Part shown: piece by piece, positions 1-64,000 of the stretch
Layout: each line of letters begins with the position of its first letter
Numbering within the stretch: the stretch's first letter is position 1
Assembly: GCA_020152595.1 (NCBI GenBank)
Contig: JAIGNY010002805.1
Coordinates: 303,501 to 367,500 of the forward strand
Reading direction: 5' to 3'
DNA length: 64,000 nt
Source of the DNA: Chiridota heheva
Taxonomy: Eukaryota > Echinodermata > Holothuroidea > Apodida > Chiridotidae
Notes under the pieces: model-generated
Seen by the model: only the letters and a program-made list of their open reading frames with translations
What the model was told of the DNA's origin: nothing
Databases searched by the model: none
Translations under genes and position numbers: made by a program

Positions 1-2248
1 AAAGCCTGTGTCAGAACAATGAAAGAGTTCTGTGAAAAAGTGTGTCAATGCATGTCTTAATCCTATCAAAGTTTAATAAATTCACAGGATCAGGTGGTTG
101 GTAGATATATCTAATTTAAGTTCATATCTATTTCTTAGGAAGATTTACATAATACCAAAATTTGAAGTTGACTCTCCTAATATTATATCTTTTACAAAAT
201 ACATATATTATGTTTTTGAATGAAAACACCTATAATACTTCAGAAACTTTTAAGCCAAAAGCCTGTGCCAATACATGGAAATACGTGTAAAACCCTGAAA
301 ACCTGTGTCAGAACAATGAAAGAGTTTTGTGAAAAAGTGTGTCAATGCATGTCTTAATCCTATCAAAGTTAAATAAATTCACAGGATCAAGTGGTTGGCA
401 CAAATATCTGTTTCAAGTTCATATCTCTTTCCTAGGAAGAATTGTGTAATACTAATTTTTGAAAGCTCGACTTTCCTCATATGTCTTTTACAAGATACAT
501 ATATTGATTTTTTGAATGAAAATACCTATAATACTTCATAAACTTTTAAGCCAAAAGCCTGTGCCAACACATGGAAATACGTGTAAGACCCTGAAAACCT
601 GTGTCAGAACAATGAAAGAGTTCTGTGAAAAAGTGTGTCAATGCATGTCTTAATCCTATCAAAGTCAAATAAATTCACAGGATGAAGGGGTTGGCACAAA
701 TATCTGTTTTAAGTTCATATCTAATTCCTAGGAAAAATTGTGTAATACCAAATTTTGAAGCCTGACTTTCCTCATATTATGTCTTTTACAAAATACATAT
801 TGATGTTCTTGAATGAAAATACCTATAATAAGGCTTCATAAACTTTTAAGCCTAAAACATGTGCCAACACATGGAAATACGTGTAAACCCCTGAAAACCT
901 GTGTCAGAACAATGAAAGAGTTATGTGAAAAAGTGTGTCAATGCATGTCTTAATCCTATCAAAGTTGAATAAATTCACAGGATCAAGTGGTTGGCACAAA
1001 TATCTGTTTTAAGTTCATATCTCTTTCCTAGGAAGAATTGTGTAATACCAAAATGTGAAAGCTCGACTTTCCTCATATTATGTCTTTTACAAATTACATA
1101 TATTATGTTTTTAAATAAAAATACCTATAATACTTCATAAACATTTAAGCTAAAAGCCTGTGCCAATACATGGAAATACGTGTAAACCCCTGAAAACATG
1201 TGTCAGAACAATGAAAGAATTATGTGAAAAAGTGTGTCAATGCGTGTCTTAATCCTATCAAACTCAAATAAATTAACTATGTGGCTGGTACAAATATCTG
1301 TTTTAAGTCCATATCTATTTCCTAGGAAGAATTGTGTACTACTAAATTTTAAAAGCTTGACTTTCCTCATATTATATCTTTTACAAAATACATATTGACG
1401 TTTTTGAATAGAAATACCTATAATACTTTATAAACTTTTAAGCCCAAAACATGTGCCAACACATGGAAATACGTGTAAACCCCTGAAAACTTGTGTCAGA
1501 ACAATGAAAGAGTTCTGTGAAAAAGTGTGTCAATGCGTGTCTTAATCCTTTCAAAGTTAAATAAATTCACTGTGTGGTTGGCACAAATATCTGTTTTAAG
1601 TCCATATCTATTTCCTAGGAAACATTGTGTAATACCAAATTTTGAAAGCTTGACTTTCCTCATATTATGTCTTTTACAAAATACATATATTATATTTTTA
1701 AATGAAAATACCTATAATACTTCATAAACTTTTAAGCCAAAAGCCTGTGCCAACACATGGAAATACGTGTAAAACCCTGAAAACCTGTGTCAGAACAATG
1801 AAAGAGTTCTGTGAAAAAGTGTGTCAATGCATGTCTTAATCCTATCAAAGTTAAATCAATTCACAGGATCAAGTGGTTGGCACAAATATCTGTTTTAGCT
1901 TCATATCTCTTTCCTAGGAAGAATTGTGTAATACTAAATTTTGAAGCCTGACTTTCCTCATATTATGTCTTTTACAAAATACATATTGATGTTCTTGAAT
2001 GAAAATACCTATAATAAGGCTTCATAAACTTTTAAGCCTAAAACATGTGCCAACACATGGAAATACGTGTAAACCCCTGAAAACCTGTGTCAGAACAATG
2101 AAAGAGTTCTGTGAAAAAGTGTGTCAATGCATGTCTTAATCCTATCAAACCTAAATAAATTCACTGTGTGGTTGGCACAAATATCTGTTTTAAGTTCATA
2201 TCTATTTCCTAGAGAGAATTGTGTAATTTTGAAGCTTGACTTTCCTCA
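1..2248. repeat. Satellite-like tandem array, about 297-bp unit
   Basis: About seven and a half copies of a unit beginning near CCTGTGTCAGAACAATGAAA. Starts lie near 4, 301, 597, 897, 1195, 1489, 1785 and 2085, so the period is 294-300 bp. Each unit carries CATGGAAATACGTGT, CACAGGAT and GGTTGGCACAAATATCTG. The array is cut by the window edge at its left. Copies differ by point changes and small indels. Short frames through it are chance. Confidence 0.92.
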
Positions 2249-3117
2249 GAATTATTACTTTTAATACTGAACAAGTAGAGAAAGTTACTGGTTTACATGG
2301 TCTCTTAAAGAGATAATTATATTTTACATCTTTATCTAAAACCAGTGGCATATCTAAAAGGAAGGAAAAGGGCCTTGTCAGGAATTTCCAAAAATCCAGA
2401 AAATTTGCACAACAGAAAAATCAGTATGTTGAATTGTTTTGGTAATCCTGATGAGAGCCATCTTGAGAAAAATTAATAGAATATTTCCGAAAATTAAATC
2501 TTTAAGTTAGGCCTACTTAGCAGGTTAAAGTTAGCAAGTTATCAAGTTATATCTTACTCAAAAACTCCAAAAGCTTTCCTTAAATTATCATAACTTGTCC
2601 TAAAAATTTCTAAAGTATCTTGCCTAAAAAATATGCAACATTTTCCCAAAAACTTCTCAGGTTTTCCTCAAAATATCTGAATTTTCTTTAAAATGTTCTT
2701 ATTTTCCCCTCAAAATATCCAAAGTTATTTTCCTCAAAATTTAAAATTCTCAAACTATTTATCTTAAAATTTCATTTCTTCTGTGTGTAGGGAAGGGAGG
2801 GTAAACTGCGATTTTATTTATGAGCCCCACTCCCCCTTCCTTTAAAAAAGTCTAGCTAAGTCACGGCCTGATTCACTGGGTAACTCTATTGTGTTTTAAC
2901 GAGATTAGTGTAATCCTGCTTTCTTTAAACAAAAACACACTTCACACCTCTCCACTGTCAGAGACCACAACAATCCAGCAGGTAGTGCATAATAAGGCAA
3001 AGAAAGCCAAGCAGGAAGTCACAACAAAGGCTTCTGTGGAGATCACTTTAGTGAAACCAAGTGAACCTACACTATAGGTGCATGTAGGTTGCACAAAGTA
3101 CAGTGTTTATCTTAATT
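2249..3117. other. Unique AT-rich spacer in the 297-bp satellite
   Basis: Non-repeated sequence between two blocks of the satellite. 2560-2770 has a degenerate pattern of short motifs like TTTTCCTCAAAATATC. A 62-codon plus-strand frame at 2889-3077 has no recognised domain or splice context. Confidence 0.5.
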
Positions 3118-3534
3118 GACTATCAAAGTTAAAATAAATTTACTGTGTGCTTGGCACAAATATCTGTTTTAAATTCATATCTATTTCCTAGGAAGAATTG
3201 TGTAATACCAAATTTTGAAAGCTTGACTTTTCTCAAATTATGCATATTATGTCTTTTAAAAAATACATATATAATGTTTTGAATGAAAATACCTATAATA
3301 CTTCATAAACTTTTAAGCAAAAACCTGAGCCAACACATGGAAATACGTGTAAAACCCTGAAAACCTGTGTCAGAACAATGAAAGAGTTATGTGAAAAAGT
3401 GTGTCAATGCGTGTCTTAATCCTTTTAAAGTTAAATAAATTCACTGTGTGGTTGGCACAAATATCTGTTTTAAGTTCATATCTATTTCCTAGAAAGAATT
3501 GTGTTATACCAAATTTTGAAGCTTGACTTTTCTT
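3118..3534. repeat. Outlying copy of the 297-bp satellite
   Basis: About 1.4 units of the same repeat, including CACATGGAAATACGTGT and AGTGTGTCAATGCGTGTC. It resumes roughly 150 bp earlier in the unit than where the main block stops, so the spacer is not a clean insertion. Confidence 0.88.
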
Positions 3535-4245
3535 AAAATTATTTTGTTAATATACACTGTATCTTGGAGTCAAAATTTTGAATACATTATAAGTTTTAGT
3601 TTCACTAAAAACCTACTACATTGGAGCTGAAAGTCATGTGCACAGGTAATGGAACCGGAGAAGGGAATTTGGCAGGAGCTAGGGCATGTTACCCCCACAC
3701 TTTTCTGAAAAATGACAAATGAAGAGTCCCCCTTTCAAAAGTGAAAAGTGCAGGTTCTCAATAACTGTTGAAGGTGCAATTACTGGTGGCATGCGCAGCT
3801 TTGAAAAAAATGAAATTAAGTGCCCCTTTTCAAATGAAGTACTGCATTTACTCTGTTGATTTGGACTCACTATATCTACAGACTGGAGGACATATGTCTA
3901 TGACTTAAGAAGTAGCCCCTAAGAGGCTGTGCCACCCTCACCTAAGCTTCCTATGCACCCCTGGTCATGCGGTTATTCAAAGTTTCATGATTGACTTCTC
4001 TCACAAGATACGTAGAGTAAATGTTTGGTTCCATTCAGTAATTACACAGTAGGAACTTATGAAAAATGTAGTGTCAACTAAATGTACAAGGCATAAAGAG
4101 GCAATAAATTAAAATAACATTAAAAATCTCTGATAATTGGATGTGCAAGATTCACAAGTTTCATTGGTTTACCTTTATTATGCAGCTACACTACTAAAAT
4201 TTGCATGTTTTTTTATATATTGAGAACATTAATTTAAGTTTGTCC
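3535..4245. other. Non-coding stretch, nothing recognised
   Basis: AT-rich, no tandem structure. A 63-codon minus-strand frame at 3679-3870 shows no domain. Confidence 0.5.
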
Positions 4246-4418
4246 AGTAGCGTGGCTAGGCACTGGCATTTGGGAGGGAGGAGGGGGAGTTTGGCAGGGT
4301 TTTGCGGGGGAGAGGTTAATGATGCAATTAATAATTACAATATATTGTGAAACTTGGGGCTCATGCCTCCGCCCTCTCTGGCTATGCCCCCACCTCCTCT
4401 GGCTATGCCTCTGAGTTT
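4246..4418. mobile_element. Small foldback element, GTAGCGTGGCTAGG type
   Basis: The left end reads AGTAGCGTGGCTAGGC. The right end reads CTGGCTATGCC, repeated twice, and is roughly its inverse. The interior has G-rich then C-rich blocks that could pair. Ends of this form (GTGGCGTAGCCAGG-like) are common on short non-autonomous repeats of invertebrates. Exact borders and superfamily are uncertain. Confidence 0.45.
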
Positions 4419-5747
4419 ATTTTAAGACTGTTTGTAGTATTAGTTGAAGTAATTTATAAACTTGTTTTATATTGTGCTATTTTCATCCAACTCCTCTAGA
4501 AATATCAATTAAACCAGCCTACTTTTTGCATTACAAAAATATGCAGATCATGTCATGCACATACATGCAGTCATGGAGCTCCATGATACAATTTACTCCT
4601 ATTCAAGTTAGTAGAGCTACAGACTAGTTGTTGCCTCCACAATAAACTTTGGGAATTGGACAGTCACAATGAGAGCCATTTCTAAGAAATCTGAGCAAAG
4701 CTCTTTGTTTACAAACAAATCCTACACTGTTTGCTTTCATGCTTGAGTGAGTTTGGTGATTTGACTTACAAGATTAGTGGCTGTTATTAGATTATGCTAC
4801 ATGTGTTAAATTTAAAACCTTGTTTTGTGTTAAAAGAATCCATGGTAGCATAGGCCCCAGCATAGGTAGCTAGAAAATTTAATTGGAAGGCAATGATTTG
4901 TGTGTGGGGGGGAAAGGTGAGGAGGGGGCAAGGATGAACATCCTCTTAATTATAGAGATAATAAAGGATGTTTTGTATTCTTAAATAATTTTTGAGAGGG
5001 GGCAAGTGTATTATTGCCCCAATGGTGAGTTGTGCATATGCATGGTAGATATCTCCAAAGGAACTTAAATATAATTATGTAGCATTTATGTTGATTTTTG
5101 TTAGTGCTTAACTGCTCTCCTTTTCAGTATTTTATTTCAAAAGTTAATATACAAAACAAATGAACTAAATCAGAATCCAGCCCTGGCTGAATGCCAGCAT
5201 TGAATGCCGGCATGAATCCCACCCATAATCAGAGGTGTAAGAATCAGGGAGGCTGGGGGAAACTTTCCCCCTATGAGAGAAATTTTGAAATTATTATTGG
5301 ATATTTGGGTTAAATTTTCCGAGGCATTGTCCAAAAGTTCCTGGAAAACTCACCCCAAAAAATCTAGCAGCAACTTTTAATGGAAACTTTATTAACTACT
5401 GCAATTTTTCCACTTGTCACCAGGAAATATGGGGAGTATTTATCCCCTGAGAAGTGACCTTTCCTATGCCCCCTGGGTTTAATTTAATACTTGTTCAATA
5501 TTTTCATTTCATAAAAGTATTAACATTCAGAAAATTTAGTAAAAGGAACATAATTTATTTCAAGATATCAATATTTGTTGAATTTAATGCATTTATTTTC
5601 ACTGTATATGTGAACGAAAAAATAATTTTCTAAACTCTACATTGCGTTTTAACTAGCCTTTCAGGTATGTGAATGTACCTCATGTGCCTACATGCCTTTT
5701 GATGCATTGCTAATCCCAAAACAAAAGTCTATAACCATTATTTGGAT
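4419..5747. other. Non-coding stretch with degraded repeats
   Basis: AT-rich. Around 5225-5475 a TCAGAGGTGTAAGAATCAGG start and CTATGCCCCCTGGGTTT end suggest an old interspersed repeat. No gene seen. Confidence 0.4.
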
Positions 5748-5810
<63 letters not shown>

Positions 5811-5811
5811 T

Positions 5812-5888
<77 letters not shown>

Positions 5889-5934
5889 TGCAGCAGCAGC
5901 AGCAGCAGCAGTAGCTGTAGTTGTAGTAGTAGTA
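5748..5934. repeat. CAG/CTG trinucleotide tract
   Basis: About 55 AGC triplets (5748-5912) with two TGC interruptions at 5811-5813 and 5889-5891, followed by a TAG/TTG-type tail to 5934. Homopolymer frames (Ala, Ser, Leu, Cys) open on both strands are products of the tract, not proteins. It sits in the presumed intron after the third ankyrin exon. Confidence 0.97.
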
Positions 5935-6479
5935 TTTTGATGCATGATTGCAAACTGTAATGAAATCATTGTTATGGAAAACTTGAATTAAAGCACTGAC
6001 AATAATCAGAAAATAAGAAAGAGAATATTTACCTGTAACATGAAATGAGAAAGAGAAACAAATATGAATTTTCTTCACTGTGAAAAAATTTAGGTGGGAT
6101 ATACCAGTACAATATGCTATACTGTACATATTCGGGCAATAAACTAAAATTTAAATGAAGATATCATAAAATCATAAATTACCCAAATTTGCTGATGATA
6201 TTTTAAAATAGGCCCAATTTGGTAATGACTTTGACCCTAGCAAATTTCCACTCTCCAATAATTATCGTTTGCCCCAGTGACATGTCTTAGGTGGGATATT
6301 GGGTGCTTAATTATTCTCCAGAAGTGAGAAATCCTCCCCCTACCCCACCCCTATATTTTGTCAGTCACAAATTTAAAAAAAATTACATATCAAGTGACTC
6401 ATGAAGAACAGACTGACAGAGATATTGATATTAATTATTTATATCAAGTAACTTATCTTAACAAAACTCTTCCAGCTTG
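5935..6479. other. Non-coding stretch, nothing recognised
   Basis: AT-rich with no repeat structure that I could see beyond short homopolymers. Confidence 0.5.
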
Positions 6480-6880
6480 CATAAAAAATCTTCAATTTTG
6501 GACCAAAAACCATTGATTTTGAGCAAAAAAGCTTTAATTCTGTCTGAGCCCATAATCATCACTTTTAAACTAACTTAAAAAATTCTCAATTTTTGTAATT
6601 AAACGTTTCAATTTAAGGCCAAAAACTTAAATTAAGAGCCAAAAATATTTTGCACAAAAGATAATCCATTCTGAAATAAATGTCAAGTCACAAACTTTAC
6701 AAATGATTTAGGGGGAAAGTTTAAATTTAGGGAAATAAATTTTCAATTTTGGAACAAAAATTTTCAATTTTGGACCAAAATCTTCAAGTTTGTTTGAAAC
6801 AAATAGTACAATTTAGGGCCAATAGTCTTTAAGTTTGGACTGCAATCCAACTTTTAGAGACTATGAATTTTGAACCAATT
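6480..6880. repeat. Degenerate short repeat, CAATTTTGGACCAAAA
   Basis: Diverged copies of a roughly 30-bp motif containing TTCAATTTTGGACCAAAA (for example near 6492, 6742 and 6763) and its relatives. It is too decayed for a firm unit length. Confidence 0.6.
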
Positions 6881-7255
6881 TAGGGAGGAGAAATTGATAG
6901 TAGATAAAAAAAAAAAAATGGGTTTACCCTTCCCCCCCACCTCCAAAGGTAATTAAAAGCTAGATATTACCCTGGTTGTCCCTCCTCCCCACCCCACCCA
7001 CCCTGGCATTTAAAGCTAGTGTATAATATATAATATACTTCAAGTAATAAAACTTAAGTTACAATAAACATCTACCTGCAAGCATTATGGTCATAATGAC
7101 CACCATGATGAATCAAAGTTGGCTTACCTGCCTAACTTGCCACTGTCAGTATTTTAGCAAAGACTCATAAAAAGTTATCTCTTTTAATGATATTAAATTG
7201 GTCGCAGTATTTCTTCAAGAATAGTCCAGTGGCTAAATAAAATTTTGTGTCCTGT
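6881..7255. other. Non-coding stretch with A- and C-rich patches
   Basis: Poly-A near 6906, C-rich CCCTTCCCCCCCACC near 6927 and CCTCCCCACCCCACC near 6980. No gene seen. Confidence 0.5.
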
Positions 7256-7508
7256 GAAATCATGTTTTGTCACGTGTTCATGACACAGGTTTTCTCTTGT
7301 TTCATGTATGACACGCATTGTCCTATTCGACACAGGAAAACCTGTGAAGTGTAGTTTCCATGTTTTACGTGTAAAGGAGTGTCAATCAGTGTTTTCTGTG
7401 GAATGAGTGAGAAAGAGTGTCAAACAGTGGCAAATACCAGGGATTATCCTGTGTTTTCATGCGTGTTAATGCATGAAATTGGAACAGCTGACACAGGTTT
7501 TTTTGTAA
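7256..7508. mobile_element. Possible short element rich in CCTGTG/CACAGG ends
   Basis: Repeated direct and inverted CCTGTG/CACAGG motifs, ending in GCTGACACAGGTTTTTTTG. It shares vocabulary with the 297-bp satellite: CATGTTTTACGTGTAAA versus CATGGAAATACGTGTAAA, and AAAGAGTGTCAA versus AAAAGTGTGTCAA. Likely a non-autonomous element related to the satellite's source; borders uncertain. Confidence 0.4.
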
Positions 7509-7511
7509 GGG

Positions 7512-8239
7512 TACTAACACTTACATGAAAGTCATCAAAGAGATTACATGTCTTGGATACTAACACTTACATGAAAGTCATAAAAGGGATTACATGTCTG
7601 AGATGCTAATACTTACATGAAAGTCATCAAAGAGACTACATGTCTTGGATACTAATACTTACATGAAAGTCATAAAAGAGATTATATGTCTTAGATACTA
7701 ACACTTACATGAAGGTCATCAAAGAGATTACATGTCTTGGATACTAATACTAACATGAAAGTCATCAAAGAGATTACATGTCTTAGATACTAATACTTAC
7801 ATTAAAGTCATAAAAAGGATAACATGTCTTGGATACTAATACTTACATGAAAGTCATCAAAGAGATTACATGTCTTAGATACTAATACTTACATGAAAGT
7901 CATAAAAGTGATTACATGTCTTAGATACTAACACTTAAATGAAAGTCATCAAAGAGATTACATGTCTTGGATGAAAGTCATATAACATGTCTTAGATACA
8001 TAAAAGTCATAAAGAGATTACATGTCTTAGATACTAATACTTACATGAAGTCATATAAGAGATTACATGTCTTAGATACTAACACTTACATGAAAGTCAT
8101 AAAGAGATTACATGTCTTAGATACTAATACTTACATGAAAGTCATCAAAGAGATTACATGTCTTAGATACTAATACTTACATGAAAGTCATCACAAGATT
8201 ACATGTCTTGGATACTAATACTAACATGAAAGTCATACA
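7512..8239. repeat. 46-bp minisatellite, about 16 copies
   Basis: Unit contains TACTAATACTTACATGAAAG, then TCATCAAAGAGATTACATGT, then CTTAGA. Copies vary at CAAAG/AAAAG and TTGGA/TTAGA. It begins directly at the end of the preceding CACAGG-rich element. Confidence 0.95.
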
Positions 8240-8698
8240 AGTAAGTTTTGTTGTTTTTTTTTTTTTTTTTTTATCTTTTTATATATATATGTACAGTTTA
8301 CACAATTTGAATAAAGTTTTGATAAAATGTACACTATTTTGTTTTTGTTTTTCTTGTGTCTATTCATTAAATGTATATGAACTTGTTTCCAGATTATAAT
8401 AAAAGAACAAAATGGAATAAGTCATCCTCAAATTTCTCTCATAAATAAAATTCTTTCTTTAGGTGCTCAGGTTTTTTTTTATTGGTTTTTTAAAGGAACA
8501 TAAGATAGGAGTGTGCAAAGGGGCCTTTTATCTGCATGCATGACAAACATACATGCTTATGTTTACACTTCTATATCATTAGAAATTCAGAACAATTATG
8601 CATGCATGATCATGAGATATGCTCCATTCATTGGAAATGACCACTTTCAAACTGCCCAAGCCCTGCCCATCATTTAAAAGGTCATAAAAAATATTTTA
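8240..8698. other. Poly-T and AT-rich spacer
   Basis: A run of about 20 T near 8252-8272 followed by TATATATATG. Otherwise featureless. Confidence 0.6.
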
Positions 8699-8850
8699 AG
8701 CTCAGTAATTGTAATTGTAATCTTTTTTAAATAATTGTAATTGTAAATTTCTGGGCAGTTGTAATTGTAACTGAAAATTTCTGTGTAATTGTTATTGAAA
8801 AATTTCAGAGAAAATAATTGTAATTGTAATTGATTTTTGTAATTGACCTC
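8699..8850. repeat. Degenerate TAATTG repeat
   Basis: Repeated GTAATTGTAATTGTAA motifs with diverged spacers. The hexamer pattern is clear at 8705-8730, 8758-8775 and 8815-8832. Confidence 0.75.
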
Positions 8851-9527
8851 CAAGCTGATGTCATAATTTTGAAACAAGTTCGTTGTCAGAAACTGACATT
8901 TCCACTCTTCATGTAACAACCTGAAAGAAAATGATTTTCTTTACTGCAAGTACCTCTTCTCCCAGTCTAAGACATGACTGAGAACATAAGAGGCAAATTA
9001 TGATGTTTGCTCGGGTGAAATATTCACCTCTTCTCTGAAACAAGAGATAACTTTATTGATTACGGACTGAAATGCTTCAATAATTGGGGCAAAGAGCTGA
9101 AAATGTGCAGGATTGAAAGCGTCACATGCAATAACCTAAAGGAAATGACAGCTAGTGGAAACTGCAAACGATCCTGACAATTTATGTCTGTTTGTATTAA
9201 ATGTTACGCGTGTGACAGTCTATCAAGCACATATTCATGTTGGAATAGATCTTCCATCCTCTCCAAATCTACTTCAGACAAAGACGAACAAGAAATAATC
9301 TAAAAGAAAGACAGTTGACTTAATACAGAGATGTATGACAAAATGCAAACTTAAAAGTCTACGCAAACCAATATTTTCTATAACATGTCTTCTAAGTAGA
9401 AAAGACTAACATCTTGTATTTCTTAAATCATACAAAGTTTGTAAGATATACAACAATCCTTTTTGTATTCTAAATTTCAGTTTCAAACAGTCAGGGTAAT
9501 GATGATAATATAATCTTTGGAAAAGAT
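8851..9527. other. Non-coding stretch, nothing recognised
   Basis: Unique-looking sequence of mixed composition. No long frame, repeat or splice-bounded exon seen. Confidence 0.5.
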
Positions 9528-9894
9528 GCTGCAATTTGACAGCAGAATGTGCTGCAATTTGACAGCAGTATGTGCTGCAATTTGACAGCAGAATGTGCTG
9601 CAATTTGACTGCAGAATGTTCTGCAATTTGACAGCAGTATGTGCTGCAATTTGACAGCAAAATGTGCTGCAATTTGACAGCAGAATGTGCTGCAATTTGA
9701 CAGCAGAATGTGCTGCAACTTGACAGCAGTATGTGCTGCAATTTGACAGCAGAATATGCTGCAATTTGACAGCAGAATGTGCTGTAATTTGACAGCAGTA
9801 TGTGCTGCAATTTGACAGCAGAATGTGCTGCAATTTGACAGCAGAATGTGTTGCAATTTGACAGCAGTATGTGCTGCAATTTGACAGCAGTATG
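9528..9894. repeat. 23-bp minisatellite, about 16 copies
   Basis: Unit GCTGCAATTTGACAGCAG plus AATGT or TATGT. Because 23 is not a multiple of three, all three minus-strand frames stay open and give overlapping 138-157-residue artefacts rich in Gln, Cys and Ser. Each unit has TTTGACAGC, which matches the core bound by MEIS/TGIF-type homeodomains. Confidence 0.95.
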
Positions 9895-10023
9895 AACAAT
9901 CAGGCCAATCTATATCCTTATTATGCATGAGGCTTGTGCAAGCTTGAGATCTTCTCCACCTCAAATGATATTTGCGATCCCCTTACAGAAATTTCAGCTT
10001 GTAGCACACTTAACTGGAGCAAG

Positions 10024-10200
10024 CTAACAATTTTTAGCTTGCGTGAGTGTGCTGCAAGCACAAGAATGCTGCACAAGAATGCTGCAAGCTTGCAGCAAGA
10101 AAATATTTGGAACAAATACAAGCTTGCACAAGCTAACAGCTAATTTCTTCAAAATACTAGTTTGCAGCATGCTTGCTGCAAGCTTGCAGCATGCTTGTGC
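10024..10200. repeat. Palindrome-rich AAGCTTGC cluster
   Basis: Two copies of the perfect 18-bp palindrome TGCTGCAAGCTTGCAGCA (10080-10097 and 10174-10191), plus many AGCTTGC and GCAGCATGC half copies. Strong local hairpin potential. Confidence 0.85.
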
Positions 10201-10210
10201 AATAAGAGGG

Positions 10211-11771
<1,561 letters not shown>

Positions 11772-12111
11772 CAGGTTTATGTTTTTCATCAATGTGGACT
11801 ATTTGTAAAAGCAATTTGCTTATGCTCTTTCTTCACTGTAAAAGTTCCTGTATAATTCTCATTTAAGGAAAGTTAATCTTCAAAAGTTTCAACTAAGTGA
11901 CCAACAAAAGAACACCTTTAATAGACAGAAACACAAAAAGATATATTTTCTACAGAAATATTTAAATTTAAAATCCATTACAAGATTCTTTGGAAGTCAT
12001 GTATTTTTCGAAAAACACAATTTGTATCAATTAATAAAACGCAAACAGGAAGGAACGGGCAGAAATTGATCTCCTCTACTCTTTAGATACAAAGTTTATA
12101 TTAATAGATTA

Positions 12112-12315
12112 AACAGCTTCTATTTTCAAAATGGATTCCTATTAGTTTTTTTTTCTGGTAGTTAAAACAACTCTGTACCAGAATAGCTAACTAATTTTTT
12201 GTTTGCTCTTTTGGTACAGTGTATTAAGTACCAAAAAATGAGTATAATGGAAATAGGAAGACTTTACTTCAATCCATTTTGACAATAAAAATCCATTTTG
12301 AAAATAGAAGCTGTT
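12112..12315. mobile_element. 204-bp foldback element, perfect 26-bp arms
   Basis: The left arm (12112-12137) starts AACAGCTTCTATTTTC. The right arm (12290-12315) ends GAAAATAGAAGCTGTT and is its exact reverse complement. A second partial inverted copy of the arm (AATCCATTTTGACAAT, from 12271) lies just inside the right arm. No coding capacity. Either a small MITE or a hairpin made by local inverted duplication. Confidence 0.75.
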
Positions 12316-13220
12316 AACAAATGATCAACAATATCACTACCTCGTTCCCCTTAATTAACAATCAGGACATACTCCCTTCATCTTCCAACAAATCAATCTG
12401 ACGATGAGAACACGCGACCCAAAATGAAACTCTTGCAGTCCTTCCCGTCTTTCTTCCTTGCAATTAGCCCTTAATGGTCATATAAACAAGAACACTGTGT
12501 CATCTTGCCAAACAGTCATCTACCCAACATCTCACAATTCACCTGTTTAGAATAATATCCATTTCCTTTTCCTATTTAAAAATGAAAAGGGCTTTTATAG
12601 GGCATATCATTTTACCGCCAATCTTGTATGCTTCATGACAAACAATTAAGAAACCACCCCATCATATAACACTACCTATTCCTTCCACAGCGTGGATCTC
12701 ACGTACCAACTCCAAACCAGTATATGAGGAATTTCTGGATCACCCTCCAGGCTTTTACTGATCGTAATTCTGAGAACACGAAAGATGATACATGTAACTC
12801 CACATGGCAAACAAAAAAATGCAAGGGAGGTTGAAGACCTGTCGGAGGGAATGAGACAATGACAAAAGGACTTGCAGCATCTGGCGGAAGACTTTCAATC
12901 AGACACATAAATGAAAGAGCTAGCTTCTGTTTATCATGGTAGAGTCATGAAGAATTTATTAACGACATCTACCAAATATTTGTATTTGATTGCTCTCTGA
13001 ATAGATTTATGAGTATATGACAGTGTGGTCATGCAACCTTTGGATTGGGAGGGGGTGAGAAGGGAGGGGTGTTGCAAAGGGAAACAATTGTTGATGTCCT
13101 TAAATGTTTTGTCAAAATACTAGTCTATTAATTACACTGTGAAGAGGTTCAATTTTATAAAGACCACCCAAACGTTATGAAAATAAATAAGAGGATTTAT
13201 CACCTAAAAAATTCTTCATC
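12316..13220. other. Unique sequence with one possible plus-strand exon
   Basis: Non-repetitive. A pyrimidine-rich acceptor (TTCCTTCCACAG) ends at 12690 and is followed by 47 open codons (12691-12831) before TGA. The peptide (NQYMRNFWITLQAF...) matches nothing I know. A 69-codon minus-strand frame overlaps it. Probably chance. Confidence 0.3.
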
Positions 13221-13934
13221 CAATCTTGGGGGAGGCGGGATCGTATGAACCTGTTAACACTCCTGGCAACACCCTAAACCCTATCTTGGGGGAGGCAGGG
13301 TGGTATGAACCTGTTAACACTCCTGGCAACACCCTAAACCCTATCTTGGGGGAGGCAGGGTGGTATGAACCTGTTAACACTCCTGGCAACACCCTAAACC
13401 CTATCTTGGGGAAGGCAGGGTGGTATGAACCTGTTAACACTCCTGGCAACACCCTAAACCCTACCTTGGGGGAGGCAGGGTCGTATAAACCTGTTAACAC
13501 TCCTGGCAACACCCTCAACCCTATCTTTGGGGAGGCAGGGTCGTATGAAGATGTTAACACTCCTGGCAACACCCTAAACCCTATCTTAGGGGAGGCAGGG
13601 TCGTATAAACCTGTTAACACTCCTGGCAACACCCTGAACCCTATCTTGGGGGAGACAGGGTCGTATAAACCTGTTAACACTCCTGGCAACACCCTCAACC
13701 CTATCTTGGGGGAGACAGGGTCGTATGAAGATGCTAACACTCCTGGCAACACCCTAAACCCTATCTTGGGGGAGGCAGGGTCGTATAAACCTGTTAACAC
13801 TCCTAGCAACACCCTAAACCCTATCTTGGGGGAGGCAGGGTCGTATGAAGATGTTAACACTCCTGGCAACACCCTCAACCCTATCTTGGGGGAGGCAGGG
13901 TCGTATGAACCTGTTAACATTCCTGGCAACACCC
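13221..13934. repeat. 60-bp minisatellite, 11.9 copies
   Basis: Unit contains CCTATCTTGGGGGAGGCAGG, GTCGTATGAACCTGTTAACA and CTCCTGGCAACACCCTAAAC. All copies are exactly 60 bp with only substitutions (AACCTG/AAGATG, AAACCC/CAACCC). Since 60 is divisible by three, both strands are open throughout: a 20-residue repeat GEAGSYEPVNTPGNTLNPIL on plus and a different one on minus. No start context, splice sites or homology support coding. Confidence 0.95.
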
Positions 13935-14687
13935 ATGTAAAATTTATACCTGTACATAAAATTTCTAGCTTTTTGTGGCATAGCTGGTAGAGAAACAAAT
14001 TATCATATGTGATTATGTGCAGTGTGGTAACCCAATATCTTACCTGGTATTTCTTCATAGAAAAATTCTCTTCAAATGCATCAATTACTTACTAACCCAA
14101 TTGGATCTTTATATACACTAAAGGAATGAACTGAAAGTATGAACTAGGCACAGGATCAGATGTCTGAGTTAATTTGAAGAAAAAAATGGGAGATTTTGTA
14201 TTATGTGTATGAGCCCATTTGTATGATATGGTTCCAATTAATGGTACATCCATACTCTGGCCTTCATGACGTATCAGGTTTGGCTTATCCCTTGCTTCTG
14301 TCTTCTATAGTAGTTATATTCTCCAAAGCTCACAATTCACAAAATGGTTTGAACATTTATATAATCTTTTTCAATGGTTTGGTTTGTTGATGTTTAACGG
14401 CAAACAGGCAGGGTCAAATGTGCCAATGGTTTAAGAAATTTAAGGTTTTTTCATTGGTTTAAGGAATTACGAGTTATAGCAAAGGCTAATCACAAGAGTT
14501 TGAGGACAAAAGAGTTATGAAAAATTATGCGGCATGCTGACATATTAACAAATACTTTTAAGTATAATTACAGTTTCTCGGTTACAAGACTGCACCAAAA
14601 AAGAGAAAGCTTGATTAAATCGGAATTAACTTTGAAATGCGTGATGGTGAGGATTGCACATTTCTACTTTGCAGGGAAAAGAATTTT
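13935..14687. other. Non-coding stretch, nothing recognised
   Basis: Unique AT-rich sequence. GTTTGTTGATGTTTAACGGC near 14380 may belong to an old repeat. Confidence 0.45.
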
Positions 14688-14845
14688 AACGACAAGAAAC
14701 TTAATAACAACAAGAAACTTAATAACAACAAGAAACTTAACAACGACAAGAAACTTAACAACGACAAGAAACTTAACAACAACAAGAAACTTAATAACGA
14801 CAAGAAACTTAATGACAAGAAACTTAATAACAACAAGAAACTTAC
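14688..14845. repeat. 15-bp minisatellite abutting a splice donor
   Basis: About 10-11 copies of AACAACAAGAAACTT with AATAAC/AACGAC variants. On the gene's sense strand the intron begins GTAAGTTTCTTGTTG, so the donor's own intron bases are the edge of the array. Confidence 0.95.
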
Positions 14846-14944
14846 ATGAGCTTGAATGTTTGGCATTGCTCCTTTCTTTAATAGCTCCATGACGACCTCA
14901 GCATGACCTTTGTAGCTTGCCCACATCAACGCTGTCCAGCCATT
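14846..14944 (-). CDS. Ankyrin-repeat exon, Kidins220/ARMS-like, third exon
   Basis: Third 99-nt phase-0 exon on the minus strand. The acceptor is a pyrimidine-rich CATTTTGACAG and the donor a perfect GTAAGT. The translation begins NGWTALMWASYKGHAEVV and ends KKGAMPNIQAH. The GWTALMWA-YKG stretch is the most diagnostic part: it closely matches the fourth ankyrin repeat of Kidins220/ARMS as I remember it. A naive reading frame runs on past the donor into a leucine/serine-rich stretch; that part is intronic minisatellite, not protein. The intron before this exon is 25.4 kb (14945-40330). The following exon was looked for down to position 1 and not found. Confidence 0.9.
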
Positions 14945-16341
14945 CTGTCAAAATGAAAAGAGAGAAATGATGTAAAATACCGGTAGATGATCATAATTTG
15001 GATCATTCCTTTGAGTGTATGCATGGGCCGGCAGTAGTCTCTTCCTCTTTCATGCTTATGACCCATGTGGCTGAACCAGCCTATTACCATGCTTATGACC
15101 CATGTGGCTGAACAAGCTATTACTCAAGACAACATATCCTCTTAAACATATTTACTACAGCGCGAAAATCATTTATTTTACATGATAAAATATATATATA
15201 GGTATAACAACTTCCAATATCAACATCAAATATATTCAAGATATTCAAACTTGATAAATGAAACCTCATTTTATTTCAAGGTCAATCAAAAGTTAATTTG
15301 GTGAATTGATAAATTGAGAAATTGATGAATTCCTAATGAAATGGTTTGTGTATCCTATTAAAGCAGAACCGCTGATCAAGCTTCAAAAGATCACATCCAA
15401 ACAAACTGATAATACCTTGAAACTTCAAGCTCAACTGACGTATCCAAAAACACGCCGGAAAATAAAATAATCTTACAACTGAAAAATTGCTTTTTCCCCA
15501 GATTTAAAAAAAAAGTAGCACACGTTATAATCGTTATAATCGTAGTGCTTGAGTAGATTGAGCAAGAAATGTTACAAAAGTGCAATAATAAGAACATACT
15601 CTACATCTCCAAATTAAAAGAAGAAAACTAATCTTTCTCCTTTTTCCTTTTATGGCCTTGGATTCCATTATCAAGATCTTAATGAAGTGACGTGTGAAAT
15701 CTTCAGCTTGTTATGAAAATCTAGAATAAAAGAAACACAATCGATTATCCAGGTTGTTTTTACTTCCAAACCAGGTATTTCCTTAAAACCTGTCAAATCT
15801 AATTACAAAAGAGCTTCCTTTATATCATCACGAGAAAGAACGGGTGAAAATCTATACTCTTTCAGCGGACACTTAAGGATTAATTAAATACTCTTGAGTA
15901 TTTTTACATTTAAGGTGATCTTTTTCAAGTTTGTTCACCATGAAGCCTACGGCATATTCTAAGCTATTAATAGAGCTGGGATGGACTAAAGACCATATTT
16001 GCTGTTTATAGATAAAAAAAGAATAGAATTTAAAGAGATACTTTGAAAATCTTGAAAGAAAAAACATAATGTGATATTAATTACACCAGGCGAAGCAGCT
16101 TCGTTTTCATTTTTTAAATTTTATTTTATACAATTTTTAGTCATCTCTCTCATTTCTGTTTATTCTAGTTTTGGATTTGATTTTATGCATGCAACTTTGT
16201 AGAGTACTTTCTTTACACGTTTTAGTTTCCTTTTACCATACTTCAAACATAAAAAATTAACTTAAAGTATTTGTTGTTGTTGCGCCAATGATTGACATCT
16301 GCTGATCTACAGCATTGCTACCTCTAAGTATTCTCATTCTG
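14945..16341. other. Intron stretch with a 37-bp tandem duplication
   Basis: At 15051-15123 a 37-bp segment starting CATGCTTATGACCCATGTGG occurs twice. The rest is AT-rich and featureless. Confidence 0.6.
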
Positions 16342-16672
16342 ATGACTTATATACTCTATATGACTTATATACTCTATATGACTTATATACTCTATATGAC
16401 TTATATACTCTATATGACTTATATACTTGTATACTCTATATGACTTATATACTCTATATGACTTATATACTTATATATGACTTCTATGACTTATATACTC
16501 TATATGACTTGTATACTCCATGACTTGTATACTCTATATGACTTGTATACTCTATATGACTTATATACTTGTATACTCTATATGACTTATATACTCTATA
16601 TGACTTATAAACTCTATATGACTTGTATACTCTATATGACTTATATACTCTATATGACTTATAAACTCTATA
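16342..16672. repeat. 18-bp minisatellite, about 18 copies
   Basis: Unit TGACTTATATACTCTATA with TTGTAT and truncated variants. Confidence 0.95.
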
Positions 16673-16730
16673 TTATACATAATCCAAATTGTACTTGATT
16701 ATGTAAATTTATATTTAAACTCCTAGTACA

Positions 16731-17303
16731 TTTAAAGGATTAGGTCAGTGGTCAAGCATGTCCATCTTATATGAAGGAGGACTTCAAAAGAAACAAAATG
16801 GTGAAAAAAGCCTTCACAAATCTTATTCCATTAAGGAAATATTCAAGTTTAAAGTTGGGTATTATTTCTGTAGGAACGACTGAAATCAGACTACTTGTGG
16901 TGTCACAGCCTCAGATTCCTCAAAATCTTCATATATTTTAAATAAAATTTTATTTCATTTTTTCACTATTTCAATTATTTTTCCTCAACTTTCTTCATGT
17001 GGTATATTATAAATATTCTTCCTAGATTCAGTTTTACTACTTTTTTGATATATCCCATGGTCTTTAAGCCACAAAATCGCAGAACAAAATATGATAGAAT
17101 ACCTAAAAGACTGAGGAATCTGAGGCTATGACATCACAACTAGTCTGATTTCAGTTGTTTCTACACAAATGATACCAAACTTTAAACATAGATATCTCCT
17201 TAACGGAATAAGATTTTTGAATGGTTTCTTCACTATTTTGTTTCTTTTGAAGTCGTTGTTGATATAAGATAGACTTGCTTGACCACTGAACTTATCCTTT
17301 AAA
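16731..17303. mobile_element. 573-bp long-TIR element, TTTAAAGG ends
   Basis: Arms 16731-16927 and 17105-17303 are inverted, diverged copies of about 197-199 bp. The outer ends read TTTAAAGGAT and ATCCTTTAAA; inner landmarks AGATTCCTCA and TGAGGAATCT mirror each other. The spacer is about 177 bp with no transposase. A 113-codon minus-strand frame overlaps the right arm and has no domain. Confidence 0.8.
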
Positions 17304-17921
17304 TTTACACTTGAATGTGTCAATTTGAAATGAAATTGACCCTGAGATGATATACGTGGAAATTTTGTTTTCATATCCAGAGATGGCAATTTTTGTTTAC
17401 CTTTCTTCAAGTGGTAAATTATAATCACCTGAGAAATTATGCAAGATTGAAATGAACAATATCCCACTTGTTTTGACCGTGACAGCGGGGGGCATTATAT
17501 CGGTGTAATGCCCTGTGATAGTGCTCTGGTAATAATGTACTTGTGGACTGACTCACTTTATTTGGGGGGAATTTGAAATTACATAACGCTATGTATTTAA
17601 TTCTTATGTTTTTATGGTAATTAATATGTATTGTTCTATATAACTTAATATTTAAATCCAATTCATATTTGTTTGTTTGTTGAGGCTTAACTATGTTGTC
17701 AATGATATTTTGATTTGATATTTAATTGCTGTTTAATTTTGCTCACCCATTTTTGGAAATGGAACATTCCTTTCATATGAATTATTAAATAGATTAGTTC
17801 ATTTTTTATATGGATTTGTTTTGCAAAAGTTTTGAAATTAAAGGTGTTTTTAATTCGAAAATAAATATCTAAATTTCATTTTTGAGGAATTTTAAAGTAA
17901 AAAGTAATTGAAATTTGATAA
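17304..17921. other. Non-coding AT-rich stretch
   Basis: No repeat or gene recognised. Confidence 0.5.
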
Positions 17922-18092
17922 AAAGATAAATTTTCTGGCATCGTGTTTATATTCTCCTAAAATGCCCAGGTCAAATGACTTTGCCCTCAAAATGGCCCAC
18001 CTAAATAAAGTCAGGCTATTCCACTCGGGCCAAATTCCTTTGACCTGGGCATTATAGGAATATATAAACAAGATGCCAGAAAATTAATCTTT
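17922..18092. repeat. 171-bp inverted repeat with 62-bp arms
   Basis: Left arm 17922-17983 and right arm 18031-18092 are near-perfect reverse complements (landmarks AATTTTCTGGCATC and GATGCCAGAAAATT, ATGCCCAGGTCAAA and TTTGACCTGGGCAT). The loop is 47 bp. A strong hairpin or small foldback MITE. Confidence 0.85.
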
Positions 18093-18318
18093 AACTATCT
18101 TAACAATCACAACGACCAAATCCAAAAGCCTGTGACTTCTTACTACCGTAACCATAGCTTATTTTATGATCAACCACGCCTTATAATCCTCTTTACTTCA
18201 AAAGTGCAGTTCAAACATCAACTCACAACAACTCACAACACCGTAGCTGCATTCCACTTTTACCATGTCGGTGGTAAAGCTACCAATTTTCATTACGGAA
18301 GCTACTATTGGTCGCTTC

Positions 18319-18900
18319 TTAAAGGAATATTCCCATGTTTTTTCGTAGCCTTTCATAAGAAAGAGAACAAAATTTAGAAACAATTTTGTACAAAAATCAT
18401 GTTGATAGAAAAATCATTCCTAGAAAGAGATATTTAAATTTAAGGGTCACAAAAAATGCCACAAACAAATATGAAAAAAGGCTCAGTATGACATCATAGC
18501 AACACATTCTCCCACAGAGTTGATGTATTTCATTAAAATCTATCATCCTTTTTTTATTAGTAAAAACTGCTAGAAAAATAAATTGATGAAAATTCGGTAT
18601 TTAAATACATTGCCAAATATACCCAACTTCAATAACTTTTAAAACATTGTTTCTAATCATACAGAAACAACCAATTAACATTCAAGGAAATACATAAACA
18701 TTTGCAATGGAATTGTCTCTATGACATCATCAAACGTGAATTCATCATACTGTACAAAAACTTTAAAATGCAATTGGGAAATCTTAAATAATCTATATTT
18801 CCTGAACAGAATATGATTTCTGTACCAAATTGTCTCTAAAAGTATGCTCTTTCAAATAACATTTTACAACAAAAGAAAAACCATGGGAATATTCCTTTAA
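18319..18900. mobile_element. 582-bp TIR element, TTAAAGGAATATTCCCATG
   Basis: Perfect 19-bp terminal inverted repeats, TTAAAGGAATATTCCCATG at 18319-18337 and its complement at 18882-18900; partial inverted similarity continues inward (CTTTCATAAGAAAGAG against CTCTTTCAAATAAC). The outermost TTAA on both sides could be a piggyBac-type target duplication. No transposase frame, so a non-autonomous element. Confidence 0.75.
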
Positions 18901-19796
18901 TACAGTACCAATCCTGTTTTTTCATCAGTGAGTGAGGTGTCGAATGAATCCCCACATGTTTACCAAACATACTGTTAAATTTGCGGAGGGCAAATATGTA
19001 TTTTGTCTTTCGGAAGTGAAGGCATGAGCACAGCAAGAAGGTTTTACTTGGATCATGAATTCATATGAGAGAAACAAAAGAGATTTAATTAGCTGTCAAG
19101 CTTTATTAAACTTTTACTGAGTTTTTCTGAGTTTCTTTTAATTAGGTTCAGGTTCTCATGTTGTCTAGTATCACAATGTCAAAAGTCAGTGCCAGCGAGG
19201 TTTTAAGTAATTCCCCAACCTCCCTCCCTTTTGTTTGTAAATAATGTATATAATACTTTGTTCAGTTTTTGTTAAATTGCCGTTTGTTTAGGTGTATTAT
19301 GTTTTGTTTTTCTTTCCTCTAATACACATGATTTACCTCTAAACTAATCCTTCAAGCGCAGGCCCAGCATGACCATGCAAAATTTACAGCAAGAAATTAT
19401 GTAAACATGGATTTACATGGATTAATGGTACTGCATGGTGTCCAGAATATAATGAAAGTTAGATGTGCAAAACGCTACATGCAGTCAAGTATAATCTAAA
19501 TTCATAGAGCATGAAACTTTCTCTCTTCTTTCATATCATCGTTCCTCAAATTATTTTCTTACTTGGAAGTGTTTAATCAAAAAGTTTGTGGTGGTGGTGT
19601 GGAAAAAGATGATGAAAAAACCTGAGCATTTAATAAACCTGATCATGCTGGGAAAATGAGGTTATGAATTCAAATAACATAGTGCACTGATACGTATGAC
19701 CCAGATAACAACCAGAGCATGTAACATGGAAAGAGGTATAACTTTGACCTAGTTCCAGGAGTTTCCCTTGGTGTCTAAAACAAAGCTTAATACGGT
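18901..19796. other. Non-coding stretch, nothing recognised
   Basis: Unique AT-rich sequence with no frames of interest. Confidence 0.5.
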
Positions 19797-20560
19797 GTAT
19801 AATTGCCAGTGGCATCAATGGGGGGGGGAGGGGCGGCACGGGGGACACATGCCCCTCAAATTTTGCTGCCCCCCGCCCCCACATGACAAACCGGAACTAA
19901 CATTTTCACAGATGACTTCTATTTCAAACGTTATTCATAGGTCCTAGTAGTTAGGTATTCAATGTTCTAATGTTTAAATTAATACAAGAAAAGCCTTATT
20001 TTGGTCAGTGATTTTGCAGCCATTTTGGGTCATCAAAACCATGAAGTCTTCATAGCTTCTGGAGCTTCGCCCCTGGACCCTGATTTAATGCCTGAATTGT
20101 CTGAACTTTCAGGGGAAATTATTTTCTGACTGTTTACTGGTTTAGAAATGGTAACCCAAATGATTATCTTAGTTGATATAGTCTAAATTTCTTCTTTAAA
20201 TCAATTTCAGTTTTAAAAATTGATTTAAATCCATTTTGGGGCATCAAAATGAAACAATTCTGCAGAGCTACAGAGGCTTCATCACAGGACCCCAGTTTGG
20301 ACCCAAATGATCTCAATTTTCAAGGGAAAGTTGCTTCTCTACCTGATTAGAAATGGTAACCAAAATGTTTTTCTGAGTTCATTTAACATTGAATCTAAAA
20401 TAAATTCCAGGGGCTTTGCCCCCCTGGACACCTACCAGGGTTTGACCCCCGGACCCCACCCAGGGCCCTTAAGCCATGCCAGTACATGCAAGCTTCGCGT
20501 ATGCAGTGTAGCCAAAAGACAGTACTTTTATAGCCCAGCCCCCTCCCTATTTTCAAAAGA
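19797..20560. repeat. Old interspersed repeat with GGGG/CCCC ends
   Basis: Starts near GCCAGTGGCATCAATGGGGG. Two diverged direct sub-repeats of roughly 215 bp (about 19990-20200 and 20210-20400) share CCATTTTGGG-CATCAAAA, TTTAGAAATGGTAACC and CAAGGGAAA-like motifs. It ends in GGCTTTGCCCCCCTGGAC and CCCCCGGACCCCACCC. Likely a degraded transposon; class not determined. Confidence 0.55.
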
Positions 20561-20599
20561 ATCTCTGGCAATGCCCTGATAAATGCTGAAAACAACATT

Positions 20600-20715
20600 A
20601 TTTTGAGCAAAGGCTGGGTGGGGGAGGGGCGGGGGGAGGTGCGGGACGGGGAGAAGGCGGGCGGGGAGAAGTAGGGCAAGGAGGAGCAGGGCGGGTGTGG
20701 GCAGGGCGGGGAGAA
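20600..20715. repeat. G-rich, quadruplex-prone tract
   Basis: Dense G-runs on the plus strand (GGGGGAGGGGCGGGGGGAGG and similar, about 20621-20640), repeating GGCGGGGAGAAG near 20660 and 20706. It has many runs of three or more G at short spacing. Confidence 0.85.
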
Positions 20716-20921
20716 ATCAAATGTTGCAGACAAAATGTACACCATTTTGATTGTTACTAAGCTTGTGATTTCCCACATGAACTTTTGAGCATACAGATGG
20801 ATTAAGTATTTGAATGCAGGCATATATCTTGTACCTCAAGAATAAGTAAGCCAAGCTCTGGGTACTTTTATCTTTTCCTTACAAGCACAGGAGTACATCA
20901 AAGAAAAGCACAGGAGTGCAT

Positions 20922-21161
20922 CGAAGAAAAGCACAGGAAGTAATAACATGATACATGTGCCTTTATCAAACATGTTTATCCTTTATCAATGAACTGATCA
21001 AAGCTGTAGGTCAATTCTAATTTTGAAGTACTGCCGAAGAAAAGCACAGGAAGTAATAACATGATACATGTGCCTTTATCAAACACAAAGTTTATCATGA
21101 AGTGTGTGAATCAATGAACTGATCAAAGCTGTAGGTCAATTCTAATTTTGAAGTACTGCCC
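20922..21161. repeat. Tandem duplication, 113- and 127-bp copies
   Basis: CGAAGAAAAGCACAGGAAGT begins copies at 20922 and 21035. Both contain GATCAAAGCTGTAGGTCAAT and end GAAGTACTGCC. The second has an insertion around ACACAAAGTTTATCATGAAG. Confidence 0.9.
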
Positions 21162-21230
21162 CCATAAAAACAAGGTAAGATATGATAATGCTTTTTGCAA
21201 TAGGAATATTGAGCCCAATTTTTCTTAATG

Positions 21231-22563
21231 GTATATGATGGCATGATGATGTAGCAAGGGTCTATATTTATGCATATTAGTGTGGTATATGATGGGCATT
21301 AGCAAAGAGTCTATATTTATGCATATTAGTGTGGTATATGATGGGCATGTAGCAAAGAGTCTATATTTATGCATATTAGTGTGGTATATAGGCATGTAGC
21401 AAGAGTCTATATTTATGCATATTAGTGTGGTATATGATGGGCATGTAGCAAAGAGTCTATACTTATGCATATTAGTGTGGTATATGATGGGCATGAAGCA
21501 AAGAGTCTATATTTATGCACATTAGTGTGGTATGTGATGGGCATGTAGCAACGAGTCTATATTTATGCATATTAGTGTGGTATATGGGCATGTAGCAAGA
21601 GTCTATATTTATGCATATTAGTGTGGTATATGATAGGCATGTAGCAAAGAGTCTATATTTATGCATATTAGTGTGGTATATGATGGGCATGTAGCAAGAG
21701 TCTATATTTATGCATATTAGTGTGGTATATGATGGGCATGTAGCAAGAGTCTATATTTATGAATATTAGTGTGGTAAATGATAAGCATGTAGCAAGAGTC
21801 TATATTTATGAATATTAGTGTGGTATATGATAGGCATGTAGCAAGGATCTATATTTATGCATATCAGTATGGTTTATGATAGGCATGCATGTAGCAAGAG
21901 TCTATATTTATGCATATTAGTGTGGTATATGATGGGCATGTAGCAAGAGTCTATATTTATGCATATTAGTGTGGTATATGATGGGCATGTAGCAAGAGTC
22001 TATATTTATGCATATTAGTGTGGTATATGATGAGCATGTAGCAAAGAGTCTATATTTATGCATATTAGTGTGGTATATGATAGGCATGTAGCAAAGAGTC
22101 TATATTTATGCATATTAGTGTGGTATATGATGGGCATGTAGCAAGAGTCTATATTTATTCATACTAGTGTGGTATATGATGAGCATGTAGCAAAGAGTCT
22201 ATATTTATGCATAGTAGTGTGGTGTTTGATGGGCATGTAGCAAGAGTCTATATTTATGCATATTAGTGTAGTATATGATGGGCATGTAGCAAGAGTCTAT
22301 ATTTATGCATATTAGTGTGGTATATGATAGGCATGTAGCAAAGAGTATATTTATGCATATTAGTGTGGTATATGATGGGCATGTAGCAAGAGTCTATATT
22401 TATGCATATTAGTGTGGTATATGATAGGCATGTAGCAAGAGTCTATATTTATGCATATTAGTGTGGTATATGATAGGCATGTAGCAAGAGTCTATATTTG
22501 TGTATTTAAGTGTGGTATATGATGGGCATATAGCAAGAGTCTATATTCATGCATATTAGTGTG
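21231..22563. repeat. 49-bp minisatellite, about 27 copies
   Basis: Unit includes GGGCATGTAGCAAGAGTCTA, TATTTATGCATATTAGTGTG and GTATATGAT. AAGAG/AAAGAG variation makes 49- and 50-bp copies. Minus-strand frames of 72 and 89 codons are artefacts. Confidence 0.96.
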
Positions 22564-24623
<2,060 letters not shown>

Positions 24624-24626
<3 letters not shown>

Positions 24627-25661
24627 AGGTATCAGTACCATCACATGCAAAAAGAAGGCCTATTTAATTATTGAGGGTGCTTCATGCTAATATGCCATCA
24701 TATTATATAGCCAAGTGCTTCTTCAATTACCCATTAAAAAGAACATACAAATTATGCAAAAACGGTCTTTAGGATTTGGAGGTATCATATTTAGTTCATG
24801 CATGGAGATAGAACTAACAAACTATAACTCTATGGTTCATGGGTGTTATCTTGAGGGTTTCTCACAGTATGCAAATTAGTTGTGATGTAAGAATTGTCAA
24901 ACATATCCCATTATCTGCCCTTGCATACAGAATTAATGTCATCTTACAACAAGATCTACATGGCATGCAAATTATCATCTGCCACTGTAAGGGAATTTGA
25001 ATTTTCTAATATATCACTCAAAATAACATTAGTTGTTTTGCTCCTTAAAGTTTCAAACAGTCAGACCCGACCTGATACATAACCAGGTCGGGTCAGATTT
25101 TTCCTCTTAATCTTCTTTATTCTGAAAACCTTAGTTGTTGTGGAAGTTGGTGCTGAGTATCATGTTAGCAATGGATGAAGTCCTTATTGTGTGGTTATTT
25201 TAATTAAGATAAAGTGGTCTCACTATTTGCTACAGTAAGTTTGTGGTTATGATTTGCTGGAACAAATTTTTAAGGAGAAGGACAAGTCATGAAGGGCATG
25301 GAACATATGACCAAAGTAAAATTTGAACTCTTTACCATAAATGCATCATGTGATTTGCAGTACAGAAAAACTATTCACCAAAGGTTTGTCCATGCAATTT
25401 TGATTTATTTCTTCTTTTTTGATTTGATAGTTTCATTGTTCCCTAAAGCAAGGAGGAAGGAAGTTTCTCTGTGTTCATAGTTCTTACTTATCTCAATGAA
25501 TGCAGTTCACATCAGTGCTCTAATAAACATGGCAATGGGTAAGTTTACCAGTATGTACACAAGGGGATGGGAACGGAATTCAGCTGTCCTAGCTTTGCAA
25601 GCTCCCTCTTAATCATTTCATCCGAACTGGAAATTGAAAGCAAACAGCACAGATGAAGAAG
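24624..25661. other. Intron stretch holding copy 1 of a 270-bp direct repeat
   Basis: Copy 1 lies at about 25024-25290 (landmarks CTCCTTAAAGTTTCAAA, AGCAATGGATGAAGT, ATTTGCTGGAACAAATTTTT). It is matched by 31191-31537. The rest is AT-rich with no gene seen. Confidence 0.75.
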
Positions 25662-27757
25662 AGGAGATCGGAAAATGATTGGAATGATGAAAGGAGGGAA
25701 AGGGGAAGTGGTGGTAAAAATGATTGGAATGATGGAGAGAGGGAAAAAGAAAGTGGTGGTCAAAATGATTGGAATGATGGACGGATGGAAAGGGAAAGTG
25801 GTGGTCAAAATGATTGGAATGATGGAGAGAGGGAAAGGGGAAGTGGTGGTCAAAATGATTGAAATGATGAAGAGAGGGAAAGGGAAAGTGGTGGTCAAAA
25901 TGATTGGAATGATGGAGAGAGGGAAAGGGAAAGTGGTGGTCAAAATGATTGGAATGATGGAGAGAGGGAAAGGGAAAGTGGTGGTCAAAATGATTGGAAT
26001 GGTGGGAGGTGGGAAAGGGGAAGTGGTGGTCAAAATGATTGGAATGATGGGATGGATGGAAAGGGGAAGTGGTGGTCAAAATGATTTGAATGATGGAGGA
26101 ATGGAAAGGGGAAGTGGTGGTCAAAATGATTGGAATGATGGAGAGAGGGAAAGGGAAAGTGGTGGTCAAAATGATTTGAATGATGGAGGGAGGAAAAGGG
26201 GAAGTGGTGGTCAAAATGATTGGAATGATGGAGAGAGGGAAAGGGAAAGTGGTAGTCAAATTGATTAGAATGATGGAGAGAGGGAAAGGGAAAGTGGTGG
26301 TCAAATTGATTAGAATGATGGAGAGAAGGAAAGGGGAAGTGGTGGTCAAAATGATTGGAATGATGGAAGGAGGGAAATGGGAAGTGGTGGTCAAAATGAT
26401 TGGAATGATAGGACGAATGGAAAGGGGAAAGTGGTGATCAAAATGCTTGGAATGATGGAGGAAGGGAAAGGGAAAGTGGTGGTCAAAATGATTGGAATGA
26501 TGGACGGATGGAAAGGGAAAGTGGTGGTCAAAATGATTGGAATGATGGAGGGAGGGAAAGGGGAAGTGGTGGTCAAAATGATTGGAATGATGGAAGGAGG
26601 GAAAGGGGAAGTGGTGGTCAAAATGTTTGGAATGATGAAGGGAGGGAAAGGGGAAGTGGTGGTCAAAATGATTGGAATGATGGAGGGAGGGAAAGGGGAA
26701 GTGGTGGTCAAAATGTTTGGAATGATGAAGGGAGGGAAAGGGGAAGTGGTGGTCAAAATGATCGGAATGATGGAGGAAGGGAACGGGGAAGTGGTGGTCA
26801 AAATGATTGGAATGATGGAGGGAAGAAAAGAAAAATTGGTGGTCAAAATGATTGGAATGATGGGACGGATAGAAAGGGGAAGTGGTGGTCAAAATGATTG
26901 GAATGATGGAGGGAGGAAAAGGGTAAGTGGTGGTAAAAATGATAAGAATGAAGGAGAGAGGGAAAGGGGAAGTGGTGGTTAAAATGATTGGAATGATGGT
27001 GGTCAAAATGATTGGAATGATGGGAGGGAAGAAAAGAGGAAGTGGTGGTCAAAAAAATGATTGGTCAAAAATGGAATGGGGAGGGAAGGAAAGGAAGGTC
27101 AAAAGAATGGACGGAGTGTGGTCAAAATGATTGGAATGTGGTTCAAAATGATTGGAATGATGGTTAAAATGATTGGAATGATGGAGAAAGAGAAAGGGGA
27201 AGTGGTGGTCAAAATGATTGGAATGGTGGGAGGGAAGGAAAGAGGAAGTGGTGGTCAAAATGATTGGAATGATGGACGGATGGAAAGAGGAAGTGGTGGT
27301 CAAAATGATTGGAATGATGGAGGGAGGAAAAGAGGAAGTGGTGGTCAAAATGATTGGAATGGTGGGAGGGAAGGAAAGAGGAAGTGGTGGTCAAAATGAT
27401 TGGAATGATGGACGGATGGAAAGAGGAAGTGGTGGTCAAAATGATTGGAATGATGGAGGGATAGAAAGGGGAAGTGGTGGTCAAAATAATTGGAATGATG
27501 AAGGGAGAGAAAGGGGTAGTGGTGGTCAAAATGATTGGAATGGTGAGAGGAAATGAAAGAGGAAGTGGTGGTCAAAATAATTGGAATGATGGACGGATGG
27601 AAAGAGGAAAGTGGTGGTCAAAATGATTGGAATGATGGAGGGAGGGAAAGGGAAAGTGGTGGTCAAAATGATTGGAATGATGGACGGATGGAAAGAGGAA
27701 GTGGTGGTCAAAATAATTGGAATGATGGAGGGAGGGAAAGAGGAAGTGGTGGTCATT
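25662..27757. repeat. 45-bp minisatellite, about 46 copies
   Basis: Unit contains AAGTGGTGGTCAAAATGATT, then GGAATGATGGAGGGAGGGAA, then AGGGG. The plus strand has almost no C (about one per unit), so the strands are strongly asymmetric. 27045-27180 is a diverged, shortened patch. The unit length is divisible by three, which keeps several frames open on both strands (up to 462 codons); none has domain or homology support. Confidence 0.96.
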
Positions 27758-28424
27758 GCATTGGATAGCAGAGAGAATATATGCAACTTTCACTGTACAT
27801 AATTTGACAGAAAATAGTGAAAAGACAAGTGGCTGTATATAATCAACTTTAGATACCACCCCAAGAGAATAATTTTGTTATTCAGAATTGCATGGGACAA
27901 TTAAAGAGTAAGGAAAATATTTGTGTAAGGGCATATGACTTCTCCCCTGCTTCCCCAACCTATATTTCACAACAATGAAGTACACACAAACTTGAATGTA
28001 TGATGGATTTAATGCACACCCCTACACAAAATAATACACATTATGAATATCAAGTTGCAGTTTATCAAACCAGTCACTTAAAAAAAAAAAATATTTAAAA
28101 AAATAATAATAATAATAATAAATATCTAAAAATGTTAAGGGGGGACAATTAATACAGTGAGGTAGAGGAGCACTGGCGGTGTCAATCAAATGATAAAAAT
28201 GACCCTAAAATTCTAAGATATTAATTACAATTGAAAGAGTAGAGATTGTAGAAGCAACAGAAAAAAAATCCCAGCATTTCTGGTGTTTAAATGTGGAATG
28301 ATTTACAATAGAAAAGTAGCATCATGAAAAACACATCACATATTTTCACTAAGTGTTTCAATGAGTGTTGTCCTAGATTGTAGGTTTAGGAAGCAAAGTG
28401 GGGGAGTGAAGGGGGACTACACCC
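27758..28424. other. Non-coding stretch with A-rich and AAT runs
   Basis: 28080-28130 is A-rich followed by AATAATAATAATAAT. No gene seen. Confidence 0.55.
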
Positions 28425-29660
28425 CTGATGGCATCCCATGCTATGACCCACATGGATCCCATCCTACATGTGTGTCCCACATTAATCCAACCATATGTAC
28501 CACATGACATCCCTCCCTATGTCCCACATGGCATCCCTCCCTATGTCCCACATGGCATCCCTCCCAGTGTCCTGCATCAGTGGCTTCCCACCTGATGTCC
28601 CACATGGCATCCTACCATATGTTCCATATGGTATCCCTCCTAATCTCCCAATGACATCCTACTTTATGTACCACATGGCATCACATCCCATGTTCCCATG
28701 GCCTCCCACCCTATGTCCCACATAGCCTCCAACCCTATGTCACACATGGCATCCTACCTTGTGTCACACATGGCATCCTACCTTATGTCACACATGGAAT
28801 CACAACCTATGTCACACTCTGTGTTACTCGTGGCATCCCACCATGTCCCACATGGCATTCTACCATGTTCCACATGGCATCCCACCCCATGTCCCACATG
28901 GCATCCCACCCCATGTCCCACATGACATCCCATAGGCTCCATAAGAAGTCTCATCCTAGCTATCACAGTCACTGATTGAGCATACTATGTATGAAAGTGT
29001 CAGTTCATATAATAACTTATATGCAAATGACTTGTTGAAATGGGGTGGGACAATGTCCCACATGACATCCCATATCATCCCATGACATTCCATCCCATGG
29101 CAATCCAACCTATGTCATGCATGGCATTCCACCACATATCCTGCATGGCATTCCACCACATATCCTACATGGCATTCCACCCTGTTCCACATGGCATCCC
29201 ACCCCATGTCCCATATGGTATCCCACCCCATGTCCCACATGGCATCCCACATGTCATCCCACCCTATGTCTCACATGACGTTCCAAAAGCTCCATAAGAA
29301 GTCTCATCCTAGCTATCACAGTCCCTGATTGAGCATACTATGTATTAAAGTGTCAGTTCATATAATACCTTATATGCAAATGAGTTGTTGAATAAGAAAA
29401 AAAGGTGGAGGTAAATAATTATGCCTGATATAGCCCTTGGTGTATACTACATGGTAAATATTATATCATATGTCCCTCATGGCCCCCATCCATGTCCCAT
29501 ATGGCATCCCTCTCTATGTTTATATGCAATCACATCCTGTCACACTACCTGACTAAGCATGCTAAATAAAAAAGTCTGGTCAGGTCATATACTGTAGTAA
29601 CTTTATGCAAATGAACACAATAATAAAGGTGGAGTTTAAAAAATCATGCCTGATATAACT
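28425..29660. repeat. Compound repeat: 24-bp arrays plus shared spacer
   Basis: Degenerate 24-bp units (CCCACATGGCATCCCACCCT plus ATGT) at 28425-28935, 29050-29290 and 29455-29530. Each block is followed by a related spacer: CTCCATAAGAAGTCTCATCC...ATTGAGCATACTATGTAT...TATGCAAATGA at about 28938-29032 and 29290-29384, and a decayed one at 29540-29660 (GACTAAGCATGCTAAAT...TTATGCAAATGA). Array plus spacer therefore behaves as a larger duplicated unit of about 350 bp. Confidence 0.85.
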
Positions 29661-30091
29661 GTTTGATGCCCAAATATTTTAAAGAATTTTAAGGATTTCA
29701 AATCTCAATTGCTACAAGAGAGACTTTAGGATCTCTGAAGAATACTGGAAAATTATATCATTTTACAGTCTTCTAAGAAAATATCAAATGTATTATAGAC
29801 TTTTTAAGGAACTAGTCTTTAATCCTATTTTAAGTACCTCTGAAAAACTTTAACATTTTATAAGGAAATTCTGAGGAATTCTCAAAAAACTTTAACATTT
29901 CTGAGGAAATCTCAGGACAATTCTGTGGACGGCCGGACGGACATAATCGCCATTACATAGGTTAGCATAAATGCTTCGCATGCGAATCAAAAATGGCAAG
30001 ATAAATTGTTAGCAATCCTTTCTCTGCCAAAAAAATAGATAAAAAACTTTCTTCCTTGGGTGCAAATTCAGGGAAAATTTGAAGCTATTCT
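29661..30091. other. Non-coding stretch
   Basis: Degenerate AAAACTTTAACATTT motif at 29850-29900 and a GC-rich GGACGGCCGGACGGACATAA near 29926. No gene seen. Confidence 0.5.
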
Positions 30092-31001
30092 GAAAGCCAT
30101 GTGAAAGCCAAAGCCATGTGAAAGCCATGTGAAAGAGAAAGCCATGTGGAAGAGAAAGCCATGTGAAAGAGAAAGCCATGAGAAAGAGAAAGCCATGTGA
30201 AAGAGAAAGCCATGAGAAAGAAAAGCCATGTGAAAGAGAAAGCCATGAGAAAGAGAAAGCCATGTGAAAGAGAAAGCCATGTGAAAGAGAAAGCCATGAG
30301 AAAGAGAAAGCCATGAGAAAGAGAAAGCCATGAGAAAGAGAAAGCCATGTGAAAGAGAAAGCCATGAGAAAGAGAAAGCCATGTGAAAGAGAAAGCCATG
30401 TGAAAGAGAAAGCCATGAGAAAGAGAAAGCCATGTGGAAGAGAAAGCCACATGAAAGAGAAAGCCATGAGAAAGAGAAAGCCATAAGAGAGAGAAAGCCA
30501 TGTGAAAGAGAAAGCCATGAGAAAGAGAAAGCCATGTGAAAGAGAAAGCCATGTGAAAGAGAAAGCCATGAGAAAGAGAAAGCCATGTGGAAGAGAAAGC
30601 CACGTGAAAGAGAAAGCCACGAGAAAGAGAAAGCCATGAGAGAGAGAAAGCCATGTGAAAGAGAAAGCCATGAGAAAGAGAAAGCCATGTGAAAGAGAAA
30701 GCCATGTGAAAGAGAAAGCCATGAGAAAGAGAAAGCCATGTGGAAGAGAAAGCCATGTGAAAGAGAAAGCCATGAGAAAGAGAAAGCCATGTGAAAGAGA
30801 AAGCCATGAGAAAGAGAAAGCCATGTGAAAGAGAAAGCCATGTAAAAGAGAAAGCCATGTGAAAGAGAAAGCCATGTGAAAGAGAAAGCCATGTGAAAGA
30901 GAAAGCCATGTGAAAGAGAAAGCCATGTGAAAGAGAAAGCCATGTGAAAGAGAAAGCCATGAGAAAGAGAAAGCCATGTGAAAGCCATGTGAGAGCAATG
31001 T
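30092..31001. repeat. 17-bp minisatellite, about 53 copies, with higher-order units
   Basis: Unit GAAAGCCATGTGAAAGA with TGTG/TGAG/TGTGG variants. Marker copies CATGTGG at 30431, 30584 and 30737 are each 153 bp apart, which is nine units, showing a higher-order repeat. 17 is not a multiple of three, so three overlapping minus-strand frames of 306-347 codons (Phe/Leu/Ser/Trp-rich) are open; these are artefacts. Confidence 0.96.
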
Positions 31002-31190
31002 GAACAGGCGGTTGTTTAGAGCCTCGTATCAAGTTCATTGACATAACTAGAATCAGAGATTGAACGGAAATGGTTAGAGAAAGTGAAACAAAATTGGTCC
31101 AAGACAGCCTGTCAGAAACTGTCCGCAATGGTCAGAATATGCCAGATCATCTCATATTCAGGTTTTTCTCCCTTTTTTCATAAGTGTCAG

Positions 31191-31537
31191 AACAATCATT
31201 AGTTGTTCTGCTCCTTAAAGTTTCAAAAAGTCAAACCCGACCTGATAAATAAGAAGAACAAGTCACACTGCCTTTTCCTCTTTATTTTCTTCATGCTGAA
31301 AACCTTAAGTAATTAGGATAAAAACTCCCTTGTCAATGGCTTCATTGTATTTTATCTCCTGTTGGCCCTGATTTGTTGTGGAAGTTAGTGTTGAGTGTCA
31401 TAATAGCAATGGATGAAGTTATTATTGTGTGGTTGAGTGGTTATTTTGATTAAGATCAGTGATCTCATTATTTGCTACAGTAAGTCTGTGGTATGATTTG
31501 CTGGAACAAATTTTTTAAGGAGATGAACAAGTCATGA
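31191..31537. repeat. Copy 2 of the 270-bp direct repeat
   Basis: Matches 25024-25290 in the same orientation, with extra segments (for example CTCCCTTGTCAATGGCTTCA, not in copy 1). Both copies end AGTCATGA after GGAACAAATTTTT. Confidence 0.9.
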
Positions 31538-33177
31538 TCAGAAAACACAGTCAGAAACGTTCCAATTTCTGACCGTTCTCTGACGAATGGTTTTTCTGAC
31601 TGTTTCTGACAGAAATATTTCTACAAGGGAAAAAACATCGTAACAATTGAAAAGATATGTCGTGACAATTGGAAAAAAATAACTTGAAAATTGAAGAGAG
31701 AAAAAATATCGTGAAAATTGAAAGAAATATTGTGAAAAAATGTCTTGAAAATTGGAAAGATATAACATGAAATTTCTCGAACATGAATTTAGAATACCTT
31801 TCGAACATTTTTTGCAATTAGTGAAAAGTTTTTATTCAGTAAAAAAAAAGACATCCTCACAGCCTTAAAGCTTTGATTAAGGCAGTCGGGATATCTTTAA
31901 TATAAGTAATATTTTTGCAATCCTCCTAGTGGAGACAGCTTAACAACCATAAAAGCTTTAAATTCTCCTAAGTGAATGAACTGTCTATGCTGAAGAGGTA
32001 CTTGCAATATGAAATCTTTATTCAGCTATTATGTTAATTTACCTCCTAACTCCTTGCATATGTTGATAGGTTAATTGACAGTTTATATTTGATGCATTAT
32101 AACTTTAAAGCTTTGAAACTCATTAAATAAAGTATATTTTATCTTCTGAAAATTTTTTGATAATATCAAAAGAATATACTTCTTTCAACCTTTTGTAAAA
32201 AGTTAAAGATTTATTATCATAATTTGCATTTTCTATCTTTGCTTATGTTGATAAGAGGTTACATATCTACTAAGAATGGGACTAATTATCCCGTTTTTCT
32301 ATAATTCTTTTCACCAAATGGGTTTCAGTTTACTATCGTTTAGGCTTATGTTCTCTTCATGCAGTGAATCTTTGTAAATGATAATTTTTTAATAATAGAT
32401 TTCTTTGTAGATGATAATTTTAAAGGTATTTTATTCAATTTACCAGAACTGTACCCTAAATATATCTTTAATCTTGATAGACTATGTAGTGTGTTACATC
32501 CTATTCAGTCATTAGCCTCTTTGCCCACAGAAGATGGAGCTTCAAAGTTCCAATACATTAACTATTTTAATGAGAGGCTTACGGCTGTCTGATGTGTAGG
32601 AAGTTAAAGGCTTTCAAGTTATAAAGCTTCAGTCTATTCAGGAAATTACATGTCTGCCCACTGAAATAGGTTTAGATTTGATCTCTATCTTATATTGATG
32701 TTGTGATGTTTTATATTCAGTGCATTAACTATTTCGGCAAGATAGGTTTACAATCTGAAAAGTCAGTTTTTGTGTAAATATCAAGATAAATAAACAATAC
32801 AAGTTATGTGCTATCTTAGCAATTAGCTTTCTATTCTGTGTATGAACTTCTTGTCTCCTCAAGCAAGGTTTAACGTAAGTACCGCATTCAGTAAAATCAT
32901 TACAGGTTAGGGGCATCAGGCTTTTAATACTGTATTCAGAGTTTTACCAATATGTCAATTGAGCAAACATCTATTGATTTAATATCTTGGGTTTTATATT
33001 CTACTTTGCAAAATTTTCTACCCAGTGAATGTAACTTGTCTCATATCTTGAAATCTCTGCACAGTTACTTTTCTCAATTTAGTAACATTAAATTCAGTAC
33101 AGTTTTCAAATTCTTCTGAAGTACTGTACCTTCTTTTCCTTTTCTTTATGTCATGGTCACAACTCTAAATTAATTAG
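31538..33177. other. Non-coding stretch with degenerate TGAAAATTG repeat
   Basis: 31615-31780 repeats TCGTGAAAATTGAAAGA-like motifs. 31781-33177 is AT-rich with nothing recognised. Confidence 0.55.
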
Positions 33178-33555
33178 TCCAGGCATTATAAGCCAAAATG
33201 GTGCCTATAACCCGCCACAAATTACAATAGTTTCATTTTTACCATCAAACTGCATAGAAAGGTCCACAGAATGACAGAAAAAAAGTCTACCAAAAATATA
33301 CGAGTGGAACATTGTCTAATTTGTATAAATCCAAAATGGCCGTCATTTTATAAGCCAGCTTCCTGTTTTCCTCTATAAGCAATTCTCGTAATCCACAATA
33401 GATTACAATTGCTTTTATTTTACTGCCAAACTGCTCAGAAAGGTCCGCAGATTGACAAAAAGTTTTCTAAAATCCTACTCTAATATTGCCTAATTTGCAT
33501 AAATCCAAAATGGCTGCCATTTTATAAGAGAACGAGCTGCTTTCCCCCTAATAGC
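33178..33555. repeat. Left inverted arm of the composite transposon
   Basis: Starts TCCAGGCATTATAAGCC. It contains two related sub-repeats, each with GAAAGGTCC(A/G)CAGA-TGACA and TAAATCCAAAATGGC(C/T)G. It is the diverged reverse complement of 37005-37371. Confidence 0.8.
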
Positions 33556-33722
33556 AGTTCTTGGAATCCACAGCAGATAGATATTGGTTTCATTTTACCA
33601 CTATATACATTATTTCACTTAACTGGTCGATGAAATGGTCATTGCTGAAAATAAAATAACACAGTCGCTCAGTATGTACACTTTAACCATAATAATTTAT
33701 TACTTGCTAGTTGCTGAGCTTG

Positions 33723-34434
33723 CTATTGGCTTTCATAGTCAGCTAAAATTACTTTTAAAAATGAAATTAATTCTCTTTCTTTCCTGCAATTTTTAGCCCC
33801 CAAAAGGGAGGGTTTGGACTTGAAGCTTATGTGGCCCTCCCTGTGGGATATGGTATGAATGGCGCGATGCCACCTGGAGGCCACAGCCAACAGGATGACT
33901 GTCTTGGTGGAGAGCTCTTTGATAGAGCAGGTAGCAATCGGTTGAAAGGGCGGTTTAGCCAGTGTTTCTAGCACCAATCGTGTGTCCCATGGTGGAGCTA
34001 GCGCCGGATCATAGATCTTGGAATGAGCGAGTCTCGCAGAATACGTCCTAAGCGTAGACTTGTAACTGCCGTCGGCCGCCATTTTAGAAGCTTCATGCGA
34101 AAGGCTCTTCTCAATAAAAGATGGTTGGAGAGAGGCCACACAGTCATAAGTAGTTACTCTGGGCTAGGTGTGATGATCCTGTTTCTGGGATTGCTAGTAG
34201 GTCGTCCTGTCGAGGTACTGTAACTTGTGCAAGAAGTTTCTTGTACCAGCTGCAAGAGGGCTGGAACATGGGAACACCACGCTTGGTCTGTCCCATTGGG
34301 TGCAATTAAAATGACCTAATGTTGGACAGAGGGATTGCATAACCCACAACTAAAGTTTCACTGTAGACTAAGGACGGTCTTACCCTAAAATTTCTTTGTG
34401 CGAGAGGTCTGAGACAGAAGAGCGATTGAAGTCC
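33723..34434 (-). pseudogene. DIRS-like retroelement remnant: tyrosine recombinase N-part and linker
   Basis: Minus-strand remnant. The 138-codon frame at 33723-34139 has the pattern of DIRS-type tyrosine recombinases (YKSTLRTYSARL, then LVLETLAKPPFQPI, then KTVILLAVASRWHRAI near the first catalytic Arg). Upstream of it, frameshifted pieces (ILIAPNGTDQAWCSHV, PRQDDLLAIP) fit the linker before the recombinase. The C-terminal half with the remaining catalytic residues is absent. DIRS elements integrate with a tyrosine recombinase instead of an integrase. Stops and frameshifts show it is dead. A LINE insertion separates it from the reverse transcriptase part. Confidence 0.75.
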
Positions 34435-34436
34435 AG

Positions 34437-35804
34437 AAACACCCGCGGAATTCAAATAGATAACAATAATATATGTTGTCTTCTTTATGCAGATGACCTC
34501 ATTATCTTTCCAGAAAATGTTTATTCCTTGCAAAGTTTACTCAATATTTTCCAAGGTTATTGTGAAGGGAATGATTTGACTGTAAATTCAGATAAAACAA
34601 AGTTAATGGTTTTTAGAAAGGGCGTACACATTGCAAGAAGTGAACGCTTTTATTTCAAAGGCAAGATTATTAAGACTGTAAATAGCTATATTGCGTAGGA
34701 TTAAATTTTATGCCAAAAGGAGTATGGTCAAAATCCCAAGTTTAACAGAATTTAAAGTCTAAGGTTGCTTTGTTCAATTTTAAGACAATTTTGTCTAGAA
34801 CTAATGATTTACCTGTAAGTAATATCATCCAAATTTTTGATCATAAGATAATGCCTATTTTAACATACAGTTTCGAGTTATGGGGTATCACTCCCCATGA
34901 AAATGCAATAAAAGTGTACAATTCGTTTCATAAATATGTATTAGGTTTACCACCAAATGCCCTAAATATTCTAGCTTTAGGAGAGCTAGGTCGCTTTTCC
35001 TTTAAAACTGAAACAATATTAAAGCAAATAACTTATTGGTTAAGACTTCTTATTCTTGATAAAGACAGGTATCAGACTCTTTGCTATGTAGAACAAAGAG
35101 TATTGTGAAAAGAAAAAAAAGGGAGTGCTATCATGGGGACTGTGTGTCAAAAACATTTTGTATGAAACTGGGTTTGGTAATGTTTGGGAAGGGCAAGGAG
35201 AAGGGATCACTGCACATTTTTTATGAAAATTTTAAGCAGCGAGTTTGTGACATACAGTAGATAGACAGAACTGGTTGAGTGATATTTAATCTAGAAGTTC
35301 TTTGCATTGTTATGCACAATTTAAAACAGAAAGCTATGCAGAGCCATACTTATTATTCAATAATGTTTTTAAGCTTAAAAAGTCGGTCTCCATAATCAGA
35401 TGTGCTTGCCTTGATATTGAAGTCAGCGAAGGCCATTATTGTTATATATAACTTATGAGCAAAGGGTTTGTCAGGTTTGCAAATTAAATCAAGTTGAAGA
35501 TGAATATCATTTTCTCTTAATTTGTCCATTCCTCTCTGAAATCCACTAAATTTATTTTTAAATACTTCGTTCAACCCGCAACTAGATCAAAATGTAATAT
35601 TCTAATATCAGCTAGTTCTAAATACTTATTTTTAGTTATCACACTTTATTTTACATGCAATGGAAGCAAGACGTTTGTTTCTTTCTCTTTGTTTGTTGTA
35701 AGAACCTCAATCATGTACCATTTCATTTATCGTTTATGTTTCTGACAAAGGCCAGATGGCCTAGCGCACTGTAATGAATTATATTGTATTGTATTGTATT
35801 GTGA
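34437..35804 (+). mobile_element. 5'-truncated LINE (non-LTR retrotransposon) inserted in the DIRS element
   Basis: Plus-strand remnant of a LINE reverse transcriptase. 34440-34698 encodes the catalytic box ICCLLYADDLIIF and then LTVNSDKTKLMVFRKG. After a frame break, 34770-35108 encodes MPILTYSFELWGI and a YVLGLPPNA-type region. Further decayed pieces to about 35530 resemble the C-terminal domain. It ends in ATTGTATTGTATTGTATTGT (35783-35802), a typical LINE 3' repeat tail. It is truncated at the 5' side, just before the YADD motif. A jockey/CR1-like group is likely, but the clade is not certain. Not functional. Confidence 0.85.
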
Positions 35805-37004
35805 ACATGTCCACCTTCCAGACCCTGTTGCCGGGTCAGGACGCAAGTGTATGAGCTTTGCGTCTCTACCACTGGGAGGAAGATCACCCTGTCTGTCATT
35901 GAGGCATGACAGGAGGTACGATTTCATATTCAGCTTCTTGGACAAGTGACAGGCTTGTAGCGTTACCTTATGGGCCATGCCACACTCCAACAGTTAAGTG
36001 AGGAACCACAGGTCCATGGATCGGTTTCCCCTTGTGATTGCTGTAGGCGACTACTGTTTTGTTGTCTGAATGAATCAATACTGACTTGTATGTCACTAAT
36101 GGGCAGATGTTTTGCAGGACTCTACACACCACCACTAATTCCAGCATATTGATGTTCCGCTGACTCCACTTAATCTTGGTCGAAGTGTGCTCCCCGGCCA
36201 ACGTCTGTCACCAAAGTGACGTAAGGTATAGGGGCGGAATAGACAGACCGTCAGACCAATGGAATAGGTCTATAGCCACCATAACAGATGAGGAATGACC
36301 AACTGCAAAAGTGGGATAGGGGTATAGAGATCCTGCATCAATGGGATGAAACTGTAGATCCCTCATGCAAAACCGGTACCATGTCTACAAGGCTCGGGAT
36401 ACCAGCCACCATCTCACATGTGACATTTGGTTTCCCAAAATCAGGTCTGCCCAGCCTGGACCGCTAATTGCTATTTCCTGATCAGCACGGCGAATGTCTA
36501 AAACCGTAAGTGGGGGTCTAAGTACCGCGCCAGGTCCAACTTCTACCGATAGACCACCTAAACGGCGAATAAAGTCGAGGACCTAGGCGGTAAGGGAAGC
36601 CGCTCTCCCCTGGTCGTCTGTCACGCACTATATTCAGTCGTCAAGGCACATAATGTAAAGATCATGATGCCGTTCTTTCTTAGGGACGCAGCAAGCACCC
36701 TCGTCAGCCTCATGAAGAAATGGGGAGCCGTAGAGAGGCCAAATGGCAGAGCTCTGAAGGTATCATTTTGGTCATCGAAGAGGAACGCCAAAAAGTGCTA
36801 GAGTCCCCGGTGGATTGAGATGTGAAGGTAGAGAAGGACATGGCTCTAGGAGCCTGACGTAGCAGCAGAACAATGGAGGATAGGATCCCCATCTTGGAGT
36901 GTGCTGGCCTGATGAACTTGTTCAGGGGCTGCAGGTTCCAGATAAGTCTCCATTTGCTGTTTTTCTTGGTAGCCAAGAAAAACATGAAGGTGATGCCCGA
37001 TTCT
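35805..37004 (-). pseudogene. DIRS-like retroelement remnant: reverse transcriptase and RNase H
   Basis: Minus-strand continuation of the DIRS-like element. Near 36985-36890 there is FLATKKNSKWRLIWNLQPLN, the reverse transcriptase N-terminal signature. IMCLDD, the catalytic pair, is at about 36637-36654, followed directly by a stop. RNase H follows, with NMLELVVVCRVL and VLIHSDNKTVVAYSNHKG at about 36130-36020. The RNase H end (KVTLQACHLSKKLNM) lies at 35970-35920. Domain order RT, RNase H, then recombinase across the LINE is that of DIRS. Multiple stops and frameshifts; no gag-like part seen. Confidence 0.82.
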
Positions 37005-37371
37005 GCCCTTTTTTTTTAAAACTGCTAAACTTGCTTATATGATGGCGGCCATTTTGGATTTATACAAATTAGGCAGTGCTTCATGAGTTGTTTATCTTTG
37101 AGAAATCATTTCTGTCATTTTGGGGTCCTTCTCAACTAAGTTCGGTCAAAAAAATTGATATATTCAAAACTGAAAAGTATTATTCAGGGAAAACTTCTAA
37201 ATTTCTTATATAATGGCGGGCATTTTGAATTGATGCAAATTTAGCATGTTCCACTCAATCGATTTTGGTAGACTATTTTTTTGTCATTATCATATGAACC
37301 TTTCTAGGTTGAATTCCCATAAAATGTAAACTATTGCACTTTGTGGTGGGGTAATCCATATAATGTCTGGG
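37005..37371. repeat. Right inverted arm of the composite transposon
   Basis: Reverse-complement counterpart of 33178-33555, with matching landmarks GGCGGCCATTTTGGATTTAT, GAACCTTTCTAGGTT and CATATAATGTCTGGGCAT. It has the same two-sub-repeat structure. Confidence 0.8.
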
Positions 37372-38810
37372 CATAATGGGAAAAGGAATGTCATGAGCAA
37401 TTAACCAACTGTTTATAAACAACCATCTGTTCAAGAATATAAATCTATTAATTTCAATTGAGGAAAAGAGTATACCAAAAGTTTCAAATTGGCATTTATA
37501 AATTTTCTTTGATCAGAATTAGATCAACATTTTGACTAGTCAAACTTGTCACAACTTTGAAAATTCCACAATTTCCTCTTTTTGCAATTATTACTTAGTC
37601 TTAACCAAGTATCAAAATCAGAACAATTTTCAACAATGTGACAAATTTGATCAACATTCAATTATGACCAAACGTAATTGGTTTTTATTTTGCAATTTTG
37701 GGATAATTTAACTCCCTGTTCATGACTCCTATAAAATGTCCCTTTTGTACAGAATTGATGTAACAACAACAGTGACGGAGAATGCAGTATGAATTAATTG
37801 GCAGACAAATCGTACACCATGGCAACACCCTATTGTGTTTGTTGTACAAACAGCTGTAAATTATAAACCAGCTGGAATATACCCACAAAAAATGATCAAA
37901 TAAGTTAACCTAATTCCAGGCTCATGAGGTGCTTCAATATCAGAGTTTAACATTTGTTTAATAGGTGGTTGACCTTAAAAAACTTAATTTGTTTCAACAC
38001 AAATATCGTGTCTATTAAATTAATCAGGACAATTATTCGTGAGATTTTCTCCAATCATGTTGTAATTACCAAATGTGGGTTGGTAAATTTGCAATAGTTT
38101 AAATGAATGTAATGATCTTCAAGCAAAGTTACAGCAAGAGTCAGGAACATTACAAGAAAAAGAATGTTAAACAAATCTTTGACAAAAACTCATTTCTATA
38201 GAGCGAATTTTCTCAACTGAAGGATTTGTGTGGTATGAGACTAGAAGTGACATCATAGAATCACAATCTTTAAAGGTGAATTTTATTAAAAATTCTTTAA
38301 ATTTGTTCAACCATACTAAAAGAGCTGGTTCGACTTTAGACTGTTCTACCCATAATACAAAATTTGTTTTATATGTTATTCAACCCCAGACCGTGGTTCT
38401 TTAAAACGCAGTAAAATAGAGTTAATTGATTATTGCTGCATTTAAATAAACTGGCAATAATGTATCAAAGAAGCAACAGAGGTATAATATGAACAAATGG
38501 CATGTTGAATTCACAGCAATGAATACAGATGTCTGATACAGTCTGATTGCAAAGATAAAACAAATGGCAAATAACAGAGCCATGTTTCATTTGATGAGCC
38601 TATGCATAAAGTTCATAGCTACAAAGCTACAAATGTTTAATGTTGAATTTCTTATAGATATACACATAGGACTTTGAGTAAATCTAAATCACATTTTAAT
38701 ATGGATTATAGTTTTCAAATTATAGCTAATCCAATTTGGATTCCTTTTCAGTATACGGAAATGTAAAGATGTAAGTAGGTATGGTTTTGATTAATTCAAT
38801 TTTCATCCCA
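37372..38810. other. Non-coding AT-rich stretch
   Basis: Nothing recognised except TGACATCA at 38248. No frame of interest. Confidence 0.5.
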
Positions 38811-39055
38811 TAACCAAGCTGGATGTTGGGCCACCACCACTGATAACTTTATGGCAAGCTCTCTCCACTTCTCATGCTTCTCCGATGCTCTCTGGGATGT
38901 TCTGAAGCTCAACCCCGGTCCACTCTTTGATGTTATCCTCCCATTTTTTCCCTTGTCTGCCTCTCATTCTACTTTGTGGCAAGGTGCCTTGCAGGATTGT
39001 CCAGTCCAGTCCATCTAGAGGCATGACCATACCATCTCAACTTTCATCCTTTTTA
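38811..39055 (-). pseudogene. LINE 3'-end fragment, minus strand
   Basis: The minus-strand translation gives broken pieces LRWYGHASRWTGLDNPARHL and WEDNIKEWTGVELQNI-like, then GGGPTSSL. This is the conserved C-terminal tail of a widespread LINE reverse-transcriptase family (LRW-GH...WEDNI-EWTG). Frameshifted and stop-containing. Confidence 0.8.
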
Positions 39056-39063
39056 CAGTTGAC

Positions 39064-39510
39064 AGAGATCTCCATAGCGACCGAAGGACATCAAATCCAC
39101 TATAACATCGCCATCAGCAGAAGGTCTCCAGAGCAACCAAAGGTCATCAAATCCACTGTAGCATCGCCATCAGCAGAAGGTCTCCATAGCGACCAAAGGC
39201 CATCAAATCCACTGTAGCATCGCCATCAGCAGGTCTCCAAAGGGACCAAAGGCCATCAAATTTACTGTAGCATCGCCATCAGCAGGTCTCCATAGCAATC
39301 TTCTAAGGCCATCAAATCCACTGTAACATCGTCATCAGCAGGTCTTCATTCACCAAAGGCCATCAAATCCACTGTAGCATCGCCATCAGCAGAAGGTCTC
39401 CATAGCGACCAAAGGCCATCAAATCCACTGTAGCATCGCTATCAGCAGAAGGTCTCCATAGCAATCAAAGGCCATCAAATCCACTGTAACATCGTCATCA
39501 GCACAAAAGG
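39064..39510. repeat. 56-bp minisatellite, about 8 copies
   Basis: Unit contains CAAAGGCCATCAAATCCACT, GTAGCATCGCCATCAGCAGA and AGGTCTCCATAGCGAC. Some copies lack 3-5 bp (AGCAGGTCTCC). It sits between two LINE fragments. Confidence 0.93.
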
Positions 39511-39514
39511 CAGA

Positions 39515-39690
39515 CTGATGTGTTCTCTAGTGACATCAGTTTTCCTCTATGCATGTGAGATATGGACCTTAAATGCAGAATCCAGGCCATGGAGATGAGA
39601 TACTATCGCAAAATCATAAAAAATCTCATACAAGGACCATGTAACTAACGATGAAGTCTGCAGCATATTCAATAAGCCATTGGGCCCTTT
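39515..39690 (+). pseudogene. LINE fragment, plus strand
   Basis: Plus-strand translation LVTSVFLYACEIWTLNAES, then ISYKDHVTNDEVC. This is the region of the same LINE family that precedes the LRW-GH tail. It is in the opposite orientation to the fragment at 38811-39055. Confidence 0.8.
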
Positions 39691-39732
39691 GAACGCCTTC
39701 TGTGTGGTTTTAGTAGATAAGAATAATGGAAC

Positions 39733-40312
39733 TTAAAGGAGAAATAAAGTCTCACACAATCCTTAATCCACACGATAGAGGATTCAAATCTAAACCAACT
39801 TCCAAGTCAAAATCTATCAAGTTATTCAGGTTTGAAGATGACACATGGAGGCTGCCATTTTGTTCAATTCTGTATTGAAATCTTCTGCATGATGAAACTA
39901 TTTCCCCAACAGGGACAAGAACTATAATGCATTTCTTTATCAAATGTGTTCAAGTTTTTATTCCAAACTGATGTGACATAAAGTTTTAACAGCATGTTTG
40001 GATAATTTCATGTATAGTCTACACAAAAATGTCCTTGACACTAATAACAAAAAGAAAACAATTTTTCATCAGCTAGAAAACTTGAGATGAATTATAAAGA
40101 AATACAAAGCATTCCAATATCCTGTTGGGTTGATGACATCATTTTCTGCATCTTCTAAAATCAAAATGGTGGCTCCCATAGTAGTAGCTTTAGTTTTAAT
40201 TATTACAAAATTGTTAGATTGCTTTGGGAGGTATGAAACTTGGTCAGAAGATTTGTTATTTTTAATTATATAATATGAATTAAGGATTGTCAAACTTTAT
40301 GTACCCTTTTAA
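39733..40312. mobile_element. 580-bp TIR element ending 18 bp from an exon
   Basis: Imperfect inverted ends: TTAAAGGAGAAATAAAGTCT...CAATCCTTAA on the left, TTAAGGATTGTCAAACTTTA...CCCTTTTAA on the right. No transposase. Size and TTAAAGG end resemble the elements at 16731 and 18319. Its right end lies in intron sequence just after the middle exon's donor (gene on the minus strand). Confidence 0.65.
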
Positions 40313-40330
40313 ATATCACGACTAACTCAC

Positions 40331-40429
40331 CACATCAGTATGGTCAATATCTGATCCCTTGTCCACCAGTGCTCTGACTATGTCCAAATGTCCTTCTCTT
40401 GCTGCAAATATTAATGGGGTCCATTTGTC
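40331..40429 (-). CDS. Ankyrin-repeat exon, Kidins220/ARMS-like, middle exon
   Basis: Second 99-nt phase-0 exon of the minus-strand gene. The acceptor reads TTTTGTTTTAG and the donor GTGAGTTAG. The translation begins DKWTPLIFAAREGHLDIV and ends DKGSDIDHTDV, a complete ankyrin repeat with the TPLI turn, AA-x-EGH and VRALVDKG. It fits the third repeat of Kidins220, which has a -NWTALI- start, -KEGH- and a final -HRD-. The intron before it (40430-50171, 9,742 bp) carries several repeats. An inverted-repeat element ends 18 bp beyond its donor. Because the exon is 99 nt and phase 0, skipping it would remove one repeat without changing the frame. Confidence 0.87.
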
Positions 40430-40766
40430 CTAAAACAAAAGAAAGAAAGATGGCCAAATTAAAAATATAAGAATGAAATGAAAAACAGTGAATCCATTTT
40501 AAGTCCTTGTTAGTAAAGATTAGAAAACAAAGACTTTCTAAGAATATATGAGAAAGAAAACCTGGGGACTGGATGTGACTTCACAAACTAAGACCTTAAC
40601 TAAGAATTAGCTGGAAAGTGATACCAAAATTGCAACTAACTATGATAGTAATTCATAAAAAGTTTAAGCTTTTAAGATAATCTGATCATACCCAATGTCA
40701 TGATGACATCACATCTAAGGAAAAATATCAGTCATTTATATTAGAGAATGCAGGATACTAATAACA
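40430..40766. other. Intron stretch upstream of the middle exon
   Basis: Unique AT-rich sequence with ATGATGACATCACATC near 40700. Nothing coding. Confidence 0.5.
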
Positions 40767-41694
40767 CCAGTGATCACCAATTTGCATAACTTATATACTT
40801 CAGTGATCATCAATTTGGATAATTCATATACTCCAGTGACCATCAATTTGGATAATTTATATACTCCAGTCATCATCAATTTGCATAATTTATATACTCC
40901 AGCCATCATCAATTTGCATAATTTATATACTCCAGTGATCATCAATTTGCATAATTTATATACTTCAGTGATCATCAATTTGCATAATTTATATACTCCA
41001 GTGATCATCAATTTGCAAAATTTAAATACTCCAGTGATCATCAATTTGCATAATCTATATACTCCAGTCATCAATTTGGATAATCTATATACTCCGGTGA
41101 TCATCAATTTGCATATTTCATATACTCCAGTGATCATCAATTTGCATAATGTATACTCCAGTGATCATTAATTTGTATACTCCAGTCATCATCAATTTGC
41201 ATAATTTATATACTCCAGTGATCATCAATTTGCATAATGTATACTAGAGTGATCATCAATTTACAAAATTTAAACACTCCAGTGACCATCAATTTGCATA
41301 ATTTATATACTCCAGTGATCATCAATTTGCATAATCTATATACTCCAGTGATCATCAATTTGCATAATTTATATACTCCAGTCATCAATTTGCATAATTT
41401 ATATACTCCAGTGATCATCAATTTGCATATTTTATATATTCCAGTGATCATCAATTTGCATAATGTATACTCCAGTGATCATCAATTTGCATAATTTATT
41501 TACTCCAGTGATCATTAATTTGGATAATCTATATACTCCAGTGACCATCAATTTGGATTATCTATATACTCCAGTGATCAATTTGGATAATCTATATACT
41601 CCAGTCATCAATTTGAATTATCTATATACTCCAGTGATCATCAATTTGCATAATTGATATACTCCAGTAATCATCAATTTGCATGAAGTAAAAA
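40767..41694. repeat. 33-bp minisatellite with POU octamers, about 28 copies
   Basis: Unit contains CCAGTGATCATCAATTTGCA followed by TAATTTATATACT. I count 19 copies with an intact ATTTGCAT (complement of ATGCAAAT, the POU/Oct octamer); the others have ATTTGGAT or similar. Divisible by three, so frames on both strands are open; these are artefacts. It begins about 340 bp upstream of the middle exon's acceptor. Confidence 0.95.
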
Positions 41695-42465
41695 AATACA
41701 ACTAGACCCTGAAAAGTGGCAAAGCAGGTCTTTTGGCTAATGGGCATTTTGGCAATTAAAGGCCATGAACACATCACTATGGTAATATTCAGAACCCCTA
41801 AAGTCTAGATTTTGTTAGCTAACTGTGGGTTAATTCCTCCTATTGTTGCGCCCAAGTCAATTTCAATGGCTGTGAAATGAGTAAATTTATCAATTTCTGA
41901 GCAAATACATTTTTCTCTGATTTTCAATCATTTCAAAAGAACTTTGATAACTGAATACAGTGTCCATGCCTACTGTAGCTGTGCACGTCTAAATAAGTAC
42001 ACTGAAAATAAATACATTGCGACAAAAAATGCATTGCCACTCAAAAAAATTCATTGCCTGTAAATTTAGTTTTAAGCCACAACTATAAATCAAGCTGTCA
42101 ACCACATGAATATATATCACTCCATAAAGATTAAAACACTTTGGTTGAAAACATTTCTAAAAGATGAGGTAGTGATATGGCGCGTGACACATGGTGAGTG
42201 CTGTCAATTCCTATAGATTGTAGATGACCAGATAATCCTAATTAATGTAAAGAGACCGCTATTTTGGGCATGCATGTATATATGGTTGTTAACACATTGA
42301 TGTCAACAGCATATATTGGTTTATCTTATACTTCTTTATCAACTAAATCAAATTCTTTTTGTTTATCAAGACTATTTTAGATAGTTATGAACTGCAAGCT
42401 TTTAAGGCAATATGTATTCTCTCAATTTTCCATTATCGATGCAGAATTATTACATTATCCTATAT
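41695..42465. other. Non-coding stretch, nothing recognised
   Basis: Unique AT-rich sequence. Confidence 0.5.
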
Positions 42466-43237
42466 ACCGTATTTGACTTAATAAGTACCCCAGCCAGACC
42501 CCTAGCTTGATTTTAAAAGAAGCAGGGTGCTAGACTTGTTATGGGGCACATTAATGCACACGAGAAGTGCTGCATCTTTTCGGCATGGAGTCCAGGGGCT
42601 CAATCCCATAGTGAAGAAGCTCTGGGATTTTAGCTATAATCATACCTCAGAATAAAACTATTTTGATTGATAAGAACCACTCATGAGCCAAACAGGACAA
42701 TTGCTTACTATGCCATCATTCTGTGTTCTGTATCCATGTAAGGTATTTCATTTATGAGGTTAATTAAGATTATTATGTTTTTAAAAATTAGAAAATCTTA
42801 AAAACAAATATACATTCTCACGAGGGGCAGAGGGGACCCAGGGGGGCAGAGCGGACCTCCATGAGGGCAGGGCGGGCCAACGGAGGGGCAGGGTGGGCCG
42901 CCCCTGTAAAACAACAAAGCTAGGGTCTGCCAGCAATTACGAAAATAAAATTGCACACTTTTTAAGTCCACCTTTATTCCTAATAAAATAAGCACCCATG
43001 CTCAGGGGTCGCATACAGAGACTGTGCTATTCAAACTGCCCTGCATACATGTTAACTGGTATACAAGCCCCACAATAACCAACACAAAAGCATCGTGAGC
43101 ATCACATGCAAAATAAGCAAAGTTTGTAGCAACTTGAGTTTAAATCTTCAAATTATCAAATGAATTAGGTTATCAGTCAAAAAATGTTGGGTGGGCGCTA
43201 ATATTAAAGCAGGGGTCTAAAATACGTCGAATACGGT
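42466..43237. mobile_element. 772-bp MITE-like element, ACCGTATT ends
   Basis: The left end ACCGTATTTGACTTAATAAG and the right end reading inward (ACCGTATTCGACGTATTTTA) form imperfect terminal inverted repeats. Near both ends is a GGGGTCT/AGACCCC pair. 42820-42905 holds a G-rich internal repeat (GAGGGCAGGGCGGGCC type). No transposase frame. Confidence 0.7.
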
Positions 43238-44226
43238 GTATTATATGTTAGACATACATTAGAGATATTAACATTTAAATTAAAAAGAATGCATGTATGT
43301 CTTTTCTGTATATCCTAACAATGAAGTGATGAACTTCCACCTTTTAAGCACTTACATATAAAAAGAAAATACTTAGAATCAATCAAAACTCAAGAATTTA
43401 AAACTTAGAATTTAATTTACTAAACACAAGAAAAAGCTTGTCCCTCCCGTCCCTCTGTCCCACACACACCCAAGGCTTCACGAACAACCACCAAAGCTGT
43501 AAGCAAGAAATTGCACATTAATAAATTACTTGTGTACATCCAACATCATCATCTCTTACATTACCAGTATGCAATTATATGTTAATGCTTATTACACTTT
43601 AATGTTCAGCTGTCACTCAATGACATTCTTGCTAAAGGTGGTTTGATTTAACTACTGATGATATCTTTGATTTCATCAGCCTGCATTCAACAGCAAGAAC
43701 ATATAAGACTCTCTACCGGAGAAGTTATCTTGTATTTAAATATCTTATTGATAAGAAGGATGAACAGGAAAATGAAAATACCTAGAGCAGTGAAATTTCA
43801 AACCGTCAATTCCGTCAAGATTTGAGAGGAAAATAATTGTGAGGGAGATGGTTTACTATGTTCTTTGTACATTTACTATGTTCTTTGTACAATGTGTCTA
43901 ATGAACAGGATTATGCAGGGATGAGCAACCGAGGATTTAAACAACAGATACTATTTTCACAACTGCAGTGTCAATGTAAGCTTACTTTAAGGGTGAATGT
44001 GACTGTGGGATACTGAGGAGGAACAGACTTCGCAAAAAATGGTCATCCCAAAAAAGATGTTTCCTGTTTGTTATCATTTGATAAAGTCATTTCATTTTGG
44101 TTTGGGTGGGGTGTGGGGGAGAGTGTGTTCATGATGAAGCCTCAGCCTTCCTGCAATGGTAATAGCTGCCCCAACTGCTGGCAGATCAACGTAAAGAGAC
44201 TTCCAGAGTAAACTAATCAAAGCTGT
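43238..44226. other. Non-coding stretch
   Basis: Small duplication TTTACTATGTTCTTTGTACA at 43852-43890; otherwise nothing recognised. Confidence 0.5.
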
Positions 44227-44610
44227 GTTAGCACCTGGGAAGTGACATTTGTTAGCACCAGGGAAGTGACACTCCTTAGCACCAGAGAAGTGACACTTGT
44301 TAGCACCAGGGAAGTGACACTTGTTAGCACCAGGGAAGTGACACTTGTTAGCACCAGGGAAGTGACACTTGTTAGCACCAGGGAAGTGACACTTGTTAGC
44401 ACCAGGGAAGTGACACTTGTTAGCACCAGGAAGTGACACTTGTTAGCACCAGGGAAGTGACACTTGGCACCAGGAAGTGACACTTGTTAGCACCAAGGAA
44501 CTTGTGACAAGGAAGTGAGCACCAGGAAAGTGACACTTGTTAACACTAGGGAAGTGACACTTGTTAGCACCAGGGAAGTGACACTTGTTAGCACCAGGAA
44601 GTGACACTTC
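44227..44610. repeat. 24-bp minisatellite, about 16 copies
   Basis: Unit AGTGACACTTGTTAGCACCA plus GGGA; some copies are shortened at the right. Open frames on both strands are artefacts of a unit divisible by three. Confidence 0.95.
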
Positions 44611-47399
44611 GTGTAGCTCCTCTTTCCTGCTAGTACCTAACAATTAAATGAAGTACAGATTAATCTTGGTTAATCTTGAGGAGAACATAGCAATGCATGC
44701 TGATAGATTAACAAACACAACAATTACACCTGGAGTAACTGTGTTTTTCACACCATAGGTGGAGCTATACCCTAATTAACTCTATGATATCCTTGGTGTT
44801 AAAATGATACTAGACCATGAGGGCATACCAGTCTACTCGGGGAAATATCTCTTTTGCATACAGTGGTAGTGAAATATCAATATCAAAACTGAAATCAAAA
44901 TCTGTACATGTTTTTGTATTGCAATCATATTTGAATTGGTATCAAAAGTGATTGAAAACTGACTGGTTTGCAACTTTTCAAGTTTCCAGGCCTGATGCCA
45001 TTTTGTCCAAGTTCTCCTATTTCAGTGAAGCCAAAAGTTGACGCCCCATAATGGCACATATATTTGATTAATATCTACTACTTCAAATATATCAAAAACA
45101 TACATGCAGAAAAGTTTCTCTTTAAGCCTACCCGCACCCGACACCTGAGTTAACCCTATAATATCGCCGTTTTAAAACTACTTTTTTTCCAAAAATAAAA
45201 TCGGGACCTTACCAAAATTATATTGGGGTGCAAATAGTTTTATTGCAAAGATCTCGGAAAGATCTTTCATAAAATTGTATTTTTTTGGGGTCTATACTCA
45301 CTTTTTTTGGCAAATTTTGTCCAAACATTCAGAAATTTCACTTTTTGTTTAAAATGTCCCGAAAAATGCACATTTTAAAAAAAAATTACAAAAATTGCTT
45401 AGAAAATAATTTTAGATATTTTCTTTATAGATATTTAATATGAACACAAGTCATATTGTCCAAATCTAATCACATTTTGCTCATACCTGGTCATTATTTT
45501 TAAATTATTTGTAAAATATGTAACATTTTGTGATTTTTAGTAATTTTTTGACCCTTTTTGTTAAAAACTCATGTGATCCACCCCTATATCGAAATGAAAA
45601 GTTTCAAACACCATTCTGTAGGAAAAACATAGTGCTTTTACATGAATTGCTGCAATAAAAGACATACCTCCGCAATCATTGCTAAAACGTTTTATAGCTA
45701 CGTCACTCGAATTACTTTCAGATTTTTTTTTAATTTACATTGAGACGACAGAAGAATGTGTATCCCGAATCTTGTTTGAAAGTGAAACTGAGGATTAGGA
45801 AATTTCAGAAGGCTATCGCCGGTGATGGAGATCTTTAAGTACCTGGACCCAACCCAGAAGAGGTCTAAAGATTTTCAGAACCAAGTGAAATGATTTTTTT
45901 TTTTCAAATTGCCTAAATCGCAAGTGCATTTTTCAAACTTCATGCTTACTAACATTACTCTTTAGGCTTAACGCTAGGCATAGCTAATGTTAGTTCCGAT
46001 CCGTTCAAAATTAAGCAAAAACAGAGTAATTTAGCTAGGATTATTTACTTGTAAGGATTATAAACAAGTAAATGGGTCACTAAAATCCAACGTGATTAAC
46101 ATAAATAGTCTTTATTATAGTAATTTTAGATGAAACTTTACAGATCAATCTTTAATTTGTAGTGCAACAGTGCCAATGCATATACCTATTTTGCGAATTC
46201 TTGATTCCATGTTGTGAGGTTGTAGTGCAGTGGAATAGGATTCAAATTTATGGGAAAAGGGTCCCATGTTGTTGGAAAGAGACACATGTTGGGGCAAGAG
46301 ACCAATGGTGGGGGCCAAGCTGTCCCATGTAGGAGGAAATCATTTTCTTTGAAACAATTTGGATCCTGGAAGAGGGCCATATTTATTTATTTTTTATTAT
46401 TATTATTATTAATTTTTTTGAGGGGGTGGCATTTCCCTGGTTCCTTCTCCCAATATAAATATGCCAGAACCCCCACCCAGCCCCCAACCCCTGTATTTCC
46501 TTGGAAACAGTTGAAATTATATTTCTCTGAAGGATTTTCCTGTATTTGGACAAATTTGTTGACATTCCATATGCGGCACCAACTGTCACTAAAGCCTTTG
46601 AAGGATACAAAGTTTGGCAACGTCAACATGATTACTGATGCTTTGAACCATTTTTAAGTACCTTTTCACCGAGAATTCCTACAGGAATCAATAAAAGTAA
46701 CTTTCTACAAGACTTTCAGTATATCCTGAATAAATATAAGTATTTTCAAAGCTTCCAATGACTAAAATTGGCTCATAAACTGAAAATTTCAAGCCTGTGC
46801 ATAATAAATGAGGTAGATTAGGTAATTTGCATATCATTTGCATAACATTTTATTAAAATATTGGTGTAAACATTTTTTTATATTATATTAGTTTTGTGCA
46901 TCCTAGAAAGGAACAATGCATGTTTATGGGAAAGTATAGTGCCAAATCCTATCAGATAGGTCATTGGCAAAATCAGAGGTCAATTTTTAGGCCAAAAGTC
47001 AACAAAATTAAAATTGACATATGAATTTTTTTCTTGCTCCAAAAAAATCAAGAGTACTATTAAATAAAAGGTCCTTCTTTCAACAATTCATCAATTCTAT
47101 CAATAATTTTTCTTTCTAATTAGCCACAAAAAAGCAGAATATCACAAAGATAGCAGTTTTAGGACATCTTATAATCTGAATCAATAACCTCATTTGCAAA
47201 AATTTGCAAATTCACCAGAGAATTATGCAAACCAAAGTAAACTTCAAAGTCTTAGCTTCCATATAACATAAACTTATTACAGTAGAAAATGAAGATAAAT
47301 TTGTGAAAAAGCCCCCTTTCCAAAAAGTTCCTAAAATAACACTTGTAATCTCAAATGCTCTGGTAGAGTAAGGGTTAATCCTGAAGAGTCAGGTATGAC
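44611..47399. other. Long non-coding intron stretch
   Basis: AT-rich. 46384-46412 is an AAT/ATT microsatellite. 45000-45880 is T-rich with possible old-transposon sequence. Overlapping frames at 46250-46657 (135 codons) and 46383-46629 are low-complexity and unconvincing. Confidence 0.5.
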
Positions 47400-48250
47400 A
47401 ATTACCAACCCGACTTCCTGTTCAGTGTATTGTGTTTCCACTCAAAACAATGATTGTTTATCTGCCATCTACATGTACATCATAGCAAATTAGCCCAAGG
47501 CTATTTGTGTGGATAAGATTACACAAAGCCAGAGCTGAATAATCAAGGCACTTTTGTGATTGAAATCACTCATCCGTGTTAGGTGCCTTAGTGGGAGAAA
47601 CTGGTGATAAAAATAGCTGTGTATCATAATGCCTGGGGTAATAATGTGCATTACCTATGAATGATTGATGGACCATTTCTCCTAAGGAAAGATATTGCCT
47701 CATGTATTAACCTTATACAAAAAAAAAGACCTCCATGTAATAAAGCTTTCATTAAAGAAACAAACATTCAAAACACATAATGCTTCCTCTCCTGCATTGC
47801 TTTCCAATTTGTCCACATTTAATCAAGATACTCATATCAGGGAGCGTTTCGTGATAGCATTGTTACTATCATAGCCGAATACGCAGGCAACGACCCCGTC
47901 ATTGTAATTATGTGTTCACTGGTCGTCCGGAGTGCCTGGACTCCCCTGTTCATATGTGCCTTACAGAGTTTACATGCTTGCCACAGCCATTCTTGGGGAG
48001 ATTAATCATATTCCAGCTTGCAATCACTACAAAGCCTGTGTAAGAAGATAGAACCAACCATGACCAATGTCTGATAACACTAAGTAATTCATCTAATAAT
48101 GCCGATGTGTAAGAGGCTAGACCTAAAAGCCAATTAATGTCCGGATTAAATGTCAGATATTACTAAACACAGACATGAAAGCTAAATTAGGTGCAGGAAA
48201 ACACCAGTGGATGTGCATCAATAAAGCAGTCATTAAGGTTTGCAAAAAGA
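47400..48250. other. Unique, balanced-composition island in the intron
   Basis: Free of repeats and homopolymers and richer in G+C than its neighbours, with CpGs near 47840-47940. It contains GATA-like (GGATAAGATTA) and homeodomain-like motifs. No reading frame of note. Could be a conserved regulatory element; inference only. Confidence 0.35.
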
Positions 48251-48348
48251 AAGCAAAAATATTGAGTATATGTGTGTGATTTTCAAGAATCTGCAGGGGA
48301 ACAATTGAGAAGTAGTTCCAATAGGAAAAATTGCTTCACAGGAATACT

Positions 48349-48541
48349 TGACTTATTGAAGTAAGTGGGCTTTAATGGCTGACTTATTGAAGTAAGTGGG
48401 CTTTATTGGCTGGTGGCACCATCAATCTACAGGGGGAAACAATAAGTGGGCTTTAATGGCTGGTGGGCACCATCAATCTACAGGGGGAACAATAAGTAAG
48501 CTTTAATGGCTGGTGGGCACCATCAATTTACAGGGGGGAAC
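48349..48541. repeat. Short tandem repeats, 34- and 50-bp units
   Basis: TGACTTATTGAAGTAAGTGG occurs twice. Then a 50-bp unit (AATAAGTGGGCTTTAATGGC, TGGTGGGCACCATCAATCTA, CAGGGGGAAC) occurs about three times. Confidence 0.9.
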
Positions 48542-50060
48542 AAAGTGCATGGAAGTTCAATGTAAATATTCTCTTTTAATAGTGCAAAAACACTCAACTT
48601 TTCACCCAATCCACATTTCATATTCCTGCTACAATGAGAGGAGACATTGATTTTTTCAAGTTTTTAGGAGAATTTCTACAAAATTACAATTTTACGGCCA
48701 GTTTCAAGCCATTCTAGGCACTGGGAAATGACATCTATGACTTAATCACCTAGCTATACAGGCTGCCTCCTACAAATACATTTAATCCGAGTGTCAACCG
48801 GGCCAGTCAAAAATCAAAACCAAAACAATTTCCAGATTTGGTCATAGAAATCCACACATCAATGGTGAGTGGCCCATGACATACTACAACCAATATCTCT
48901 CAAATTTACGATCATGGAAGCTCTCATAAGACAAACAGAATGTTTCAAATATCTCTTGGGTATCCATATGAATCACTCACCCTTGAGGACATCTCCACAT
49001 ACTCCAGGTTTTGCATAAGTTAAGTTTAATGTTTGGCTGTACCTGGCATGTATGATGCTTTTACATTGGTAAGACAGTTATAGAAGTTACAGACCTTCAT
49101 CGCTGCCTTTGGTTTTTAACAAATCAAAAACCAAGAAATAATTGAATCTATTTCATGAATCAAATTAAATTGATGGTTCAGGTGGGGTCACGGATAGGGT
49201 TATCAAAAGTTTGAGTATTTTGCCCCGATACCTCAGTTAACTAATATGTATGTCTTCCGGGGAAGAAGGGGAGGGGGGAGAGGGGGGGATATTTCCTTCT
49301 TTTTTTTTTTTTTCTTTTTGCAAACTCACTTGTTTATTTTCTGCCTGAAAAACCAGGGGGGTGTAGCGGGTATGGAAGGGAAAAGGCATAATACAGCAAA
49401 AATGGATAAAGGGGCAGAAAAATAAACAAACAAACAAAAAAGTGGAAATTTGGGCAAGTTTTAAAACTTCAGGAAAATATCTTAAGCTTGGCAAAGGACA
49501 CATACTTATTCAAACCAAATCCTCAGCCAATCAGAGTACAGAGCCTGGGCATAAAATGAAATTCTACAAAAAGTTAGGTTAAAATTACCCATTTATTAAT
49601 TTTTACTATTGACTGATTGATGATAATTGTTGTGCATGCATGTCAACAGTGAAAGCAATCATAATGTGCCGGAAAGGTTAAATAAATCAAACTAACTTAA
49701 AAGGAACTAGTGCATTCAATGCAAAGCTTTACCAAGAGGTGCATTAGAATAAAAAAAAAAGAACTTAGGAGGACATAAGGAGGGAATAGAAATGGAGACT
49801 GCACATGGGGCAGGGAGTTGTCACATGATACTGTTGTATTTAACTTGACATTAAAAGATCTAGAAGCTCTAAAAGGGAGTTACTATGGACGTGTTCCAAG
49901 ATCCATTAAGAGGGGAATAAAAGGTGGTCTGGGGAGGATAGAGAATACAGTCCAGAAGGATGTGTGATCTAGTAATATCACAAATAAAGGTAGCTCTGAT
50001 GTTCAGTAAAACCAATAACCAAAAGTGTTGACACAAAATCGCTCCACAATTTTAAACAGC
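48542..50060. other. Non-coding intron stretch
   Basis: Contains a purine-rich GGGGAGGGGGGAGAGGGGGG tract at about 49269-49288 and a poly-T at 49299-49313. No gene seen. Confidence 0.5.
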
Positions 50061-50070
50061 ATGTTGCCCA

Positions 50071-50101
50071 CTCCCCCCCCCCCTCCCTCTCCCCCCCCCC
50101 C
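50071..50101. repeat. C-run (G-run on gene strand) near a splice donor
   Basis: Two runs of about 10-11 C separated by TCCCTCT. On the gene's strand this is a poly-G tract starting about 70 nt after the donor of the 50172-50270 exon, able to form a quadruplex. Confidence 0.9.
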
Positions 50102-50171
50102 TACAATTTGTAGCATTATATGACTTAAATAGTAGTTGCAAGAAGCCCCCTTTAGGTAAACACTGACTAAC

Positions 50172-50270
50172 CTCATCCATGGCTCTGATGTCCGCATCTC
50201 TCTGCAGCAGTTCTCTCACGAGGTCGATGTTACCAAGCTGTGCTGCACACATCAGAGCTGTCTGCCCGCC
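50172..50270 (-). CDS. Ankyrin-repeat exon, Kidins220/ARMS-like, first exon seen
   Basis: Internal coding exon of 99 nt encoding one 33-residue ankyrin repeat. On the minus strand the acceptor ends TTTGAACAG and the donor begins GTTAGTCAG; both borders are phase 0. The translation starts GGQTALMCAAQLGNIDLV and ends RDADIRAMDE, with the ankyrin hallmarks of a TALM turn, an AA-x-x-GN helix pair and a VRELL second helix. By family knowledge, Kidins220/ARMS is a plasma-membrane scaffold for neurotrophin and other receptors, with N-terminal ankyrin repeats, four membrane spans and a KAP-type NTPase region. This repeat resembles its second repeat (a GQT-PLM start and a GN...V-ELI pattern). No upstream exon was recognised between 50271 and 64000. 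Other multi-ankyrin proteins (ANKS, ANKRD families) remain possible. Exon call very likely; the family assignment is inference from three consecutive repeats. Confidence 0.85.
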
Positions 50271-50423
50271 CTGTTCAAAGAGAAGAAATGTGTATGAATA
50301 TACATTATAACATTCAGCTATCTAATCATCCCTAATAATCAGAGCCTGTGGTGAATGGAGATATCAGGGAGACCACGTGTACACAACAGTTCTAGCAATG
50401 ATGGTTCAACTGAAGTCTCAGAC

Positions 50424-50807
50424 GAGCTTGTTTATGATAGTACAGGCTCAGTATCAAGCTTGCTATGAGCTTGTTTATGATAGTACGGGCTCAGTACCAA
50501 GCTTGCTATGAGCTTGTTTATGATAGTACAGGCTCAGTACCAAGCTTGCTATGAGCTTGTTTATGATAGTACAGGCTCAGTACCAAGCTTGCTATGAGCT
50601 TGTTTATGATAGTACGGGCTCAGTACCAAGCTTGCTCTGAGCTTGTTCATGATAGTACGGGCTCAGTACCAAGCTTGCTATGAGCTTGTTTATGATAGTA
50701 CGGGCTCAGTACCAAGCTTGCTATGAGCTTGTTTATGATAGATCGGGCTCAGTACCAAGCTTGCTATGAGCTTGTTTGTAATAGTACGGGCTCAGTACCA
50801 AGCTTGC
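50424..50807. repeat. 43-bp minisatellite, about 9 copies
   Basis: Unit includes GAGCTTGTTTATGATAGTAC, GGGCTCAGTACCAAGCTTGC and TAT. TTGTTTAT resembles a forkhead-binding core. It lies about 150 bp upstream of the first exon seen (minus-strand sense). Confidence 0.95.
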
Positions 50808-53632
50808 CTTTCTTAGGAAAAGCTCATGGCCAGGCATTTCTTTTTACCCTGTAAGGGTAGTCACCAAAAGATATTCACTGTCATTCTGGCAGTAATATTG
50901 CCATGTTGGCTGTAATTTACATGCTATATATAATCAGTTCGAGTGAAGCCCTTCTTTCAGTCCTCGTTAGAAACCCTCAAAGGAGGGTTTTTTAGCCATT
51001 ACCCCCATCATCTAAGTTCCTTTGTCCATACACTTTGTACAGAGTGACAAAGTAAAATCATTTTGTGAACTTTGATGGTGTTTGCTGAAGTGTGAGAGGT
51101 ATATGGCATTATGGGGATGTTGGCTAACTTTTATCCAGTGCCTTTTTATATGATCACCAGTTCGTTTTTGAGAAAAGAGCATATATATGGGATGCCCTAT
51201 GTTGGCCCACATGGATTTGTTGTGAATCTGTGCTAAGAGATCTGTGCTAACATCCGCGTTGTGTCATTTAGTAGCCTTGTTTCTTCTTTGACTGCTTGTG
51301 AGTGTTCTATTAATTATGAATTAAATGTAATATTTTCATGTGCTTTCTTACTTTTAATTTGTTCTTCGCATTAATTTTGTTGTTATTTTCGTAACCTTTT
51401 GGAGAACGCGTTCAATAATACATCACTTTGATGCAGTGAAAGATCAGTTTCTTTGTGACTTTCGAATGGGATGTTCTAAACCATGAATGGGTCTGACCTA
51501 ATGCTTACCGTGTCATTCAAATCCACCCATTGTCTGTACTGGCGAGTAATGTCCAAACGTTAGGGCAGTAAGTCACCTTTCTCTGAATAAAACTTAAGCA
51601 GTTTGTCTAGTTATTATCTAAATTGTACTGTTTTTCCCTTTTGATCGGATCAGTCAGTCAGAAGGCAATCACACTCACAGTGTCACGTATGCATACTAGA
51701 AATATACCAAATTGAAGATAGCAAGCAGCTGAGCTATGTGTGCGATTCTTAGGTTTTAGATGTCAATTGGTTGCTGAATTGTGCAGTGGTTAAACCCTGG
51801 AAGTAGGGTTCAGCGAGAAACTCCTTTGAGGGCTTCACCCAAACTGATAATTATGATAATCTTGTCAACAATTCTTTATCAGATCACACCAGTATTGAAT
51901 CTTAAATTACAAACATGCAGACCAGCCCAGCAGGCCCTTGCATTTTTTCTGATGTCAATCAAGGTGAAGAATTTCTGAACATCTCCTATGTTGACAATAA
52001 AGGCATACCAGAGATTCATTAACAGCCCATTTATAGTCAACCATCATGCAGGTTAAACGTTTCAACAATCAAGTGTTCCCGCACTCACCTCCACCCCCTC
52101 TCCATCCATTACATATGTGCACAAAAATGATTGCATCTAAGATGTGCATCTTAGTTAAAATGTTTAGCTTAAGGGGCTCTTTCTGCTAGGGGCTATCCCC
52201 TGCCATCCTCAGACATCTCCTAGTTTCCCATACTTTGTAGACACAAATTACTACCCTGAACTTGGTGCCTGGAAAAGCATCTCAACAATACCCTTCACAA
52301 TGCATCATGCTATTATCATATTTTCATAAAATATTCTTTTAATAATTTGTGGAAAAGCCTGTGAATAGCAACCCAATCATTAACCTTTTGTGTTTATACT
52401 GCTTTTAGCTTCTAGTCAAGATGTTAAATTACCTTGTTCTTTATTTATCCTGTTTGGTTTATTGGCAATATACCATCAGGTCAAGTCTGTTGGAGATCCT
52501 CACGTAGCATGGATCCAAACAGTCAAAACATAAATGACTGGAAGCTACGGTACGCAAATGCTTAACACTTGATGCATTCAAATTGCATTGAAAATTCCAA
52601 TATAATCTATAGATAGATAGTCATCCGATGCTGCAGCTATTAGGAAACCAGAGATTTACAACAAATAATGAACTACATATGTTCATGGATTATGAAATCT
52701 AAAATAGCCCACTCCCCAAAATAAGTTGGATACCTAGTATTTTGCATTCTTGTTAGCATTATACTAAACTTTATCCAACATTTCCATTTATTTGGGTGGC
52801 TTATAGGGTCATTATATACTTAAAGCAACATTGTGACTTGTAAATTTCGAGAAGTTAAAAAGGTGGGTTATAATTTCTTTACCTATCCATTTTAGTCCCA
52901 GAACAGTTAAGCTTTTGTATCCTAAAAGAACCATAAAAAGATAATCGTGATGATTGACAGATGAAAAGAATGTCTTATTCAAACAAATTAAACCTATTCA
53001 AACAAGACGGCAGCTTAGGTATGCACCCATACAAGTTAACCAAATATCCAGCAGTTCACGGCTTACATTTTAAACGAACAGTAAATATGCTTATGTATTA
53101 TAGGTTTAAGTACCGAGGCAAAATATAGCATTAAGTCAACAGTTGATGATAAGCAATAAAATAGTGTGTAATTCTTGCCATTCAAAATGGAAACAATTGT
53201 GATAAATTGCAGCGAAATTATCTTTCAAAAGCTCACTATGTATTAAAACCATTCCCAGCATGTGTCTTGACATTTGATATCAAATTATTTCCCTCCGAGA
53301 AATAGTCATGCCTTTACATGCCTTTCATACATTAAAAGGGCTCGCTTTCAAAAAAGTAAAGGCGTAATTTATGGGAAATCTAAAGAACAAAAACAAAAGT
53401 ATTGTAGGGTCATTGAAAAATGAAGTATTTATCATTAAGACACTCTGAAGTTCTACTGAAGTGTCACTTCCCTGATGTGAGCTATAACACAAAAATTCAA
53501 GAAACAAAAAGAAAATATATCTGCCTGTCACAATCTAACATAATCCCTTCCATAAGTAATTTTACAACAGGAAACTATTGCTCATCTCCTCTACCACACA
53601 CCTATACAAATTCAATCTAAAATCTATGTTTA
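50808..53632. other. Long non-coding stretch
   Basis: No tandem repeats. 51012-51212 minus has a 66-codon frame (MWANIGHPIYML...) of protein-like composition without recognised homology. Near 51781 GTGCAGTGGTTAAAC looks weakly tRNA-like. No supported gene. Confidence 0.45.
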
Positions 53633-54234
53633 CATCTGCAAAACAACTTAACATCAAACAGTTCTTCTGCGTGTTTGCAGCAAAAGACTTTCCTGAACTT
53701 GAACTCAAACCTTGCATGCCCTCATAACGAACATGTGAGCTTTGAACTACAAGCAATCCGATTTGCATAACAACCAAACCCCTTGTTGTTCAGGATATAG
53801 AAGAGCTGTTAAATTTGCCACATAAATTCATTATTCATTTGCGTCAGTTACCCTTAGCCTCCATTTTCTCACATTCATCAGAACACAGAATTAGGCAAGT
53901 GCAACATTTTGCAGGTATGACAATCCCAGACTCATCTGCAAAACAACTTAACATCAAACAGTTCTTCTGCGTGTTTGCAGCAAAAGACTTTCCTGAACTT
54001 GAACTCAAACCTTGCATGCCCTCATAACGAACATGTGAGCTTTGAACTACAAGCAATCCGATTTGCATAACAACCAAACCCCTTGTTGTTCAGGATATAG
54101 AAGAGCTGTTAAATTTGCCACATAAATTCATTATTCATTTGCGTCAGTTACCCTTAGCCTCCATTTTCTCACATTCATCAGAACACAGAATTAGGCAAGT
54201 GCAACATTTTGCAGGTATGACAATCCCAGACTCA
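53633..54234. repeat. Perfect tandem duplication, 300-bp unit
   Basis: 53633-53934 is identical to 53933-54234 with no mismatch by direct comparison (both begin CATCTGCAAAACAACTTAAC or its continuation). Short frames (66-77 codons) repeat with it and have no recognised domain. Confidence 0.97.
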
Positions 54235-54999
54235 GTTCAGATCCGCCATATTAAAGATAAATTCATTTGAACGGGAGTCGAAGACTAATCGAATTGAGGA
54301 AGTCTCCAGTGAGAGAAGGCAGCAGTTGGGGAAACGTTTATAGGTTTTCCCACCAAGACCGAATCCACGACATACAATCAATGACAGACGGAACACTCCG
54401 TAAGATACACCACACATGCTGTGTTACACCGCACTGAAGAATAAACAATCACAATTTACCTATAAAGAATTCTGTGGCTTACTGACGAAGGTGGTATTAA
54501 GCTAATAAACTCTTTTATGAGTCAGATATCTAACTGCGGCTTTTTGGCCAGCAAGAGCTGTAAATCCATCCCACTAAGATTCACCATCGGTGACTGAGGC
54601 CTAATAAATGTCACTTACATGCAAAGTTTGATATTGTTTTTTTTTTTTTTTTTAAGTAGGCACTTAGAAGGGACGGAACCTGACGCGTTGGGTAAAATCT
54701 GCACTACTTAAGAGTACAGAAGAGATCAAATCGATGAATGTGGCTGATAAAGTTCTTTGTCTTCAGGAGGTTGTGAGGCACATAAAGGGATGGATGAACC
54801 TTAACCTTCCACACATGCAGCAAACATAACAATGCATAATATAATATGATATAGGGAATTCATATTGTGCATTTTCTAGTTTATTCAAATGCGCTCTACA
54901 ACTAACAGACTAGTTCTCCGGCTTGCCTATGGGTGCACATGGACTATAAAGGGAAAGTGAATGAACACCATGAAGTATTCTTCTCGAATAGTGTTCAGA
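54235..54999. other. Non-coding stretch
   Basis: Includes ATATGGCGGATCTGAAC on the minus strand near 54235-54251, whose frame stops after five codons, and a poly-T at about 54637-54653. No exon supported. Confidence 0.4.
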
Positions 55000-55256
55000 G
55001 AACCAGGCAGGGTGACTCTCCTGCCGTCGGGACCGACAGCTTAACGTCCGCTCCGAAGGACATTGTGCGCCATTCAACCATTGTCACTTTTCTCAATAGC
55101 TGAAACAACAGAAGGAGCTGCAGACGAAATGTTTCAGCTTTGATGTTCGACATTCTGTCTGCATAGCTGTGAAAAAGAGTTACACCTGACTGAGGCTTGA
55201 ACCTGGGACCTCCAGCATCTCAGCCATGTGCTCTGTCAACTGAGCTACCTATTCTC
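55000..55256 (-). repeat. tRNA-derived SINE-like element
   Basis: The minus strand has a tRNA-like head at 55183-55256 with an A box TAGCTCAGTTGACAGAGC (55230-55247) and a B box GGTTCAAGCC (55193-55202), spaced as in a tRNA. Acceptor and T stems do not pair well, so it is not a working tRNA. The body to about 55000 (CCGTCGGGACCGACAGCTTA region) is probably the SINE tail. Such boxes recruit RNA polymerase III. Confidence 0.65.
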
Positions 55257-56380
55257 CTGATAGACAGCTATAATAAAACTCAAAAGATTTGAATGAGGGT
55301 ACAAGTACTTTGAATTTTAATTGACCACAGAGGAGGGAGGGGGGGTGCTACATGTATTATAAGTAGGGTACGGGCAGATTCAGAAAAAACCTAGTAAAGG
55401 AGGGATCAAATAATAATTGAGGGTAAAGGGTTCTCAGAAACATAATTCAAAAATTCTTTGATATTTTCATCTGCTATGTCAAAAATGCATGGTGAGCCAA
55501 TACACTTCAATTGTCATTTTGCGACAATTTTAAGCAAAGTGTTTTTCAGTGGGGGAGCCTCTCTTTATGATCTTTTAGAAGCTTCCTAATCCTTTACTTA
55601 TTAAAGCAGAGTAATTGCTGATCAATTTAAGCTTTGTGAAGCTTCACATTTCCATAAGTGCACTAGTATCAGTAATCTTTTAAGACATTTCTTAGTTAAA
55701 CTGAAATGTTTTGAAAAGTCTGGATCCTACTGCACGTACTCCCCATATACAAATCAACTCTTTTATGCATGCCATAAAGTCCATGACAAGAAAACAACTT
55801 TTAAAGATGTGTTACCCCACTTTGCATGCCCTCTACGTACAGCTACATAATAATTTTAGAACTGTCATAGTCTTCATGAGAAGAACAAATGATATACACG
55901 GGCTTTTTTTAGATGCAGTGATAAAGCTACCTGGGGTTTAGGTCAAATTCACCAGGTAAACTTTTCAAATACTTACCTCCCCCTTCCCCATCCTTCTCCT
56001 CCCGGTCACCTATATATTGTACTGGACATGTCTTCAATAACACAGTGACATAGTTTATCAACTGCAACATCCTTTTTGCTCCATATCAATGGCCAGTTTA
56101 CATGATACTACAAGAAGATGACGGACCATGTCTCACTGTGTGTCTGTTATATCGCATGTGTGACTGAACACTGTCAAACATATTCCCCTATCAGCCATAA
56201 GTCACAAGTCAAATGGCTTTAAGAGAGAATCTAATCACCCTGTGACGCTGCAAATTAGATTGCAATAGTGGAATTAATGGACAAATTAAAGTGCCAATGG
56301 AAACATATTCTGTGAATTTTATGCCGAAAGATAAATGTATATTTTTTGTGTGAGTTCCATTATTGCTGATATTAGTGCAC
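55257..56380. other. Non-coding stretch
   Basis: Unique. A 76-codon plus frame at 55711-55941 has no recognised domain. Confidence 0.5.
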
Positions 56381-59300
56381 TGTACACTGCAGGACACTGA
56401 CGTACACTGCAGGACACTGACGTACACTGCAGGACACTGACGTACACTGCAGGACACTGACGTACACTGCAGGACACTGACGTACACTGCAGGACACTGA
56501 CGTACACTGCAGGACACTGACGTACACTGCAGGACACTGACGTACACTGCAGGACACTGACGTACACTGCAGGACACTGACGCACACTGCAGGACACTGA
56601 CGCACACTGCAGGACACTGACGCACACTGCAGGACACTGACGCACACTGCAGGACACTGGCCTTTTACACTGCAGGACACTGGCGCACACTGCAGGACAC
56701 TGGCACACTGCAGGACACTGATGTACACTGCAGGACACTGATGTACACTGCAGGACACTGATGTACACTGCAGGACACTGCGCACACTGCAGGACACTGA
56801 CGCACTGCAGGACACTGACGCACACTGCAGGACACTGACGCACACTGCAGGACACTGATGCACACTGCAGGACACTGATGTACACTGCAGGACACTGATG
56901 TACACTGCAGGACACTGATGTACACTGCAGGACACTGACGTACACTGCAGGACACTGACGTACACTGCAGGACACTGACGTACACTGCAGGACACTGACG
57001 TACACTGCAGGACACTGACGTACACTGCAGGACACTGACGTACACTGCAGGACACTGGCGTACACTGCAGGACACTGGCGTACACTGCAGGACACTGGCG
57101 TACACTGCAGGACACTGGCGTACACTGCAGGACACTGCGTACACTGCAGGACACTGGCGTACACTGCAGGACACTGGCGTACACTGCAGGACACTGCGTA
57201 CACTGCAGGACACTGACGTACACTGCAGGACACTGACGTACACTGCAGGACACTGACGTACACTGCAGGACACTGACGAACACTGCAGGACACTGGCGAA
57301 CACTGCAGGACACTGGCGTACACTGCAGGACACTGGCTACACTGCAGGACACTGGCGTACACTGCAGGACACTGACGTACACTGCAGGACACTGACGTAC
57401 ACTGCAGGACACTGATGTACACTGCAGGACACTGACGTACACTGCAGGACACTGACGAACACTGCAGGACACTGATGTACACTGCAGGACACTGACGAAC
57501 ACTGCAGGACACTGATGTATGCTGCAGGACACTGATGTACACTGCAGGACACTGACGAACACTGCAGGACACTGACGAACACTGCAGGACACTGATGTAC
57601 ACTGCAGGACACTGACGTACACTGCAGGACACTGACGTACACTGCAGGACACTGACGAACACTGCAGGACACTGACGAACACTGCAGGACACTGACGTAC
57701 ACTGCAGGACACTGACGAACACTGCAGGACACTGGCGTACACTGCAGGACACTGGCGTACACTGCAGGACACTGGCGTACACTGCAGGACACTGGCGTAC
57801 ACTGCAGGACACTGGCGTACACTGCAGGACACTGGCGAACACTGCAGGACACTGACGTACACTGCAGGACACTGACGTACACTGCAGGACACTGACGTAC
57901 ACTGCAGGACACTGACGAACACTGCAGGACACTGACGAACACTGCAGGACACTGACGTACACTGCAGGACACTGACGTACACTGCAGGACACTGACGTAC
58001 ACTGCAGGACACTGACGAACACTGCAGGACACTGACGTACACTGCAGGACACTGACGTACACTGCAGGACACTGATGTACACTGCAGGACACTGATGTAC
58101 ACTGCAGGACACTGATGTACACTGCAGGACACTGAGGTACACTGCAGGACACTGAGGTACACTGCATGACACTGATGTACACTGCAGGACACTGATGTAC
58201 ACTGCAGGACACTGATGTACACTGCAGGACACTGACGCACACTGCAGGACACTGACGCACACTGACGTACACTGCAGGACACTGATGTACACTGCAGGAC
58301 ACTGATGTACACTGCAGGACACTGATGTACACTGCATGACACTGACGTACACTGCAGGACACTGACGTACACTGCAGGACACTGATGTACACTGCAGGAC
58401 ACTGATGTACACTGCAGGACACTGATGTACACTGCAGGACACTGACGCACACTGCAGGACACTGATGTACACTGCAGGACACTGACGTACACTGCAGGAC
58501 ACTGATGTACACTGCAGGACACTGATGTACACTGCAGGACACTGACGTACACTGCAGGACACTGACGTACACTGCAGGACACTGACGTACACTGCAGGAC
58601 ACTGACGTACACTGCAGGACACTGACGAACACTGCAGGACACTGATGTACACTGCAGGACACTGGCGTACACTGCAGGACACTGACGTACACTGCAGGAC
58701 ACTGACGTACACTGCAGGACACTGATGTACACTGCAGGACACTGATGTACACTGCAGGACACTGACGTACACTGCAGGACACTGACGCACACTGCAGGAT
58801 ACTGATGTACACTGCAGGACACTGATGTACACTGCAGGACACTGATGTACACTGCAGGACACTGATGTACACTGCAGGACACTGACGTACACTGCAGGAC
58901 ACTGACGTACACTGCAGGACACTGACGTACACTGCAGGACACTGACGAACACTGCAGGACACTGACGTACACTGCAGGACACTGCAGGACACTGACGAAC
59001 ACTGCAGGACACTGCAGGACACTGACGTACACTGCAGGACACTGACGTACACTGCAGGACACTGATGTACACTGCAGGACACTGACGTACACTGCAGGAC
59101 ACTGATGTACACTGCAGGACACTGACGTACACTGCAGGACACTGACGAACACTGCAGGACACTGATGTACACTGCAGGACACTGACGAACACTGCAGGAC
59201 ACTGATGTATGCTGCAGGACACTGACGTACACTGCAGGACACTGACGAACACTGCAGGACACTGACGTACACTGCAGGACACTGACGTACACTGCAGGAC

Positions 59301-60168
59301 ACTGACGAACACTGCAGGACACTGATGTACACTGCAGGACACTGATGTACACTGCAGGACACTGATGTACACTGCAGGACACTGACGTACACTGCAGGAC
59401 ACTGACGTACACTGCAGGACACTGACGAACACTGCAGGACACTGATGTACGCTGCAGGACACTGATGAACACTGCAGGACACTGATGTACGCTGCAGGAC
59501 ACTGACGTACACTGCAGGACACTGACGTACACTGCAGGACAGTGATGTACGCTGCAGGACACTGACGTACACTGCAGGACACTGACGAACACTGCAGGAC
59601 ACTGACGTACACTGCAGGACACTGACGTACACTGCAGGACACTGATGTACACTGCAGGACACTGATGTACACTGCAGGACACTGATGTACACTGCAGGAC
59701 ACTGATGTACACTGCAGGACACTGATGTACACTGCAGGACACTGATGTACACTGCAGGACACTGACGTACACTGCAGGACACTGACGTACACTGCAGGAC
59801 ACTGACGCAGAACACTGCAGGACACTGGCGACACTGCAGGACACTGGCGTACACTGCAGGACACTGACGTACACTGCAGGACACTGACGTACACTGCAGG
59901 ACACTCACGAACACTGCAGGACACTGATGTACACTGCAGGACACTGGCGTACACTGCAGGACACTGATGTACACTGCAGGACACTGATGTACACTGCAGG
60001 ACACTGATGTACACTGCAGGACACTGATGTACACTGCAGGACACTGACGCACACTGCAGGACACTGATGTACACTGCAGGACACTGACGTACACTGCAGG
60101 ACACTGATGTACACTGCAGGACACTGATGTACACTGCAGGACACTGACGTACACTGCAGGACACTGAC
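56381..60168. repeat. 20-bp minisatellite, about 189 copies
   Basis: Unit CGTACACTGCAGGACACTGA. Internally it is two related 10-mers, ACACTGCAGG and ACACTGACGT, and 10-bp slips occur near 58979-59012. Variants concentrate at the CG(T/A/C)AC positions (CGTAC, TGTAC, CGAAC, CGCAC, GGCGTAC). Every unit has a PstI site. All three minus-strand frames stay open because 20 is not a multiple of three, giving frames of up to 1,283 codons (Cys/Ser/Val/Gln-rich) that are not credible proteins. Confidence 0.97.
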
Positions 60169-60282
60169 ACCAGAATTCTCAGGTAAGGGCATTACAACAT
60201 GGTAGAAATTATGATTAAAAGATTGCAAGAACTCTTAAAGGGAAAAAAAACAAAAAACATCCTAATTAGTGCAAAATATTGT

Positions 60283-61556
60283 GCATTTGGTGCGATTAGT
60301 TATATGGGGGACCAGAGCCAGTAGAAAAGCCCAGAGCAAGGTCTTAAAGCCATTTGGTGAGATTAGTTAGATGGGGGACCAGGGCCAGTAGAAAAACCCA
60401 GAGCAAGGTCTCAAAGCCATTTGGTGTGATTAGTTATATGGGGGACCAAAGCCAGTAGAAAAGCCCAGAGCAGGGTCTCAAAGCCATTTGGTGTGATTAG
60501 TTATACGGGGAACCAGAGCCAGTAGAAAAGCCCAGAGCAAGGTCTCAAAGCCATTTGGTGTGATTAGTTATATGGGGGACCAGAGCCAGTAGAAAAGCCC
60601 AGAGCAAGGTCTCAAAGCCATTTGGTGTGATTAGTTATATGGGGAACCAGAGCCAGTAGAAAAGCCCAGAGCAAGGTCTCAAAGCCATTTGGTGTGATTA
60701 GTTATATGGGGGACCAGAGCCAGTAGAAACGCCCAGAGGAGGGTCTCAAAGCCATTTGGTGTGATTAGTTATATGGGGACCAGAGCCAGTAGAAACGCCC
60801 AGAGCAGGGTCTTAAAGCCATTTGGTGTGATAAGTTATATGGGGGACCAGAGCCAGTAGAAAAGCCCAGAGCAAGGTCTTAAAGCCATTTGGTATGATTA
60901 GTTATATGGGGGACCAGAGCCAGTAGAAAAGCCCAGAGCAGGGTCTCAAAACCATTTAGTCTGATTATTTAGATGGGGGACCAGAGCCAGTAGAAAAGCC
61001 CAGAGCAGGGTCTCAAAGCCATTTGGTGTGATTAGTTATATGAGGGACCAGAGCCAGTAGAAACGCCCAGAGCAAGGTCTCAAAGCCATTTGGTGTGATT
61101 AGTTATATGGGGGACCAGAGCCAGTAGAAAAGCCCAGAGCAAGGTCTTGAAGCCATTTGGTGTGATTATTTAGATGGGGGACCAGAGCCAGTAGAAAAGC
61201 CCAGAGCAGGGTCTCAAAACCATTTAGTCTGATTATTTAGATGGGGGACCAGAGCCAGTAGAAAAGCCCAGAGCAGGGTCTCAAAGCCATTTGGTGTGAT
61301 TAGTTATATGAGGGACCAGAGCCAGTAGAAACGCCCAGAGCAAGGTCTCAAAGCCATTTGGTGTGATTAGTTATATGGGGGACCAGAGCCAGTAGAAAAG
61401 CCCAGAGCAAGGTCTTAAAGCCATTTGGTGTGATTAGTTATACGGGGAACCAGAGCCAGTAGAAAAGCCCAGAGCAAGGTCTTAAAGCCATTTGGTGTGA
61501 TTAGTTATATGGGGGACCAGAGCCAGTAGAAAAGCCCAGAGCAGGGTCTCAAAGCC
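60283..61556. repeat. 67-bp minisatellite, 19 copies
   Basis: Unit contains AAAGCCATTTGGTGTGATTA, GTTATATGGGGGACCAGAGC, CAGTAGAAAAGCCCAGAGCA and AGGTCTC. The variant ACCATTTAGT occurs at 60951 and 61219, 268 bp or four units apart, indicating a higher-order duplication. Confidence 0.96.
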
Positions 61557-62552
61557 TGCGAAAGAGTCCAGGCATGAAAAGCGAGCTGAAGTCCACAGCC
61601 TGAACAAAAGCCGGAGACTATACAAAGTCCCAAAACATGTTATGTGAAAGGGTCCTGAGCCTGGGTCCACTGCCTGAACAAGGGCCCAGAGTAATTGTAC
61701 AGGCCAAGAAATTGAACACGTCCATAATAGCATTAAATAATTGTGTATGCATTGATTGGCAAACATAAATCTTTGTTTGCTTTTTGATTTCGGGGTGCAA
61801 TGTGTCAAATTTTCGGGCAGACTTGGAAGCCAACTTTCGTCAAGGTCAGTTTTAGATGAAGTGTTAGTAATGTTTGGGCAATATACCCTCCACCACTAAA
61901 CAAAATCAGGCTCATCGCTAATTGCTACACCACTCTTAAATGGGCACTAGACCAAAAAGTAAGGGCACTTGTTTTTGCTAATTTCACAAATATATTATCC
62001 ACAAGAGATCCATAAACTTCATGCCTCCTTACCCCACAGTCGACGTGAGGGCAAAGGTCACCACTTGAATATTCATTTAACCAGACAATTGTTATACCAT
62101 TGCATGCTGGATAGGCTTTCAATTTTTTTTTTTAGTCTAGTACTCCTTTTACCAACAGTCTTTAACTATTTATATAATTATATCCCTGCTAGGATATTCA
62201 TGAAATTTAGAACCAGAGGGAGAAATCTCATGTGGTTTCGATGCTTACTTTGGATTATGAGCATTTTTAGTTTTAATTGTATATCTTTAAATATTGTGTT
62301 CTTACACTTTTAGTTTATTTATTACACTGGAAAATGTAAATTGTATATATTTGGCTGCTTGTTTAAGTGTTAACATTTGTATCCTTGAGCCATAAGCCAC
62401 AATCCAAACAACCAATGAAAAATTGTATTTGGCTCCGCCTGACATGAATAATGATGAAGTCAACAACTCAACATTCCATGGGATCCTGCCTACTAATTAA
62501 TATTCATGACATCAACACCAAAAATAATAAGGATCATATACCAAGTATGACA
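61557..62552. other. Non-coding stretch flanking the 67-bp array
   Basis: 61557-61720 has loosely related GCCTGAACAA-type motifs. 61925-62120 resembles an interspersed repeat end (AAGTAAGGGCACTTGTTTTT). No gene supported. Confidence 0.45.
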
Positions 62553-62812
62553 TAAGTACATGCATGCATAACTACATGCATGCATAACTACATGCATGCA
62601 TAACTACATGCATGCATAAATACATGCATGCATAAATACATGCATGCATAAATACATGCATGCATAAAGACATGCATGCATAAAGACATGCATGCATGCA
62701 TGCATAAATACATGCATGCATAAAGACATGCATGCATAAATACATGCACGCATAAATACATGCATGCATAAATACATGCATACATGAATACATGCATTCA
62801 TAAATACATACA
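62553..62812. repeat. 16-bp minisatellite ACATGCATGCATAAAT
   Basis: About 16 copies of ACATGCATGCATAAAT or ...AACT/AAGAC variants, rich in ATGCAT palindromes. Minus-strand Met/Cys/His/Ala frames are artefacts. Confidence 0.96.
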
Positions 62813-62920
62813 TACACCCCCCCATACACCCCATACATCCCCCACACACATACATCCACACAAATACACACACACACACACATACATATAAATACACACA
62901 TACATATAAATACACATGCC
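62813..62920. repeat. CA/TACA microsatellite
   Basis: Imperfect ACATACACACACAC and ATACATATAAATACAC runs. Confidence 0.9.
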
Positions 62921-64000
62921 AGCATGACTACATACGTTCCTTATGCTATCGCTTCGGAACCAAAACTACCCCCTCCCCCCCCCCTCCTCTCTTTACTTAA
63001 ACACAAAACCCATGCAGCATATTCACAACTGTATGTAATTTCAAGGCATACCTGGATATACAGGGATCGCGAGTTGGTGTCATACATCGTTATTCCACTT
63101 GGTACAAACTTTGGCTTCACACCAAAGTTGAAATCCAAGAATGAGAGTTCATGAAGATGTTGAAAGTCTCAATATGGAAGATAACCTGTGGCAATATGAA
63201 TCCTTAATAAACAGACTGGATTACACAAAACCGTACCTGGTTTTGTTACATTATTCAAAAACTGAATGTATTATGAACTTAATCTTTGTACACATTTCTG
63301 TGAAGAAACAATAACACAGACTAAATTTTCATTTAATCTAATTTCACATTAATTCATCTAAAAAAGTTACAGATCAAGTTTAATCGTAAACTATGCGTAA
63401 CTTATTTTCTGCAGTTGACTTTCTGCTCTTTTGTAAACTAGTTTCTTTTATTCAAGTTGGAAGAAAGACAATAAAGACATCTTCTTTTTCTTTTTTCCAT
63501 CCTTTTTAATCTAGGGAGTTGTGACTTCAAGAAATGGATCTTCTGAGAATAAGAGAAAAGAATCACTTCCTTAACTCCCATTTATTGTCTTACTTTTCAA
63601 GAATGTACAATATCCTGTCAATAAAAGTGAAATGTTTAAGGGGAAGCAGTTTCAATTTGAGCACTTATTCATATTTATGCTTAATAGGTCTTCTAGACTT
63701 CACTAAATCGCAAACTAGCTCCAGTTCCACATTATCGCTGCAATTAACCCAACCCCTATCAAATCTAGGCAAGATAGTCAGATGAAAAAGAATTCCAAGC
63801 AAATAGGATATGTACAAATATGCCTCCTTCAAAAATTCCTTCAATTCAACTAAAATCTGCCTAAAATTCCAAAGTATAACACATCAATATTCAAATATTC
63901 CTCCAAAATTAACAAATAGTTTTCCAATTTTTTGTGGGACAATAAAATAGTGCACACGAATACTGAAAATCAAAAAGGAAGACAAAGATTTCCTCAACCA
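62921..64000. other. Non-coding stretch to window end
   Basis: C-rich CCCCCTCCCCCCCCCCTCCT at about 62969-62988. The remainder is AT-rich; frames of 76 and 83 codons have no recognised homology. Confidence 0.5.

Follow-up and report, generated by a model that had tools for sequence, protein, structure and literature searches.

Ankyrin repeats are similar across families, and the question raised by this locus of Chiridota heheva is to which gene three short exons, each coding for a single ankyrin repeat, belong. The window, i.e., the whole 64-kb stretch analysed, spans positions 303501-367500 of a contig of 462,728 bases (C2754) in a genome assembly of 1.10 Gb and 3,744 contigs. Together with 25 flanking 10-kb stretches it formed a region of 314 kb (143501-457500), the first 264 kb of which were compared by tblastn with Kidins220; the ankyrin part of this query was taken from PDB 9jxq chain C.

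Three single-repeat exons in the window

The earlier note had read from the window three phase-0 exons of equal length, each a single repeat with proper splice sites, on one strand over 35 kb. Their coordinates, AG/GT borders and Pfam Ank matches bear this out: all three are 99 nt long, lie on the minus strand and have a polypyrimidine-AG on their 5′ side (Table 1). Scanned alone, each surpasses the Pfam Ank cut-off of 21.1 bits (35.6, 37.4 and 37.1 bits for the exons here termed units 2, 3 and 4), and joined they reach 100.1 bits. When all six frames of the window were scanned with a small ankyrin profile, these exons were again the only prominent signals (67.9-74.0 bits; next best 4.9 bits). 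A second profile scored them at 52.0, 61.1 and 64.2 bits, against 6.5 bits for the next-best frame of the window and top scores of 4.5-9.2 bits in 20 first-order resampled 64-kb sequences; since both small profiles included units 2-4 themselves, these values convey contrast rather than independent recognition, and it is the Pfam scan that serves as the independent test. Searches of the 64-kb window for tRNAs and Rfam families were negative. Its introns contain many minisatellites and some mobile elements.

Table 1. Coordinates of the exons, introns and domain pieces of the gene
Feature	Window position	Position on C2754	Strand	Remarks
Start exon		415892-416005	minus	114 nt coding; encodes MMSSISKASILFSHITNGNTHGAREILRKCEFVDIRDE; phase-0 GTCAGT donor
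Intron, start exon to unit 2 (window portion)	50271..64000		minus	full intron 62,121 nt; start exon beyond window
Ankyrin unit 2 coding exon	50172..50270	353672-353770	minus	GGQTALMCAAQLGNIDLVRELLQRDADIRAMDE; 99 nt, phase 0, AG/GT borders; acceptor ...TTGAACAG, donor GTTAGT
Intron, units 2-3	40430..50171		minus	9,742 nt; donor GTTAGT, acceptor TTGTTTTAG
Ankyrin unit 3 coding exon	40331..40429	343831-343929	minus	DKWTPLIFAAREGHLDIVRALVDKGSDIDHTDV; 99 nt, phase 0, AG/GT borders; acceptor ...TTGTTTTAG, donor GTGAGT
Intron, units 3-4	14945..40330		minus	25,386 nt; donor GTGAGT, acceptor TTTTGACAG; minisatellite-rich (tandem arrays)
Ankyrin unit 4 coding exon	14846..14944	318346-318444	minus	NGWTALMWASYKGHAEVVMELLKKGAMPNIQAH; 99 nt, phase 0, AG/GT borders; acceptor ...TTTTGACAG, donor GTAAGT
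Intron, units 4-5 (window portion)	1..14845		minus	full intron 48,747 nt; unit 5 exon beyond window at C2754:269500-269598
KAP_NTPase (PF07693) pieces		226161-226307, 220799-221389	minus	35.4 and 77.4 bits, Pfam cut-off 20
Last frame		203557-205368	minus	604 codons, open; holds SAM domain; ends NHSIV, then TGA

The gene beyond the window

A very large gene with one repeat per exon had been envisaged from the window, with the next repeats expected beyond position 1 and the KAP NTPase exons further left. Both lie beyond the window, on the strand of the three exons, and the gene measures ~212 kb from ATG to stop on the minus strand of the contig. In protein order it comprises a start exon, units 2-11, a unit-12 exon, the KAP NTPase pieces and a final frame with the SAM_KIDINS220 domain. 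Units 2-11 are ten consecutive exons with exact borders, each 99 nt long and in phase 0, so that skipping any one of the ten would drop one repeat and keep the frame, as had been claimed. Over 58 residues, the exon of unit 12 shares 83% identity with Kidins220. Taken together, the start exon, units 2-11 and unit 12 yield an N-terminal stack of 11 repeats after a short N-terminus, and by Pfam's count, too, the joined peptides contain 11 Ank stretches.

Taken by itself, the start exon gives weak scores (phmmer E 0.23; tblastn E 0.13), yet it heads both lists: nowhere in the 314 kb does tblastn match the Kidins220 N-terminus better, and the alignment takes in the full 36 residues. Its assignment also draws on where it lies, on its phase and on its donor: its end coincides with the join between the Kidins220 N-terminus and unit 2, and among the four matches to an N-terminus profile examined to the right of unit 2, only the best had the correct end and donor. 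A search of both strands of the 314 kb for extra or duplicated repeat exons recovered only units 2-11 (next score 10.0 bits), with a profile that was trained on units 2-11 and Kidins220 and missed unit 12, such that a divergent extra exon could escape it.

At the other end of the gene, the 604-codon last frame extends upstream of a likely acceptor, and the last exon is hence a part of this frame. The exon set of the KAP and C-terminal region is partial, with query residues ~845-909 and ~1061-1186 lacking a delimited exon, and no clear tblastn match to Kidins220 covers the tail that follows the SAM domain. The large size of the gene is due to its introns: following the first four (Table 1), those up to unit 12 measure 16,453, 6,052, 4,699, 2,437, 3,052, 2,955 and 2,134 nt. 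The first intron contains a 5-kb run of N.

Such very large introns, with their tandem and mobile repeats, might be taken as the mark of a decaying or unexpressed Kidins220 copy, as might the KAP piece at 222962-223138, which as aligned contains a stop; this stop, however, lies past a probable GTAAAC donor and is probably intronic. Against decay, all 12 coding exons from the start exon through unit 12 are open, as is the last frame, and each of the 11 introns between these 12 exons has GT..AG ends. Moreover, the genome-wide query with the KAP exons gave two matches from three candidates, both of them exons of this same gene, and the genome-wide SAM_KIDINS220 search gave one match from four candidates, again in this gene; given that no other genomic match to either domain was found, a decaying copy would be the sole copy. 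We regard a decaying or unexpressed copy as very unlikely.

Kidins220/ARMS and other ankyrin-repeat families

The positional agreement of the repeats with Kidins220 is consistent along the stack: for each of units 2-11, ten out of ten, the best-scoring repeat of 9jxq chain C is the one with the same number, at 14-23 identities in 33 residues. For the exons of the window, the BLOSUM62 scores against repeats 2, 3 and 4 are 67, 84 and 94, versus 59, 72 and 69 for the respective runners-up. Joined, units 2-4 align in register with repeats 2-4 (offset 7) at 47/99 identities and 92.2 bits, whereas other parts of this chain give 37-54 bits; four other offsets with scores above 150 gave 35-39 identities out of 99.

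The remaining domains of the product concur. In addition to the KAP_NTPase pieces, the last frame contains SAM_KIDINS220 (PF23307) at 93.6 bits (Pfam cut-off 27), a domain for which the search of 14 control genomes produced one signal, below the cut-off. The Pfam family scan covered five peptides, one of which matched no family. Hydrophobic stretches of 19 residues (Kyte-Doolittle mean 2.41-3.15) occur in two of the 21 coding pieces scanned, two in each, and in none of the other 19; from this hydropathy, four transmembrane segments are predicted within the KAP region. PDZ ligands follow the rule of an S-x-hydrophobic C-terminus, and the terminal NHSIV looks like such a ligand.

The main competing reading is that the exons of the window come from another ankyrin-repeat gene, of the ANK1-3 kind or coding for another long ankyrin protein, and merely resemble Kidins220. 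Indeed, at E up to 0.001 the joined repeats hit 454 distinct PDB sequences, and five other entries stand above Kidins220 when the PDB search is ranked by summed score. However, ranking by sum benefits repeat-rich proteins; by best single stretch, Kidins220 attains 92.2 bits and those five entries 47.0-62.4 bits. The ankyrins ANK1-3 are alike in having stacks of 33-residue repeats, and their genes probably have 99-nt repeat exons as well, but the three ankyrin sequences among the five listed reach only 47.0-51.3 bits in their best stretch and match these repeats less closely than Kidins220 does. To our knowledge, ANK1-3 are also without a KAP or SAM_KIDINS220 part, pieces of which here follow on the same strand. 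Within the genome itself, the top single match to the Kidins220 ankyrin domain is an intronless frame of 1,633 codons on another contig (C1520; 173 bits, 37% identity), which also leads the search with joined units 2-4 (67.7 bits). It outscores the locus because it is unsplit, whereas the repeats of the true gene are spread over exons of 33 residues, and the genome-wide searches found neither KAP nor SAM_KIDINS220 at this frame. With the KAP and SAM pieces, the single-stretch scores and the order of the repeats all contradicting it, we discount derivation from another ankyrin family almost entirely.

Judging by the sequence, then, the three exons of the window almost certainly belong to the Kidins220/ARMS orthologue of this genome, as its ankyrin units 2-4, the earliest of its repeat exons to code for a complete repeat. 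The earlier note's reading of a Kidins220/ARMS-like gene is thus upheld by the collinear exons, the KAP_NTPase and SAM_KIDINS220 domains and the repeats matching by position in ten out of ten cases; that reading, made from the sequence only, had obtained both the family and the repeat order correctly from 297 coding bases scattered over 35 kb. Its assignment to repeats 2-4 is correct provided that the numbering starts from the partial unit at the N-terminus; the count of 11 contiguous Kidins220 repeats given in the available part of a review would make them repeats 1-3 (PMC4789535).

Comparison with known members and significance

The gene is like mammalian Kidins220/ARMS in its start exon, repeat order, KAP P-loop domain, four hydrophobic stretches, SAM-like domain and hydrophobic, PDZ-ligand-like C-terminus, and differs from it in about half of the residues of units 2-4 (as compared with 9jxq chain C). 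Its exon plan can be set against primer labels in the accessible part of a study of the mammalian genes. In mouse, the primer of exon 3 encodes AAEQGNV (unit 2) and the reverse primer of exon 8 GANSMTAL (where unit 6 joins unit 7), and in human, the primer of exon 9 encodes GAVRGGH (unit 9) and the reverse primer of exon 13 DGDMLGY (the start of the KAP part) (PMC4470590). Mouse exons 3 and 8 would accordingly be units 2 and 7, and human exons 9 and 13 unit 9 and the first KAP exon, with an offset of one between the mouse and human numberings. As the exon counts between these primers equal the count here in both species, one repeat per exon is probably common to mammals and hence, by these labels, not new. 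At the C-terminal end the mouse primers of the same source assign INGRVL, a part of the SAM domain, to exon 30, SFEELNT to exon 31 and AQMSQLE to exon 32 (PMC4470590), whereas here the SAM domain and the tail lie in one open frame. Invertebrate members were likewise known already, as kdin-1 of C. elegans is given as the ARMS/KIDINS220 orthologue in the portion available of a further paper (PMC7685709). A literature search on 99-bp or 99-nucleotide ankyrin exons or on Kidins220 exon skipping returned nothing.

Kidins220/ARMS, well known as a membrane scaffold of neurons, binds receptors and other partners and is phosphorylated by protein kinase D. By analogy with the family, the product of this gene would be a membrane scaffold with cytoplasmic tails, in which the cytoplasmic N-terminal ankyrin stack would bind cytoskeletal regulators and the KAP/transmembrane, SAM and PDZ-ligand parts would gather receptors and signalling proteins. 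The partners named in the sections available of the above review are Trio and stathmins at the ankyrin repeats, Trk receptors at the transmembrane part and several PDZ proteins at the C-terminus (PMC4789535). With ten symmetric 99-nt exons and introns of up to 62 kb, one can conceive of regulated skipping giving rise to isoforms of Kidins220 that carry fewer ankyrin repeats and have altered partners, a proposal that we consider very unlikely and put forward as speculation.

Overall, this Kidins220/ARMS orthologue is an ordinary one: the exon plan of its ankyrin part is conserved, and its introns are very large and filled with repeats. While of little importance beyond annotation, the finding points to one intact Kidins220 gene in the animal, and its layout of one repeat per exon, being apparently common to mammals, suggests that this layout is old.

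Dispersed elements

The SINE-like element (see table) carries a tRNA-like stretch that fits the B-box motif, and in this element ARAGORN called no tRNA and Rfam no known family. A first look across the genome gave 4,074 candidates, 40 of which were given scores; all 40, the element itself included, matched, with the remaining 39 copies showing 85-89% identity. The reverse transcriptase fragment, scored against a Pfam cut-off of 29.6 bits, lies within the intron between ankyrin units 3 and 4 of the Kidins220/ARMS gene, on the opposite strand to it.

Features in the window and on another contig (C1520) of the Chiridota heheva genome (G000)
Feature	Position	Strand	Details
45/135-nt tandem array	25672-27755
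Reverse transcriptase fragment	34372-34698	plus	Pfam RVT_1, 33.9 bits
Duplicate	53633-54232		two 300-nt copies side by side, 100% identity
SINE-like element	54960-55265	minus	tRNA-like B-box stretch
Tandem array	56382-60168		one of many in window
Ankyrin-repeat frame	G000:C1520, about 1249510-1251372	plus	1,633 codons, unbroken, without introns

Tandem and duplicated sequence

Tandem repeats in the window fill 70 rows, overlapping rows counted in. They include 190 copies of a 20-nt unit as well as the 45/135-nt array, which probably accounts for the strong GC skew at 24-28 kb (0.556). The identical copies of the duplicate either arose by duplication very recently or are an artefact of the assembly.

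Another ankyrin locus

In a genome-wide search, the top single ankyrin match was the C1520 frame, which is separate from the Kidins220/ARMS gene of the window.
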